From the NCBI RefSeq assembly GCF_024585285.1, contig NZ_CP040755.1, positions 2,170,001-2,234,000 of the forward strand: a stretch of 64,000 nucleotides of DNA, given 5' to 3'. This document shows, piece by piece, positions 1 to 64,000 of this stretch. How positions within the stretch are numbered: position 1 is the stretch's first letter; every line of letters starts with the position of its first letter. The DNA comes from Colwellia sp. M166 (GTDB lineage Bacteria; Pseudomonadota; Gammaproteobacteria; Enterobacterales; Alteromonadaceae). The position numbers and the translations under genes are program-made. The notes beneath the pieces are model-generated. The model searched no databases. It had not been told where the DNA came from and saw only the letters and a program-made list of their open reading frames with translations.

Positions 1-495
1 TTCTTCCCTGCTGTTGAGAAAGGTTTCAAAAGCATGATGGATACTGGTGTACTTGCTGGCTTCCCTGTACTAGATGTTGAAGTTGAACTGTTCGATGGTG
101 GTTTCCATGCTGTCGATTCATCTGCTGTTGCCTTCGAAATCGCTGCTAAAGGCGCTTTCCGTCAGTCAATTCCAAAAGCTGGTGCTCAGTTAATCGAACC
201 TATCATGAAAGTTGATGTGTTCACTCCTGAAGATCACGTTGGTGATGTTATTGGTGATTTAAACCGTCGTCGTGGCATGATTAAAGACCAAGAAGCTGGT
301 GTTTCTGGTGTTCGTATTAAAGCTGACGTACCGCTTTCAGAAATGTTCGGTTACATCGGATCTTTACGTACAATGACATCAGGTCGTGGGCAATTCTCTA
401 TGGAATTCTCTCACTACTCACCTTGTCCAAATAACGTAGCTGAAGCAGTAATTGCTGAAGTTAAAGAACGTGAAGCAGCGGCTAAAAAGAAATAG
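1..495 (+). CDS. fusA: Elongation factor G, C-terminal part (5' end outside window)
   Basis: This is the last 164 codons of a translational GTPase that moves tRNA and mRNA through the ribosome. The reading frame is open from base 1, so the gene starts upstream of the window. The visible part is domains IV and V: the domain IV stretch GGFHAVDSS, then the domain V motifs RRRGMI and [11 protein letters not shown], which are typical of EF-G. The end, [13 protein letters not shown] followed by a lysine-rich tail, looks more like the second EF-G paralogue (EF-G2) found in many marine gammaproteobacteria than the str-operon copy; no ribosomal protein gene or tuf follows it, which supports that. A strong terminator follows 36 bases after the stop. 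Confidence 0.93.
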
Positions 496-530
496 TTATT
501 TATAACCACTCTTTTTAAAGAAAGTTCAAA

Positions 531-557
531 AAAGGATGCTTCGGCATCCTTTTTTAT
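531..557 (+). terminator. Rho-independent terminator of fusA
   Basis: A perfect 9-bp stem (AAAGGATGC / GCATCCTTT) closes a TTCG tetraloop and runs into a T-tract. It lies 36 bases after the EF-G stop codon. Confidence 0.9.
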
Positions 558-715
558 TATCTAAAACTTTCTAAATTTGTCGCATGCAAAATATAGCCAT
601 TACTAAAGCGCGTGATAAAGTTTTAGTTAAGTACTTATGTTTTTTGAATATTTGCTAACTTTGCGCTCTTAAACCACACCTAATAAGAACAATAATTTAG
701 CAGGTAGCTACCAAG

Positions 716-2715
716 ATGTTTAATTTTTTAAGCCGTTCAATAATGCGCCAATTGGTTATTACCATTTCAAGCACGGTCGCTTTTTTACTTATCATTACCT
801 CCTTTTTCGTTTTATCTAATGTCAGTGATAATACCCGTAAACAACTTATATCTGATATAGAGAATATCGTCACAATACAATCGACAAAAGTAAAAGACTT
901 CTTTGTTGCTAAAGGTCAAATCAATCATAGTGTATTTTCAAACCCACTGGTTATTGACTGGTTTAGTGATTACGATCTGCGATTAGCAAATATTAGCACT
1001 AACAAACCGTATCAGGACGTGACTCGCTATTTTAAATATTTTTCAGAACAAGATCCGGCGATAAAAAGTGTACTTTTTGGTAGTGAAAATACCCATGAAT
1101 ACTTTGATTTAAACGGTCGTTATGATGATGCCAAGTATTTCACCAATCAGCGTCCCCGGTGGAAACAAGGACTAAGTAAAGGAAAAATGTACGTTACCGA
1201 CCCAGCTGTAGATAATAACGACGGTTCAGTTTCGGCTGCCATAACATCTCCCTATTACTTGCCAAATGGCAAACTTCTTGGCATTGGTGACATGGATATA
1301 TTAATCACTACCATAGGTAAAGATTTACTCACCCATATTAAATATAAAAATTAAGGTGAAGCCTTCTTCGTGACAGATACCGGCAAACTCGTATTCTTCC
1401 CTGGATTTAATGACACTTTCAAACCCGGCGATACTATGGCCAGTGTCGATGACCATTTTGCTAACACATCAGACTTTGAGCAATTACAAGCTACTGTCGC
1501 ACAAAATGCAACTGGCCTTGCCCAAGTTGCCTGGCGCGGTAACAATTAGGTCATTTTTAATCAAGTTAAAAGTGAATATCCTTTGCTGAATTGGAAGTTA
1601 GGCTTCCTCGTGCCAGAACAATTGATAGCACAACCGGTTGAAGAAGCATTTAGATTTTCAATTGCCATTGTTATCGCCATTATTCTAATGATTGCCATTG
1701 TTGTATGGTTAACGGTCTTACCCTTTGTTAAACGGATAACTAGGCTGCAGAATGCCATGAAAAACATCGCTGAAGGTGATGGTGATCTAACGCAGAGAAT
1801 AGCGCCTTTAAAGAACGACGAAATCGGTAAGCTGGTAGATGAATTTAATAGCTTTATCGATTCGATTCAACAACTAGTCAGACAAACGGTCATTATTACT
1901 AAGGATGTCTCTACTTCTAGCAAAACAGCAGAAAATATTGCTAGCGAGACAGCTAATATCGTTGAAGCTCAAAAACAGAAATTGACCTTGTTGCAACTGC
2001 CGCAACAGAGTTAGCTCAAACCAGTATCGATATATCCAATAATACCAATCAATCAAAAGAGCTAGTTACTAGTGCAGAAGAGAAAGTATCGCTTGGTTCA
2101 GAGGTTGTTAACTAAGCAACTCATGGCATCCAGCAACTGTCTAATAATGTCGATAATGTCTCTCAAGTTGTAGAAAAGTTAAAGTCTGGCACACAAAGCA
2201 TTGGTGATGCAGTTACCGTAATACGTAGTATTGCTGAACAAACTAACCTATTAGCCTTGAATGCTGCTATTGAAGCGGCGAGAGCTGGTGAGCAAGGTCG
2301 TGGCTTTGCTGTTGTTGCGGATGAAGTGCGAACACTTGCTTCTCGCACCCAAGAGTCAACTGCCAATATCAAACGAATCATTGAAGAACTTCAAGCGACA
2401 GCTGTTAATGCAGTCGGCGTTATGGAGTCGAGCTGCCTAGAAGCAGAAAATAGCGTGCAATTAACTCAGCAAATACAACAGGTATTAGCTGACATTGCCA
2501 AGGTGATTGGGCAATTTCAAAGCCAAATCTTTGAAATAGCCAATGCAGTAGATCAACAAGCTCATGTTGCTGAAGAGGTGTCTAAAAATATTGAAAACGT
2601 CAGAGCTTTAACCGATGAGACAGTTGAGGCGGCAAGCACAATGCAAGCGAGTTTAACTAGCTTATCAAACCAATCCAGTTCACTCTCAATGATCGTCAAA
2701 CAATTTAGAGTCTAG
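716..2715 (+). pseudogene. Methyl-accepting chemotaxis protein, broken by three stops and a frameshift
   Basis: The remains of a full-length chemoreceptor can be read across the region. It has an N-terminal membrane segment (residues about 10-30), a sensory domain of the Cache type, a second membrane segment near 1650-1720, a HAMP-like linker and a signalling domain with the hallmark hairpin tip ([20 protein letters not shown]) near 2250-2300. The frame is interrupted by TAA at 1352, TAG at 1547, a frameshift near 1975-1990, and TAA at 2113. After each stop the conserved protein resumes in the same frame ([22 protein letters not shown]), so this is decay and not separate genes. All three stops sit where a single C-to-T change from CAA or CAG would make them. 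The signalling domain alone (from about 2257) keeps an ATG, but no receptor could be made. Confidence 0.9.
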
Positions 2716-2861
2716 TTTACATAACTCGATGTTACCTCAAGTTATCTTACAAGCTAGATAAGACAACACATACACCATATGCTAACTGTAACTGCGCCAA
2801 CAGATAGCTCTAGAACAAAAAAGAGTTGGAGCGCCTTGTTAAGAATATTATAGCAATGTTA

Positions 2862-3116
2862 ATAAATTTCTTCCCACTCAGTGAAATTTAACAGGCTTAG
2901 CGGCACAGGTTCATAGTTCCAGACTGAACCTAAGTACCTACATCCATGCAGGCAAGGCATTGGTTGAAGATAATGGTTATTCTCGACAACTGCTCCTGCG
3001 TTGTTCTAATGACTCACATCCCTATGAAAGCTTTATCGAAATCAATAGCACGGCCTGTAAGCCTTTTAAAATCCCCTCAGGAAACAAACTTAATAAACTT
3101 GGTATAATAGCCCTGT
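2862..3116 (+). repeat. Interspersed repeat, copy 1 (partner inverted at 47252-47431)
   Basis: About 250 bases match, at a high level and in inverted orientation, the stretch 47252-47431. Shared blocks include TCTTCCCACTCAGTGAA, TTAGCGGCACAGGTTC, the GTTCCAG.CTGAACCT region and AACAAACTTAATA. This copy carries about 60 extra bases in its middle (near 2980-3045). The second copy directly overlaps the end of an IS110-type transposase relic, so the repeat is probably the non-coding end of that insertion sequence family. There is no convincing gene in 2716-3417. A hairpin, TTATCT...AGATAA, lies at about 2743-2762. Confidence 0.7.
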
Positions 3117-3171
3117 AAAAGCCGGCTCTTAAAATCAAATATACCATAACTATTTTCCGCAAGTATAAAAA

Positions 3172-3200
3172 CAAAAAACCCAGCAATTACGCTGGGTTTG
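3172..3200 (+). terminator. Orphan hairpin with A- and T-tracts
   Basis: A perfect 9-bp stem (AAACCCAGC / GCTGGGTTT) with a 6-base loop is flanked by A and T runs, so it could act in both directions. No intact gene points into it from the left. It may have served a gene lost before or during insertion of the island to its right. Confidence 0.7.
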
Positions 3201-3416
3201 ATGTTTATTTATGGCTAATATGTTTTTATATTAACACTTTTTAATTAAGCGTAAGCTAGAACGGTTATCTAAGACAAAATACATAAATTCAGGGTCAGTA
3301 CAGAAACAAAACCTTTACCATAAAAGGGTCTTTACCAAATGACCCTAATACTTTTTTAAACATTAAAATACAATAATGTAGATTAATTGCGCTATTTTCT
3401 ACCAATTACGGTTAAA
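3201..3416. other. Non-coding stretch left of the island edge
   Basis: No open frame, RNA gene or clear promoter is visible. It is AT-rich and holds a short inverted pair, AGGGTCA...TGACCCT, near 3292-3345. It ends at the putative left attachment repeat. Confidence 0.5.
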
Positions 3417-3436
3417 TTTAAACATTTTTCAACATT
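3417..3436. repeat. Putative left attachment repeat
   Basis: The sequence TTTAAACATTTTTCAACATT overlaps the last codons of the helicase gene. It matches 21278-21295 (TTTAAACTTTTCAACATT), and its 14-base part ATTTTTCAACATTT (3424-3437) is exactly repeated at 21345-21358 in the same orientation. The location at both edges of the recombinase-bearing region suggests attL/attR, but integration has not been shown. Confidence 0.45.
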
Positions 3437-5592
3437 TCTGCCAAGGCGGTTTTACGAGTATCAACTGCGCCTTGTTTGTTAACACCATAACGAAAATCCG
3501 TTTCCTTGCCAATAATATGTACTTTATCTTCTGCTCTTGTCACAGCCGTATACAACCAACTACGATCAAGCAACCTTCCTCGTTCAAGTAAAACAATTAC
3601 ATTCGGTGCTTGTGACCCCTGCAATTTATGCAAAGTTAAGCAGTAAGCAAGATCGATATATTCAAATAATTGCCAATCCACTTCTAACAAACGTTTATTA
3701 CCTTTTTCATCAAGGTCTTCAAGTTCAATAACACAAGCATATTCATCTGTAGGTTCAGCACTCTTAATGACACCCAATGTACCATTCTGAACATCGTGTT
3801 TGTAACTGGTCAGGGTAATGACAACAGGGTCACCTTCCCTGAAATCATAGCTTCCTTTAGTAATAGGCATATCCGTAAGGTCAAGAATCTTGCCATTAGG
3901 GTTCACAACGCCTTGCAGCATAATGTTTGCTTTTCTTACTGTATCATTGGTAGGAGCGACTATCATAGCGTTGTCATACTCAAAATATGCAGTTACTGCG
4001 TCTTGCAGAATGTTCCCTGTAGATTCTTGAAGCGTAATATCAGCAGTAGTTAATGACTCTGGCATTATGCCGTGCCGTATTGCATTGGAATATGCAGGTA
4101 CACTACTATCTGCTCCCTGTCGTTTCACGACATCAAGTTCCACATGGTTTATTGCACCGCTTTTAATGACATCATTTAAAATCAACCCCGCATTAATCGG
4201 TGGAAGCTGATAAGGATCACCAATTAACAAGATTCGAACTTTATCAGAAAACAAAGTAACTAAACGCCACATGGTATATGCATCCAACATGGAGGCTTCA
4301 TCCACAAGTAATACAGCCTTATCTTCATCAAGATCAGTTTCTCGCAACAGTTTTGCAATCGTTTTCGCTTCACTACCGATTGATTGTTGAAGCCTACGGG
4401 CTGCCTTTCCCGAAAGTGCAACGGGGTATATCGTATAACCTAATTTTTGATAAGCATTTACAATCAGCTTAGTAGTCGTTGTTTTGCCTGTTCCAGCTCC
4501 GCCTGTAAGGGCGAAGACATGGCTGACTAATGCTGTCCTTACGGCACGTTCTTGTGCTTTTTCAATGGGCCAATCGGCAGGAAATGAGGTTATAAAAGCC
4601 TCTTCTAACTCGCTCGACCAACGATTGTCTAATTTTCTGAGGTTACCAAAACGTTTGGCTATTGTTTTCTCAAATATATAATTGCCAGAAACAAAGTATT
4701 GGTTGTTTTTCTTAACAAATCCTATGATATCGCCATTGAGTTCTTTTGCCTTAGAAACTAGGTGCTCGTCTTTATTTAACGAGTCCGAGACACATGATTC
4801 GATGTCTTGCCAATCTGCAACCGTATTACCTTCATCACTCCATGACCTCAATGCTTGCTCAACGATTGCGACTAGTCTAATTTTTTCGTCCTGTTTTATA
4901 CCAAAGTGCTTTTGAGCAATAGCATCTACCTTCGGAAACCGCATTCCCAGCGAAAACAACCGATACGGGTTCTGGGTAAGAAAATTGATAGCATCCTGAT
5001 CGGCAAATCTGAACAATTGTCGCTGAATAGGGGCTTCTATTTCCCATTCAACCAACTGCGCTGAATGTTTTAGATTTGAATACTCTTTATAGCCATTCCA
5101 AAGCCCATGTACCGCTTTGTCTTTAAGCAGCACTTCCCTGACAGCTTGAAAGTTTGTTTTTGATTGGTCTTTTTCGTATGGGGCATATTTATCACATTCT
5201 AGGATGTTGAATATATCGCTTCTAAATTCAATCCAGAGTAATTGAGCACTTACTTTACCTATGCCTTCAAATACTTTCTCTGTGCTTAAAAAGGTTACAA
5301 AGCCAGCACCATTATCTGGCATAATACATTTCAGTGTCGGCTCCATAAAGCGCCATACATCAACATACCTACCTGTGCTGACTTGTTGCTGTCTGATACT
5401 GAAGTTTTGCTCTTTAAGGATTTTCCATTGCTGCCCGACTTTCGGATCAATATTTAACTTGTCTTGAGTAGTCAGAATCTCAATACGATGCGCACCTGCT
5501 TTGTGGTTAACAAAAATAGCTCCCAGCCGGACATTATCCGGGTGGTACTGGTATATTCTGGTGATCCTTACCAGATAAGCACTACTCTTCAT
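3418..5592 (-). CDS. RecD2-like ATP-dependent DNA helicase (island-borne)
   Basis: This superfamily 1 helicase of 724 residues has, in order: an N-terminal region of unknown fold; a RecD2-like helix-hairpin-helix stretch (NPYRLFSLG.RFPKVD, about residues 205-225); a Walker A motif GGAGTGKTTTTK (about 365); a Walker B motif LLVDEASMLD (about 430); and the C-terminal UvrD-like motif LTLHKLQGSQ with TAVTRAEDK. RecD2 proteins unwind DNA 5' to 3' without RecBC. The gene overlaps the upstream small-protein gene by ATGA, so I start it at 5592 and not at the GTG six bases earlier; the two are probably translationally coupled. It is the last gene before the putative left attachment repeat, and its stop lies inside that repeat. 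A role in island DNA processing or in defence is possible but not shown. Confidence 0.8.
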   Translation of the reverse strand: MKSSAYLVRITRIYQYHPDNVRLGAIFVNHKAGAHRIEILTTQDKLNIDPKVGQQWKILKEQNFSIRQQQVSTGRYVDVWRFMEPTLKCIMPDNGAGFVTFLSTEKVFEGIGKVSAQLLWIEFRSDIFNILECDKYAPYEKDQSKTNFQAVREVLLKDKAVHGLWNGYKEYSNLKHSAQLVEWEIEAPIQRQLFRFADQDAINFLTQNPYRLFSLGMRFPKVDAIAQKHFGIKQDEKIRLVAIVEQALRSWSDEGNTVADWQDIESCVSDSLNKDEHLVSKAKELNGDIIGFVKKNNQYFVSGNYIFEKTIAKRFGNLRKLDNRWSSELEEAFITSFPADWPIEKAQERAVRTALVSHVFALTGGAGTGKTTTTKLIVNAYQKLGYTIYPVALSGKAARRLQQSIGSEAKTIAKLLRETDLDEDKAVLLVDEASMLDAYTMWRLVTLFSDKVRILLIGDPYQLPPINAGLILNDVIKSGAINHVELDVVKRQGADSSVPAYSNAIRHGIMPESLTTADITLQESTGNILQDAVTAYFEYDNAMIVAPTNDTVRKANIMLQGVVNPNGKILDLTDMPITKGSYDFREGDPVVITLTSYKHDVQNGTLGVIKSAEPTDEYACVIELEDLDEKGNKRLLEVDWQLFEYIDLAYCLTLHKLQGSQAPNVIVLLERGRLLDRSWLYTAVTRAEDKVHIIGKETDFRYGVNKQGAVDTRKTALAEMLKNV

Positions 5593-6029
5593 TTCCACAA
5601 GCCCATTTCAATCAGTACATCTTTAAATTCAGATAGCTTGGCAACTTCGGCAGCTAACTTAGCATTTTCGTTTTGTAGTCTTCGGTTTGTTCTTTTTAGG
5701 TCTCTGACTCTAGCGCTATCTTTGATGTCTTCGTCAGTTTCTTTTGATACATCAATGATCTCTTTATCGAGAGGCAGGTTTTTCTTACGTTGCTGGTAAA
5801 CCCCTGAGGTAGCAAGTTCTTGTTTAAGTTCTTGCAACAAATCAAAGAGCTTTTTATTTCTTTTTTCCTTAAATGCAGAGGAATCAAAACCAAGCTCATC
5901 AGCAATTTTTTTGGGACTTAACGTATCACCATGCCAATAATCCAACCAATTAGGCGACTCTTTCGATTTCATTTCTGCAACCCAACCGAGAAATAAATCT
6001 CTGTTACGCTTGCCTCTTTCTTTACTCAT
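5589..6029 (-). CDS. Small protein resembling the VPA1267 family, coupled to the helicase
   Basis: The product is a charged 146-residue protein. Its N-terminal half (RNRDLFLGWVAEM ... LSPKKIADELGFDSSAF) resembles the short DNA-binding-like proteins annotated as VPA1267 family, which occur beside multi-recombinase modules. The C-terminal half (about residues 95-140) is a predicted coiled coil with a leucine/asparagine repeat. I start at ATG 6029, which has GGAGG at a good distance, and not at the GTG at 6041. The stop overlaps the helicase start. The other island end carries a protein of similar size and plan (15549-16046), so each end has a small coiled-coil protein paired with larger DNA enzymes. 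Function unknown; family link moderate. Confidence 0.7.
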   Translation of the reverse strand: MSKERGKRNRDLFLGWVAEMKSKESPNWLDYWHGDTLSPKKIADELGFDSSAFKEKRNKKLFDLLQELKQELATSGVYQQRKKNLPLDKEIIDVSKETDEDIKDSARVRDLKRTNRRLQNENAKLAAEVAKLSEFKDVLIEMGLWK

Positions 6030-6188
6030 CTTAACCTCCACCCACGATGTGTCTTATCGTAGTCCTAACACCATACTCCTTTGAGAACCAAAAAATAATT
6101 ATCTTTTGAATAGCGTTAAGTTTATTTTCTGACGGTGCGCCTTTCTCAGCTCTAATATCAATATGCTTTTTATTGAGAATACCAAAAG

Positions 6189-6638
6189 TTAATGGGCTAA
6201 AAGAGGCGATGAGCTGTTTAACGTCCGAATTTGCTCTGGCGAAAAGCCGTGCCGAAGTAATTCAAAATCATCTAAATCGATGATTGCCATTTTTCCTTTT
6301 CCAATGAGCTGATACTGTGAGTGACTGGATGTAATAACCTGCTGCGCCCCTATATCCATCGATACGATCCGCGATGTTGTCACGTAGTCCCCTTCGAAAA
6401 AGCGAAAAGTTTGATCGTGTTGTACTGTAGCATATAACACTTCTCCTATTAATTGTCTCCCATCCATGACACCAACAATATACCAATTTTTTACAGTGGT
6501 GTTCAAAAGCCTCTCCTCGAAGTTAGCGTGAGGATATATGATAAAAAAATCGGAATTAAAAGCATAACCAAAGCGTGGATCTAATCCTGACTTTTTTCTA
6601 TGGTGCAGTAAATAAAGGGAATAAAGTAGATTTTGCAA
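6189..6638 (-). CDS. Unknown protein, possibly DUF6957-like, maybe 5'-truncated
   Basis: The open frame is 149 codons, beginning only with a TTG that has no clear ribosome binding site. The core has NWYIVGVMDG, then FFEGDYVTTSRIVS, a pattern that recalls DUF6957 proteins (small cargo proteins of unknown function). That link is tentative. Just upstream, an ATG-started frame (MKNKLLTVIAKS...) runs into a stop and is out of frame with this one, so the true 5' end may be lost or frameshifted. A piece of a related gene survives at 15335-15450, where the shared words SGLDPR are encoded within a nearly identical 17-base stretch. The product would be soluble. Confidence 0.5.
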   Translation of the reverse strand: MQNLLYSLYLLHHRKKSGLDPRFGYAFNSDFFIIYPHANFEERLLNTTVKNWYIVGVMDGRQLIGEVLYATVQHDQTFRFFEGDYVTTSRIVSMDIGAQQVITSSHSQYQLIGKGKMAIIDLDDFELLRHGFSPEQIRTLNSSSPLLAH

Positions 6639-6858
6639 TCACAGTGAGTAGTTTATTTTTCATATGCTGTATACATAGTGATAAGAATTTGCATTAGCCT
6701 ACAAAGCTAAGGGATTTACTTGTTTATTTATTGATTCATAATAGCTTTAATTAGAGGCATGAGTCTTAAACCATACTACTCGGTTTAGCTTAATTAGTTC
6801 ATCTCTGATTACTGAGTTATTAATCAAAAACAATCGTTGTTAAAAGGAGTCGATCGCG

Positions 6859-8037
6859 ATGTCTACTTGGGCTGGAATTGATTTTGGGAAATATTCCATC
6901 GAGGAATGGCAAAATACGTATCATAAGTGGCTCTTCAATGATGCTGATCGCGTCAGAGAAGGAGACTTTATTGGTTACCGTATAGACACCGAAACGCTCA
7001 AACGCAGATTAGAACTTCAAGGAGTTAATAGGGCATCAGTTGAACTAGAGGTTAACGAGTTCAAAGGTTTATGGATAAAAGATATGGAAGATCTATTAAC
7101 CGAGACACTTGCCACTAAACACCGTGAAGAATATTCATGCTACATTGACGGACTTAAGAGTTGCTCTTTGAATAGCTGGTTGAAGCTTATCCCCATAGCA
7201 GCATCAATGCAAAAACATGAGATTACAGGAAGCTGTGATGAACCTAGTAAATTACTTTCATCGTTAACTAAAGCAGAGCAAAACCTTCTAAAGTTCATGT
7301 GTTCTGAATACGATGAATACCCTAATTACACTGCCGGAGGCTATCACTTTCCTTGTCTCTCATCATACAGTTATGCATGGGCAATTCTTCAATTTGTTAC
7401 CCCAAATTCAGTTTGTGAGCTGGATATATCACCATTAATTGACAGTGGTTGGGTTGACGATTTTGAAGATCTTGCAGAGTATCAAGCAGGGCAAACCAAG
7501 TTTTCCGAAAGAGCAAAGATTGAAATTCAGGATATAACTAAGCTTAGTGAATCGTTTAAAGATAATAATGTGTTACAACGTCTCTCTTATAGCGGGCTGG
7601 TTACAATACTTGAAGCTTATTTAGCGGACATAGCAAAACGACAGGTGCTTAATAAAGATTCCATTAAGAGAAGATTTGTTGAAAACTTCGACGCATTTTC
7701 GAAAAACCAGAAAAACTTAAAAGTAACAGAGGTCTTCTTTTGGATGGAGCAACTTGATAATCAGATTATAGAGTGCCTAGACAATTTGTCTTTCCATAAT
7801 GTGAAGACTATTAAAGCATTCTTTCCCTCTGTTTTATTGGTTAAAATTTCAGATGATTTAAGCGATCGCCTTGCTGTAGCAGAAATTACTCGGCACGATA
7901 TCGTTCATCGCGCAGGGAGAACTAAAGATGGGAAGTCCAACGAAGTAACTTTGGCAGATGTGAAAGCTGTATCCACATTAGTGCTGGATATCATAACGTC
8001 TGTGGATTCTCAAATCGTTGATGGAATATTGGTGTAA
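6859..8037 (+). CDS. HEPN-domain protein with R-x4-H motif, possible defence RNase
   Basis: The product is 392 residues with no membrane segment. The C-terminal third (about residues 245-385) is helical and carries RHDIVH, the R-x4-H motif of HEPN ribonucleases, preceded by the helix SYSGLVTILEAYLADI. This matches the HEPN type common in defence and toxin loci. The N-terminus (MSTWAGIDFGKYSI, then LKRRLELQG) resembles the small domain of HEPN/Toprim-associated proteins, but this is by eye only. The start at 6859 follows AAAGGAG at a rather long spacing. It is transcribed against the surrounding leftward genes and has no antitoxin-like partner beside it; the IS1202-like element sits 24 bases after its stop and may have removed one. 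Confidence 0.65.
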   Translation: MSTWAGIDFGKYSIEEWQNTYHKWLFNDADRVREGDFIGYRIDTETLKRRLELQGVNRASVELEVNEFKGLWIKDMEDLLTETLATKHREEYSCYIDGLKSCSLNSWLKLIPIAASMQKHEITGSCDEPSKLLSSLTKAEQNLLKFMCSEYDEYPNYTAGGYHFPCLSSYSYAWAILQFVTPNSVCELDISPLIDSGWVDDFEDLAEYQAGQTKFSERAKIEIQDITKLSESFKDNNVLQRLSYSGLVTILEAYLADIAKRQVLNKDSIKRRFVENFDAFSKNQKNLKVTEVFFWMEQLDNQIIECLDNLSFHNVKTIKAFFPSVLLVKISDDLSDRLAVAEITRHDIVHRAGRTKDGKSNEVTLADVKAVSTLVLDIITSVDSQIVDGILV

Positions 8038-8045
8038 GTGTAGTT

Positions 8046-8061
8046 GAATTAGATGTAGTAG
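8046..8061. repeat. Target-site duplication, left copy
   Basis: GAATTAGATGTAGTAG here is identical to 9811-9826. The two copies directly border the IS1202-like element. Confidence 0.9.
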
Positions 8062-9810
8062 TGTGATTACCAAGGGATTGTGTCGGTCTAATTACCGAGC
8101 GACTTTGTCGTAAATAGCATATCAGCCAGTTGTTAAACTGGCTATGATTTATGCCTATTCTTACAACGCTTGCGACCTTGCAACTCTCAGTGCAGTGGTA
8201 TTCAAATTGTTTCTTAACCACATGCTACGCACACCGCCTGCGCTAATATCAATACCGAGGGCTTCAGTCAGCTTGATGGCCACTTTCTGTTGACCAAGGT
8301 GGGGATGCTCAACGGAGAATTTTACGACTGCATCTTCGATGGCTTTATCTACACAGTTTTTATGTCTTATATCGGGAGTTTCTTGGCGTTTTAAGGCATC
8401 AGGACCGCCTTGCTTAACCAGTCTTAAGTGTCGGTGAATAGTGTCTCGTGAGACGCCACTTTGTCGTGAAGCTGCACTGATACTTCCAAGCTTTTCGATT
8501 AATGCCAACACCTCTAGTTTCTTTTGTACTGTTAAGTCTTCTGATTCAAGCTTACTTGGCTCATTTACTTCAGATACCTTGAGTTGCCGCCCTGCGAAGT
8601 GTGCGGTGAAGCCTTTCTTGCTGGTGTTTCGGATCTCAATTTTCTGATTAGCTATGGAATGTTTTAGCGGTGAATCAATCAAATAGAACTTGTTACCGTA
8701 GCTGAAGGTGTGGTCATTGCGGATCTTACGATGGTCTTTAATGACGCAGATATCATCAAGGTTGGTGTGTTTCGATAATGGTGTAAATTCAGGCGCTTGC
8801 TTTGATTTCACTTGAATTCTAGACTGCCAGAATTGTGGGATGAATACATGTTTCAGGTATGCATTAGCACTGGCTATATCTTTAATATTGTTAAGCCTTA
8901 GCTCAGGTACAAGGCGGTCTTGAAATGTATCAAAGGCACGTTCAACACGGCCTTTACCTTGAGGCGAATTGGCGAAGATAATCTCAATACCCAATTCTTC
9001 ACATGCACGCTGCATTTGTGAGAAGTTGCAACGCTTAGGGCCGCCGAAGATACCCGCTCTATCCACGTACAGCGTTTTAAACACGCCCTTAGTTTCGATG
9101 CAATCTCGCATGACTTTCATACAACCAGCGGTGGTTTCAGATGGGAAGAACTCTGCATGTACTTCACTGGTGGCATCATCAATCATCGCAATCAAACAAT
9201 GCTTCTTATCGCCAAACCAACGATGGGGACTACCATCCATCTGCATCATTAAGCCCGGCGCTGCCATACGCTCTCTGCGTTTTCGAACATTGCTACGTCT
9301 TCGTTTGGCTCGTTTAACGTGATGAATATCATGTGCCCAACCGCGAAGGGTTTCACGCTTAATAACAATGTTCTCATTCGTAGCTAATTGTTCAGCCAAG
9401 TGCAACAGATTCAAATCGTAATATTTTTCCTGAATCAATTTTTGAACCGCTTTTTTTATTGATACCGGCGTTTTGTTGGGTGGGGCTTTGCCACTGTTAC
9501 CATGCACAACAAACTGAATACCGACTTTCTGATATCTCTTCACATAGCGTTCTATTGAACGTCTAGACTTACTGAGTAACTTAGCAGCATTGGCAATTGT
9601 TATTCTGCCTTCAACCACTTTGGCAATTATATCAACGGTTAGTTGAGCTTTAGAATCCATCACAATCATCCTCAACATGCCTTCTAGTATTCAAAAACAA
9701 GAACACTAACAAACATGTAAAAAAGAGACCGACAGTTTCCCTTGGTAATTAGCAATTACGACAGAATTGCTTGGTAATTAAGATACGACAAAGTCGCTTG
9801 GTGTTAACAG
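8062..9810. mobile_element. IS1202-like (ISNCY) insertion sequence, 1749 bp, with 16-bp target duplication
   Basis: The ends start with TGT and form imperfect inverted repeats (ACCAAG.GA.T.TGTCG). The repeat unit occurs more than once at each end: left at 8066-8087 and 8091-8112, right at 9728-9749, 9757-9778 and 9785-9806 in the opposite orientation. Such arrays are probably transposase binding sites. A 16-bp direct duplication borders the element exactly. Long target duplications are known for part of the IS1202 family. The single gene looks intact, so this copy may be active, and the unmutated duplication points to a recent insertion. Confidence 0.88.
8161..9660 (-). CDS. IS1202/ISNCY-family DDE transposase
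   Basis: About 499 residues. The N-terminus carries a helix-turn-helix region (ITIANAAKLLSKSRRSIERYVKRY is a typical IS recognition helix pair). The catalytic core shows the DDE triad: D in MQMDGSPH, D in LYVDRAGIFG, and E in GKGRVERAF. A second helix-turn-helix (SISAASRQSGVSRDTIHRH, about residues 405-425) lies after the core, and a short conserved tail ends with SMWLRNNLNTTALRVAR. Length and motif order fit the IS1202 group. I choose ATG 9660 (MDSKAQ); TTG and ATG codons up to 18 bases upstream are also open. No frameshift is seen. Confidence 0.9.
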   Translation of the reverse strand: MDSKAQLTVDIIAKVVEGRITIANAAKLLSKSRRSIERYVKRYQKVGIQFVVHGNSGKAPPNKTPVSIKKAVQKLIQEKYYDLNLLHLAEQLATNENIVIKRETLRGWAHDIHHVKRAKRRRSNVRKRRERMAAPGLMMQMDGSPHRWFGDKKHCLIAMIDDATSEVHAEFFPSETTAGCMKVMRDCIETKGVFKTLYVDRAGIFGGPKRCNFSQMQRACEELGIEIIFANSPQGKGRVERAFDTFQDRLVPELRLNNIKDIASANAYLKHVFIPQFWQSRIQVKSKQAPEFTPLSKHTNLDDICVIKDHRKIRNDHTFSYGNKFYLIDSPLKHSIANQKIEIRNTSKKGFTAHFAGRQLKVSEVNEPSKLESEDLTVQKKLEVLALIEKLGSISAASRQSGVSRDTIHRHLRLVKQGGPDALKRQETPDIRHKNCVDKAIEDAVVKFSVEHPHLGQQKVAIKLTEALGIDISAGGVRSMWLRNNLNTTALRVARSQAL

Positions 9811-9826
9811 AATTAGATGTAGTAGC
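9811..9826. repeat. Target-site duplication, right copy
   Basis: Identical to 8046-8061. From here to 10098 no gene is visible; a GTTAGGC stands alone at about 10071, without a partner that would make an integron attC site. Confidence 0.9.
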
Positions 9827-10098
9827 TCATATCTGATCTTACAGTTTCGATGAATAGGTTTAGACTTCATCTGACAGACAGCTATGAGCGACAAGCGGAC
9901 AGTGATAGATTATGATGTTTGAAGGCTAAACTCGGTTTCCTTCGAGGCTATTGTTTGAATAATGTATCAAGTATTTGTAAGTAATAGGCTATCCCCCTAA
10001 ACTTAAAATTGAATTTAGTGGAACAACTTTCAAAGATCAATTAAAGTTGATTGGTAGTTTTAGTTAGGACGTTAGGCAACAAAATAAAGGAATAAGTA

Positions 10099-10662
10099 AT
10101 GACCGATGAAGTCAAGAATTGTCCATTCTGTGGCGAAAAAATATTAGCTGTTGCAAGGATATGCAAACATTGCCGCTCTGATCTTGAACAAGATGCAACA
10201 GATAAAGCATCCACAAAACCAGCTGTTGATTACGGTATCTTTCTGCTAGCAATCCCTGTAGTGACAACAATGCTAATTTGGTTTTGGGTGTCTGGCATGA
10301 ATTTATTCCAGTCACCCAGCGAAACAATGGTGCTTCTAATGTTGACAACTGTACTAGGCACAGCAATTGTTGCCGCAATGGAAGCAAGTAAAGTCGGAAT
10401 GAAAACGGATCGAAAGAAAGGCACTTATAGTGCTACTTCGTGGTTTTTCATTATCTCTTTGCTCTGGATTATTGGTTACCCAGTTTACCTGTACAAACGT
10501 AAGCACTACGGGCTAACTAATCGTTTGATAGCAGGTATTCTTATAGGTATTATCTTTGTTGGTAGCTGGAGTGTGATTAATTCTGCTATCGAAGCCAAAA
10601 AGGCAGAAATAAGGGATAACCTCCAAGAAATGCAACAAAGGTTTGAACCGTATGTCAGGTAG
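10099..10662 (+). CDS. Zinc-ribbon membrane protein of unknown function
   Basis: A 187-residue protein with an N-terminal zinc ribbon (CPFCGEKI and CKHC, residues about 8-28) and then four hydrophobic segments at about 47-67, 76-96, 112-130 and 142-160. It ends with a charged helical tail (about 163-187). Proteins of this plan (zinc ribbon followed by membrane helices) are common and mostly uncharacterised. The start has a good site, AAAGGAA, 6-7 bases before ATG. It lies alone in the island, rightward, and no partner gene can be named. Confidence 0.75.
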   Translation: MTDEVKNCPFCGEKILAVARICKHCRSDLEQDATDKASTKPAVDYGIFLLAIPVVTTMLIWFWVSGMNLFQSPSETMVLLMLTTVLGTAIVAAMEASKVGMKTDRKKGTYSATSWFFIISLLWIIGYPVYLYKRKHYGLTNRLIAGILIGIIFVGSWSVINSAIEAKKAEIRDNLQEMQQRFEPYVR

Positions 10663-10943
10663 TTACTTAGCAAAGCCGCCAATGTCAAAAGTTGCAGTAA
10701 ACAGTATTCTGAAACCAGTGGGTTACGGTGCTTTACCTTTTTTTAAAATTTGCTTTCAGTATTTCCGATTGAATAAGCTTCTTTAATAGTCAGGAAATCA
10801 ACTGATGTTTATTATTCGAACACTTACGTATATAGGTGAATACTTTCTAAATTCAATATGGATATTCAGAGGGTAGTAACAGAGCGATTATGCAATAACT
10901 GTGTATCGTATAAGTAATAAAATGTTCGCTATGCAGAGGGTAT

Positions 10944-11381
10944 ATGGAGAAAGATGAGTTTTTTCTCAAGGTTTCGAGAGCATTGTCAGGATGTCAGATG
11001 ATAGAAATGGAGTTGAAGCTCTACTTGTCTAATGCTGTCGCTCTCATAAATAAGCGTTTGGGCAATCGAATGTTTTGTGGAATGTCAGGCGACGATTTTC
11101 AAAACCATTCTCTAGAGAGACTGATTACTGAATTTAAGAAGTTTTCCGACAATGGAACACTTATTAAACGTCTCAACAAGTTTAAAGACGAACGAAACTT
11201 TCTAAGTCATAAAGCAATTGCATCGTGTATGGACCCGCACAATGGTTACCAAGGGCTTCAAGCCGCTTCTCTTGACGAACGTTTGTTAAAAATAGAGAAA
11301 GAGGCGTCAGATATAACCCATACTATTCATGAAGAATCAGCGAAGTTTTTGGGATACTTGTTATTTGAAGATGAAGTATGA
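10944..11381 (+). CDS. Small HEPN-like protein with R-x4-H motif
   Basis: A 145-residue helical protein. It contains ERNFLSHKA (about residues 88-96), which matches the R-x4-H signature of HEPN nucleases, preceded by a long helix with FKKFSD.GTLIKRLNKFKD. An N-terminal segment, QMIEMELKLYL, recalls HEPN/DUF-type proteins in which the first helix packs with the motif helix. No recognisable antitoxin (minimal nucleotidyltransferase) lies beside it; an IS256 relic begins 38 bases after the stop and may have replaced one. The start has AGAGGG upstream. A toxin role is possible but rests on one motif. Confidence 0.6.
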   Translation: MEKDEFFLKVSRALSGCQMIEMELKLYLSNAVALINKRLGNRMFCGMSGDDFQNHSLERLITEFKKFSDNGTLIKRLNKFKDERNFLSHKAIASCMDPHNGYQGLQAASLDERLLKIEKEASDITHTIHEESAKFLGYLLFEDEV

Positions 11382-11418
11382 TGCAGTACTAACGATTAGT
11401 TTCATGGAGGACGTTCAG

Positions 11419-12134
11419 AATTCTGTGTCAGCCTAAATTGCTAAATATCTAGCACACCATCTAACCTACCTTCGAAGTGGATGGCCAATTGCGACAATGT
11501 CAGATTCCAATTATGGATTGGCATTGTCCATTTCTAAGCATTCAATATACCTGCATACAATAATTTCATCAAGCTGTTTTCATTAGGGAATGCTCCCTTA
11601 ATCTTGGTGAGTCGCCTAAACTGACGATGTACAGCTTCAATCGCATTCGTGGTATAAATAGCTTTACGCACATAATCTGGATACTTGAAGTAAACCGACA
11701 GATTGCCCCACTTACGACGCCAAGACTCGAATCAGCTGGTCTGTCACGGCAGTGATGGTGGCCTCGAATATCTCGATAGCTCATACCTAAAGCAAACATA
11801 GGTAGGATTTTTTCATCAATTTCGGGCGTTAATTTGGTTTGGTTCTTTTTAACTAGTTGAGGTTCAAACGTGCCTGAGCGGTCTCTGGGCGTTTCAAGTT
11901 CGAATTGACCTATAGATGACTTAACTGTTTTTTTGGTTGAACCATTTTTACGGTTAACTTGAGTCTCAGATGCTAGGTGCTGCTCAATTCGGCTTTAAGA
12001 GCCGCTTCAGTGAGTTGTTTGTTCGCCAGTAAGACCTTTACCAGCTTGAAGTTCAGTTAATGCTTTGTTGAAGTCGAAAGATTGAGTTATGTGTCACTCC
12101 TGTTTTCTTAATAATATTGAAATGACACAGATTT
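11419..12134 (-). mobile_element. IS256-family insertion sequence relic (internally deleted, frameshifted)
   Basis: Pieces of an IS256-type transposase can be read leftward: MTQSF-like start (now ATA), GKGLTGEQTT, then IGQFELETPRDRSGTFEP, PEIDEKILPMFALGMSYRDI, and after a deletion WGNLSVYFKYP and TNAIEAVHRQFRRLTKIKGAFP. Frames shift at about 11985 and 11740, and the catalytic middle is missing. Ends carry an inverted repeat: AATTCTGTGTCA at 11419-11430 against TGACACAGATTT at 12123-12134. At about 716 bp it is roughly half of a full IS256 element and cannot move by itself. Confidence 0.85.
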
Positions 12135-12184
12135 CTAAACACTACCCGAAAAGCATTAAAGCTCCAACGTCCCCACTTATTGGT

Positions 12185-12574
12185 CTAACTACGGCGTCTC
12201 GTATTTCTGCCTGATAACACTGTCAACTGAACTATTTTTAAAATAATACCAGAAGTTGTGTAACCGCTAACTTCCACCTCATGGTTTTTATTATCACCCC
12301 AGTATTTAAAATATATTGTTCCGCAACCCTTATAAAAATCCAAGAATAAGTATTCTGTGTAGTCATAAACCCCTAAATCAGCAAAAAGGTTTAATACATT
12401 TATATTATGCACCGTACATGCACCTTTGTTGCTCTCATAACCACTCATATCAAATCGAAGCTTAGTACTTTTTACACCATCAAATTGATTCAGACGTCCC
12501 TTTACAAAGGCTTTTAACTCTTCATCTGACATATCCATAATATTGTCTACGCCAGTTCTACCTTGACTATCCAC
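12185..12574 (-). CDS. Unknown 129-residue cargo protein
   Basis: The frame begins with GTG at 12574, which stands 6 bases after a strong AAGGAG; an ATG one base upstream is out of frame and meets a stop within ten codons. The protein is soluble and mixed alpha/beta, with acidic and aromatic stretches (YDYTEYLFLDFYKGCGTIYFKYWGD is the most notable region, about 70-92, written here only in part: YDYTEYLFLDF). I do not recognise the family. It lies between the IS256 relic and the IS21-like element. The basic last residues (RNTRRRS) could come from shortening near the relic edge 50 bases away. Confidence 0.55.
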   Translation of the reverse strand: MDSQGRTGVDNIMDMSDEELKAFVKGRLNQFDGVKSTKLRFDMSGYESNKGACTVHNINVLNLFADLGVYDYTEYLFLDFYKGCGTIYFKYWGDNKNHEVEVSGYTTSGIILKIVQLTVLSGRNTRRRS

Positions 12575-12741
12575 ATCACACTCCTTAATTGTTAGTAATA
12601 TTATTTACTCTATTAATTAATAACATTGGAACATTTCAATTCATTTCCAACATTAGTAAAACTGCGTAATATCATGAAGCCGATCGGTCAATACTATTCA
12701 AGCCGATCACTTTTTTGTCTGCCAGTAGACCTTAGTAAAAT

Positions 12742-13506
12742 CTAACTTGAGTGATCGCCATCAGTCAAGGAATTTAGTTTTTTTCGCATCGATTCGCCTT
12801 TTAATTCCAACTTTATTGCTCCGTGAACAAGCCGATCTAGGATCGCATCAGCATGTGTCGATTCTCCGATCATTTCATACCAATTTTCTATCGGTAATTG
12901 GCTGGCAATTAAGGTCGATTTTGTGTCATATCTCGCATCAATTAATTCCAGTAAATCACTGCGTTGTTGAGCTGTTAATGGCTCTAATCCCCAATCATCT
13001 AGGATCAGTAAATTGGCAGAGCTAAGCTTGTTGATCAGTTTTCGATAACTACCATCGGCTTGCGCTAAGAACATCTTTTCTAATAGCTCTTTAAGCCTAA
13101 AATAATAAACGCTACTCCCTTGTTGGCAGTGGTTTTGACCAAGAGCACAAGCGAGGTAAGTTTTGCCACACCCCGTTGCTCCCGTGATCAAAATGTTTTG
13201 GTGAAGGCGTAGCCATTCACCTTGTGCTAATGAACGGATCTGAGTTTTATCTAGTTGTCGTGCTGCGCCATAGTTGAGTTGAGCAAGCGTACCGCCAACT
13301 CTGAACTTTGCTTGTCGAGTTAGGCGGTCAATTTTACGCTGATCACGCTGAGTTATTTCATGGTCAAGCAATAAGCTTAGTCGCTCTTCGAAGCTTTGTT
13401 CAACGTAGAGATTGGGTTGCTCATATTGCTGCAATAGTGCATCACGTATACCGCTTAGCTTTAAGTTACTTAACTGGTTATTGACTTGTTGATTGATATT
13501 TTGCAT
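12742..13506 (-). CDS. istB: IS21-family helper ATPase IstB
   Basis: A 254-residue AAA+ ATPase related to DnaC. Visible are the Walker A motif GATGCGKTYLA (about residues 108-118) and Walker B LLILDDWGLEP (about 166-176), followed by the sensor region TLIASQLPIENWYE. IstB directs the transposase IstA to target DNA. Length is usual for the family, and no break is seen. It follows istA by 28 bases and is probably cotranscribed. Confidence 0.93.
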   Translation of the reverse strand: MQNINQQVNNQLSNLKLSGIRDALLQQYEQPNLYVEQSFEERLSLLLDHEITQRDQRKIDRLTRQAKFRVGGTLAQLNYGAARQLDKTQIRSLAQGEWLRLHQNILITGATGCGKTYLACALGQNHCQQGSSVYYFRLKELLEKMFLAQADGSYRKLINKLSSANLLILDDWGLEPLTAQQRSDLLELIDARYDTKSTLIASQLPIENWYEMIGESTHADAILDRLVHGAIKLELKGESMRKKLNSLTDGDHSS

Positions 13507-13534
13507 AAGATTTCCTTTGGTTTGTTAGTTTTGA

Positions 13535-15097
13535 TTAATGGTAATAGTTGTTGCCGCGGATATTTTTATGATCAATATCTTGTAGTAAATCACCTTGAGC
13601 TTGTGGCAAGGGTTGCTTATCCAAGCCCTTTTCTAAAATGTTTTTTACTTGTTTTACGCGAGTAACACCTGTGGCTAATGCGCGATGACAGGCTGCTTCA
13701 AGACGTTGGTCAGTAAACTTCTTACCTAGGCTTAATAACCCCATACAAGCACGGTAGCTTTGCTCTGGATGCTTTTTAGCTTGCATCAATTGCATAACAA
13801 ACTGCTCCGTTGAACCACCGAACTTAGCTGCCCAACGTTCGAACCGTTGTGGTGACCATTGCTGCTGCTTTTGATGAGCTATTGGCATATGTAGATCAAG
13901 CGTGGTGTGTGCACCTTCTCGGTGTGATCTTGGGTGAACGGCTACTTGAACACCCTGATGGTAAAGTGTCACCAGTTGACCTGTGGCATGGGCTTCAAGC
14001 TTTTGTTTGATCAAGGTATGAGGTACTGAGTAGTAGTGTTTTTCAACTTCGACATGATAATCAATATGCACGCTTACTTGTTTGACTAAGGTGTAACTGT
14101 AAGCCTGTGTGGGTAGTGGTTTGAGAGCAGGTTTATCAATGGATTCAAACTGACTGAGCCTTGAACCAGGGTGCTTCTTCATTTTCCGCTGGTTTAAGTC
14201 GACAAGCAGTTTTTGTATCTTTAGGTTTAATTGGCGCAAGCTAAAGAAGCTTTCATTGCGAAGCCGTGCCATTATCCAGCGTTCGACAATTTGCACACCC
14301 ACTTCTGCTTTGGCTTTATCCTTGGGCTTATAAGGTCTAGCAGGCACAATGACCGTATCATAATGTGTCGCCAATTGTTGGTAGGTTGGATTTAAATCAG
14401 GCTCATATCGACAAGGTTTAGTTACCGCACTTTTTAAGTTGTCAGGGATTACCAGCTCTGGCACACCACCAAGAAACTCAAAACAGCGAGCATGACTCAT
14501 CACCCAATCTTCTAGCTTTTGGCTATACGTTGCCTCCGCATACGTATAATTAGATGCGCCCATAACTGCGACAAACACTTGAGCTGTACGGTATTCACCT
14601 GTACTAGCATCAACAATATTCATAGTTGGGCCGCAGTAATCAACAAACAGTTTTTCACCTGCTTTATGGTTTTGTCGCATGGACGGTTTTTGACATTTAA
14701 GCCATGCCTTGTACTGTCGGCAGAAGTGGGTGTAACTGTAAAATCCTTCCTCGTGTCGCTCTTTGTATTCTTGCCAAAGCAGCAATAGCGTCATGGTTTT
14801 GGGTCGCAGCTCCTGCTGAACTAACAACCAGTCAGGAATACTAAAGCCTTTTAGTCGGGGCTTTGTTTTGAAGAATGCTCGTTGCAGAGAATGATCATCC
14901 CATTTTTCATCAAGCGGCCAGCAAGTGATACCTAACTCTGCTGATTTACAGGCATATTTAGAAACAATTGAAGGTGAAATAGATAAGCTGTTTGCTATCT
15001 TTCGATGACTGAGTTTACAGTCGTATTTTAGTCTTAAAATCTCTTTAAGTTTACGCATTGAAATAGGTGCCGTTGGCATGGTTATTCTCATCATCAA
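13535..15097 (-). CDS. istA: IS21-family transposase IstA
   Basis: A DDE integrase of about 510 residues. It begins with a helix-turn-helix region (LSHRKIANSLSISPSIVSKYA, about residues 35-55), then the RNase H-like core with D in LFVDYCGPTM, D in VIPDNLKSAV and E in KAKAEVGVQI. The C-terminal region (about 330-420) binds DNA in the family. The frame could start at several ATGs (15097 or 15079); MPTAPISMRK looks like the usual start. It is intact, so the element may be active. Confidence 0.92.
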   Translation of the reverse strand: MMMRITMPTAPISMRKLKEILRLKYDCKLSHRKIANSLSISPSIVSKYACKSAELGITCWPLDEKWDDHSLQRAFFKTKPRLKGFSIPDWLLVQQELRPKTMTLLLLWQEYKERHEEGFYSYTHFCRQYKAWLKCQKPSMRQNHKAGEKLFVDYCGPTMNIVDASTGEYRTAQVFVAVMGASNYTYAEATYSQKLEDWVMSHARCFEFLGGVPELVIPDNLKSAVTKPCRYEPDLNPTYQQLATHYDTVIVPARPYKPKDKAKAEVGVQIVERWIMARLRNESFFSLRQLNLKIQKLLVDLNQRKMKKHPGSRLSQFESIDKPALKPLPTQAYSYTLVKQVSVHIDYHVEVEKHYYSVPHTLIKQKLEAHATGQLVTLYHQGVQVAVHPRSHREGAHTTLDLHMPIAHQKQQQWSPQRFERWAAKFGGSTEQFVMQLMQAKKHPEQSYRACMGLLSLGKKFTDQRLEAACHRALATGVTRVKQVKNILEKGLDKQPLPQAQGDLLQDIDHKNIRGNNYYH

Positions 15098-15334
15098 AAA
15101 TGAAAAGAATAACGGTTAGAAACACCTACTGGATAGACAAAAATGAGTATAAATTGAACGATACCATTCAAGCCGATCACTCAATACCATTTTGACCAAA
15201 AAGTGATCTGCATCGATGGTATTGAGTGATCGCGATGGATAGTATTAAGTGATCGGCTTAGATGGTATTAGGTGATCGCGATGCATGAGAATATGCAAAA
15301 ACATCATGGTATCCAATAACTTTTTAAAAACATA

Positions 15335-15450
15335 TCAAATACGTGGATCTAATCCTGAGTTTTTAAATTCAAACACATTTAAATTTTCATCAACATCTTC
15401 AGCTCGTGATGGAAATTCGATTGCGAACTCATTTAAACAGTCAAAAGCTA
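15335..15450 (-). pseudogene. Fragment of a gene related to the 6189-6638 protein
   Basis: Read leftward, the region gives LNEFAIEFPSRAEDVDEN, then VFEFKNSGLDPR and a stop. The SGLDPR words are encoded by GGATTAGATCCACG, within a 17-base stretch shared with 6571-6590. No start codon is seen (a TAA lies a few codons upstream) and the body of the protein is missing. It is likely what remains of a second copy or of the displaced 5' part of the other gene. Confidence 0.5.
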
Positions 15451-15548
15451 TTTCTTAAAAGAATACAATGCTAGTTTGATTGAATTAGAACGCTATCTAA
15501 TCTGAACTGATGTACTGTTACAAACGGAGTAAGTTAATGTAGCTAAAA

Positions 15549-16046
15549 TTAACTTCGATTCTTTGCTGGTAACCCACTATCAATAGTTGCAGCAAGCTTA
15601 TTCAAATCAACACCATCCATCTTCTGAAGATTATGCTGCCACCTAGCAAACCTTTCAAGCAACATGTCATTATGGGTACTTAACCTATTGTTCTCTGAAG
15701 AAAGCCTTTCGTTCTCGTTTTCAAGCTTTTCAACTCGCTTTATAAGTTCAGCAATGGTTGCATCATCATTGTCCAAATTTTCCAAAAGCTGGCTTAATTT
15801 ATCAGAGCTATCGAATATCGATTTAGCCTCTTCAATAGCAATTGATTTCTTGTTTCTAAGCTCTTCTTTCTTTAAGCCAAATGCATGTTTGATTTCATCA
15901 TGCTTTGTGTAAGTGTGCCTTGATGGGGGACGTTTTAAGCCCAATTCTGATTGAAGCCTTTCAGAAAGAAGATCATATGTAAGCTTACCGCTCCAACCAT
16001 CAATGATCGCTAGAATCGTTTCTTTATTATCTGTTACAAAAGCCAT
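15549..16046 (-). CDS. Small coiled-coil protein of the recombinase operon (GmtX/TnpC-like)
   Basis: The product has 165 residues and is the last gene of a four-gene leftward operon. The N-terminal part (LTYDLLSERLQSELGLKRPPSRHTYTKH) looks like a winged or helical DNA-binding domain, of the kind seen in Tn554 TnpC and GmtX-type proteins. A coiled coil runs from about 95 to 135 (ELIKRVEKLENENERLSSEN). I start at ATG 16046 with GGAGGAG five bases upstream, and not at GTG 16052 within the stop of the gene before. In Tn554 the small third protein orients or stabilises recombination; a similar role here is inference from position and size. Confidence 0.75.
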   Translation of the reverse strand: MAFVTDNKETILAIIDGWSGKLTYDLLSERLQSELGLKRPPSRHTYTKHDEIKHAFGLKKEELRNKKSIAIEEAKSIFDSSDKLSQLLENLDNDDATIAELIKRVEKLENENERLSSENNRLSTHNDMLLERFARWQHNLQKMDGVDLNKLAATIDSGLPAKNRS

Positions 16047-16048
16047 TA

Positions 16049-18292
16049 TCACTCCTCCATACCAGATAATGCCAAGGCAGTAAGGTCGAAGATTGGTATA
16101 ACATTTTGCTCATCAATATTAAGTGACCGTTTAACAGGGGAAGGGTCTAATTCGTCAGGAATTCTGATAGGTGTGCCATCAGGTCTGTTTGGATCTTCCA
16201 TCATAGCAATAATGGTTTTAATCTTTGATAACCTAAAGCCTGAGGCAGTTACCCAACGATCAGCACCGAAAACTTTGTCTCCTGCTTTAACGATTGCATC
16301 CTCTAATTGCTCCTTATTAAGCTTTTCAAGGTTTTTAAGCTCTTCTAGAGTGTTTGGCAGCCCCTTAAGGCATTCATGGTCGCTACAGACCGCACAATCG
16401 CCATTTTTAACACACGGACTTTCTGCATAATTGTGGACACAATAACCTAACCCTGTGAACTGAGCGACACCTGAGCGATTAATCCCAAGTGACTTGAGAG
16501 AGACTGGTAAGCCTAAATCATGCAACACGATTGCAGGAGGTGGCGACTCTGATGTGTATGGCGATAAAAACTGATTAGCTTGAGCAACCGTCATAACACC
16601 TTCACCATTTGCAACATGGCCTATACGCTTGGTTAACCGTGACTTTTGCTCTTGAGTTCTACCATCGTAAGCTTTATTTTGTTCTATATCCGCTCGACCT
16701 GACCACTTGGCAATCAGCCAATCTTCTTCACCAGCCAGTTTCAACTTAGTATTCAACCAATGCCGAGGTTGGTGTGTATTCAATTGTAACCGCGTGCCAT
16801 CTTCGTCTGTGATTGCCAATTCATCAAAGATTGACTCGATTGTTTCTTCTCCTGAAGGGCGATCTGACCCCATAGCATCACTCACAGCTCCATGACCGAC
16901 CATTACCCAAGAAAACGGCTTAACATCAAACTCTTTGTGAAACTCATTCTCGCGAACTAAGGTAATGCAATCCCAAAGCTTCACATCACCATAATTGGGA
17001 AAGTCTTTTGTTTTATATTTTTGGTCAACAACAGAGCGAAGATCTCTATAACTAGGGAATTTTATACTAATCCCAGTAGGGTTATGAGTGTGTTTAGTCA
17101 GTATTTCGTTATCCTGCGAAACTTTACACCCATTCAATAAATCCTTCTTCCAATCTGCCACATGATTGATTTGGCTTATTAAGTTACGTAACCATTTTAG
17201 TGAACCATTATGCGTCCAACTCATCTGTGTTCCGTTTGAATCCAGACCAGTCTTTAAGCACATTGCTTTTGCAAATTGATTATATGTTAACGGTTTGTCA
17301 TGCGGGAAATCAGTAAGTGTAATGCACTCTTCATGCGTCATAAAAATGTTGGGATTTTCAAAAGCAAATTTCGCCGCAGCTCTAGCGGGAGCAGAAATAT
17401 CAATGAGTCTGTCAAATGCCTGCTGTACGACATCCTCTAGTAGTTTAGGCACCCACTTTTTAACTGGGTCTCCTCCTTTTGCGGGGTGCCACATTAGATA
17501 TAAACGTCCCTTTTCACTTCTTTGTAGTGAGTTTATTGTTAAACCATTAAGTTCTGTATTTCTGCTTGGCTGACACATCAACATTACACATAGACTGGTG
17601 AAGTATTTTTGACGAGGTGTTTTAGCTTTATGAAAGGCATCCGCCACTTGAAGCATTTGATAGTCAGAAGGACATTTCTCCACTTCTTCTTTACGACTGT
17701 CTTCATCAAGTTTAATTCTGGAATCGGATGGACGAGGGAAAGGATTTGACCACTCTTGTAAATCTAGTTTGAATCGCTTGTCCTTAATAAACTTCAATAT
17801 TTTTTCAAATGACAGGCCAATATTGCGCTTGCCTCCAGCACTCAATCCGCTGTTCTTAATCTGCTCTTCCACACGATTAATTACCGTGTTATTGAGGTAC
17901 ATAATATCAATGGCTACTCTACCATTTTGAGTCGCATTTTCTTCTAATGCATTGTGAAGCCATACCAATGAAGAGGCCCACATAACTGAGTCTTTGTGAT
18001 TGAGCGACTGTTGGTATCGTACATAGGCTTTGGCAAAGTCAGCAAATGGCTGCTTAAATGGTGTATATTTCGAATGATTTTCGCTGTTACCAAATACGAT
18101 GGTTAATTTCTTTCCTCTTGCTGTATTCCAAGACCACTTATCACATTCCCATCCCTTTTGAATTCCGCTAGGGCTTTCAAAGTCAACATCCTCAAAAAGC
18201 GTTAAATCGTTTTTTGCAAATGCTATGAACTCCGCGTAGTTTTTCTGGAAATCAAGTTTATGCTTCGGTGTAAATACCAATACATCAGACAT
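16049..18292 (-). CDS. Large tyrosine recombinase-like protein (GmtZ/VPA1269-like)
   Basis: The product has 747 residues. The C-terminal half shows a degenerate tyrosine recombinase core: an arginine box (MCQPSRNTELNGL, about 235-250), a lysine-bearing strand (HPAKGGDPVKKW, about 270), H-x-x-R in HQPRHWLNT (about 515), WSGR and a tyrosine in QNKAYDG (about 545-555). A cysteine cluster (CVHNYAESPC, CAVCSDHEC, about 635-670) could bind zinc. The RHWLNT ... SGR ... Q.K/E AYD signature is typical of the VPA1269/GmtZ proteins that accompany GmtY recombinases. It overlaps its neighbours at both ends (8 bases with the 535-aa gene, and 3 bases from the small gene), so the operon is tightly coupled. 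Confidence 0.78.
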   Translation of the reverse strand: MSDVLVFTPKHKLDFQKNYAEFIAFAKNDLTLFEDVDFESPSGIQKGWECDKWSWNTARGKKLTIVFGNSENHSKYTPFKQPFADFAKAYVRYQQSLNHKDSVMWASSLVWLHNALEENATQNGRVAIDIMYLNNTVINRVEEQIKNSGLSAGGKRNIGLSFEKILKFIKDKRFKLDLQEWSNPFPRPSDSRIKLDEDSRKEEVEKCPSDYQMLQVADAFHKAKTPRQKYFTSLCVMLMCQPSRNTELNGLTINSLQRSEKGRLYLMWHPAKGGDPVKKWVPKLLEDVVQQAFDRLIDISAPARAAAKFAFENPNIFMTHEECITLTDFPHDKPLTYNQFAKAMCLKTGLDSNGTQMSWTHNGSLKWLRNLISQINHVADWKKDLLNGCKVSQDNEILTKHTHNPTGISIKFPSYRDLRSVVDQKYKTKDFPNYGDVKLWDCITLVRENEFHKEFDVKPFSWVMVGHGAVSDAMGSDRPSGEETIESIFDELAITDEDGTRLQLNTHQPRHWLNTKLKLAGEEDWLIAKWSGRADIEQNKAYDGRTQEQKSRLTKRIGHVANGEGVMTVAQANQFLSPYTSESPPPAIVLHDLGLPVSLKSLGINRSGVAQFTGLGYCVHNYAESPCVKNGDCAVCSDHECLKGLPNTLEELKNLEKLNKEQLEDAIVKAGDKVFGADRWVTASGFRLSKIKTIIAMMEDPNRPDGTPIRIPDELDPSPVKRSLNIDEQNVIPIFDLTALALSGMEE

Positions 18293-19892
18293 TTAACGCT
18301 CCTTCTTTTTCCAGCTCTTGCTTTCTAACATGACACTTTTGAATAACGACTTTGATTGCATCAATACTGCGATTATGACCTTGCAATACAAACTCACTTG
18401 CACCCATCTTACGCTTACGATCACGCTCAGTAATGACACTTTTCAGAACTTCTGTATGAGGTGCATTTAACCAAGGTTGGAATTTATTGCAGGTGTAACA
18501 ATGAATTGTGCCATTAGCACAAAAGCCAAACTTTCCACAGCTTCCGACAGGATTGCCATCGTTGTTGTTGATTCGACTGCGAGGATCATTAGCTCGAATT
18601 GCGTCTTTTTCACCATCTATCAAAGTTCCTGAAAATGCTTGCGCCAATGGCGTAAGATCCGCTGCAAGCGCTTCATCAATTCTGTCAGCCATTTCTTCGT
18701 TGAACTCTGTATAAACTTTGACTTGCTGGGTATCTGACTGGCCTAGTTCTTCGGCTATTGCATAGTCACTTGCACCTAGCATTGCCATATTGGTCGCATG
18801 GGTATAGCGGAATCTCCTTGGATTGATATGCAGGTCACCAAACCCATCATCTAACTTAATCCGTGTTGTTTTTAAAGGGCAAAGTCGAGACAAGCGCCTG
18901 ATTATTTCATCAACTGATGGATTTCCAATTTTTGTTCGTAAACATAATAAGTCAGGCGTTTTTTGTTGTAGCTGTTCAAATTCATCAAAACTAGCGAGTT
19001 TAGACATTTCTCGTGTATTGAGGAAAATAGGAATTTGGTTCTTTTGTCTAGATGTCAATTTAATATCGAATTGTGTTTCAACAGCATTGATGGATTGATT
19101 TGCCTGTGTTTTTAGCACTAGCATTAAATCTTCACCAGAATCCTTCTTGATTTGAAAAGAGCCTCTAAAATGCTCATCACGTTTTTTGGCATTTGGAAGC
19201 TGTAAATCAAAGTGTTCAACACCTTCTTCAACCCTTGTTATTAAATCTCTATAGTAGAGATACGTGAGTTGCACAGGACGAGCACCCGTTTGTTGTAGTG
19301 CCATGATAAAGGCGTAATCAATCAACGAGATCAGCCTTTCAGTAAAGGCATCAACGTACCAGTTTATAAATGCTGTTTGTTCTTCAAATGAATAGGCACC
19401 GCTGAAAGGGCAACCTAAAGCTACGGCTTTTCCTTTTTCATTGCCAGACAGTTTAAGTGAGTTAAGCAACTCAACCGTTTTTTTATCAACTCCTTTGATT
19501 TCCTTGTCGTGCCAGTCTAATAAGAATGCACGAATGTAACCCAGCTTATACTCTGTGCTTTTGGTTAGTGTTGCCTTGTAATTTATTACATGTTCTTCAT
19601 TTATTTTGCCCGTAACGCCAACAGCGAAGAACCACCGACAATATCGAAACAGATTATCTGTATAAGAAGATGAAAATTCACATGCATAATCAGCTAATGC
19701 TAACCGAAAATTACTTTCGAACTTAGGATCTAAATTTAGCGAAGCGAGCAACTCAAAATTCAACGACTTATTTGCATCTAATTGCCAAAGATCGTCATAC
19801 ACATCAAATTCATAGTTAGCTTTACTGTATCGCTTATCCGACTTTGTTCTAGCGCTTTTTGAGCCGTGTAATTTTTTTGCTTTAGCTACCAT
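18285..19892 (-). CDS. Second tyrosine recombinase with altered active site and Cys cluster
   Basis: A 535-residue protein. The core arginine box is TGARPVQL (about 200-207). At the H-x-x-R box it has NPRRFRYTHAT (about 355-366), so arginine replaces the usual histidine, and at the second histidine position it has LGQSD (Gln). The putative nucleophile is in VKVYTEF. A cysteine-rich stretch, CGKFGFCANG then HCYTC (about 455-475), may bind zinc. This plan recalls TnpB of Tn554. It starts inside the end of the first recombinase (11-base overlap). Function with its partners is likely; the changed residues may make it a structural or strand-specific subunit. Confidence 0.78.
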   Translation of the reverse strand: MVAKAKKLHGSKSARTKSDKRYSKANYEFDVYDDLWQLDANKSLNFELLASLNLDPKFESNFRLALADYACEFSSSYTDNLFRYCRWFFAVGVTGKINEEHVINYKATLTKSTEYKLGYIRAFLLDWHDKEIKGVDKKTVELLNSLKLSGNEKGKAVALGCPFSGAYSFEEQTAFINWYVDAFTERLISLIDYAFIMALQQTGARPVQLTYLYYRDLITRVEEGVEHFDLQLPNAKKRDEHFRGSFQIKKDSGEDLMLVLKTQANQSINAVETQFDIKLTSRQKNQIPIFLNTREMSKLASFDEFEQLQQKTPDLLCLRTKIGNPSVDEIIRRLSRLCPLKTTRIKLDDGFGDLHINPRRFRYTHATNMAMLGASDYAIAEELGQSDTQQVKVYTEFNEEMADRIDEALAADLTPLAQAFSGTLIDGEKDAIRANDPRSRINNNDGNPVGSCGKFGFCANGTIHCYTCNKFQPWLNAPHTEVLKSVITERDRKRKMGASEFVLQGHNRSIDAIKVVIQKCHVRKQELEKEGALNV

Positions 19893-21225
19893 GATAGTCC
19901 CCGTCTGTTTTGTGCTTCATCCGCGATTGCATTCTTTGGCGTATCCTTTGCGCCTGTTTTCTTGCAGTTCGCTTGAGATAAATCTCACCTGATTTAAGAG
20001 ATGAATGTCCATTTAATTCGGCTCTTATCTCCAGCTCTCGCTGCTTTGTAATCTTATTTTCGTCTGCATATTGCTTTGCAGCTTGATGCAGCCCCGCCTG
20101 TTCCAATCGTTTTACTTCTTGCCTGACAGCCCTTCTTTCCTCATCAACCTGATCTGACAGTTGATCATTAAAATAATGTCTATAAGAATGAGGTGTAATA
20201 GCCCAGAAACGCTCAGGGTTCACACCTTTAATGCTTTTAAATATATCGTTAATTGTTTGTTGAATGAGCGGTTGTCCAGACTGGTAATGTCCCTCCTTAT
20301 CTTTGTGAGAAACAAAAATAAATGGGTGTGTTTTCGCTACTTTTGTATCAGCACGATGAATCTTGATATAAGTGTTTAGTAAGTCTCTAAGCTCTTTTGT
20401 AATAGAAACCGCTCTGCCGAGGGTCTTTGCTGTTGGCTCTTTTACCCTAGGATCATCCTTACTGTCATGTCTTCTAACAACTGACAATGTTGGATTGTCA
20501 ATATCTGTTCCAATATCGCTAATTCGAAGCGCTAATAACTCAGCACATCTAAATCCTGTTTCATACAAAACTTGAACAATGAGATAGTTTCTAAACTTGA
20601 TAACTGGGTTTTTAAACGGGTTGTAATGTGAATCAGGCTTAGCTACCTCAACAAAGTCATCAAATACATCATCTGGAATACCAGACTTATCTAAGGAAAC
20701 TTTCTTCGATTTTCCTTTTGGCTTACCACTCTTAAGTCGAGTTTTCATCTTATCCAGCGCCTCAAAAAGTTCTGCGGCTGCTGGCTTATACTTGACTCTT
20801 TCTTGCCCTATAAAGTGAAGAAACTCTGCAATGTGAGCTATACGGGATATATATTGAGATTTACCAATAGTCGGTTTGTCTTGTGATTTTGATAAATAAA
20901 ACTTTCCCATATCGACCACGTTACTTGCTGGTTTATCTTTAACCACTTTAGCCTGATATGAGCAGTGCTCTTTAAGTTTATTAATATCATCAAGGTTAGG
21001 TACTTTACCGTTATATATTTCCTCAAGCAGATCCCTACCGTTAATCTCCTCCCAGCGTTTCAAATGTTTAATGTCTTTCAGGTATTGCTCAATTGATGTT
21101 GCAGCTTTAGTCATTCGCAGTTTTTGCGTAACAAAATGAGTGACCCAAAAATCGGGAACGCCATCTTCTCCTAATAAAAAGGCGTAGCGCTCTCCACTTT
21201 TAAATTTCTTTACAGCAACTTTCAT
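19882..21225 (-). CDS. Tyrosine recombinase, first gene of the module (GmtY/TnpA-like)
   Basis: A 447-residue site-specific recombinase with a complete catalytic set: Arg in YETGFRCAELLAL (about 220-232), Lys near TAKTLGRA (about 265), H-x-x-R in TPHSYRHYF (about 343-351), His in LNGHSSL (about 412) and the nucleophile in GEIYLKR (about 422). The N-terminal 170 residues are a SAM-like core-binding domain. A charged helical insertion (EERRAVRQEVKRLEQAG) lies between the boxes. I start at ATG 21225; a GTG at 21231 is also open. It is the gene nearest the right attachment repeat, about 50 bases away, as expected for an integrase beside its att site. Confidence 0.85.
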   Translation of the reverse strand: MKVAVKKFKSGERYAFLLGEDGVPDFWVTHFVTQKLRMTKAATSIEQYLKDIKHLKRWEEINGRDLLEEIYNGKVPNLDDINKLKEHCSYQAKVVKDKPASNVVDMGKFYLSKSQDKPTIGKSQYISRIAHIAEFLHFIGQERVKYKPAAAELFEALDKMKTRLKSGKPKGKSKKVSLDKSGIPDDVFDDFVEVAKPDSHYNPFKNPVIKFRNYLIVQVLYETGFRCAELLALRISDIGTDIDNPTLSVVRRHDSKDDPRVKEPTAKTLGRAVSITKELRDLLNTYIKIHRADTKVAKTHPFIFVSHKDKEGHYQSGQPLIQQTINDIFKSIKGVNPERFWAITPHSYRHYFNDQLSDQVDEERRAVRQEVKRLEQAGLHQAAKQYADENKITKQRELEIRAELNGHSSLKSGEIYLKRTARKQAQRIRQRMQSRMKHKTDGDYHGS

Positions 21226-21277
21226 GAACACCCACTAATAAACATTTATATTTGTTATAAAGTAATATAGTGAATAT

Positions 21278-21295
21278 TTTAAACTTTTCAACATT
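21278..21295. repeat. Putative right attachment repeat
   Basis: TTTAAACTTTTCAACATT matches 3417-3436 apart from a 2-base indel. It lies between the first recombinase start and the ssb terminator. A further copy of the core (ATTTTTCAACATTT, exact 14-mer of 3424-3437) is at 21345-21358, on the other side of the terminator, so the true crossover point cannot be fixed. Confidence 0.45.
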
Positions 21296-21312
21296 AATTT
21301 TCTAATAAAACT

Positions 21313-21341
21313 AAAAAAGCCGCTAAAAAGCGGCTTTTAAG
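21313..21341 (-). terminator. Terminator of ssb (also active-looking in the other direction)
   Basis: A 10-bp stem (AAAAGCCGCT / AGCGGCTTTT) with a short A loop, flanked by A and T runs. It is 35 bases past the ssb stop. Confidence 0.9.
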
Positions 21342-21374
21342 ATTATTTTTCAACATTTGATATTTTGTCTTTGT

Positions 21375-22058
21375 CTAGAACGGAATATCGTCATCAAAGT
21401 CTATCGTTGGCTCTTGTGGATTTACCTTAGGTGCTGACTGCTGTTGAAAACCGCCACCTTGCTGTGCTGCAGATTGCTGCTGATAACCGCCACTTTGTTG
21501 TGGTGCTGATTGTTGTTGAAAACCACCGCCTTGCTGTGGTGCTGCTTGTTGTTGAAAGCCGCCACTTTGTTGTGCAGGCTTATTGTAAGCTTGTTGAGGT
21601 GCCGCTTGTTGCTGAAAACCACCTGATTGCTGTGGGGCTGACTGCTGCTGAAAGCCACCACCTTGCTGAGATGTTTGTTGATTGAAACCACCAGCACCCG
21701 CGCCGCTACCACCACGAGAATCTAACATTTGCATTGTGCCGTTAAAACCTTGTACAACGATTTCAGTGGTGTATTGATCTTGGCCTTGTTGGTTCTGCCA
21801 TTTGCGTGTTTGTAAAGCACCTTCAATGTAAACTTTTGAGCCTTTTTTCAGGTATTCGCCTGCAATTTCAGCCAACTTGCCGAACATAACCACACGGTGC
21901 CATTCTGTTTTTTCTTTTTGTTCACCCGTTTGCTTGTCTTTCCAACTTTCAGAAGTTGCAATAGTGAGGTTAGCAACACCACCACCGTTAGGCATAAAAC
22001 GTACTTCAGGATCTTTTCCTAAGTTACCTAAAATTATTACTTTATTGACACCAGCCAT
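21375..22058 (-). CDS. ssb: Single-stranded DNA-binding protein
   Basis: A 227-residue SSB. The N-terminal OB fold (residues 1-110) has the classical [14 protein letters not shown] and [16 protein letters not shown]. The linker (about 118-215) is very rich in Gly and Gln and is built of repeated units like GGFQQQ(A/S)APQQ. The end DFDDDIPF is the acidic tip that recruits repair proteins. I start at ATG 22058; a TTG six bases upstream is open but would add only two residues. In related genomes ssb lies near the MFS transporter and uvrA, which are about 10 kb away here. A perfect hairpin lies just upstream of the start. Confidence 0.96.
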
Positions 22059-22078
22059 GAACAAAATCCTATAATTTC

Positions 22079-22097
22079 AGTAAAGCAGCGCTTTACT
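22079..22097. promoter_or_regulatory. Perfect inverted repeat upstream of ssb
   Basis: AGTAAAGC-AGC-GCTTTACT, 8-bp arms with a 3-base centre, 21 bases before the ssb start. It may be an operator or a leader hairpin. It does not match the LexA consensus. Confidence 0.4.
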
Positions 22098-22237
22098 CAT
22101 TTAACATTATTCCAAGCGAAAACTTGCTCAGAATATTTATTTTTAATAACGATGAAGAGATTCTAACATTAGACGTAAAAAATTACGCTAGATTTACCCC
22201 ATTTTTATAAAATATTTTATCTAAGAAAAGCTAGCTT

Positions 22238-22636
22238 CTATTCAGCCACAAAGAGGTGCTTTTTCATTTCATTTTGGATATCAGCAGGAATTTTTAGAGA
22301 GCGCTGATTTTCATAACAAAAATTTACCATCACTGCTGTGCCTGACGCGCATTTAATATCGTTTTGCCATAATTCCTGATATACGTCGAACGATGAACTG
22401 CCTATTCTGTCAATATAAGTACGTAGTTCAACCGCTTTGCCATAGAATATTTGTGCATGAAAGTTAACATCAATTTTTGCTAGAATTAATCGCCATTGTG
22501 TGACGTTTAGCTCAGGCATAAAAATTTTAAAAACTGGCTCGCGTGCGCCTTCGAACCAGATAGGTAACATAGTATTATTAATATGACCAAGCGCGTCAGT
22601 GTCACAAAATCGAGGGGTTATCACTTCAGTAAACAT
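22238..22636 (-). CDS. Acyl-CoA thioesterase (4HBT family)
   Basis: A 132-residue hot-dog fold protein. The motif FCDTDALGHINNT (about residues 10-22) carries the catalytic Asp of the 4-hydroxybenzoyl-CoA thioesterase family (FadM/YbgC type), which cleaves acyl-CoA to free acid and CoA. PIWFEGARE follows as the usual second conserved stretch. The length is normal and the substrate cannot be told from sequence. It has its own upstream space and is probably monocistronic. Confidence 0.85.
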   Translation of the reverse strand: MFTEVITPRFCDTDALGHINNTMLPIWFEGAREPVFKIFMPELNVTQWRLILAKIDVNFHAQIFYGKAVELRTYIDRIGSSSFDVYQELWQNDIKCASGTAVMVNFCYENQRSLKIPADIQNEMKKHLFVAE

Positions 22637-22847
22637 AAAAACTCTTAATAAACGGACATTATTGCAACATTCTACAGAGATTTATTAACAAGGTAATTAA
22701 TTTAGTCACAGTTTGTTGTATGCTGACTACAGATTAATAATAAGATAAAGGCTTGTTGAAGTTAATTTTATTCTCTGCTCGGCAAAAATTGTCGATACGT
22801 TATAAATTCAGAGTGCTAAATTTACAACATCTATAGACACTAACACC

Positions 22848-23543
22848 ATGACCGATTTTATTGAAGTATACCCCAATGCACTTAGCCAAGAGTTTTGTGA
22901 AAAGTTTATTTTAGATTTTGATAACAGCCAACACCAGGTTGCCGGCAGAACGGGCAATGGTGTTGATACCACAAAAAAACTCAGCCAAGATATTTATTTA
23001 AATCAGCATGCGGAGTTTCAACCCGACCTGCAAACAATTTTACATAGCTGTGCTGATCATATTACCGAATATATTAGTAAATACTTTTTTAGTCTTATTA
23101 GCGGTATATCACTAACCGTTCGACACCCAAAAACTCAACAACCAGTAGTACTAACCGTCGATAATTTTGAAGAAGTCGGTAAACCGAATGCATTTAATTT
23201 GATCAAATACCTGTTTAATTTAGCACCAATTAACGCTCAACGTTACGAACAAGGTAAAGGTAATTATGGTTATTGGCACTCAGAAATATATCCTCAACCG
23301 GGTGAGAACAAAGCACTACATCGCGTGTTGTTGTTTTTGATTTACTTAAACGACGTTGAAGACGGTGGTGAAACCGATTTTTATTACCAAAATAAAAGTA
23401 TTAAACCTAAAGCAGGTACTATGGTTATTGCCCCCTGTGGCTTTACTCATACCCACCGCGGTAACATTCCTATTTCATCAAATAAGTATGTTTTAACGTC
23501 TTGGGTAAGCTTTAATCCGGCCAAGCAAATTTATATTGGTTAA
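22848..23543 (+). CDS. 2OG-Fe(II) oxygenase (prolyl 4-hydroxylase type)
   Basis: A 231-residue soluble protein with the double-stranded beta-helix of the 2-oxoglutarate dioxygenases. Iron ligands are visible as the H-x-E of YWHSE (about residue 143) and the distal His in GFTHTHRG (about 203); the 2-oxoglutarate-binding basic residue is likely in NKYVL (about 215). The segment LIYLNDVEDGGETDF is typical of the P4Hc group. The usual H-x-D is H-x-E here. Substrate unknown. Starts at ATG 22848. Confidence 0.8.
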   Translation: MTDFIEVYPNALSQEFCEKFILDFDNSQHQVAGRTGNGVDTTKKLSQDIYLNQHAEFQPDLQTILHSCADHITEYISKYFFSLISGISLTVRHPKTQQPVVLTVDNFEEVGKPNAFNLIKYLFNLAPINAQRYEQGKGNYGYWHSEIYPQPGENKALHRVLLFLIYLNDVEDGGETDFYYQNKSIKPKAGTMVIAPCGFTHTHRGNIPISSNKYVLTSWVSFNPAKQIYIG

Positions 23544-23580
23544 AGTGTAAAACTACTCTTTGAGTAAAGTATGGCCATCA

Positions 23581-23663
23581 CTTGCCATCCATGGCATACC
23601 GTTCGTCCTGAACATCATTCCTTGCCATCCATGGCATCATGACATACCGTTCGTCCTGAACAT
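23581..23663. repeat. Tandem direct repeat, two copies of about 37 bases
   Basis: CTTGCCATCCATGGCAT followed by ACCGTTCGTCCTGAACAT occurs at 23581-23615 and again at 23621-23663, with six or so extra bases (CATGAC) inside the second. CCATCCATGG is itself a palindrome. It lies between the oxygenase gene and its terminator. Confidence 0.85.
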
Positions 23664-23694
23664 AAAAAAGCATAATCATTTCATTATGCTTTTA
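23664..23694. terminator. Bidirectional terminator between convergent genes
   Basis: AAAAGCATAAT / ATTATGCTTTT stem with a loop of 6-7 bases and flanking A and T runs, between two genes that face each other. Confidence 0.88.
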
Positions 23695-23721
23695 ATTTAG
23701 TTCAACGCTAACGATTTAAGT

Positions 23722-25665
23722 TTATTCAGTTATTTTCTCTGGCATTGCTTCACTATCATCAGTAACTTTCCCATCATTTTCCTGCTGGTTTCGTAAAAAA
23801 CCTGCCGCTTCTTCATCAGCATTAGTGAGTTGACTAGGATTGTAGCGAGAAGCATTATTTACTTTTAAAATATTCTCTGCGTGCTGTAAATCAGCGGTAT
23901 TAGAGAAACCGGCAATATTTTCACGTGCACGTAAAAATGCTTTAATTTCGTCAACAATACCACTTAACTCATCATCATTTTTCGACATCGACATCACGTA
24001 ACGCGGCATTTCAACATTACGAGCACCGCTAGTGGCAAAGGTGCTTGAACTAATACGAGAGCTGACTACCCACGGCGTAATTGACGACTTAACAATAACA
24101 TTTTCACTACGTGTGGAGTCATGGATCGACATGCCGGTTGACATTTTTGACTCAGAAAAAGTTCCTTCGGTTTTCATATACATCAACAGAGAATTAAACT
24201 GCAATTCTGCCCAAAATATATGAGAAAAATTTTCCAACATACGACCTATAGCTGTCACTATTTGCCATAAAAATAACGAGCTAACAAAGGCAACAATTAG
24301 CGTTGATGCCTCAGTTACCAAACTTTGCAATAGTGCAATATTACCATTATTGGCTCCCCTCGCTGCGGCTTCAATATTGCTCATAAAATGTTGAAAATAT
24401 TCAATACCTACCGATATTTTATCAGCAAAACTGAAGAACAAATATGCCCCGACAACTAATAATACTTGCGCCAGCGCAGTGCTCAATATACGTGTCACCT
24501 TATAACTTCTAGGTTGTTCTACGGCAGAAAGCTCAGGTTGTGTTTCAATCAATAACTCACCAGAAAATGAACCTTTACCTTGGCTTTGCTCTTCTAATAC
24601 CGGATCAAAGTTCATATAGGTACGATTAGGAATTTCTTTATAGCGACGATTAGCTAAAACAATATTTTCAATATTGATGAAGATTTCATTGGGATGGACA
24701 GATTCCTGCAAATTTTCGCGATACTCACTCACTTCGGTAGCCGTACTGCTTTGTTTGCTACGAATACCGACTAAATAGAATACCAATACTGCCGTGATAA
24801 GCCCTAAACCGATCAAAGTTAATAAACTTGGCCAGGCAGAAAAAAAACTAATGCTATTAGCGATTTGATAATAACCGCTATCAAGATTAACATTTTGGCT
24901 AATAAGGTGATAAGCACCGCCAATAACAACAGGAAATAAAATAGAGAAGGTGATTATTTTTGCGACACTGGCAGCACCAGCAGTATTTAATAATTTAACA
25001 CGATCTAAACTCACGGCATTAGCAGCACTTCGCCATGCTGCAACTAAGTAAATTAAAATAAAAATAGAAAAAATAGGCATAATAATATGCCCCGCTTCAC
25101 CCGCTAACCCACTTGATGAAACAAAATAGGTTAAACCAAACGCGACAAAGGCAATAATGGTGGTGGTTAATACCGAAATAAGCTCTTGAGAGATATTACG
25201 AATAGGGTAAGGTAAGAAAATCAACTTAGGGAAAATTGAATGCACAAAACGTCCCATCCAGCCTAGAGGCTCAGTAAAGGTGGTGTTTTTACGACCCATT
25301 AGCATAGATTCAAGTGCCTCGGGACTATAAGCAAGCACTTTTTCTTTACGCTCTAGATCGGCATTAAGTTTTTCACTTTTCGTAGAGTTATATGCTAAAG
25401 AAGAGGGAACCGAACGACCAACAAAAAATTTGAATAATTGAAATAAACCACTACCCGCACGTTTGAAACCTACAATAAGCAATAATAGCCCGATAATCGC
25501 ATAGATCCATGCTGTGGCTATATCTTGTTCAATCACTTTAGTGACATTAAATACGCTATATAAACCAATTGCTGCAATGGCTAAGCCACCTAAGGTCCGG
25601 ATTAAACCTTCCTGTTTAAAAGGATTAGTAATGCCCAACCCTTTTGAACCAAAATCATACGCCAT
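23722..25665 (-). CDS. Large inner-membrane protein of unknown function
   Basis: A 647-residue protein with about eight to ten hydrophobic segments: two near residues 25-65, several between about 165 and 300, and more at about 385-410 and 445-475. Two polar loops (about 70-150 and 305-380) and a long soluble C-terminal tail (about 490-647) separate or follow them. It starts MAYDFGSKGLG after a good GGAGAAG. I do not recognise the family; it does not show ABC, transporter or sensor motifs. It is monocistronic, followed by a terminator, and appears intact and native in base use. Confidence 0.6.
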   Translation of the reverse strand: MAYDFGSKGLGITNPFKQEGLIRTLGGLAIAAIGLYSVFNVTKVIEQDIATAWIYAIIGLLLLIVGFKRAGSGLFQLFKFFVGRSVPSSLAYNSTKSEKLNADLERKEKVLAYSPEALESMLMGRKNTTFTEPLGWMGRFVHSIFPKLIFLPYPIRNISQELISVLTTTIIAFVAFGLTYFVSSSGLAGEAGHIIMPIFSIFILIYLVAAWRSAANAVSLDRVKLLNTAGAASVAKIITFSILFPVVIGGAYHLISQNVNLDSGYYQIANSISFFSAWPSLLTLIGLGLITAVLVFYLVGIRSKQSSTATEVSEYRENLQESVHPNEIFINIENIVLANRRYKEIPNRTYMNFDPVLEEQSQGKGSFSGELLIETQPELSAVEQPRSYKVTRILSTALAQVLLVVGAYLFFSFADKISVGIEYFQHFMSNIEAAARGANNGNIALLQSLVTEASTLIVAFVSSLFLWQIVTAIGRMLENFSHIFWAELQFNSLLMYMKTEGTFSESKMSTGMSIHDSTRSENVIVKSSITPWVVSSRISSSTFATSGARNVEMPRYVMSMSKNDDELSGIVDEIKAFLRARENIAGFSNTADLQHAENILKVNNASRYNPSQLTNADEEAAGFLRNQQENDGKVTDDSEAMPEKITE

Positions 25666-25848
25666 TCTACTTCTCCATAATTTGGTTGCGTTTTAACACG
25701 TAAACCAATCCTAAATAATTCTCTCGATAAATTAACCTAAATAACGGTTAAGTAACAGTTTTTTTTCAGAAGTAATTGAGTTTTATCACTTGATTGAACA
25801 ATCAGGAAAACCAGATAAAGCCTTGGCCGTCAGACATGAAGTTGACAT

Positions 25849-25886
25849 AAGTTACTTTACGGAGATTAAATCACGTAAAGTAACTT
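25849..25886. repeat. Perfect 13-bp inverted repeat (hairpin)
   Basis: AAGTTACTTTACG and CGTAAAGTAACTT are exact complements with a 12-base loop. It lies after pssA on its strand but has no T-tract, so it is not a classical terminator; RNA processing or a protein site is possible. Confidence 0.75.
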
Positions 25887-25925
25887 TAGTCGCTGCTAGT
25901 TTAGGTGTTAGCGACAGTATAAGTT

Positions 25926-27263
25926 TTAAAGAAAACGTTTTAATAAACGATCAATTTGCGTCATACGTAACTTTTTCAGCAGTTTGCGTGGCTTGTCAGG
26001 ATAGTTTTGCACACGCTCAATATCGCTTGCTTTAGCTATCACTTTAGTATGTTGAGTAATGCGTTGGAATTCTGCAGCAAACTTATCAGTGAGTTGGCCT
26101 TTTACATCATCAAGTAATACGCCATTTTCTAAATCTAATGCCCAAGCTCGCGGGTTAAGATTACTACCAGTTAGTAGGTGATAACGCTTATCAACCACTA
26201 AACCTTTCAAGTGAAAACTATTGTCGTCATGTTGCCACAAGCGCAATGACAAAGTGCCATTATCCAAGTATTTTTGACGTCGAGATATAAAGCTCGCTAA
26301 CAAACGTTCATAAATATAAGGCACAATTTCAACAGTTGAAAATGTTGCTTCATCAGCATTATAAAAGTCATTCGCTTTCTTATCGCCGACCGTTAAAGTC
26401 ACTTTAACGCCACGTTTCAAGGCCGAATCTAAATCTCTTAATAAAGGTTTAGGTAAGTTAAAATAAGGTGTAAATATAACTAACGAATCTTGGCTATTAC
26501 GAATTAAATCTCTGATCACACGATTTAACTGGTTGCCTCTACGACCACAACCCACAAACATAGATGCTTGAATATCCGCATGTTCACTGGCTTTAAACGG
26601 ACGATATTTTGACGACTTTAGTAGTTTAGTTAAACGCATGATATTACGCTTAACTATTTTGGCGTCTGGCAGTACACCTCGATTGAGCAATGGCGCCAAG
26701 TTTGAAGCAATAAAGCAGCGCTGTAAGTACTCACAAAAATTATCCGCTAATGCTTGGCTTTGTAAGCGATAGTAGCGATCAAGACGGTAACGCCCTGCTT
26801 GTTGTAGGTATATGTCGTTAATACTTGCGCCGGAATAAAGCAATACGTTATCGATTACCATACCTTTTAAGTGTAAAACACCGAGTAGCTCCTTACGTTT
26901 AACCGGAACGCCGTAGATATTAATTGATTCGGTATGTTGTTGCTCAAGCGCTAAATAGAGTTCACGATTACCACCATGCTCTTTTTCACCAATTAAACCG
27001 CGTTGTGCGCGATGAAAGTCCACAAACAAACAAATGTCTAATGTTGGCGTTTGTGCTTTAGCTTGATACAAAGCGTCAAGCACTTCTTTGCCAGCGGCAT
27101 CGTCTTGAATATAAAGTGCAGAAATATAAATACGTGATTTGGCTTGTGCTATTTCGGTCAATAGCATTTGCTTGAAATCAGCTGCTGATTCGGCAATATT
27201 GATATCAGTAGCTGCTATCCCTGCCATTGAATTAACGACCACCATATTAGCGGTTGCCCGCAA
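25926..27263 (-). CDS. pssA: CDP-diacylglycerol-serine O-phosphatidyltransferase
   Basis: A 445-residue phospholipase-D superfamily enzyme that makes phosphatidylserine, the precursor of phosphatidylethanolamine. Two H-K-D motifs are seen, one in HLKGMVIDNVLLYSGAS (about residue 130-146) and one in FHLKGLVVDKRYHLLTGSN (about 352-370), with the surrounding CTPYFN/FTPYFNLP and RAWALDLEN as in E. coli PssA (451 aa). The frame begins with TTG 27263, with ATG alternatives at 27245 and 27227; the N-terminus is poorly conserved, so the start is uncertain. It is followed by a perfect hairpin. Confidence 0.93.
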   Translation of the reverse strand: MRATANMVVVNSMAGIAATDINIAESAADFKQMLLTEIAQAKSRIYISALYIQDDAAGKEVLDALYQAKAQTPTLDICLFVDFHRAQRGLIGEKEHGGNRELYLALEQQHTESINIYGVPVKRKELLGVLHLKGMVIDNVLLYSGASINDIYLQQAGRYRLDRYYRLQSQALADNFCEYLQRCFIASNLAPLLNRGVLPDAKIVKRNIMRLTKLLKSSKYRPFKASEHADIQASMFVGCGRRGNQLNRVIRDLIRNSQDSLVIFTPYFNLPKPLLRDLDSALKRGVKVTLTVGDKKANDFYNADEATFSTVEIVPYIYERLLASFISRRQKYLDNGTLSLRLWQHDDNSFHLKGLVVDKRYHLLTGSNLNPRAWALDLENGVLLDDVKGQLTDKFAAEFQRITQHTKVIAKASDIERVQNYPDKPRKLLKKLRMTQIDRLLKRFL

Positions 27264-27313
27264 AGATAATGGCTAAATTAGGTGTATTATTATTATTCAT
27301 TCAATCTAGTTAA

Positions 27314-29251
27314 TTATTTCTTCAAAGTAAACTGTGCTAATTGTACCGCAAGATCTTCTGCGAGTTGAGAAATATTAGCACCAGCATTGGCAGTATCTTC
27401 AGCTGACTGTAATAAATTGTCGGTACTTTCAGCAATATCATGGGTATTACCTGTGATACCAACCACCATATTACGTTGTTGTTCAACAGCATTTGATATT
27501 TCTGTCGTCGCGGTAACAATCTCAGTAACACTCTGACTTACTTGTTGAAAAGTATCTGCTACTTGTGCTGTTTTCTCAACGCCTTGTTCTGCTTGTTCAA
27601 CACCGCTTTTCATCACTTCAACTGAACGACTGGTACCTAACTGTAATTGTTCAATAATTCGCTGAATTTCACTGGTTGACTCTTGTGTTCTGCTAGCCAA
27701 TGTTCGTACTTCATCAGCAACTACCGCAAAACCTCGACCTTGCTCACCTGCACGAGCGGCTTCAATTGCCGCATTTAATGCCAATAAATTTGTTTGATCA
27801 GCAATTTCACGAATAACATTTACAAACTTACCAATTTCCGCACTGTGCACAGCAAGCTCATTAATGACTTCTGCTGACGTATGTACTTGAGAAGAAATAG
27901 CCGTGATCGCGCTCGCTGTATCCTTAATAACTTGCTCGCCTTGATTAACACTGGCGTAAGCCTGCTCGGTCAGGATTTTGGCATCAGCAGTACTTGATGA
28001 GATCACTTGTACTGAGTCATTAACTTGGTTGATTGAACTGGCAACTTCATGGGTATCTTGTTGTTGCTGAGCAATATTTCGTTCCATGGCTTCAGTTAAG
28101 GTGTTGATATTAACCGCCGCCAGTTTTAATACCGAGACATCATTATCAACATTTAATAGTAAGGTATGAATTTTGTGCTGCATTTGACTAAAACGACGCG
28201 CAATATCACCGAGTTCATCCTTAGCATTGCTGGTAATATCGATTGAAAAGTCACCATTACCTAATCGTTCTGCGGCTAAATTTATTTTATTAACATTTTC
28301 ACTAAGCGAGTGATAAATACCGACTAATAAATAACTTATCGCTAGCATAATAAGCAGCAGTAAAATCGACAACAACCAGAGTACCTGCATGCTGTTACTT
28401 TGTAAAATGGTAATACGTTCAACAAGTTGCTCTTGAGATAAGGTCATTAACATTTGCAGGTTCTGGTATTGTTTAGCACCTAAACTCTCAGCTTGCGCAA
28501 CAAGCCATTGGATGCTGTCAGGGTTAATAACTTCGTTGCGTAGTGAAGTTTGAAAACTATCCAGTGATTGTGTTACTAGCTCATATTGCGCTAAATAGTC
28601 ATTAAACATATCGGGAGCAACACGCTTGAGTTGCTCAATAGTTTTTGCGTACTGTAGCTGTAATTCGTCCAGACGATTATCTAAGGCAACGAGTAAGGTA
28701 TAGGTTGCGGCATTAAAACCATCATTTTCAATAATACTACGCGTTAAGTCCTTAATTCTGCCTATGTATTCAACTAAGGCGGGCATTCTTATTAAAGCCG
28801 CTTCAGCAAGATAGAAAGCTTGCGGATCGGGCTCTCGAGATAAACCACTAACCGCGGATAAAATTTCTCGTTCTGCAAAGGTTTTATCATAAAACATCGC
28901 AAAATCAGTAAATGTTCGCTCACTTGCTTGCAAGTTTTGCCAACCATCACTTAGCGCTTGTTTATTCACCGTCGCTAATGTCAGTTGCTCAATCTGGTTA
29001 GTAATATCATCGCTATTAGATAGTGTTAAACGACTTTTCCCTGCCGACTGCTCTAAAGCAATAATGGCTGCAATTTGACTACTACCGGATAGTTCTTGTT
29101 GATATTGGCTTAAATCATGGAATTGTTGCTTTACAATCCAGATGAAACTGGCAATAAGTGGCAGATAGAACATGAATGCTAAGAGAGAAAACTTAGCTTT
29201 GAATCTTAGTGAATTCGAAATAGCGATCGCGGGCTTGAATATTAGCGTCAT
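27314..29251 (-). CDS. Methyl-accepting chemotaxis protein
   Basis: A 645-residue receptor. A membrane segment lies at about 22-42 and a second at about 290-310; between them is a long helical sensory domain (about 45-285). A HAMP domain follows (about 312-365, [14 protein letters not shown]), then the coiled-coil signalling domain with the conserved tip [15 protein letters not shown]...[13 protein letters not shown] (about 485-525). No ligand can be named. I start at ATG 29251 (MTLIF), with an AAGAG site, and not at GTG 29257. It is intact, unlike the related gene at 716-2715, and its tip sequence is almost the same. Confidence 0.93.
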
Positions 29252-29438
29252 AGTCACTCTTATTTTTTATTATCTACAATATGCTTACCATAAGCATATC
29301 ATTTGACCCAGATAAGGTAATGATTATTTCACTTTAAATTACTAGCGTTTTTATTCACCCAATCCCATAGTGAGTTGCCATAAGTATTTATTATAAAATA
29401 CTCATGGCAACATTTATGTGACTAATGACACAACTTGC

Positions 29439-31475
<2,037 letters not shown>

Positions 31476-31695
31476 TCACTTTTAGTTATCATGTTAAAGT
31501 CGTATTTAAAGCGAGTTCAGCTTTTACTCGAAGCTGTTATGTCTAAAATATCTTCATTGGGCGTAAAACTCAAGCCTTATTTTGACACCTGTCAGATTGA
31601 CATTTTCATAACATCAATAAATACTCCGCAAAAGATGATGATTTACTTTCTCTACGATCTTAGTATGCTGCGAATAAAGGATTGGGAGAAGCGCC

Positions 31696-32196
31696 ATTAA
31701 CATCGACAAAAGCATTATCATTACTGAAATTACTTCCCAGCTACAACAAGAGTTAGCACAGGCATTAGTTGCGGCAGATAATGCTCATAAGGCGGCTACT
31801 GACGATCAATCTGTGGCTGAAACGCAGTATGATACCTTAGCAATTGAGCAGAGTTATTTAGCCGAGGGGCAATCAAGGCGAGTAGACGACATCCGCTCTG
31901 CGATTAAGAGTTTAGAAAGCCTTAAATTTGATCCATTGCTGAATAAAGCGCGTGTGATGATGGGGTCATTGGTACAAATGGAACAAGACATTGCTAAGCG
32001 ACACTGGTTTTTTATTACCCCTGCTGCCGGTGGCTATCGTTGTCAGGTAAATCATCAGGAAAAATTAATAAAGATAACTTTGATTACCCCACAAGCGCCG
32101 ATGGGAAAAGTACTTCTGCGCAAAGAACTCGATGATGATGTTACCTTGTCAATCGGCAAAAATAATATTGCTGACTTCATTACTGACATACAATAA
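31696..32196 (+). CDS. GreA/GreB-like small protein, apparent ATT start
   Basis: The product is about 166 residues. The N-terminal half is a long coiled-coil hairpin (QLQQELAQALVAADNAHKAA ... QYDTLAIEQSYLAEGQSRRV), like the finger of Gre factors, and the C-terminal half is a small beta domain with GKVLLRKELDDDV. Family members usually begin about 39 residues before QYDTLA, and the frame is open and conserved-looking back to ATT 31696, which sits 6 bases after GGGAGA; the first ATG-like alternatives are absent, and the GTG at 31813 would cut the coil. I therefore propose initiation at ATT, a rare but known start (infC, pcnB). Role in transcription is by resemblance only. Confidence 0.7.
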   Translation: MNIDKSIIITEITSQLQQELAQALVAADNAHKAATDDQSVAETQYDTLAIEQSYLAEGQSRRVDDIRSAIKSLESLKFDPLLNKARVMMGSLVQMEQDIAKRHWFFITPAAGGYRCQVNHQEKLIKITLITPQAPMGKVLLRKELDDDVTLSIGKNNIADFITDIQ

Positions 32197-32223
32197 CCGT
32201 TTACTTAAAAGTAAACGGTTATT
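32192..32223. terminator. Bidirectional terminator between convergent genes
   Basis: Perfect 15-bp stem AATAACCGTTTACTT / AAGTAAACGGTTATT with a 2-base loop. It begins within the stop codon of the GreA/B-like gene. Confidence 0.85.
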
Positions 32224-32263
32224 AACATTGTTAGATCTTCTCAGTATCGCAATTTTATTTAGG

Positions 32264-33628
32264 CTAATTATTTAATAATATTTTAATGCTTGGTAAGTCG
32301 ACAACCTTCTCATCAACTTTTAAGTAAGCAACCGCTTCATCACGCATAATGATAGCTTCAATTACACCCGGCATTTCACTCAGTTTTTGTGCCACTTCTT
32401 GGGCTTTTTCATCGCTAACAATGTTGGTGGCAAAACTATAAGCCTTAGACTTTTTCAGCGGTTTCATCCCTAAGGTTAATAACAGCCAAATCAAACCAAA
32501 GAGTGCCATTACTAAAAATATCGTTTGTTCGCCAAATTTTCCGGCAATAAAACCGCCTAAAATACCACCAGCAAAAGCGCCTAAAAACTGACTACTAGAG
32601 TAAATCCCCATAACACTACCTTTTACGCCGGCAGGGGCAATGCGCGACAATATTGACGGCATGGTGGCTTCTAAATAGTTAAAGGCTGTAAAAAACATCA
32701 TCACCGATACCACCAATGTGGTCATACTGCTAGGTAGATACCACAGCAACAACAAGGCTAGCGTTAACAAAGCAACTGCAACACTAAACATTTGTTTTTC
32801 TTTTTGTTTCTTTATAGCAATGATCATAAATGGCACCATGAGGAAAAAAGACCCTAGCAGTGTCGGTAAATAAAGTTGCCAATGCTGTTCAAGGGCTAAG
32901 CCGCTAGCAACAAATTGTTTAGGTAAAGTAACAAAGCAGGCAGTCAATGCCATATGGAGAATAAAAACGCCGCCATTTAAGCGTGATAACTGACCATCAC
33001 GCACTAAGCTACCAAGCTTAGAAGGCAGCGCAACATTATCGCCTTTAGGCGCGGTATTAATTGAATTAGGCACAACGAATTGAATGGTCAACATGGCAAA
33101 AATAGTGAGTATGGCGATAAACCAGAACAAACCACTTAAACCAAATGCTTGCGCAACTATGGGACCAATAATCATCGCTACAGTAAATGATACACCGATA
33201 AACATACCAATAGTCGCCATGACTTTCGGTCGTTGTTCTTCACGACTTAAGTCTGCGGCTAAGGCCAATATAGCACTCGCTATAGCGCCCATGCCTTGTA
33301 AGGCACGACCAAGTACCACACCGTAAATGGTGTCCGACATTGCGGCCACAACGCTACCCAATAAAAACATCACTAAGCCTGCCAGTATCACCGGCTTTCG
33401 GCCAAATTTATCTGATAAAATTCCCATTGGAATTTGTAGTAGTGCTTGCGTTAAACCATAAGCACCGATAGCTAAACCTATCCATATCGGACTGTAACCA
33501 ATAAGTTGTTCACCATAAATGGCAAACACAGGTAAAATCATAAACAGACCTAACATACGCAGGCCAAACACTGAGGCTAACGAAAATGCGGCCTTCTTCT
33601 CAATACTATTTAAACCGGATGCGCTCAT
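32264..33628 (-). CDS. MFS transporter with C-terminal YAM domain (YajR-like)
   Basis: A 454-residue major facilitator with 12 hydrophobic segments. The family motif A is visible in GILSDKFGRKPVIL (about residue 68-81). After helix 12 a soluble extension (about 390-454) with SEMPGVIEAIIMRDEAVAYLK resembles the ferredoxin-like YAM domain of YajR. The substrate is unknown. In many relatives this gene stands between ssb and uvrA; here it keeps its place beside uvrA, divergently oriented. Confidence 0.88.
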   Translation of the reverse strand: MSASGLNSIEKKAAFSLASVFGLRMLGLFMILPVFAIYGEQLIGYSPIWIGLAIGAYGLTQALLQIPMGILSDKFGRKPVILAGLVMFLLGSVVAAMSDTIYGVVLGRALQGMGAIASAILALAADLSREEQRPKVMATIGMFIGVSFTVAMIIGPIVAQAFGLSGLFWFIAILTIFAMLTIQFVVPNSINTAPKGDNVALPSKLGSLVRDGQLSRLNGGVFILHMALTACFVTLPKQFVASGLALEQHWQLYLPTLLGSFFLMVPFMIIAIKKQKEKQMFSVAVALLTLALLLLWYLPSSMTTLVVSVMMFFTAFNYLEATMPSILSRIAPAGVKGSVMGIYSSSQFLGAFAGGILGGFIAGKFGEQTIFLVMALFGLIWLLLTLGMKPLKKSKAYSFATNIVSDEKAQEVAQKLSEMPGVIEAIIMRDEAVAYLKVDEKVVDLPSIKILLNN

Positions 33629-34024
33629 GAAATGTTAACTCTTATTTAAACTGGAAATAATTAAACTGAAAATCTGGCTAGAAAAACCGGCATATCTTAA
33701 CACGGCCTCCTAATGAACAAAAACAGAGATTTAAGATGAATTCGGATTAAAAACTATGCGATAATTCTCGGTTCTAACTTTATGTGTAGATGTCATAGCA
33801 AATGAAATAATGTCACGTTAATTTCAACGATACATTGATTTACTTGTTAGCAACAACACTTAGTACATTTCGCTTTTAAAATTACCTTTGCTGGTGGATA
33901 TTCTAGTGCTAATGAATATGGTAAGTGTTGATATAGCGTAAGGTAATTTACATCCAGTCAGGCAATTTGCATATAAAAATTTGCTATCGAAATTCCCTGA
34001 CGCTCAACTGGTCACAATATCATT
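33629..34024. other. Divergent intergenic region between the MFS gene and uvrA
   Basis: It should contain the promoters of both genes. I see no convincing LexA box (CTGT-N8-ACAG), no hairpin and no small gene. Confidence 0.5.
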
Positions 34025-36868
34025 ATGAAGAAAATTGAAGTCAGGGGTGCTCGTACCCATAACTTAAAAAATATTAATGTAGATATTCCTCGCGACAAGT
34101 TAGTTGTTATTACCGGCCTCTCAGGCTCAGGTAAGTCTTCATTAGCCTTTGATACCTTGTATGCTGAAGGGCAAAGGCGTTACGTTGAATCACTTTCCGC
34201 ATACGCACGCCAATTTTTATCATTAATGGAAAAACCCGATGTCGATCACATTGAAGGTTTATCTCCGGCGATTTCAATTGAGCAAAAATCAACATCACAC
34301 AACCCACGTTCAACCGTTGGTACTATCACCGAAATATACGATTATTTACGTTTATTATATGCACGCGTTGGTGAACCTCGTTGTCCAGACCATCATTTAC
34401 CGCTGGCCGCACAAACCATTTCTCAGATGGTCGATAGAGTTTTAGCGCTCGAAGAAGGCACTAAAGTGATGGTGCTTGCACCCGTATTGCAAGACCGTAA
34501 AGGTGAACATGTTAAGTTACTCGATAACCTTGCCGCACAAGGCTACATTCGAGCAAGAATTGATGGTGAGGTTTGTGACCTTTCTGATCCTCCGACCTTA
34601 GAGTTACATAAAAAGCACACAATAGAAGTGGTTGTTGACCGGATTAAAGTCCGTCAAGATATACAATTACGCCTTGCTGAGTCATTCGAAACTGCGCTTT
34701 CATTAACATCTGGCACCGTGAAAGTGGCATTTATGGATGAACCCACTAAAGAAGAGTTAGTTTTTTCTGCCAATTTTGCTTGTCCTCAATGTGGCTATAG
34801 TATGCAAGAGTTAGAGCCCAGACTATTTTCTTTTAACAATCCAGCCGGTGCTTGTCAAACCTGTGATGGTTTAGGCAATCAACAATATTTCGACGCCAGT
34901 CGTGTTATTTCTAATCCTGAATTAAGTTTAGCTGGCGGTGCTATTCGTGGCTGGGATAAAAGAAACTTCTATTATTTTCAAATGTTACAAGCCCTAGCTG
35001 AGCATTATCAATTTGCCTTAGATTTACCATTCAATGAATTGGATGAAAAAACGCAGCAACTGATTTTAAAAGGCAGCGGCAAACAAGAAATCGAATTTAA
35101 GTACATGAATGATCGCGGCGATGTCGTGATCCGCAAACATCCATTTGAAGGCATTTTAAATAACATGGACCGCCGCTACCGCGAAACAGAATCTAATGCG
35201 GTGCGCGAAGAATTAGCAAAATATCTCAACAGCCAACATTGTCCAGACTGTAACGGTAGTCGATTACGCTTAGAAGCGCGCAATGTTTTTATTGCCAATA
35301 CACCATTACCAGAAATTGCCGAATATGCCATCGCCGATGCCTTAGCATTCTTCCAAGGCTTGGAGCTGACTGGGCAAAAAGCGCAAATTGCCGAAAAAAT
35401 CCTGAAAGAAGTGTGTGACCGTTTAGGTTTCTTGGTTAATGTTGGCTTAAATTATCTCAACCTCTCACGCGCCGCAGGCACGTTATCAGGTGGTGAAGCA
35501 CAACGTATTCGTTTAGCCAGTCAAATTGGCGCCGGCTTAGTCGGTGTCATGTACGTACTTGATGAACCTTCTATCGGTTTACATCAGCGCGATAACGAAC
35601 GTTTACTAGAAACTCTGATCCATCTCCGTGATTTAGGTAACACCGTTATCGTGGTTGAACATGACGAAGACGCCATTCGCGCCGCTGATTATGTTATCGA
35701 TATTGGCCCTGGTGCCGGTGTACATGGCGGTAATATTATCGCTGAAGGTGATGTAAATGACATTCTAGCCTGTGAAGACTCACTTACCGGCCAGTATCTA
35801 TCAGGCAGAGAGTGTATTGAAATTCCAAAAACTCGCACACCTTTTGATAAGAAAAATGTTGTCGAACTTAAAGGCGCAACCGGTAATAATCTGAAAAATG
35901 TCGATCTGGTGATCCCAAATGGCTTAATGACCTGTGTTACCGGTGTTTCTGGCTCAGGTAAATCAACTCTGATCAACGATACCTTATACAAACTTGCCCA
36001 TATCGAATTAAACGGCGCAACCACGCAAGAGCCTGCGCCGCACAAAGAAATTATCGGTTTAGATTTACTCGATAAAGTTATCGATATCGACCAAAGCCCC
36101 ATTGGAAGAACACCACGTTCGAATCCAGCCACTTATACCGGAATTTTCACCGCTATTCGTGACATTTTTGCCGCCACACAAGAATCGCGTTCACGTGGCT
36201 ATAAGCCTGGCCGCTTTAGTTTTAATGTCAAAGGCGGACGTTGTGAAGCCTGTCAAGGCGATGGTTTAATAAAAGTTGAAATGCACTTTTTACCTGACGT
36301 TTATGTACCTTGTGATGTCTGTAAAAGTAAACGTTATAACCGTGAAACCTTAGAAGTAAAATATAAAGGTAAGAGTATTCACGAAGTCTTGGATATGACC
36401 ATTGAAGATGCGCTAGAATTTTTCGCGCCTATTCCTGCGGTAAAACGTAAACTACAAACCTTAATGGATGTAGGTTTAAGTTATATCAAGTTGGGACAAT
36501 CTGCGACGACTCTCTCGGGTGGTGAAGCACAACGAGTTAAGTTATCCAAAGAGCTATCAAAACGAGATACCGGTAAAACACTTTATATTCTTGATGAGCC
36601 CACCACCGGCTTACACTTTCACGATATTAAGCAATTACTGCAAGTGATTCATCGTTTACGTGATCACGGTAATACCATCGTCGTGATTGAACATAACTTA
36701 GATGTAATCAAAACTGCTGATTGGGTGATTGATTTAGGTCCTGAAGGTGGCTCAGGTGGCGGTGAAATATTGGTGACCGGCACGCCAGAGCAGGTGGCTG
36801 AACATCAAGGGTCGCATACCGCACGCTTCTTAAAACCACTATTGGCTAACGCCCGCAGCGCTCATTAA
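34025..36868 (+). CDS. uvrA: Excinuclease ABC subunit A
   Basis: A 947-residue ATPase that finds DNA damage for nucleotide excision repair together with UvrB. Both ATPase halves are complete: Walker [15 protein letters not shown] (about 31) and [13 protein letters not shown] (about 640); signature [12 protein letters not shown] (about 488) and [12 protein letters not shown] (about 830); Walker [10 protein letters not shown] and LDEPTTGLH. Zinc-binding cysteine pairs are seen in CPQCGYSM ... CQTCDGLG and CEACQGDG ... CDVCKSKRY. Length and start are as usual. A terminator follows. Confidence 0.98.
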
Positions 36869-36917
36869 GCTTATCCTGAGTTCACGTTAGCGCAATAGTT
36901 ATTTTAGTCTGTTACTC

Positions 36918-36948
36918 AAAAGGCTTGTTAATTTTAACAAGCCTTTTT
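36918..36948 (+). terminator. Terminator of uvrA
   Basis: A 14-bp stem AAAAGGCTTGTTAA / TTAACAAGCCTTTT with a 2-base loop and trailing T residues. The rest of 36869-37116 shows no gene. Confidence 0.92.
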
Positions 36949-37116
36949 GCTATTTATATACTGGCTATTAATCTGCAGAGTCTAAAAAATGAATATCGCG
37001 GGCTAATATAACTTTGCTAGCACTGAGCTTATCTAGCATCTCAGCGCAGTTATGTTTAATATGATTAAGGAATAAAATCTGATCAATTAACTAATTTATC
37101 GAAAGTTGTGAGCTAA

Positions 37117-37791
37117 ATGACTAATAAAAATAATAAAATACAGCAGTGGCAAAACCCTTTAATCTATTTACTGGCCTTTTCAAGTGGCTTTTGCATTATG
37201 GGAATAGAGCTACTTGGCGGACGAATTCTCGCACCATTTTTTGGTAGTAGCGTGCATATTTGGGGCAGTATTATTACCGTATTTATGCTGAGCTTGTCGT
37301 TTGGTTACTTAGCTGGCGGAAAGCTTTCAACCAAAGCAGCATCTTTAAATCGCTACGGTTTAATCTTTATTTGTGCAGGTATTGCTATTTTACCAGTCGC
37401 GTTTTCTTCAGAGTGGTTAATGGAAGCTATTTTCCTCGCTATTGAAGATACCCGTTACGGCTCATTATTAGCATCAATGGCTTTGTTCTTCATACCAACA
37501 GTGATACTCGGCATGATTTCACCCTACTCTGTTCGTTTATTAGTAACCGATAAAAATAAAAGTGGTCAAGTGGCTGGCTTTCTTTACTTTGTTTCAACAC
37601 TTGGCAGCGCTTTAGGTACCATTATCACCTCGTTTTACTTGGTGTTACTATTTGAAGTAAACGACATTATCATGGTATTCAGTGCCACACTCTTGGTACT
37701 TGGTGTCAGTGCAATGCTCTTTAACCGCGTAAATCAGCAAAAAACTCTCAGCGAGAATGATAACAACCATCAAGGAGTCGCACATGAATAA
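37117..37791 (+). CDS. Membrane half of a fused-type MFS/spermidine synthase protein
   Basis: A 224-residue membrane protein with about seven hydrophobic segments, starting after a weak site. The word FCIMGIELLGGRILAPFFGSS (about 25-45, conserved part GIELLGGRILAP) marks the N-terminal domain of the large proteins annotated as fused MFS/spermidine synthase. Here the membrane part ends and a separate gene for the catalytic-like part follows, overlapping it by 8 bases (ATGAATAA). The substrate or partner is unknown. Confidence 0.78.
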   Translation: MTNKNNKIQQWQNPLIYLLAFSSGFCIMGIELLGGRILAPFFGSSVHIWGSIITVFMLSLSFGYLAGGKLSTKAASLNRYGLIFICAGIAILPVAFSSEWLMEAIFLAIEDTRYGSLLASMALFFIPTVILGMISPYSVRLLVTDKNKSGQVAGFLYFVSTLGSALGTIITSFYLVLLFEVNDIIMVFSATLLVLGVSAMLFNRVNQQKTLSENDNNHQGVAHE

Positions 37792-38701
37792 AGTACCCCT
37801 TAGCCTTTTGATTGCAATGCTGATTAACATAGTTATCAGTGTCGCATTAAATACCCAAGCTAATGCTAAAACTATTCACAGCGAACGTTCGCTGTACCGT
37901 AATATATTAGTTGAAGAAAATAATGGCTTGCGCTGTTTAAAATTTAACGTCAAAAGCACTAAAACACAACAAAGCTGCATGTTAGTAAACAATCCGCAAC
38001 AATTAGTGTTTAACTATACAAAAATGCTATTTTCTAGCTTGTTGATTAACCCTGATCCGAAACGTATTTTAATTATCGGTTTAGGTGGTGGTAGCATGTC
38101 AAATGCCCTACACGATATTTTTCCTAGCGCCAACATTACCAATGTTGAGATAGATCCTGCGGTGATAAAAGTTGCACGAAGCTACTTTAGCTTGTTCGAA
38201 AATGAGCAAGTGACCTCCGTAGTACAAGACGGGCGTATTTTTGTGAAACGCGCAACAATAAAAAAGCAGCAGTATGATTGGATAATTCTTGATGCTTTTA
38301 ACGGCGACTACATACCCGAACATTTGATGACACAAGAGTTTTTACAAGAAAGCAAAAAATTACTCAGTGCTAACGGCGTGTTAGCCGCCAATACTTTTTC
38401 AGTCAGTGACTTATACCACTATGAGTCAGCCACCTATAAATCAGTATTTGGTGATTTTTTTAATGTCAGACGGAATAACAACAGTAACCGCATCATCTTA
38501 GCCAGCACTCAACCCTTGCCCCAGCCACAAATTATTGCTGAACGCGCTCAGTTTTTAAGTAAAAAATTATTACCTTATAACGTCGATATTATCGAAATTA
38601 GCCGCCAAATGTTTTCGACAGCAATAAAGCAAGATTGGCCAAACGAGACACGATTATTAACCGACCAATATTCGCCAGCAAACTTATTAAATTTAAAGTA
38701 A
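37784..38701 (+). CDS. Spermidine synthase-like (SAM-dependent) domain protein
   Basis: The product has 305 residues from ATG 37784, which has AAGGAG seven bases upstream; an ATG at 37757 in the same frame lacks one. The N-terminus (about 1-25) is hydrophobic and may be a signal peptide or anchor. The Rossmann-type core has ILIIGLGGGSMSNAL (about 92-106), then VEIDPAVIKVARSYF and WIILDAFNGDYIPEHL, the layout of spermidine-synthase folds. The D in the last motif fits the family. Coupled to the upstream membrane gene. True activity, polyamine synthesis or other, is not certain. Confidence 0.8.
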   Translation: MNKVPLSLLIAMLINIVISVALNTQANAKTIHSERSLYRNILVEENNGLRCLKFNVKSTKTQQSCMLVNNPQQLVFNYTKMLFSSLLINPDPKRILIIGLGGGSMSNALHDIFPSANITNVEIDPAVIKVARSYFSLFENEQVTSVVQDGRIFVKRATIKKQQYDWIILDAFNGDYIPEHLMTQEFLQESKKLLSANGVLAANTFSVSDLYHYESATYKSVFGDFFNVRRNNNSNRIILASTQPLPQPQIIAERAQFLSKKLLPYNVDIIEISRQMFSTAIKQDWPNETRLLTDQYSPANLLNLK

Positions 38702-38713
38702 TAAATAATCAAT

Positions 38714-38744
38714 TTACCGGTATGTAACACTGGCATACCGGTAA
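38714..38744. terminator. Hairpin between convergent genes
   Basis: Perfect 11-bp stem TTACCGGTATG / CATACCGGTAA with a 9-base loop, between the facing synthase-like and rluF genes. No strong T-tract. Confidence 0.65.
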
Positions 38745-38749
38745 GTTAA

Positions 38750-39700
38750 CTAAGGTGACTTTTTCAGGCTTAAGCGCTTTTTACCTGTTGAGGTTGTTGC
38801 TGGTTTTTTCACATCAATACGGGTTAGCTTACGTTTTGAATATTTATTGGCAGTCGATTCAATCGTTTTACTGGCATGTTTAATATCAGCAGCTATATCA
38901 ATTTTTTTAGCACTTTCAACAGTCTCAGGTGCTACTTCCACCTCTACTTCAATGAAATCATCATCCATGGCCGTTTTGCGAGAGCCTGCCACCGCAGTCG
39001 TTATTTCCGCTAATTCACTCGCCGTTAAGTCACGCCACTGACCCGGGCGTAACTGGCCTAATTCAACATTCATAATGCGAGCGCGCTTAAGTTTAGTCAC
39101 TTCATAACCTAAATATTCACACATACGGCGAATTTGTCGGTTTAAACCCTGTGTTAAAATAATACGAAAAACAAACTTACTTTCTGGCGTAACAATACAC
39201 GGTTTCGTGATCGTGCCTAAAATAGGTACACCCTTTGACATTCTCTCAACAAAACGTTCGCTGATCGGTTGATCGACGGTGACAATATATTCTTTATCAT
39301 GGGCGTTTTCAGCACGTAAGATTTTATTAACAATATCGCCATCGCTCGTCAGAAAAATTAAACCTTCTGATGGTTTGTCTAAACGACCAATGGGAAAGAT
39401 ACGCTTTGTATGGCCAATGGCATCAATAATATTACCTTTCACTTGTAGTTCAGTGGTGCAGGTAATACCTATGGGCTTGTTATAAGCAATGTAAATACGG
39501 TCAGTATGGTTGCTGGCACTGGCTTTAATTTCCATACCATCAACACAAACCTTGTCACCCGGTATTACTTTAGTGCCCAATTCAGGTACTTTGCCGTTGA
39601 TAGTCACTCGGCTTTTCTCAATCAATTTATCCGCAAATCGACGCGAACAATAACCTGAGTCACTGATGTATTTATTAAGGCGTTTTTCGTTAATAGACAC
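38750..39700 (-). CDS. rluF: 23S rRNA pseudouridine synthase RluF-like
   Basis: A 316-residue enzyme. An S4 RNA-binding domain opens it ([21 protein letters not shown]), followed by the RsuA-type catalytic motif [18 protein letters not shown] with the active Asp, and [14 protein letters not shown] with [12 protein letters not shown]. The order and spacing are those of RluF, which modifies U2604 of 23S rRNA. The tail (from about 255) is Lys-rich and extra to the E. coli protein (290 aa). I start at GTG 39700 after AGGAAAAT; the frame is open further up, to ATG 39766, but those 22 codons are hydrophobic and unlike the family. Confidence 0.88.
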
Positions 39701-39942
39701 TAATTTTCCTAAAGCAAGTGCAGTGCATAACTGCAAAAATAAAGATATTACCGCTATTTTAACCAAATTTCACCGCTATGTAGAGCAATGAAAGATAGAA
39801 TATAAAATTATTAATAAATTAATCCTTAACGCTCCATTATTACACTAAGCGTAATAATTATTTACTCTAGACACCATTTATCATGCCGTAATTTAAACAT
39901 ACACTGGCTATAGTTAATTCAAACAGCTTAAGGTTAAACGAC

Positions 39943-40644
39943 ATGATGAAAACACTCACTTTCGAGCAGTTACCACAAGGTGGTTTTGCTGGTTTAATTG
40001 AACGACGCTTTGTCATCAACCAAGCATTGTTTGGTCGTTCAAAGACTATAGCTTTTGCTGGTTTGGGAAATTTTGTTTACCTTGCTGATGCTAACTTTTT
40101 ACCTCATGGTGAAACCCATATGCATGGCCACAAGGAGGTTGATGTTATATCCGTTATGGTTGCAGGTGATATTATACATCAAGGTTCATTAGGCCATGGT
40201 CAACGTTTAACTGCAGGCTCAGTACAAGTGCAACGTGCTGGTGCCGAAGGCTTTCATCATAATGAAGTTAATCCCAATGCTCAACAAAACCACATGATTC
40301 AACTCTGGGTTTTACCTGATCAACCAGGTGAAGCGGCAGGCTATAAGCATTATCAGCCCAAGCAGGGTGAGCATATAAAAATTTACGGTGGCAGCAAAAC
40401 ACAACAAGCAACGTTTAATAGTGCTATTTCAGTTTCAGTAAGCAACACAGTAGTACAACAAAGTATTAATATAACTGGCGAGGCTATGGTTTACCTGAGT
40501 CTGGGCGAAGCAAAAATCAATGGCGAAGTCATTCAAGCCCGTACTCTTGTCCACGATAAACACGGGCTTACATTGACGGCTTTAACCGAAGGCCAAGCTA
40601 TATTTATTTACAAATCAGATCAAAAAAATGAGGCATTATCATGA
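39943..40644 (+). CDS. Pirin family protein
   Basis: A 233-residue bicupin. The N-terminal cupin has the metal-binding pattern PHGETHMHGHKEVDVIS (about 51-67) with three histidines, and a later His/Glu pair in FHHNEVNP (about 106). Bacterial pirins such as YhhW can oxidise quercetin or act as regulators. It overlaps the following FMN reductase gene by 4 bases, so they form an operon. This pairing and the HxlR/SDR neighbours suggest response to quinones or other electrophiles. Confidence 0.92.
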   Translation: MMKTLTFEQLPQGGFAGLIERRFVINQALFGRSKTIAFAGLGNFVYLADANFLPHGETHMHGHKEVDVISVMVAGDIIHQGSLGHGQRLTAGSVQVQRAGAEGFHHNEVNPNAQQNHMIQLWVLPDQPGEAAGYKHYQPKQGEHIKIYGGSKTQQATFNSAISVSVSNTVVQQSINITGEAMVYLSLGEAKINGEVIQARTLVHDKHGLTLTALTEGQAIFIYKSDQKNEALS

Positions 40645-41180
40645 AAGTAATCGCATTTGGTGCAAGCTCAAGCCGTGCATCAATCAACAAGCAACTGGCA
40701 ACATATAGCGCTAATTTAGCGGCAACAACAGAGAGTAATATTAAGGTTGAAGTGTTGGATTTAAACGATTTCGAATTACCAATTTTTAGTCAAGACAAAG
40801 AAAAAGAGCTAGGGCAACCTGAGGCAGCAAAAGCATTCTTCAATAAGCTCGGTGAAAGCGATGCTATTATCATTTCATTTGCTGAACATAACGGTAGCTA
40901 TACCGCCGCTTACAAAAATCTCTTTGATTGGGCTTCTCGCATTAATCAAAAAGTATTTCAAAGTAAACCAATGTTATTACTGGCAACATCTCCAGGGCCT
41001 GGAGGTGCTGCTAGCGTATTAGCGGCAGCAGCAGGCTCTGCACCTTATTTTGCGGGTGATGTAAAAGCTTCTTTATCAATACCAAGCTTTTTTGATAATT
41101 TTGACATAGAAAATAACATATTAACTAATGATGCAATAAAACAACAATTACTTGCGGCCATTACTAATTTAACGGCTTAA
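40641..41180 (+). CDS. NADPH-dependent FMN reductase (quinone-reductase type)
   Basis: A 179-residue flavodoxin-fold protein. The phosphate loop GASSSRASINKQLA (about 6-19) and the LLATSPGPGGA region (about 113-123) mark the NADPH-dependent FMN reductase family (ChrR/YieF-like). AEHNGSYTAAYKNLFDW is the conserved stretch around the flavin. It starts within the end of the pirin gene (ATGA overlap), so the two are translated together. Confidence 0.92.
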   Translation: MKVIAFGASSSRASINKQLATYSANLAATTESNIKVEVLDLNDFELPIFSQDKEKELGQPEAAKAFFNKLGESDAIIISFAEHNGSYTAAYKNLFDWASRINQKVFQSKPMLLLATSPGPGGAASVLAAAAGSAPYFAGDVKASLSIPSFFDNFDIENNILTNDAIKQQLLAAITNLTA

Positions 41181-41279
41181 GTATTTTCGGCTAGAGCGCT
41201 AATTGAAAATAGCTATTTTTAACACGGTTTAATGTCAAATTGGGCGATTATGGCGGCTATTATTTATTAGTCAGCCATT

Positions 41280-41564
41280 TTAAGCTTGATGAAAATAATT
41301 ACCTTTTGGTGGTGCGCCAAATAAGATCATCGCTGCTTGCATGTCTTCTTGCGGGTAGTTAGTAATGGCCAATTGATGATTTTCAATGTTGTTCCAGCGT
41401 TCAATAACCATAAACTGATCTGAATGTTCATGATGTTTCAACAACTCACAAGCAAGGCAGCCATTTGCGCCAGCAATATAAGGCACTAACGTTTGTAAAA
41501 AATCGAAAAGTTCAGCTGACTTGCCAGCTGCTGCGGTAAACTCATTAACACGTACTATGCTCAT
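41280..41564 (-). CDS. Antibiotic biosynthesis monooxygenase (ABM) domain protein
   Basis: A 94-residue protein of the dimeric alpha-beta barrel fold. It begins VRVNEFTAAAGKSAELFDFL and has CLACELLKHHEHSDQFMVIERWNN, with the tryptophan typical of the ABM family. Such proteins (YgiN-like) oxidise quinols or other small aromatics without a cofactor. It is leftward, part of the cluster that holds the pirin/FMN reductase pair and the HxlR regulator. Confidence 0.85.
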   Translation of the reverse strand: MSIVRVNEFTAAAGKSAELFDFLQTLVPYIAGANGCLACELLKHHEHSDQFMVIERWNNIENHQLAITNYPQEDMQAAMILFGAPPKGNYFHQA

Positions 41565-41610
41565 ACTAACCTCTTTAAATCTTATTATTTATAACATACT
41601 AATATTACCA

Positions 41611-41838
41611 TTAAGCTTGGGTAATACGTTCTGTTGATGCCGGATATTTCGCTAGTAAATCACCCTTTCTGCTTGGCCGAGGTGTAAAATCACCCTAGCA
41701 ATTTGGACAAACACCTTGATAGACTTTACTCGCACAATCTTGACAAAAAGTGCATTCAAACGAGCAAATCATGGCATTTTTAGCGTCCGCAGGCAGATCT
41801 TTATCGCAACATTGACAATTGGGATGAAAAATTAACAT
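41611..41838 (-). pseudogene. DUF1272 Cys-rich protein, broken by one in-frame TAG
   Basis: Seventy-five codons read as MLIFHPNCQCCDKDLPADA, then CSFECTFCQDCASKV and CPNC, after which a TAG (41695-41697) replaces what is Gly or Gln in relatives, and the frame resumes GDFTPRPSRKGDLLAKYPAS to a TAA. The eight cysteines of the DUF1272 zinc protein are all kept. Only the stop separates it from an intact gene. Its start lies inside the end of the HxlR gene, so the two were an operon. A short protein of 47 residues, holding all metal ligands, might still be made. Confidence 0.8.
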
Positions 41839-42191
41839 GACACGGTACAACCTTTATCATTATCCACTTCTTGTTGCAGCGCTTCTAAAGCCGCAACTAT
41901 GGTAAGAAATTTTCGACCAAAGTCAGTCACATGATACTCAACCCGCGGAGGTAATTCATTAAAGCTCTGGCGCTCTAAAATGCCAAATTCAATGTTCTTT
42001 TTTAAACAAACATTTAATACTTTGGAGGTTAAACCCTCAACATTACGCACCATTTCCCCTGGTCGATTAATACCGTCAGACAGTAATTGATAAACCGTCA
42101 GTGACCATTTACAACCGTATATTGTTTCAACCATGCGCGCACTATTTAAAGGTGGTGCTTTTCTTGAAATTATTTTTTCATTATTATTCAT
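41832..42191 (-). CDS. HxlR-family transcriptional regulator
   Basis: A 119-residue winged helix protein: IYGCKWSLTVYQLLSDGINRPGEM (about 24-47; the first Cys precedes KW as in redox-sensing HxlR/YodB proteins), then LTSKVLNVCLKKNIEFGILER and the wing PPRVEYHVTDFGRKF. Relatives sense quinones or aldehydes through that cysteine. It is divergent from the SDR gene, with an inverted repeat between them, so it probably controls that gene and itself. Confidence 0.9.
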   Translation of the reverse strand: MNNNEKIISRKAPPLNSARMVETIYGCKWSLTVYQLLSDGINRPGEMVRNVEGLTSKVLNVCLKKNIEFGILERQSFNELPPRVEYHVTDFGRKFLTIVAALEALQQEVDNDKGCTVSC

Positions 42192-42203
42192 AAAGATGTA
42201 CTA

Positions 42204-42238
42204 AAAAGTACCTACCCCACTAATTTGTGCCTACTTTT
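42204..42238. promoter_or_regulatory. Candidate HxlR operator
   Basis: Inverted arms AAAAGTA (42204-42210) and TACTTTT (42232-42238) in the space between the regulator and the SDR gene. Spacing is long (21 bases). Suggested by place and symmetry only. Confidence 0.4.
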
Positions 42239-42306
42239 CAACAAGCTAATTTACTCGTTAAGCTGTCAACACTTTAGCAAGTGTAGACAACAATTTGGAG
42301 AAAAAT

Positions 42307-43074
42307 ATGAGTGTTTCAAAAAACAATTTAGCGGTAATTATCGGTGGTTCAAGTGGCATGGGTTTAGCAACAGCACAACAACTGGCCGCAAAAGGCACTG
42401 ACCTAATCATCATTGGTCGTGATACTGATAAACTCAAGGTAATAAAAGCCGAGCTATCACCATTAACACAGGTAGAAACTTTGTCGGTTGATTTATACAG
42501 TCAAACACAAGTTGACGAATTAAATCAATATATTGAAAACCTTCCTCGACACATTAATTACTTAGTTAACGCCGCCGGATATTTTAAGCCAACCAGCTTT
42601 ATGGCGCATGACAATGCCGTTTATGACCAATATATGGAGCTAAATAGAGCAACATTTTTTATCTCGCAAGCCGTAGCTAAAAACATGATAAAACATCGTG
42701 CAGGCGCCATTGTTAACATCGGCTCTATGTGGGCTAAGCAAGCTATAAAAGCAACACCATCGTCGGCTTATTCCATGGCAAAAGCGGGGTTACATGCACT
42801 CACTCAACATATGGCAATGGAACTCGCAGAATATAACATTCGGGTTAATGCGGTAGCACCTGCTGTTGTAAAAACACCAATATATCAATCATTTATTGAG
42901 CCAAAAGATATCGATAGTGCACTAGCAGGTTTCGATGCCTTTCACCCGATTGGCCGAATTGGTCAAGCTGGTGATATTGCCAACACAGTTAGCTTTTTAT
43001 TAAGCGAACAAGCCGATTGGGTCACTGGGGCAATTTGGGATCATGACGGTGGTGTAATGGCAGGTAGAAACTAA
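42307..43074 (+). CDS. SDR family oxidoreductase
   Basis: A 255-residue short-chain dehydrogenase. The Rossmann motif [15 protein letters not shown] (about 11-25), NAAG (about 86), the catalytic Ser region NIGSM (about 138) and Y-x-x-x-K in SAYSMAKAG (about 153) are present. The tail [22 protein letters not shown] is typical. I start at ATG 42307 with GGAG upstream, and not at the TTG 12 bases before. Divergent from the HxlR gene and likely under its control. The substrate, an aldehyde or ketone, is unknown. Confidence 0.92.
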
Positions 43075-43110
43075 ACCAATGCTATTGGCTAATAATTCAG
43101 CTTAGAGCAG

Positions 43111-43141
43111 ACTAAGGTGTCAGGCAAAGTGACACCTTAGT
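43111..43141 (+). terminator. Terminator of the SDR gene
   Basis: A 12-bp stem ACTAAGGTGTCA / TGACACCTTAGT with a 7-base loop, followed by GTATTTTTATT. Confidence 0.8.
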
Positions 43142-43245
43142 GTATTTTTATTACGATAAAACTGTCTGCTGATAATGCACAATTTAGGATGGTATTACTG
43201 AGCATATCAAATAACTTTATAACAATTCATCGTCAAGTAAAGACA

Positions 43246-43656
43246 TTATTTCAAACGGCTAGGCTTAAAGGTTGAATAACGCGGAAGTTCAGCATCTAAA
43301 TCTTCCCAGTTAGCTTTAGAGTTAATAAAATTATGCGACATTGGCCGTGCTAAAATATCGCTATCGAATATCCCTAACCTAACTCTAATTCTTGCGGTAC
43401 CGTCATCATTACTACTAAAGATTGGGCTACCACAATGTTGACAAAAATGACGTGTGCGACCTGGCTTAAAAGAAAAGTGACTTAAGGATTGTTGGCCTGT
43501 TATGATTTAAAAGTCAGCGCTATTAACAAAGCCATTAGTGGCATAAGCCGTACCTGAGTTTTTTCGACATAACGAACAATGGCAATGAATAATCTCACTA
43601 ATTTCACCATGAACGGCAATAGCCACTTCACCACACAAACACTTTCCTGAATACAT
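43246..43656 (-). pseudogene. GFA family protein, broken by one in-frame TAA
   Basis: The 136 codons give a complete GFA (glutathione-dependent formaldehyde-activating enzyme family) protein: YSGKCLCGEVAIAVHG, HCHCSLCRKNSGTAY, then FCQHCGSPIFSS and ARIRVRLGIFD. All zinc-binding cysteines are present. A TAA at 43507-43509 interrupts between SADF and IITGQQS, where relatives have a residue such as Gln or Lys. The rest is unchanged, so the lesion is young. No other start lies soon after it. Confidence 0.82.
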
Positions 43657-43681
43657 GTTAATCCTACCGACTAAAGCTTTA

Positions 43682-44107
43682 TTAGGAGTGACTCGATAAC
43701 TGTTTGACCATGTAATATTTACAACCGGTTTTAGGATAACCCTGCTGCGTCCATTGCACTTGATAACCCTGTTTTTCGTAAAATGGCATGGCTTGAAAAT
43801 TCAAGGTGTCGAGTAACGCTTTATTACAACCTCTAGCTTGTGCGGCTAATTCTATTTTTGCTAATAACTTGCTGCCAATGTTTTGACCTCGCAAGCTTTC
43901 TGCCACCCATATGGTATTAATCATTAGCCAATCACCAAATGTTCGACCGGCAGCGCCCGCAATAACCTCACCATTTTCATCACTCAATTTCACGGCTAAT
44001 GCTTTGCGCTCACTCACTTCCCAGCGAGCCCAATTAAATTCGGCAATTTTTTCATCTAAAAATGACACCAACTGCACGTCGGGATTTTCTAATACTTCAA
44101 TATTCAC
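43682..44107 (-). CDS. GNAT family N-acetyltransferase
   Basis: A 141-residue acetyltransferase fold. The acetyl-CoA loop is in ESLRGQNIGSKLLAKIE (R-G-Q-N-I-G, about 77-82), followed by LDTLNFQAMPFYEKQGYQ as the fifth strand and the usual FYEK.GY motif. The acceptor is unknown. I choose GTG 44107 (site AGGA, 6 bases away) over TTG 44113. Nearby repeats begin 70 bases upstream. Confidence 0.88.
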   Translation of the reverse strand: MNIEVLENPDVQLVSFLDEKIAEFNWARWEVSERKALAVKLSDENGEVIAGAAGRTFGDWLMINTIWVAESLRGQNIGSKLLAKIELAAQARGCNKALLDTLNFQAMPFYEKQGYQVQWTQQGYPKTGCKYYMVKQLSSHS

Positions 44108-44177
44108 AATCAATCCTATAACTTGTTTAACTTACTACGCAAAGTAGGCCTTAACTATGCCTGCGGCCTTAAATATG

Positions 44178-44190
44178 CCAGCCATAATAA
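44178..44190 (+). repeat. 13-base repeat near RAYT gene, copy 1
   Basis: CCAGCCATAATAA, exact also at 47033-47045 and, inverted, at 45423-45435. Together they bracket the RAYT gene. Confidence 0.7.
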
Positions 44191-44287
44191 GCCTAAACAA
44201 TGTCGAATCGTTAATTGTTATTTTTGTAAAAGCGTGAAGGCCCATTTTTCAAATAAAAGGCTCGCAACAAACGGTCTGCTATAAATA

Positions 44288-44314
44288 ATGAGCAAAATAT
44301 TGAGTTTTGCTCAT
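44288..44314. terminator. Hairpin after the RAYT gene
   Basis: ATGAGCAAAA / TTTTGCTCAT, a 10-bp perfect stem with a 7-base loop, between the RAYT end and the 13-base repeat. It may be a terminator for the leftward RAYT gene. Confidence 0.55.
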
Positions 44315-44379
44315 ATGTTAAGCAAGCTTAGCCCTACGACACAGCGTAAGCTCAGTTTTTGACTGTTATTTCAGATCGG

Positions 44380-45360
44380 TTATGCACTATTTAAATAAGC
44401 TTGCGCATTGGTCATACCGTGCGTACGCTTCAAGCCTACATGTTCACTAAATTCACATAAGTGCTCTGCTGTACCTACCGCGCCGGTAAAAATACCTTCA
44501 AAGTTAGTGGTCAACTTTAACCAACCTTTATCACTGATCTGTAGTCTTACCAGTATCTTAGTTACCTTAGGATTAATAGCGCCACGCTTATCATCTCTGA
44601 GTATGCGGCCGGTTTCATCCACAAGGGTGAAGTAATCTTGTAAGTTGAATCGAATACCTGTGGTTTTACTTTTTTGTTCATTTCCGCTAAAAGACAGTAA
44701 CACGGCTGGTTGTCTGCCTTTTATTGCTGCTTTAATACGTAATTGGATACTGGTGAAGTCGGACTGCTCCGGTGTTGATGCAATACCCGCACGGACGGGG
44801 TTTAAGTCAACATAAGCCATGCACGACAGCAGTGCGCCCTCATCCAATAAGGCTTGTGATTTAAAGCGTCCCTCCCAAAAATGTCCTGTACATTTATCTT
44901 CTCGGTTGGCTTGACGGGCGATAGGCTCATTTAACGAGCGCATAAACCAGCTGATATCGATTAACCGTTGTTTATAGATGTTCGCGGTTTCTTCAACTAT
45001 TGCCAGTTGAAACTTATCGAGAGGATGTTTACTTGTGTATTGCTGAGTCAGCAATGTGCCTTTAAATAAACGATGCCAACGCCTTAATACTTCTTCTGTT
45101 GTCCAACTTTTCACTTGCTCGCTATCTACATGTAATACCAAGTGTAAATGGTTATGCATAACAGCATGGGCACAAATATCGATAGCAAAGGCTTGAGATA
45201 ATTGAAATATACGTTTTTCTATCCAACTGCGCCTGTGCGCATAACTCACACCCGTTTCTTTATCTACACCACATAAAAGTGCCTTTCGTACCGTGCGGCT
45301 ACAAATATGATAATACGGTGTATCGAGTAAACTAATTTGTTGTGAACGGGGCTTAGGCAT
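44380..45360 (-). CDS. REP-associated tyrosine transposase (RAYT, Y1/HUH)
   Basis: A 326-residue protein with the IS200-like Y1 fold. The opening PYYHICSRTVRKALL and the HUH pair in HAVMHNHLHLVLH (about 60-72) are present, and a Tyr in ETANIYKQRLIDISWF (about 130) is the likely nucleophile. GHFWEGRFKSQAL (about 160) and YVDLNPVRAGI are hallmark words of RAYTs. Such enzymes are domesticated and act on REP repeats elsewhere in the genome. A 13-base motif occurs inverted on both sides of this gene. I start at ATG 45360; GTG codons just upstream are open. Confidence 0.9.
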   Translation of the reverse strand: MPKPRSQQISLLDTPYYHICSRTVRKALLCGVDKETGVSYAHRRSWIEKRIFQLSQAFAIDICAHAVMHNHLHLVLHVDSEQVKSWTTEEVLRRWHRLFKGTLLTQQYTSKHPLDKFQLAIVEETANIYKQRLIDISWFMRSLNEPIARQANREDKCTGHFWEGRFKSQALLDEGALLSCMAYVDLNPVRAGIASTPEQSDFTSIQLRIKAAIKGRQPAVLLSFSGNEQKSKTTGIRFNLQDYFTLVDETGRILRDDKRGAINPKVTKILVRLQISDKGWLKLTTNFEGIFTGAVGTAEHLCEFSEHVGLKRTHGMTNAQAYLNSA

Positions 45361-45422
45361 GACAATCACCACTCTTAATTAATGTCAATGAAGTGTAGTT
45401 GATTACTGAAAATACAAACAAG

Positions 45423-45435
45423 TTATTATGGCTGG
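45423..45435 (-). repeat. 13-base repeat near RAYT gene, copy 2 (inverted)
   Basis: TTATTATGGCTGG is the exact complement of the copies at 44178 and 47033. It lies 63 bases upstream of the RAYT start. Confidence 0.7.
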
Positions 45436-45462
45436 TTTAATTAGTTGCTTAATTAGTTTCCA

Positions 45463-46605
45463 TTAGGTGAATATCACCGGTACTCGATGATAGCCTCCAA
45501 CAGGTGCAATTTCTCGCTCAGGTAATTGTTCTTGCACTAAACTAATTTTTTCTACCGAGGCAAGTAACGTTTGTAATGCAATCCTCAATTGCCAACTTGC
45601 TAATAATCGTCCCGGACAGACGTGCTTTCCTATGCCGTAAAGTAAATTATTATCAGCATGTGCTATGGGATCAAAGCGATTATTATTAAACACCGTTTCG
45701 TCACGGTTAGCTGAAGTCCAGTTGAGTTTTATACGCGCACCTGCAGGAATATCTTGGCCACTGACATGTACTGGGCATGTGGTTACTCGTCGGTTAGAAA
45801 CAAAGGGATTATCAATACGCAGTATTTCATTAATAATGGCTTCTACTTCGAGATCTGAAACTTGCTGTATTGTAGTGATCAGTGACGGGTTTTCAGCAAT
45901 GTAAGCGACTATAACACCAACGCATAAAGCTATAGAACCAAGATCGCCACCGGTCCAATTACGTAATATTGAAACCAACTCTTTTTCTGTCAATAATCGG
46001 CCATTAATAGTTTCACGACAAAGTTGGCCGGTAATATCGTCAGGTGAGTTACTGTGATTTGCTCTGCGTGATTGAATAATTGTACTGACAATATCATCAA
46101 ATTTTTCAGCAATACTTACGGTCCATTCATGATTGCCAGAGCGCGTAGCTGCATGATTTTCTTTCATCCACGCTAATAACAGTGGCTCTAGTTCTGTTGG
46201 CCAACCTAACCATGCACATTGCGCACGTACAGCGAATACGGCACCAATATCGTTTACCGCATCTAATATTTGCCCTTTCGGCAGCTCTGCTACAAGCTTA
46301 TTTGCAACATCTTCAAATACCGGAATAAACGGGGTGATCGCTAAACGAGTGAGGAAGCGCTCTATTATTTTGCGGTATTGACTATGCTCTTCACCATCTA
46401 AACCATTTGGTACTTGCAAATAGCGAGATACATTACTAGAAAAACGCTCATTATCAAGCGCAGCCGCCATCACATTATGGTGCGCTAATAGTACCCACTC
46501 ACCTGCTATATTTTTTACTATTGGGTGCTTTACTCGTAATTTATCGGTAAAAGAGCGCACGTCGCAACCAGTAATGGATAAGTAATGTGGCATTTTATAA
46601 TTCAT
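45463..46605 (-). CDS. Cytochrome P450
   Basis: A 380-residue P450 of the soluble bacterial type. The heme loop is YGIGKHVCPGRLLA (about 328-341) with the Cys ligand; the K-helix E-x-x-R is in INEILRI (about 262), and the I-helix oxygen-binding region is NWTGGDLGSIAL (about 215), where the usual Thr is replaced by Gly-Ser. No ferredoxin or reductase gene adjoins, and the substrate is unknown. It sits between the RAYT gene and the IS110 relic, in an accessory patch. The start ATG has GAAAG.GA upstream. Confidence 0.92.
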   Translation of the reverse strand: MNYKMPHYLSITGCDVRSFTDKLRVKHPIVKNIAGEWVLLAHHNVMAAALDNERFSSNVSRYLQVPNGLDGEEHSQYRKIIERFLTRLAITPFIPVFEDVANKLVAELPKGQILDAVNDIGAVFAVRAQCAWLGWPTELEPLLLAWMKENHAATRSGNHEWTVSIAEKFDDIVSTIIQSRRANHSNSPDDITGQLCRETINGRLLTEKELVSILRNWTGGDLGSIALCVGVIVAYIAENPSLITTIQQVSDLEVEAIINEILRIDNPFVSNRRVTTCPVHVSGQDIPAGARIKLNWTSANRDETVFNNNRFDPIAHADNNLLYGIGKHVCPGRLLASWQLRIALQTLLASVEKISLVQEQLPEREIAPVGGYHRVPVIFT

Positions 46606-47122
46606 ATCGGCCTCGAAAGAGAAAGATATAATTTTTTATATCTAAATAGTTCAATACGTATAATTCCTATCGGCTTGGTTATCATAAAAGTGTCTAGCTC
46701 TGATTAGCTACCCGACAAGACCAACGCCATAAAGTAGTGAAAGATTACTGTTATGTAGTTTCGGCTATTTATATTAACTGTAATAATCGTCAATATTAGA
46801 ACACTTGTTATTGAAAACAAGAATACCCTATTAATCACAAAGGGTGATGTTTTACTCTTTTATTGATCTTAATCAAGCAGGCTTACTGGTGTTTATTAGC
46901 AATCAACTTGTTCGCCCAGTAAGTTTTTAAGGATTTTTCTCGTCATTGATGCCTGAGTAGAGCGATATAATCGTTAACCCGCAATAACGCCACTCCGCTG
47001 ATTTAAGGCTTTGCTTTAAAGCTTAAGCTATGCCAGCCATAATAAGCTTTCTGGTCGAAGGTGCATATTGGTATAAACACAACACCAATATTTCAAAAGA
47101 AATGCAATTAAGATAAGAAGGA
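46606..47122. other. Non-coding stretch upstream of the P450 gene
   Basis: No gene is visible. It holds the third 13-base repeat (47033-47045) and ends at the IS110 relic. Confidence 0.5.
47033..47045 (+). repeat. 13-base repeat near RAYT gene, copy 3
   Basis: CCAGCCATAATAA, exact copy of 44178-44190; flanked by AGCT on both sides, so it may fold into a hairpin (AAGCTAT...ATAAGCTT). Confidence 0.65.
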
Positions 47123-47305
47123 TTAAGTAAAGAAATCGTCGATATGGTATGGCAAGCACAGTTAAGATTATGCCGCAGGGACAACCGTTTAATACACAAG
47201 GCTAAGGCCAGAGAAATGATTGCTTATATCTGGGCTATTTCGCGTGAGGTTATAGCAAGTCTATTAAGTTTGTTCCCACCCAGAGCTTACAGGCCACGTT
47301 ATTGA
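47123..47305 (+). pseudogene. IS110-family transposase, C-terminal relic
   Basis: Read rightward, the frame gives SKEIVDMVWQAQLRLCRRDNRLI, KAKAREMIAYIWAISREV and a short tail to TGA at 47303. The words QAQLRLC.R and ARE..AYIWAI are the end of an IS110/IS1111-type RuvC-like transposase; a few residues between them (the GK... part) are lost. No other part of the gene is found. Its 3' end merges with the interspersed repeat, copy 2. Confidence 0.75.
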
Positions 47306-47431
47306 TTTCAATAAGGCAATAACCATTCTCGTCAATCAATGCCTTACCTACATGAATGTAGCTACTGAGGTTCAGCCTGGAACTGTGAACCTGTGCCGCT
47401 AAAGCTTTTAAACTTCACTGAGTGGGAAGAC
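47252..47431 (-). repeat. Interspersed repeat, copy 2
   Basis: On the minus strand it matches 2862-3116, without the 60 extra bases. It overlaps the last codons of the IS110 relic, so it is probably the 3' non-coding end of that insertion sequence. Between the two copies, differences in one frame fall mostly at third positions, but both copies carry a TGA at the same place and no usual start. Confidence 0.7.
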
Positions 47432-47485
47432 ACTTAGTAGAATTGGTATTAGATGACTTGGGAGGAAAGTGTCCGTTGTAAAAAT

Positions 47486-47512
47486 AAAAAACCCGGATCA
47501 ATCCGGGTTTTG
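47486..47512 (-). terminator. Terminator of the amidohydrolase gene
   Basis: AAAACCCGGAT / ATCCGGGTTTT stem with a tiny loop, 22 bases past the stop, with T residues on the reading strand. Confidence 0.9.
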
Positions 47513-47533
47513 TCTAATCAAGCTTAATAAGGC

Positions 47534-50500
47534 CTATTTTTCAAAATAGAATTTTTCACGCTTGTTATCGTAGTTACCTACCTCATTCATGGTTTCGGCG
47601 TTATATAAACGGCCATTCACCATGGTATAAACCACTTTGTCAGATAAGCGAATATTTTCACTAACATCGCCGTCAATCACTAAAATATCAGCAAGTTTAC
47701 CCACTTTAAGTGACCCTAATTGGCTATCTAAACCTAAGGTATGTGCCGAAGACATGGTTGCTGTGCGAATGGCTTCTAATGGTGACATGCCACCTTGTGC
47801 CATCATCCACATTTCCCAATGCATCGCTAAACCTTCACGCTGCCCGTGACCACCGGCATTCACCACAACGCCTAAGTCTTGTAGCTCTTTAGCAACTTTC
47901 GCGACGTTAATGTGGTTGTAATGATGATGTGGTGCTTTAGTGCGACGCATAGAGCGTGGATCTAAAAACTCACTCGGTACATATTTACTTAAGCGCGGAT
48001 GTAACCATACATCCGTGGTGTCATACCAAAAATGTTCACCCGAAATACCACCGTAAGCTACGCCCATGGTTGGCGTGTAAGCCATTTCAGATTGTGACCA
48101 TAATTGCTTGATGTCATCGTAAATTTTCGCCGTCGAAATTGAATGCTCTAATGTCGTATGACCATCAACCAGCATAGTAAGGTTGTGTTGCAGTAGTGAA
48201 CCACCTTCTGGCACCACTAATATTTCGGCTTCACGTGCAGCTTGGATCATTTGTTGGCGTTGATTACGACGCGGTTGGTTATAGCTTTTAACACTAAATA
48301 CACCGGCTTTTTTCAAACGTTCAATATGAAATTTAGCATCGTCTAAGCTATCAACATGTGAGGTATAACCCGCCGCGGTAGCGCCATATAAAATACTACC
48401 CGTTGAGAATAAACGTGGCGCAACAATATCACCGGCTTTTTGCAATTCACTAGCCGCAAAAAATTCAGTGGTGTCATTCGATGGATCATGAATAGTCGTG
48501 ACACCTAGCGCTAAGCCAGCGTAATTTTTCCAGTTTTGCTGTGGAATAATTTCATTGCTACCTTGTGGGCCATGGGCATGAGCGTCAATTAAACCGGGCA
48601 TAATTGATTTACCCGTAACATCAATCACTTTAGCGTTAGATGGAATCGTCACTTGACCTTGTTGGCCAACGGCAATAATTTTATTGCCTTCAACCACAAC
48701 AACACCATTTTCAATAACTTGCTCACCTTCCATAGTGATAACTTTACCACCAACAAAAGCAACTCGACCTGAAGGCTTATCGGCTTTTTCTTTATAGCCT
48801 AAGTAGGTTTTAAGCGGCGCTTGTGCTGAGCTATCTAACGTTTGTTGGTCCGTTTTAGCGGTAGGCTCTTCAGTAGCTATATCAAATAAACCCGCCACAC
48901 TTGCTTGGTATAAATCAGGCCCTAAGCTCCAGTACAACTCATTCGACTTACCATTCCAGTTAATACTTTCGCCAGCGCGAACCGATAGTTTTTTCACCGG
49001 TAAATTCTTCGCTGATGGGCCAATATCTATCACCTGACCACGTTCAACAAACGGTGTTACAAACACTTTAAAGCGCTCGGCAAACGCTAAGTACTTACCA
49101 TCTGGTGACACTTTATATTCGGTAGCAAACTTACCTTGATAAAGCGCTTGTTCTTTCTCTGCTGATGCATTGTCTAAACTAATTTTCATCAATTGTGGTA
49201 TTTCACCATTACGTAAAAGGTAAATGCGATCGTTTTTAGCGCCAAAGTGCGGGAGTTCGCCCGATTCGGTCACCAATTTAGGTGTGCCTTTTTTAACATT
49301 AACGGTATAAATGCCCGGATTTAAACCCCACGTTGGGTCGGTAATATAGCCACCTGAAACTTTACGATATACCACGCTTTTACCGTCGGGTGAAAAACTA
49401 GGCTCAACATATTTACCTGGTTCGTTGGTTAATACGCGGCTCTTACCACCACGGGTAGAAACCATGCGAATTTCGCCCAGCTTATTATCGTCCCATGTGC
49501 TGTAAACAACGTATTTTCCATCACGAGAAAAGCTAGGGTTCAATTCAAAATGTGATTTTTGCTTAGTTAAGCGCTTGGCTTTACCTTTCGCTTTACCGTC
49601 AGCAATGGTGCGAAGATAAATATGGCCCATTGATTCATAAACCACTTTTCGCCCGTCTGGTGATATTTCAACATCGCGCAGCATTTTCACGTCAAAGTTA
49701 TCTTGGTCGATATCTTGTTGAAAGCGTAAAGCGGTTTGAATTTTTTTCTCGGTTTTAACGTGAAAAGGAATAACCGTTGTTGTTTTGCTTTCAAAATCGA
49801 GCTTATTAATTTGTCCACCAGACCAAAACACCATACCTTCACTGCTTGGCAACCAAGCCATGTTTGGATAAACACCGTGAATAGCCCATGTTTCTTGCAT
49901 GTCACGATCTAAATTTTCAAAAATTAAGCTTTCTTTACCGCTTTTTAAGTCATACAAATATAAATTAGATTGGAAATCGTCACGGCTAATATAAGCTAAA
50001 TATTTACCATCCGGTGACGGTACCGGACGTATTGCACCACCTTTCCCCGAAACCACCACTTTAATTTCGCCGGTTTTAAGCGCTAGGCGCTTAATTTTAT
50101 AAATGCCTTTTTCAGAATCTTTACTGTAATGAAAGGTTTTGCCTGGCGTTGCATCTTGTGAGAAGTAAACATATTTACCGTCGTGCGAAAATGCCGGCTC
50201 ACCTAAATCTTTTTGCTCATTAGGTCGCTTGGTTAGCATGACGCCGTTACCGCCAGTTTTGTGGTACATCCATACTTCGCCAGCACCTAATGAACGAGAG
50301 CCGGTAAAGTGTTTACGACCAACCAGGTAATTACCATCTGGCGACCATGCCGGGCTGTTTAATAAACGAAAGGTTTCTGAACTCACCGCTTTGCCAGCAC
50401 TACCATCTGCGTTCATGATCCAAAGATTATCACCGCCGTCTTCATCTGAGGTAAAAGCAATGTGCTTACCATCTGGGCTAAAACGAGGTTGCATTTGCCA

Positions 50501-50806
50501 AGCAATGTCGGTCATTAATGCCGTAGCTTCGCCACCTTCAATCGGCAAAGTATAAATATCACCTAATAAATCAAACACTAAAATTTGGCCATCAGGGCTG
50601 ATATCAACATTCATCCAAGTACCTTGGCGAACATCAATTTTTGCCGTGGTAAATTCGCCTTGAGGGCTATTTACCGACCACTTTTCAGCTTGAGTTTTAT
50701 CTGTGGTGTTAGTGGCGTCATCTTCAGCAAAGGCATGATGGCTTGTGCCTAACATTAAGGCAATACTGAGTGCTAGCGAGGATATTCGGGACGTAAATTT
50801 CGACAT
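47534..50806 (-). CDS. Secreted amidohydrolase with TolB-like beta-propeller
   Basis: A 1090-residue protein. Residues 1-27 form a signal peptide ending AFA. Residues about 50-640 hold repeats of the type SPDGK.(I/L)AF/VY, the WD40-like/TolB propeller. The C-terminal third (about 685-1075) is an amidohydrolase: the metal motif DAHAHGPQG (about 750), GVTTIHDPS, and later HH.YNHINVAK and GGHGQREG, which supply further metal ligands. The family includes prolidase-like peptidases and imidazolonepropionase relatives. It is likely periplasmic and cleaves peptides or amides; the substrate is unknown. The gene stands alone with a terminator. Confidence 0.9.
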   Translation of the reverse strand: MSKFTSRISSLALSIALMLGTSHHAFAEDDATNTTDKTQAEKWSVNSPQGEFTTAKIDVRQGTWMNVDISPDGQILVFDLLGDIYTLPIEGGEATALMTDIAWQMQPRFSPDGKHIAFTSDEDGGDNLWIMNADGSAGKAVSSETFRLLNSPAWSPDGNYLVGRKHFTGSRSLGAGEVWMYHKTGGNGVMLTKRPNEQKDLGEPAFSHDGKYVYFSQDATPGKTFHYSKDSEKGIYKIKRLALKTGEIKVVVSGKGGAIRPVPSPDGKYLAYISRDDFQSNLYLYDLKSGKESLIFENLDRDMQETWAIHGVYPNMAWLPSSEGMVFWSGGQINKLDFESKTTTVIPFHVKTEKKIQTALRFQQDIDQDNFDVKMLRDVEISPDGRKVVYESMGHIYLRTIADGKAKGKAKRLTKQKSHFELNPSFSRDGKYVVYSTWDDNKLGEIRMVSTRGGKSRVLTNEPGKYVEPSFSPDGKSVVYRKVSGGYITDPTWGLNPGIYTVNVKKGTPKLVTESGELPHFGAKNDRIYLLRNGEIPQLMKISLDNASAEKEQALYQGKFATEYKVSPDGKYLAFAERFKVFVTPFVERGQVIDIGPSAKNLPVKKLSVRAGESINWNGKSNELYWSLGPDLYQASVAGLFDIATEEPTAKTDQQTLDSSAQAPLKTYLGYKEKADKPSGRVAFVGGKVITMEGEQVIENGVVVVEGNKIIAVGQQGQVTIPSNAKVIDVTGKSIMPGLIDAHAHGPQGSNEIIPQQNWKNYAGLALGVTTIHDPSNDTTEFFAASELQKAGDIVAPRLFSTGSILYGATAAGYTSHVDSLDDAKFHIERLKKAGVFSVKSYNQPRRNQRQQMIQAAREAEILVVPEGGSLLQHNLTMLVDGHTTLEHSISTAKIYDDIKQLWSQSEMAYTPTMGVAYGGISGEHFWYDTTDVWLHPRLSKYVPSEFLDPRSMRRTKAPHHHYNHINVAKVAKELQDLGVVVNAGGHGQREGLAMHWEMWMMAQGGMSPLEAIRTATMSSAHTLGLDSQLGSLKVGKLADILVIDGDVSENIRLSDKVVYTMVNGRLYNAETMNEVGNYDNKREKFYFEK

Positions 50807-51027
50807 TCGATTTAACCTAAATAGTTATTATTATTAGCCCTACTACAACACATCAACAGAAAAAATTTAAGTCCGATGCGACAAATGGCTGGTATTTGCC
50901 GTTCAGCCGCCAATGGTTATACCGGTAAACTAAACATTTATCATGGCGTATATGAGAAAAATTAGACAATTTTTTATTTTTCAGTATGGTAGATAGATAA
51001 TGATAATAAAAACAAGGATGAATATTT

Positions 51028-51321
51028 GTGGAAAGATTAAAAGCAGCACAAGCAAGTTTGATTGCCACCTACTCACTCTATAACGCCGCAAGTGAAAAAA
51101 AATTGCCGGCAATTGATGCTGATGATAACGAGACCTTGAAAGCGTTATTGAAAGTTATTCAAAACCGCGAAGCCATTGCTTACGTGCAAAAAGTTAAAAA
51201 AAGTATTCCTACTGAAGTCACCGAGCTTAAGCGCTTACTCGCTGATGTGATGTTGTTACTTGACGGTGTTGATATTAAAGCCATCAAAGCAAAAAATAAA
51301 GTCGCCAGTAATACTGACTAA
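51028..51321 (+). CDS. Small helical protein of unknown function
   Basis: A 97-residue, mostly helical and Lys-rich protein (ERLKAAQASLIATYSLYNAA at the start, VTELKRLLADVMLLLDGVD near the end). It begins with GTG, with AAGGA upstream; an overlapping ATG is out of frame. I do not recognise it. It is a single rightward gene facing ubiX. Confidence 0.6.
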   Translation: MERLKAAQASLIATYSLYNAASEKKLPAIDADDNETLKALLKVIQNREAIAYVQKVKKSIPTEVTELKRLLADVMLLLDGVDIKAIKAKNKVASNTD

Positions 51322-51362
51322 ATGAAGCTTACTGCAAGGCATTAATTCTACTTCACATGTCT

Positions 51363-52061
51363 TTAGCTTGTTTTACTTTTGCCACTGGGAAATGCTTGAT
51401 AGCCCCAGCGTGGCATAATGCTTTGGGCAATATTTAAATGATCGAGCAAACGACCCACCATGAAATCAATCAGATCATTTATCGATTCGGGTTGATGATA
51501 AAAGCCCGGTGCGGCTGGCATAATGGTGACGCCCATTTGTGATAACGACAGCATATTCTGTAAGTGAATAGTTGAAAATGGTGTTTCGCGCGGCACTAAA
51601 ATTAACTGTCCGCGTTCTTTTATCACCACATCGGCAGCACGCTCGATCAAATTATCACTCATGCCTTGGCTAATGGCCGCTAGCGTTCCAGTAGAACATG
51701 GACAAACCACCATGGTTTTCGGCGCAGCCGAACCAGACGCCACCGGTGAAAACCATTGCTCCTTACCAAAAACGATAATTTGTTCAGGTTTAGCGTTAAA
51801 TTTTTCAGTAAAGAATTGACTCGCTGCATCCGGCGAACTCGGCAATTTCAAACCCACTTCGGTGTCAAATACCACTCGAGCAGCGCTTGAGCACAATAAA
51901 TATACTTGGTAATTAGCAGCAACTAAGCACTCGAGTAAACGCAGCGCATAAGCTGAGCCCGAAGCCCCAGTAATAGCTAAGGTTATTTTTTTATCAAACT
52001 CATCGCTATTATTAATTGTTACTGATTGATTTTGCACGTATTCACCTGAGTTAATCAACAT
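51363..52061 (-). CDS. ubiX: Flavin prenyltransferase UbiX
   Basis: A 232-residue protein that makes prenylated FMN for the UbiD decarboxylase in ubiquinone synthesis. [19 protein letters not shown] (about 26-44), [26 protein letters not shown] (about 118-143) and [16 protein letters not shown] with PAAPGFYH are the family's signature. The first 24 residues are extra. Follows mpl on the same strand by 68 bases, probably in one operon. Confidence 0.95.
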
Positions 52062-52129
52062 TTACTTTTGTTACCTGTATCATATGACTTGCACGATGCA
52101 ATTGATCATTCAAGTCGTTTAAACAATGG

Positions 52130-53497
52130 CTACTGCGTTGCAAGTGCCGATAACAGTTTATCATGAATACCGCCAAAACCACCGTTACTCATAACAACAA
52201 GCGTATCTCCTGCTTGAGTTTTAGCCACAATGTCAGCCACCAATTGAGCAATGTCTTGGCTAATAAAACAAGGCTGAATACAATCGGCAATTAACGCATC
52301 AACAGACCACTTAACCTGTTCGCCCTGATAAACAAAAACCATATCAGCATCCGCTAATGATTTTGCTAAAGTATCTTTATGTACACCTGATTTCATGGTG
52401 TTTGACCGCGGCTCTAGTATAGCAATAACACGTTTATCACCTACGTTAGTCCGCACACCGGCCAGTGTTTTCGCAATCGCGGTCGGATGGTGAGCAAAAT
52501 CGTCAAACACCCTCACTTGATTAACTTCACCTTTAAGCTCTAATCTACGTTTGGTATTAACAAAAGTTGCTAAGGCTTCGATAGCAACCGAAGTTGGTAC
52601 GCCGGCATGTCTTGCCGCCGCTATCGCCATTAAGCCATTGTCAATATTAAAATCACCGATTAAGGCCCAATTAACCCGTCCTTGAATTTCACCTTTAAAG
52701 CTAACTATATACTCGCTACCGTCAGCAACACACTTATCGGCATGCCAGCCTGATAACTTATCATGATCGCCAACACTATATTCCGTTGGTGTCCAACAGC
52801 CCATCGCTAAAGTATCGCTGATGGCTTGCTCGCTTTTCGGCGACAACACTAAACCATTGCTTGGCACCATACGAATAAGGTGATGAAATTGTCGTTGAAT
52901 ATCACTGAGATCATTGAAAATATCGGCATGATCAAATTCCATGTTATTGATCACTAAAGTATTGGGACGATAATGCACAAATTTAGAGCGTTTATCGAAA
53001 AATGCCGTATCGTATTCATCAGCTTCAATAACAAAAAACGGTGCATTGCCTAAACGTGCAGAGCAATCAAAGTTTTGTGGTACGCCGCCAATGAGGAACC
53101 CGGGCTCCATGCCGGCATATTGTAAAATCCAAGTCAGCATTGAACTTGTGGTAGTTTTACCATGAGTGCCTGAAACCGCAAGTACCCAACGGTCTTTTAA
53201 GACATTGTCTAGTAACCATTGTGGGCCAGAGATATAAGGAATTTTCCGATCGAGTACATGCTCAACCATGACATTGCCGCGTGTCATGGCATTACCAACA
53301 ATAATTAAATCAGGTTCATCATCTAAATGCTCAACCAAGTAACCTTGCTTTAACTCGATGCCAAGTTGTGCTAACTGCGTGCTCATTGGCGGGTAAACAT
53401 TCGCGTCGCAACCGGAAACACGAAAGCCCATTTGCTTAGCAATGGCGGCAATACCGCCCATAAATGTGCCACAAATACCTAATATATGAAGATGCAT
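52130..53497 (-). CDS. mpl: UDP-N-acetylmuramate:L-alanyl-gamma-D-glutamyl-meso-diaminopimelate ligase
   Basis: A 455-residue Mur ligase that recycles murein tripeptide. It begins HLHILGICGTFMGGIAA (nucleotide-binding start of the Mur family) and has the ATP loop VSGTHGKTTTSSML (about 107-120), then IEADEYDTAFFDKRSKF and DDFAHHPTAI (about 345). FDHADIF lies between. The length matches E. coli Mpl (457). Confidence 0.96.
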   Translation of the reverse strand: MHLHILGICGTFMGGIAAIAKQMGFRVSGCDANVYPPMSTQLAQLGIELKQGYLVEHLDDEPDLIIVGNAMTRGNVMVEHVLDRKIPYISGPQWLLDNVLKDRWVLAVSGTHGKTTTSSMLTWILQYAGMEPGFLIGGVPQNFDCSARLGNAPFFVIEADEYDTAFFDKRSKFVHYRPNTLVINNMEFDHADIFNDLSDIQRQFHHLIRMVPSNGLVLSPKSEQAISDTLAMGCWTPTEYSVGDHDKLSGWHADKCVADGSEYIVSFKGEIQGRVNWALIGDFNIDNGLMAIAAARHAGVPTSVAIEALATFVNTKRRLELKGEVNQVRVFDDFAHHPTAIAKTLAGVRTNVGDKRVIAILEPRSNTMKSGVHKDTLAKSLADADMVFVYQGEQVKWSVDALIADCIQPCFISQDIAQLVADIVAKTQAGDTLVVMSNGGFGGIHDKLLSALATQ

Positions 53498-53731
53498 AAA
53501 AGCCTATTTCAATAGCTCTTACACTGCAAATGCTAGCTTGAGCTAAGGTTTAAATCAGAATGCGCTCAATATACCTTAATCTCACAAAAATACATATTGC
53601 AAAATCAAGGCATTTTGCCCACTATCAGAGCTGTTATTCCAAGTCTATTACTATCAACTGAATAAACGCATCGAGCAATTAACGGTATTATCGCAAGTTG
53701 ATCACAACACAATTAACATTTGAGGCAATTC

Positions 53732-54940
53732 ATGAGTCAGGCTACGCTGAAAAATATTACCATTTACCCAATAAAATCGAGTGCTGGCCTTGAGTTATCT
53801 AATAGTTGGGTGGAAGAGTTCGGCTTAGCCTTTGATCGTCGTTTTGTTGTTGCAAGCCCTGAAGGCGAATTTTTTACTGCTCGTACCCAGCCAAACTTAT
53901 GTTTACTTCAAGCCAACTTAACCGCAACGGGCCTGATCATTACCGCACCGAAAATGCCGGCATTGGTGATTGATTATAATTTGCTGAGCCTCAATTATGT
54001 TGATGTGCAAGTTTGGAATGACACTATCAGCGCACAACAGTGCGAAGACGCTATCAACCAATGGTTTAGTCGCTACCTTCAAAAGCCCTGCCAATTACTG
54101 TTTTTTGGCACTGAGTCACAACGATTTGTTAAAAATAAAAATAGCCAAGTGGGTTTTGCCGACGGCTACCCTTTATTACTTATTTCACAAGCCTCACTTG
54201 AGCATTTAAACAGCCAATATCCACCTAACGCTCGAAGCATTCCAATGTCGCAGTTTAGGCCCAATATTGTAGTGAGCGATTGTGACGCCTTTACTGAAGA
54301 TACTTGGCAAAAAATTCGTATTGGCGAGGTAGAGTTTGAAGTAACCAAGCCTTGTACTCGTTGTATTTTTACCACCATTAATCCTGAAAATGCGGTAAAA
54401 GATCACCAGCAAGAACCGTTAAAAACATTAAAAAACTATCGGCAATTAGCTAATGGCGATATTTTATTTGGCCAAAACTTAGTTGCACTTAATCAAGGAC
54501 AAATTAAACGCGGTGACAAGCTTGAAGTATTAAGATACCAAGCTGCACCAGTATTTTCTGTAGCGAAACAATCAGCAACACCTGCTGACAATAATGAGCT
54601 GAGTAATAAAGAAAAAGCAGCACAATCGCAGCCAGTTAAGAAAAAGAAACCGCTAATAACCTTTAGTCGCTTTAATAAGTCAGTAACGGGTAACAACACC
54701 GAAACCTTACTTGAACAGGGCGAAAATGCCGGCTTAGTATTACCCTATTCTTGCCGTGCGGGTATGTGTGGTAGTTGTAAGGTTATGCTCGAACAAGGTC
54801 AAGTCACAGAAACTTGTCAAGACGGTCTATCCGATGAAGAGCAACAGCAAGGCTATGTTTTAAGTTGCTGTAGTACACCATTAACTGATGTGGTTATTAG
54901 GCATCCCGAGCGTAAACGTCGCAATAGACATAATGGTTAA
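53732..54940 (+). CDS. MOSC-domain protein with C-terminal 2Fe-2S ferredoxin (YcbX-like)
   Basis: A 402-residue protein. The N-terminal beta-barrel (IYPIKSSAGLELSNSWVEEFGLAFDRRFVVAS, about 10-40; only the start is YPIKSSAG) precedes the MOSC domain with FRPNIVV, KPCTRCIFTTINP (Cys, molybdenum cofactor ligand). After a linker a ferredoxin domain (about 310-400) has CRAGMCGSCK and the fourth Cys in LSCCSTP. It fits YcbX, which reduces N-hydroxylated compounds with molybdenum. I start at ATG 53732; a TTG at 53720 in frame is open. Confidence 0.92.
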   Translation: MSQATLKNITIYPIKSSAGLELSNSWVEEFGLAFDRRFVVASPEGEFFTARTQPNLCLLQANLTATGLIITAPKMPALVIDYNLLSLNYVDVQVWNDTISAQQCEDAINQWFSRYLQKPCQLLFFGTESQRFVKNKNSQVGFADGYPLLLISQASLEHLNSQYPPNARSIPMSQFRPNIVVSDCDAFTEDTWQKIRIGEVEFEVTKPCTRCIFTTINPENAVKDHQQEPLKTLKNYRQLANGDILFGQNLVALNQGQIKRGDKLEVLRYQAAPVFSVAKQSATPADNNELSNKEKAAQSQPVKKKKPLITFSRFNKSVTGNNTETLLEQGENAGLVLPYSCRAGMCGSCKVMLEQGQVTETCQDGLSDEEQQQGYVLSCCSTPLTDVVIRHPERKRRNRHNG

Positions 54941-54954
54941 ATAAGGCAAAAGTC

Positions 54955-55701
54955 ATGAAATTAAACTGCGATTTAGGTGAGTTTAAAAATAATAACGACG
55001 CCGATATAATGCCCTTGATTGATATGGCGAATATTGCCTGTGGCTTTCATGGTTCAGATCCAGTAACCATTAAAAACACCATTAAACTTGCCCACCAACA
55101 TCAAGTCATTATCGGCGCGCATCCCAGTTATCCAGATGTCGAAAACTTTGGTCGACAATCTATGCAGTTAACACAAGATGAGTTAATTGCTAACGTGCAA
55201 TATCAAATAGGGGCTTTACAAGCACTTTGCGTAGCAGAAAATACGCAAGTGCATTATGTTAAGCCGCATGGCGCACTCTACAACGATATGATGAAAGACC
55301 TAAACTTGTTTAATGGCATTTGTATTGCTATTGCCCAGTTAGTTCAACCGAGTCATCAACCTTTACCCTTAATGATGCAAGCATTAACTAACAGTGCGCC
55401 ATTTCAGCAAATAGCTAAAAAGCACCAGATTCAGCTCTATTTTGAGGCTTTTGCTGATCGAGCTTATTTAGATAATGGTTTACTGGTACCGCGCAATGAA
55501 AACGGTGCGGTGTTAAGTAATAACCAAGACGTGGTGAGTCGCTGTCAGGATATACTGCAACAAAAACCGCTGCTGAGTATTAATCAACAGCCCTTGCAAC
55601 TTCACATTGATGCTTTATGTGTACACGGCGACACACCAAATGCTTTTGCCATGATTAAAGCTTTGCGAGCGACCCTCAATGCAGAAAATAAGCCCAAATA
55701 G
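54955..55701 (+). CDS. pxpA: 5-oxoprolinase subunit PxpA
   Basis: A 248-residue LamB/YcsF-type protein. It starts MKLNCDLGE, with IACGFHGSDP (about 27), GAHPSYPD, and HYVKPHGALYNDM (about 97). Together with PxpB and PxpC it converts 5-oxoproline to glutamate with ATP. First gene of the operon, 14 bases after the MOSC gene; length is normal (E. coli 244). Confidence 0.95.
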   Translation: MKLNCDLGEFKNNNDADIMPLIDMANIACGFHGSDPVTIKNTIKLAHQHQVIIGAHPSYPDVENFGRQSMQLTQDELIANVQYQIGALQALCVAENTQVHYVKPHGALYNDMMKDLNLFNGICIAIAQLVQPSHQPLPLMMQALTNSAPFQQIAKKHQIQLYFEAFADRAYLDNGLLVPRNENGAVLSNNQDVVSRCQDILQQKPLLSINQQPLQLHIDALCVHGDTPNAFAMIKALRATLNAENKPK

Positions 55702-55702
55702 A

Positions 55703-56446
55703 ATGGCCAATAAGCCAAAGAACAACACGTACTTTCAAGCAAACTTTAGCCTTGATATTGTCGCAGAAAACGCCTTACTGCTCAGTTGGCAAAGCAAAAT
55801 TAGCATTGCACAACATAATGAAATCATTACCTTGCAAACACTGATTGAGCAGCAGCTCGGTACATACGTCATCGAAACCGTCGCCAGCTATCATTGCTTG
55901 ATGATTTATTTTCGTCATCAAATGATCACAAGTACTGAAATTACTGAGCAAATTAAACAACTTGCTAAACGTCATCAACAACCAGTACAGCTAACCGATA
56001 ATAACCTGTCCGTTGATTGTATTAAGATACCAGTTTACTACGATATCGAGCAACAATGGGATTTAGCTGAAGTGGCACACCGTTGCAACATGTCGAACGA
56101 CGAAGTGATCAAACAGCATAGCAGCACTATTTATCGTGGCTTTGCCTTAGGCTTTACGCCGGGATTTTGTTATTTAGCTAGCTTGCCCGACATGTTACAT
56201 TTATCTCGAAAGTCATCACCGCGCACCCAAGTTCCCAAAGGTGCTGTGGCTATTGCCGAGCAACAAACAGCGGTTTATCCGAATCAAAGCCCTGGTGGTT
56301 GGCATATTATTGGCCAAACCCCCTTACCTATGTATAACACGAGCAACGGCCAATTTAATGCCACCATCAATGTCGGACAAAATGTAGAATTTTATGCTAT
56401 TTCAAAAGCTGAATTTATTGCTATGCAACAAGGCTTATCAGCATGA
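55703..56446 (+). CDS. pxpB: 5-oxoprolinase subunit PxpB
   Basis: A 247-residue KipI-type protein. The key words GFTPGFCYLASLP, PRTQVPKGAVAIAEQQTAVYP and SPGGWHIIGQTP are present in its C-terminal half. I start at ATG 55703, just after the PxpA stop; an ATG at 55679, inside pxpA, is also possible and neither has a clear binding site. It overlaps pxpC by ATGA. Confidence 0.94.
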   Translation: MANKPKNNTYFQANFSLDIVAENALLLSWQSKISIAQHNEIITLQTLIEQQLGTYVIETVASYHCLMIYFRHQMITSTEITEQIKQLAKRHQQPVQLTDNNLSVDCIKIPVYYDIEQQWDLAEVAHRCNMSNDEVIKQHSSTIYRGFALGFTPGFCYLASLPDMLHLSRKSSPRTQVPKGAVAIAEQQTAVYPNQSPGGWHIIGQTPLPMYNTSNGQFNATINVGQNVEFYAISKAEFIAMQQGLSA

Positions 56447-57471
56447 GTCAGCATTATCTCGAAATTATTAATATCAATGGCCAGGCGAGTATTCAAGATT
56501 TGGGGCGTTTAAATGCTCAACACTTGGGCTTTAGTGCCAGTGGCGCGGCTGATGAGTTTGCGTTTCTGACTGCTAATCAACTTATTGCAGATTATCACAG
56601 TATTACCGAGTCTGATCAGCGCCAACGTAACTGTGCGGCAATAGAAATTACCTTAGGACAAATAAGTTTTCGAGCCAATGCCACTTGTGTAATCGCCATA
56701 ACTGGCGCTAACTGCAAGGCTAAAATCAATGATATCGCGATAAAAAATTGGCGATGCTATCAATTAAAAACCAATGACATGATTACTTTTGCCATGCCAG
56801 AACATGGCTTACATAGTTATTTGGCGGTCGCAGGCGGCTTTACTTGCCAAGTAGAACAACAGCCCTGGTTAGGCAGCTTTGCTCAAACCCAGAATGAAAT
56901 GGCACTAGGCTTTACCGGTACGCCATTAATAACGAGTAGTAAATTATACTTTTCAGCACCAGCAAGCAACTTAACAAGACCAGTAGTGCCAGTAAAAGCC
57001 AATAAGCCAACAAGCTCACCAACACGCTTCTATGCTCGACACAGGCTGACATTAAGGTTAATGCCCAGTGTACTATTTTTACAAATGAGCATTGAACAGC
57101 AACAGCGCTTTTTAGCCCGCGAGTATATTATTTCAGCCGATAGTAACCGTATGGGCTATCGACTTCAGAGCAAACCTGAGCAAGTACGCTTGTTTGATCA
57201 AAAAATACTGGCCGAATCCTTACGCAGCCGTTGCCTATTGTCGATGCCCGTGACTTACGGCATGATCCAGCTTCCAGCCAACGAACAACCGATCATCTTA
57301 ATGAAAGAGCGACAAACCATGGGCGGCTATCCGGTACTGGGCAGTGTCATGCAAACCGACTTATTTCGCTTAAGCCAAATGCGTCCTGGTGAAAAAGTCA
57401 ATTTCACCCTAATTAATCACCAACAAGCGCAACAACAGTTACACGCGTTTTATCGCAAATTTAGCCTCTGA
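56443..57471 (+). CDS. pxpC: 5-oxoprolinase subunit PxpC
   Basis: A 342-residue KipA-type protein with GQASIQDLGRLNAQHLGFSASGAADEFA at the start (family words are QDLGR and GFSASGA.D), HSYLAVAGGF (about 127), and near the end SNRMGYRLQ, RQTMGGYPVLGSV. It starts within the end of pxpB (ATGA). Last gene of the operon. Length is normal. Confidence 0.95.
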   Translation: MSQHYLEIININGQASIQDLGRLNAQHLGFSASGAADEFAFLTANQLIADYHSITESDQRQRNCAAIEITLGQISFRANATCVIAITGANCKAKINDIAIKNWRCYQLKTNDMITFAMPEHGLHSYLAVAGGFTCQVEQQPWLGSFAQTQNEMALGFTGTPLITSSKLYFSAPASNLTRPVVPVKANKPTSSPTRFYARHRLTLRLMPSVLFLQMSIEQQQRFLAREYIISADSNRMGYRLQSKPEQVRLFDQKILAESLRSRCLLSMPVTYGMIQLPANEQPIILMKERQTMGGYPVLGSVMQTDLFRLSQMRPGEKVNFTLINHQQAQQQLHAFYRKFSL

Positions 57472-57869
57472 CTAAGCTAGTTCTCATAGTAAACAGGAAC
57501 AATTGACCCGATGGATCGCTAAAAAAACAGCGCTTTGTTGTTCCAGATCAGTTTAGCGACATTATTCAGCTAATTTTTGCTTTTTGTGTTTCTCATTCGA
57601 CCGGAGTAATGCTAATTTTAGCGCATTAAAAAGTTACTCATTTTTTAAACAGTTTGGCAATTTGAACTTTTACCATCATCTGAGCACCCACTCTGATGAA
57701 AACTCAAACACGTCCTGCGTAACTTATTGTAAATAAATAAAATATTGTTTGTTTTGACAAATAAAAATGATTAAAAAATGCCTTAAAACAAGCCGATATT
57801 TTGACTGATTCTTACTATGGTTGATTAAAAATAAACTCTCTCAAAGTTTAAAACACTAAGGTTGATATT
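57472..57869. other. Long leader region upstream of the porin gene
   Basis: No open frame. It contains TTGACA at 57754-57759 in a very AT-rich stretch, a possible -35 box, but no well-spaced -10 is clear. It may hold the porin's regulatory sites. Confidence 0.45.
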
Positions 57870-59072
57870 ATGAAAAATAACATAAAGTACACTTCTCTAG
57901 CTTTACTCTCAGCTTCACTTTTAAGTGCGCCATTAGCATTTGCAGAAGAAACATCTGTGGCATCAGGCGTTAAAAAAGCACTTTCAGAAAGCACGGTAAA
58001 ACTTAGCTTCCGCGCTCGTTACGAAGGTGTTGATCAAGATGGCATTGAAGACAACGCAAGTGCACTAACATTAAAAAGCCGTATCACGGCAAATACTGGC
58101 AGCTTTAAAGGCGTATCTGTAGGTGTTGAAGTTGATAATATTGCTGACTTCATCGATGACTATAACAATACCCGCAACGGTGAAACAAATTATCCAGTAG
58201 TTGCTGATCCCGCAGGTACTGATGTAAACCAATTTTTCTTAAAATATAGCGCAGATAACTTTTCAGCCACCGCTGGTCGTCAACGTATTCTGCACAACGA
58301 CCTACGTTTTGTTGGTGGTGTAGGCTGGAGACAAAATGAACAAACTTTCGACGGCTACCGCTTTCAAGCAAGTCCGACTGAGTCATTTTCAGCAGATTAC
58401 AGTTATGTATACAATGTAAACCGCATTTTTGGCCCTGATGGTGATAACGCTGACTTAGAAGGCCAGTTCCATTTATTGAACACGCTCTACACGATCAACA
58501 AAGATCACAAAATCAATGCTTATGCTTACTTACTTGATTTTGATACCGTCGCGTCTTTTTCAACCGATACTTACGGTGTAAGCTACCAAGGTAACTTTGG
58601 CCCAGTAATGGTTAAAGCGGCTTACGCAACACAAAGTGACGCAGGTGATAACGCAACTGATTTTAGTGCTGATTACTACAATTTTGAGGTCGGTACAAAA
58701 GTTAGTACAGTAACCTTATTAGCTGGTATTGAGTCTTTAGGTAGTGATAACGGTGTTGGCTTCTCCACTCCATTAGCAACATTACACAAATTCCAAGGTT
58801 TTGCCGATAAGTTCTTAGGCACTCCAGGTCAAGGTATTGAAGATGTTTACTTGACCGCAAAAACAAAAGTAAGCGACATCAAACTTTCTGCCACATATCA
58901 CGATTTTTCTTCTGATGTTGATAGTATTGATTATGGTTCAGAGATCGACGTTGCAGCAGCATACACAATCAACAAAAACTACAATATCCTAGTTAAATTT
59001 TCTAGTTACAGTGCTGATGACCATGCCAGCGACACAGACAAACTTTGGCTACAACTTTCAGCTAATTTCTAA
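57870..59072 (+). CDS. Outer-membrane porin-like beta-barrel protein
   Basis: A 400-residue protein. A signal peptide (about 1-25, ending FAEE) is followed by alternating strands typical of a 16- or 18-strand barrel; the aspartate/glycine-rich turns (DNASALTLKSRI, FLKYSADNFSATAGRQ) and the last residue Phe (LQLSANF) fit an outer-membrane barrel. Best match by eye is the Alteromonadales porin/alginate-export-like group. The transported solute is not known. Starts after AAGG, seven bases upstream. Confidence 0.82.
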   Translation: MKNNIKYTSLALLSASLLSAPLAFAEETSVASGVKKALSESTVKLSFRARYEGVDQDGIEDNASALTLKSRITANTGSFKGVSVGVEVDNIADFIDDYNNTRNGETNYPVVADPAGTDVNQFFLKYSADNFSATAGRQRILHNDLRFVGGVGWRQNEQTFDGYRFQASPTESFSADYSYVYNVNRIFGPDGDNADLEGQFHLLNTLYTINKDHKINAYAYLLDFDTVASFSTDTYGVSYQGNFGPVMVKAAYATQSDAGDNATDFSADYYNFEVGTKVSTVTLLAGIESLGSDNGVGFSTPLATLHKFQGFADKFLGTPGQGIEDVYLTAKTKVSDIKLSATYHDFSSDVDSIDYGSEIDVAAAYTINKNYNILVKFSSYSADDHASDTDKLWLQLSANF

Positions 59073-59123
59073 GCTTTCTCGCTCAGCTTAAGTTAGCGCT
59101 CACTAACTATTTAAACAAGATAA

Positions 59124-59159
59124 AAAAGGGTTTAAGCCGTAATATTTAAACCCTTTTCA
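59124..59159 (+). terminator. Terminator of the porin gene
   Basis: 12-bp stem AAAAGGGTTTAA / TTAAACCCTTTT with a 10-base loop and trailing T residues, 52 bases after the stop. Confidence 0.88.
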
Positions 59160-59303
59160 TTTCTGTTAAACCAATTTAACATCGAGTTCCGCTGCTTTAT
59201 TAATCAACAATATTGCCTATCCCACCGCTAGGGGTAGAATGGCTGTAGATAAAAGCTTAGAATAGCGCCCGCTTTCAGGTCTGAAATCTATGTAGGTGCT
59301 TTT

Positions 59304-59903
59304 TTGTTATTAATGATCGACAATTATGATTCTTTTACTTTTAACTTGGTGCATTATTTTCAAGCACTTGGTCAAGAAGTCATGGTAGTCAGAAATGATG
59401 AAATCAGTATCGATGCGATAACTGAACTCGCACCACAGTATATTGTTATATCTCCCGGCCCTAGTGATCCTAATGCCGCAGGTATTTCCTTAGCAATTAT
59501 TGAAAAATTTAAAGGCCTGATCCCAGTATTAGGTGTATGTCTTGGCCATCAATGTATTGCCCAACATTTCGGTGCTAAAATTATTAAAGCCAAAAAAGTG
59601 ATGCATGGAAAAACCAGTAGCATTTCACATAATAAACAAGGGCTATTTAAAGCATTAAAACAGCCCTTAACGGTGACTCGCTACCATTCATTAATTGTTG
59701 CTCCGGACACCCTACCTGATGAATTGACCGTGACCGCTTGGTTATCAAGCAATGATCAGATAGAGATTATGGCTTTACAACACAAGTATTTGCCACTTGC
59801 TAGCGTACAGTTTCATCCTGAATCAATTTTAACTGAGCAAGGTCAGCAGTTATTACAAAACTTTATTGATCAGTATTCCAATCTAATAGATGATAATATT
59901 TAG
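59304..59903 (+). CDS. pabA: Aminodeoxychorismate/anthranilate synthase glutamine amidotransferase
   Basis: A 199-residue class I amidotransferase that supplies ammonia for 4-aminobenzoate (and perhaps tryptophan) synthesis. [12 protein letters not shown] opens it; the catalytic Cys is in [15 protein letters not shown] (about 78), and His/Glu in VQFHPESIL (about 169). TTG 59304 is the start, since [11 protein letters not shown] then aligns with E. coli MILLIDNYDSF; GTAGGTG stands before it. Neighbour to astC as in other gammaproteobacteria. Confidence 0.92.
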
Positions 59904-60073
59904 GATAAAGCTTATTTAAGCGCTATTATCATGTCGAGTTAAATATTGAGCTATTACAAGTTCGGCTAGTTGTCTAAAGCTTGCTCATAACAGCCTCTAA
60001 TGAAATAGAGCCATAGGTCGATAACTTAGCTAGCGACAAAAACTATAAACTGATCACCGTTACTAATAATGAA

Positions 60074-61225
60074 GTGCTGATGCAAATATTTGAAGATAAT
60101 AAACTTGTTTCCCCTATCTATAATCGAGCACTCAGCTTAGCGATTAGTAAAGACTTTGCTGAGCAAAAAAATGGCAAAGTTAGTTTTGCTAAGCATCAAA
60201 ATAGCGAACAATTTAACCGCCGACGTGAATTACTTGCTGTAGAAGAAGAAACCAATAAAAATAAAATTATTCAGGCGCATGGGCACGAACATTTTAAAGC
60301 TCAAGTCATGAGCAAATTTTTTTCTCAAGTTGTTAAGCAAGTGAATAAAGAATTCAACAATAAAGAACATCTCTACATGAACGTGCTAAAAATAGAAGAT
60401 GCGGCTCCTTCTATTATGGAGATATTATCGGTAAAGGCAGCAAGCATCAATCGCATTGCTCCTTTAGTCAAAGCATTACCTTGGCTATGTATTGAATTAA
60501 TTAACTTAGTTAATAAACCGCAATACCGTAAACGCTCAGACGTGCAAGTCACCGAGCCTAACTTAGCACTAAGCTATGTTGGTTTAGATAATCTAAAATT
60601 AGTCATGCCAACTTTTATGCTTAAGCATTGGCTGCCTAACAATACCGCTCCTTTTCCATTAATGAAACGCAAGCTTTGGAATGATAGTTTATCGATCGCT
60701 CTAGCAGCACAGCTATTAGCGAAAAAACAAGGCTTAGATGAATTTGCCGCCTTTGCTGCAGGCATGCTAAGTAATTTAGGTTTGTTAGCCGTTACTCGCA
60801 GTTTTTTAAACACTTATACTGAGCTTTATAATGAAGAATTACGTGAGGCTTACGACAGTAAAGATAAAAAGCTTCATGACATTTTACTTGAATTAGAAGC
60901 GTCACCTCAGTTACTGCTCGAACAGCTAGTGGAGCGCAGCAGTAAAGTGGCTGCAGATATGGTCGAGCTAATGCGCTTTGATCGTTTACAAATTACCGAG
61001 GCTGTGTTTGATCTGGCCTATGCCGTTAATATTAGCCACATGTGCCCTATTGCGAAAGTAGTCACTAAAGCTAAAGCCTATGTCGCCTTTAGGAGTTTAG
61101 CCAAAGAAGAGCTTATTAATACTGAAGAAGCTAAAATACTACTAAGCGCGGGGCAATTAACCACAAAGGATATAGCCCTGCTGAAAAAAAGCGACATTGA
61201 CCATATAAAATTAAATTTTAATTAA
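60074..61225 (+). CDS. HDOD-domain protein
   Basis: A 383-residue soluble protein. The second half (about 95-300) has the HDOD pattern: MLKHWLP (about 178), LAAQLLAKKQGLDEFAAFAAGMLSNLGLLAV, but the usual HD metal pair is missing, as in all HDOD proteins. Such proteins often act in signalling; here the effector is unknown. The start is unclear: GTG 60074 and ATG 60080 lie in a frame that is open up to 60015 with coding-like content (KLITVTNNEV), and neither has a good site. Confidence 0.75.
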   Translation: MLMQIFEDNKLVSPIYNRALSLAISKDFAEQKNGKVSFAKHQNSEQFNRRRELLAVEEETNKNKIIQAHGHEHFKAQVMSKFFSQVVKQVNKEFNNKEHLYMNVLKIEDAAPSIMEILSVKAASINRIAPLVKALPWLCIELINLVNKPQYRKRSDVQVTEPNLALSYVGLDNLKLVMPTFMLKHWLPNNTAPFPLMKRKLWNDSLSIALAAQLLAKKQGLDEFAAFAAGMLSNLGLLAVTRSFLNTYTELYNEELREAYDSKDKKLHDILLELEASPQLLLEQLVERSSKVAADMVELMRFDRLQITEAVFDLAYAVNISHMCPIAKVVTKAKAYVAFRSLAKEELINTEEAKILLSAGQLTTKDIALLKKSDIDHIKLNFN

Positions 61226-62776
<1,551 letters not shown>

Positions 62777-62793
62777 GTCATTCATTATTATAG

Positions 62794-62827
62794 CGTTCAA
62801 ATACTTAGCACCTTAAGTATTTGAACG
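62794..62827 (+). promoter_or_regulatory. Perfect hairpin between astC and astA
   Basis: Arms CGTTCAAATACTTA and TAAGTATTTGAACG, exact complements of 14 bases with a 6-base loop. No T-tract follows; it could limit 3' decay of astC mRNA or partly end it. Confidence 0.65.
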
Positions 62828-62845
62828 TCTCATTGAGAGTTTTCT

Positions 62846-63862
62846 ATGATTATTATACGCCCTATTCAAAACAGTGATTATGATGCACTTCATCGCATCG
62901 CTGTGGAGTCAGGACACGGTTTTACATCACTACCGGTCAACGAAGAATTGCTCAGAAAACGCATTTCTCACGCTGAGATTTCTTTCCAAAGTTCAGTTAC
63001 TGAACCAGGTAATGAAGGTTACCTATTTGTAATGGAAGATACCGAAACCGGCGCCGTTGTTGGCACAAGTGGTATTGAAGCCGCAGTTGGTCTAGACGAT
63101 GCATTTTATCATTACCACTTAGGTAAAGTTGTGCACAGCTCTCGTGAGCTTAATATCTATAATACCGTTGAAACATTATCCTTATGTAATGACTATACGG
63201 GTGCTTCTGAAATTTGTACTCTATTTCTTAGCGAAAGTCATCGTAAAAACCGTAACGGACGCTTCTTGTCACGTTTTCGCTTTCTATTTATGGCAGAGCA
63301 TAGTGAACGTTTCTCGGAAACGGTTATTGCCGAAATGCGCGGTGTTTCAGACGAAGATGGTTCATCACCATTTTGGAAATGGTTAGAGGATAATTTTTTC
63401 TCACTTGATTTTCCAACAGCAGATTACCTTACCGGTATCGGTAAAAAAGTTTTTATCGCTGAATTAATGCCCAAATATCCAATTTACGTTAATTTGTTGA
63501 GCCCAGAAGCACAACAAGTGATCAATAAAGTGCATCCAAAAACAGTACCTGCACTGCGGTTACTTGAAGCTGAAGGTTTCTCGCGCCGTGGTTATGTTGA
63601 TATTTTTGACGGTGGCCCAACAGTAGAAACACAAACAGCATCAGTAAAAACAGTACGTCAAAGCCAGAAATGCCAAGTACTGATTGGCGATGTGACTAAT
63701 GATAATAAATATATTATTTGTAATAGCAAAGTAGCTGACTTTAGAGCAACACAAGCACCGGTGCTATTACGTGAAACCGCCAATCAAGTCGTTATTTCAC
63801 AAGCCGTTGCAGATGCGCTAATAGTCAAAGAAGGAGACTGGGTACGCCTAGTTGCCAATTAA
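62846..63862 (+). CDS. astA: Arginine N-succinyltransferase
   Basis: A 338-residue protein (E. coli AstA 344). It starts MIIIRPIQNSDYDALHRIA; VVGTSGIEAAVGLDDAFYHYHLGKVVHSSREL and FLSRFRFLFMAEH are family words, and FGRGYVDIFDGGPTVE-like FSRRGYVDIFDGGP closes the active domain. It starts arginine degradation to succinate and glutamate. Downstream of astC in one operon. Confidence 0.95.
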   Translation: MIIIRPIQNSDYDALHRIAVESGHGFTSLPVNEELLRKRISHAEISFQSSVTEPGNEGYLFVMEDTETGAVVGTSGIEAAVGLDDAFYHYHLGKVVHSSRELNIYNTVETLSLCNDYTGASEICTLFLSESHRKNRNGRFLSRFRFLFMAEHSERFSETVIAEMRGVSDEDGSSPFWKWLEDNFFSLDFPTADYLTGIGKKVFIAELMPKYPIYVNLLSPEAQQVINKVHPKTVPALRLLEAEGFSRRGYVDIFDGGPTVETQTASVKTVRQSQKCQVLIGDVTNDNKYIICNSKVADFRATQAPVLLRETANQVVISQAVADALIVKEGDWVRLVAN

Positions 63863-63943
63863 TCACTTAGCCGTTATTTAGCTAATTATCGAACGCAGTT
63901 AATTATTACACTCATGAGCGATACGCGCGCAGAGGAATCTAGA

Positions 63944-64000
63944 ATGTCACACAATATACAACTTATTAATGGTCAATGGTCAGTAGGTTTAGGTCATGAA
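63944..64000 (+). CDS. astD: Succinylglutamate-semialdehyde dehydrogenase, N-terminal part only
   Basis: Only 19 codons are inside the window: MSHNIQLINGQW then SVGLGHE. The site AGAGGAA lies 6 bases upstream. The position after astA and the opening LINGQW.VG are the usual AstD start. The rest lies beyond the window. Confidence 0.85.
   Translation, partial: MSHNIQLINGQWSVGLGHE

Follow-up and report, generated by a model that had tools for sequence, protein, structure and literature searches.

A block of about 18 kb in Colwellia sp. M166 carries recombinase genes at one end, a helicase gene with a small partner at the other, and cargo in between. What kind of mobile element is it, where does it end, and does the helicase pair belong to its mobile core? 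These questions were addressed in a window of 64 kb, which is the whole stretch of DNA analysed. Judged from its sequence, the block is a GInt-type mobile element (a genomic island with three integrases; Bardaji et al. 2017, PMC5385486) of about 18.1 kb, at positions 3265-21377 and at the 3' end of ssb. The original prediction, a mobile island that has recombinases at one end and a helicase at the other, was supported, but its edges had been placed wrongly.

A ginABCD-type operon next to ssb

As predicted, a four-gene recombinase end was found at 15549-21231, encoding a tyrosine recombinase, a second integrase, a large third protein that matched no Pfam or NCBIfam model, and a small coiled-coil protein:

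21375..22064, minus strand: ssb, the target gene (PF00436, 3.3e-40)
19882..21231, minus strand: ginA-type tyrosine recombinase, 449 aa (PF00589, 5.2e-15)
18285..19892, minus strand: ginB-type integrase, 535 aa (NF041502, 459 bits, cut-off 350)
16049..18292, minus strand: ginC-type protein, 747 aa (by position; relatives in ssb-linked quartets)
15549..16052, minus strand: ginD-type small protein, 167 aa (modelled with an HTH-like part and a long coiled coil)

The genes of this quartet overlap by 11, 8 and 4 bp, and the operon adjoins ssb. NF041502 found just 3 genomes among 369 of the class and was therefore not used for counting. One end of a GInt carries three integrase-like genes plus a fourth, small one, an arrangement recovered here by layout and domain matches; further GInt traits are imperfect direct repeats of 10-17 nt at a site-specific insertion, often the end of ssb, and a short AT-rich 3' end. 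The direct repeats of the island at the 3' end of ssb comprise 9 nt when exact and about 15 nt when imperfect (GATATTCCGTTCTAG / GATAACCGTTCTAG), and the GC content at 3265-3417 is 27.5%. The 3' end of ssb has been described as a GInt insertion site (PMC5385486), and the island was assigned to the GInt type because of this known site and its ginABCD quartet layout. A tRNA gene as target was ruled out, since none is present in the 64-kb window. The GC content of the island as a whole was not shifted (39.4 vs 39.8%).

Probable attachment sites and conserved ends

The 9-nt sequence CTAGAACGG occurs only twice in the 64 kb, where 0.12 copies are expected, and at least two copies were obtained in 1 of 100 shuffles. 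These copies, at 3256-3264 and 21375-21383, are likely the attachment sites. The following features were located at the two ends, the left end of the island being the one beside ssb:

21375..21383, plus strand: probable attL, CTAGAACGG, final codon plus stop of ssb (the window has two copies; related left ends aligned)
21378-21383: 6-bp core of attL, GAACGG (CCGTTC on the ssb strand)
21361..21371, minus strand: left-end inverted repeat, 11 bp, AAGACAAAATA on the minus strand, just inside attL
21345..21358, minus strand: left subterminal motif AAATGTTGAAAAAT, exact copy, one of the repeats noted earlier
21315..21339, minus strand: hairpin followed by a T-run (fold z-score -3.37 for 21300-21380)
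21283..21296, minus strand: second left copy of the subterminal motif, two mismatches to AAATGTTGAAAAAT
3424..3437, minus strand: right subterminal motif AAATGTTGAAAAAT, within the last codons of the helicase gene
3265..3417, no strand: AT-rich right-end region, GTACTGACCCTG on the minus strand (27.5% GC vs 39.7% in the window)
3271..3281, plus strand: right-end inverted repeat AAGACAAAATA, 11 bp, just inside attR
3256..3264, plus strand: probable attR, second copy of CTAGAACGG, core at 3259-3264
3115..3255, minus strand: outer flank, ssb downstream region with a terminator-like hairpin (CCCAGCGTAATTGCTGGG, ssb strand), from flank comparison with relatives

The hairpin at 21315..21339 is likely the terminator of ssb. 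Both end sequences are common to related islands: attR is placed identically with respect to the right end in both Colwellia sp. 1_MG-2023 and V. zhanjiangensis, the GTACTGACCCTG string is kept in four right ends and in L107, and the left-end AAATGTTGAAAAAT motif is exact in three of five left ends of the clade, with one mismatch in the other two. Of the related islands, only that of Rheinheimera sp. D18 is present as one unbroken piece; those of Colwellia sp. 1_MG-2023, V. zhanjiangensis and Vibrio sp. S17_S38 each have their ends on separate contigs.

Repeats taken earlier as the edges of the block do exist: TTTAAAC is present at 3417 and 21278, and ATTTTTCAACATTT is exact at 3424-3437 and 21345-21358, with TTTTCAACATT also at 21285. 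They are not borders but an internal subterminal motif conserved in related islands, lying 159 bp inside the 3256-3264 site and 16 and 78 bp inside the 21375-21383 site. Borders at 3417 and 21295/21358 were rejected, since the CTAGAACGG sites, the flank comparison and the related ends place them outside; the breakpoints differ from the predicted edges by about 150-160 bp on the window-left side and about 20-85 bp on the window-right side. As to whether these repeats exceed chance, which had been thought probable, only the exact 14-mer copies are unusual, because with up to two mismatches allowed the six window matches compare with 3.55 expected.

The ssb site in relatives

DNA to the window-left of 3256 is similar to the region downstream of ssb in some relatives. 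It had been proposed that genomes without the block would show its two flanks joined. When the flanks were joined at CTAGAACGG and compared with the post-ssb region of 15 relatives, this held in four, where scores exceeded those of all 100 shuffles (60 against a best shuffle of 28 in G010, 41 against 25 in G005, 40 against 30 in G007, and, barely, 29 against 26 in G011), but not in the other 11, where they fell within the shuffles. G005 matched the outer flank (41/25) and also the left end of the island (30/23). An island-like left end lacking gin genes was observed at ssb in G003 and G008, and slightly so in G015 and G016; we read the pieces in G003 and G008 as relics, a host origin being the alternative. 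No island protein other than ssb was matched at E 1e-5 behind ssb in 16 relatives of the genus, the DNA searched being about 19 kb in 14 of them, 13 kb in G012 and 2.7 kb in G016.

The possibility that an MCP-like gene on the window-left side was once joined directly to ssb was rejected, as relatives have that locus elsewhere, 81 kb away from ssb in G009. The dispersed repeat found at 2850-3107 points to a separate rearrangement.

Cargo genes

The following genes lie between the two end modules:

6189-6638, minus strand: DUF6957-like
6859-8037, plus strand: HEPN/Toprim-N protein (Pfam HEPN matches)
8161-9678, minus strand: ISNCY-type transposase
10099-10662, plus strand: zinc-ribbon membrane-like protein
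10944-11381, plus strand: R-x4-H protein (bare string RNFLSH)
12185-12574, minus strand: unknown protein
12742..15097, minus strand: IS21-type istB and istA (PF01695, 2.2e-66; Mu-type transposase domain, 3e-18)

Two HEPN-motif proteins had been expected; the one at 6859-8037 is a HEPN protein by its Pfam matches, but that at 10944-11381 has the R-x4-H string only. PADLOC, run on ten island proteins, returned no convincing defence system.

An exchangeable helicase cassette

The helicase and second small protein predicted for the far end were present at 3418-6041:

5589..6041, minus strand: small cassette protein, VPA1267-like, 150 aa (NF040697, 55 bits, E 9.2e-15)
3418..5598, minus strand: RecD2-like helicase, 726 aa (TIGR01448, 326 bits; HHH_RecD2 over its cut-off)

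With 55 bits against a cut-off of 90, the small protein is a distant relative of the VPA1267 family. It is predicted to have an HTH-like part and a coiled coil, the structure models of the ginD-type and VPA1267-like proteins reaching pTM values of 0.43 and 0.50, respectively; among solved structures it matched, by sequence, almost exclusively coiled-coil proteins. Residues 54-722 of the helicase matched TIGR01448 below its cut-off of 500 bits. The motifs GGAGTGKT, DEAS and GDPYQLP are those of SF1B helicases, and PDB 3e1s, which we take to be Deinococcus RecD2, was matched at 1.8e-31.

Across 394 genomes, 26 VPA1267-family matches were found, with a RecD2-like helicase downstream of all 25 examined. 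A recombinase set lay upstream in each of the 23 places with adjacent upstream DNA: 14 gin-type (some by weak matches), three GMT and six other (one weakly supported). GMT elements were reportedly described by Mahata and co-workers in 2024 as gamma-mobile-trio elements. On plasmids, where 46 records matched, the VPA1267-type match overlapped an annotated gmtX in 32 of 40 among the matches listed; a search on plasmids for close relatives of the small protein of our island gave no match, and a Salmonella plasmid carries a distant RecD2-like helicase that lacks the small partner. The helicase tree was a quick one with long branches flagged, and L163 and L174 (broken, longest piece <550 aa) and G250 (cut by a contig end) were left out.

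The cassettes of a GMT locus and a gin-type locus are 90.4% identical over 2,625 bp, and these loci, compared over 13.6 kb, had no plus-strand match beyond the cassette and none upstream. Likewise, two gin-type loci shared 94.6% identity in the cassette vs 66.2% upstream. The helicase pair thus appears to move, or to be exchanged, as a unit among unrelated mobile elements.

In the island studied here the cassette adjoins attR, at the opposite end from ginABCD, and in the clade of the window it is fixed at that end while the cargo varies. The expectation that the same two end modules would surround different cargo was confirmed on one chromosome, that of Rheinheimera sp. D18, with about 45 kb from ginD to the pair. 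The pair alone as native genes, which would have spoken against a mobile role, was not seen in the five other genomes found with a close pair. ginB is 75-80% identical in four of them; in the fifth, a MAG with no match to ginB, the helicase is nevertheless followed by the island end sequence. Whether the pair belongs to the mobile core can be answered in part: it is a recurrent, exchangeable partner of several kinds of recombinase operon, but not an obligatory one. Beyond ginD, it was absent from 9 of 16 gin-type loci within the 11-30 kb seen (two further loci could not be judged), and is therefore accessory.

Possible role of the cassette

We give a probability of about 0.6 to the whole account, a GInt island at ssb with an exchangeable helicase cassette accessory to movement; its layout, attachment sites, conserved ends, association and exchange can be regarded as established at the level of sequence comparison. 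The ginA-D-type operon would recombine attL with attR, yielding a circular form that would integrate at ssb, and the left end would give ssb back a stop codon and a terminator. The small protein may bring the helicase to an element end, perhaps via the repeated subterminal motif, and the helicase could process the fork while the element copies out or integrates, and would then assist movement without being essential to recombination. Exchange of the cassette independently of the recombinases counts against a tight co-function.

A broader proposal, which we hold tentatively, is that a small DNA-binding protein and a RecD2-like helicase form a portable replication helper, a cassette open to any multi-recombinase element (GInt, GMT or others) that would perform the strand-displacement or fork-processing step of copy-out, and that became a right-end fixture in this clade with its recognition motif inside the helicase gene. 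To our knowledge, no enzyme is known for this step, which tyrosine-recombinase copy-out presumably needs.

We consider it rather unlikely that the pair is a favoured cargo, for example a defence or competition system, with no role in movement. Such a function would agree with its exchange independently of the recombinases, with the many gin operons that do without it, with the distant match of the helicase to PADLOC RecD models, and with the defence cargo for which, by the title of Mahata et al. 2024, GMT islands are known. However, the pair follows the recombinase set in 23 of 23 loci instead of lying among the cargo, it stays at the attR end in the clade of the window while the cargo differs, and its small protein matched no PADLOC family.

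A gin island nested or fused with what is left of another element, one that had the small protein and the helicase as its core, is improbable. Each island end does have its own small coiled-coil protein, the two being alike at the profile level, and at other loci the pair stands immediately behind a complete recombinase operon; yet the helicase end has neither a recombinase nor a second att pair, and other genera show this arrangement again, with the outer ends conserved.

Comparison with known systems

Returning to the GInt assignment, the island shares with GInts the four-gene operon at one end, the cargo, the short AT-rich far end, the imperfect direct repeats and the ssb 3' site, but differs by the helicase cassette at its far end; the words helicase and RecD are absent from the main text of PMC5385486. 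For a published minimal GInt, ginABCD alone is enough to integrate and excise (PMC5385486). The published minimal GInts and the 7-kb SE-6945 lack a helicase, an observation to be set against our account.

SEs (strand-biased circularizing integrative elements; PMC9345347, PMC10214605), whose main texts mention neither helicase nor RecD, resemble the island in their four core genes, 6-bp core and terminal inverted repeats. GMT elements resemble it in having a small VPA1267-family protein with a RecD2-like helicase behind it, a pair that in GMT comes directly after gmtX, whereas here the cassette is at the opposite end from the recombinases. The earlier likening to GMT islands, with four genes replacing the trio, was right on the four genes, but their layout is that of ginABCD. 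Membership of the SE or GMT group rather than the GInts is very improbable: although SEs share the features above, the family of the small protein is annotated beside GMT genes, and the six bases next to the right end are not the same as those at attL in Colwellia sp. 1_MG-2023 (ends on different contigs) and Rheinheimera (compare the SE fingerprint rule), NCBIfam does not identify the recombinases as GmtX, GmtY or GmtZ (39 bits for GmtY, whose cut-off is 340; GmtX and GmtZ without a match at E 0.1) while a GMT operon used as positive control is recognised by these models, the 3' end of ssb is known as a site of GInts, and the catalytic-type genes are, by gene order and domain matches, the first and second (gene 2 over its integrase cut-off, gene 3 unmatched), as against the first and third in the SE order intA-tfp-intB-srap with its non-catalytic second gene.

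The helicase shares with RecD2/YrrC of Bacillus and Deinococcus the SF1B motifs, the HHH_RecD2 domain and the 3e1s match, but it falls below the equivalog cut-off (326/500 bits), resides on mobile elements and has a small partner. How multi-integrase elements copy out without leaving an empty site is an unsolved problem, in which, according to the SE authors, a crosslink-repair and replication-priming step should take part (PMC9345347, PMC10214605). A helicase cassette tied to recombinase operons and swapped among unrelated ones is a candidate for part of the copy-out step; it connects element families so far described apart and may serve as a marker for finding more.

Layout of the Island and Its Attachment Sites

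The island occupies the stretch between ssb and the AT-rich DNA at position 3265 of the window, on a chromosome of 4.84 Mb assembled as a single contig. A quartet of ginA-D-type genes, overlapping successively by 11, 8, and 4 bp, is followed by an IS21-type pair and then by cargo, and a gap of 9,507 bp separates this quartet from the pair of genes at the far end. The third quartet protein (747 aa) had no database match.

Features of the island, in window positions.
21375-22064, minus strand: ssb, on the target-gene side of the island
15549-21231, minus strand: quartet
First quartet gene, next to ssb: tyrosine recombinase, 449 aa
Second quartet gene: integrase, 535 aa (NF041502, 459 bits, cut-off 350)
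Fourth quartet gene: coiled-coil protein, 167 aa
3418-6041, minus strand: far-end pair
Far end: small protein, 150 aa
Far end: RecD2-like helicase, 726 aa, its gene overlapping the small-protein gene by 10 bp

A 505-aa frame at 8161-9678 matches an ISNCY-type transposase (NF033594, residues 17-369) and carries extra C-terminal HTH domains of the IS630 type.

The sequence CTAGAACGG was found twice in the 64 kb (3256-3264 and 21375-21383; 0.12 expected), and an 11-bp sequence lies directly inside both copies in mutually inverted orientation. Read on the ssb strand, attL is GATATTCCGTTCTAGACAAAGACAAAATA and attR is TATTTTGTCTTAGATAACCGTTCTAGCTTACG. The DNA left of attR contains a terminator-like hairpin and resembles the region downstream of ssb in some relatives. 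The original prediction had proposed a comparison with genomes lacking the island. Among 15 relatives, scored against the maximum of 100 mononucleotide shuffles, an empty-site match was clearly above the shuffles in G010 (60/28), G005 (41/25), and G007 (40/30), slightly above in G011 (29/26), and at or below them in the 11 others. Scores for the left end of the island itself passed the shuffle maximum in G003 (84/26) and G008 (58/32), and by a small margin in G005 (30/23), G015 (29/24), and G016 (30/28). These scores indicate good empty-site support in a small number of relatives and, in the rest, no signal or a mixed one. In G003 and G008 (loci L047 and L045), an island-like left end stands directly after ssb, with no gin genes in the following ~19 kb; these ends are possibly relics.

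Colwellia sp. 1_MG-2023, which carries a related island, has a near-identical host side beside the right end (TTCTAGCTTACG...). Next to the right end of this strain's island, and of the Rheinheimera one, the six adjoining bases are not those of attL; the window and V. zhanjiangensis have the same six at both ends. This pattern fits, without proving, the 6-bp exchange reported for both SEs and GInts (PMC9345347, PMC10214605, PMC5385486). The island ends of Colwellia sp. 1_MG-2023 and V. zhanjiangensis lie on separate contigs. In both, the stop codon of ssb at attL is not the one present beyond attR, and the island thus seems to supply a stop codon itself; a hairpin and a T-run follow the island-side stop codon.

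Just outside the island, 2850-3107 is part of a dispersed repeat of ~230-260 bp present at ~40 places in the chromosome. An MCP-like gene, apparently split into several frames, lies at 716-2715, and its relatives sit elsewhere in other genomes. The repeat probably mediated a rearrangement that placed this locus beside the ssb downstream region.

The edge repeats of the original prediction are real sequence matches, but they are internal to the island and do not form its borders. The motif AAATGTTGAAAAAT lies 16 bp inside attL, and among five left ends of the window's clade (window included), it is exact in three and has one mismatch in two. Its right-end copy falls within the last helicase codons. 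There, four clade members share GAA ATG TTG AAA without a difference, although identity extends to only 73 of the 412 invariant degenerate codons. Taken alone this is weak evidence, because an equally long identical run exists elsewhere in the helicase gene. In Colwellia sp. 1_MG-2023, the helicase gene is set off from the right end by ~2.3 kb containing a 660-aa open frame (L107, about 3590-5920). This right end starts with 53 nt identical to those of the window, beginning within the last nine helicase codons, and the helicase gene itself ends in a separate, altered terminus. An end piece kept apart from the helicase suggests that the motif is part of the element end.

Recurrence of the Helicase Pair

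Searching 394 genomes of the order for the VPA1267 family yielded 26 places, spread over 21 genomes; 25 were analyzed, the 26th being a 37-residue fragment. All 25 are followed by a RecD2-like helicase gene, which is broken in L163 and L174 and truncated by a contig end in G250. The adjacent upstream DNA of 23 places held gin-type matches at 14 (some of them weak, with 21-30% identity; L162 with ginA and ginD only and L178 with ginB and ginC only), GMT genes at 3, and other recombinase sets at 6 (L169 recognized through NCBIfam, L173 and L176 because they resemble L169, L180 and L181 through Pfam, and L163 weakly, 3.5e-4). At the two other places, the quartet is at the far end (window) or on another contig (G250). 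With 38 integrase-domain matches in the chromosome, the chance of a same-strand match within 9 kb upstream is ~3.5% by our own arithmetic, which assumes unclustered integrases.

In the NCBI annotation of an IncC plasmid, gmtX is immediately followed by a gene of the VPA1267 family and one for an AAA ATPase; this ATPase is RecD2-like (35% identity to the window helicase). A VPA1267-type match overlaps annotated gmtX in 32 among the 40 plasmid rows listed from 46 matching records. Three distant helicase matches were inspected: one without the small partner, beside a mercury-resistance block on a Salmonella IncC plasmid, one behind a VPA1269-family gene, and one in unannotated DNA.

Five further loci among the collected genomes encode the close form of the small protein, each followed by the helicase gene, and ginB is 75-80% identical in four of these five genomes. 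In Rheinheimera sp. D18, ssb, ginABCD, ~45 kb of cargo that is mostly different, the pair, and the end follow one another on one chromosome; both end modules therefore flank differing cargo, an arrangement that the original prediction had suggested looking for. In four other ssb-linked gin-type loci (G248, G114, G299, and G710), the pair comes directly after the quartet. Sixteen ginC-like loci comprised 5 with the pair, 9 without it in the 11-30 kb covered, and 2 reaching a contig end, a count that would miss a distal pair outside the retrieved DNA.

The chromosome of the island carries two further cassettes (L175, G000:C1:360400-374000, and L170, G000:C1:3688400-3702000), of which one stands behind GMT-like genes and the other behind gin-like genes. 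It also has another gin-like operon (L104, G000:C1:896000-915900), with no cassette in the 13 kb covered.

Exchange of the Cassette between Recombinase Types

L164, with a GMT trio, and L167, with a gin-type quartet, share 2,625 bp at 90.4% identity. This match opens with the small gene's first base and stops shortly after the helicase, with no further plus-strand match within 13.6 kb. The same unit is 84.3% identical between L164 and L169, and 76.5% between L167 and L102. For L162 versus L165, both gin-type, identity is 94.6% in the cassette and 66.2% in the upstream genes. When nine loci were compared in pairs of different recombinase types, similarity started at most 9 bases from the small gene's start in 29 of 29 pairs (query side; L162/L170 had a second match elsewhere). 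The strong evidence of exchange comes from the high-identity pairs, because unrelated upstream DNA would also give a start at the coding start. In a quickly built tree of 28 helicases, at least four changes of the GMT label are needed relative to the gin-type and window-clade rows, and the five-member clade of the window forms a single branch (support 100).

Possible Role of the Pair

Assigned by eye against the motifs of the family, recombinase motifs are recognizable in GinA (TGFR, HSYR, GHS...Y) and partial in GinB and GinC. The model of the small partner (pTM 0.50) shows an N-terminal part resembling an HTH and a coiled coil at the C terminus, with block pLDDT of 82-93 over residues 11-80, and its profile resembles that of GinD (hhalign 88.5%, E 2.7e-6, from few sequences). 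We infer that the small protein would recruit the helicase to one element end, where the helicase would process the fork remaining after one-strand exchange. Bacillus YrrC is RecD2. Earlier studies describe 5'-3' translocation and activity at forks for RecD2 (PMC12143592), and recovery of YrrC together with SSB, with YrrC foci depending on the SSB tail (PMC3000357). The combination of an ssb insertion site with carriage of a RecD2-like helicase may be a coincidence. The literature searched, for most papers at the level of listings, showed no link between GInts and such a helicase; the study of GMT elements by Mahata et al. (2024), which lay outside that search, may refer to the pair.

Comparison with Known Elements

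The GMT protein models matched a GMT operon used as a positive control and none of the island proteins. The gene order of SEs (PMC10214605, PMC9345347) is unlike that of the island. GInts (PMC5385486) have the same layout, insertion site, and AT-rich far end, an ssb homologue being the site of 6 of 11 chosen GInts. The island itself is therefore of the GInt kind already known, placed there by its layout, site, and AT-rich end.
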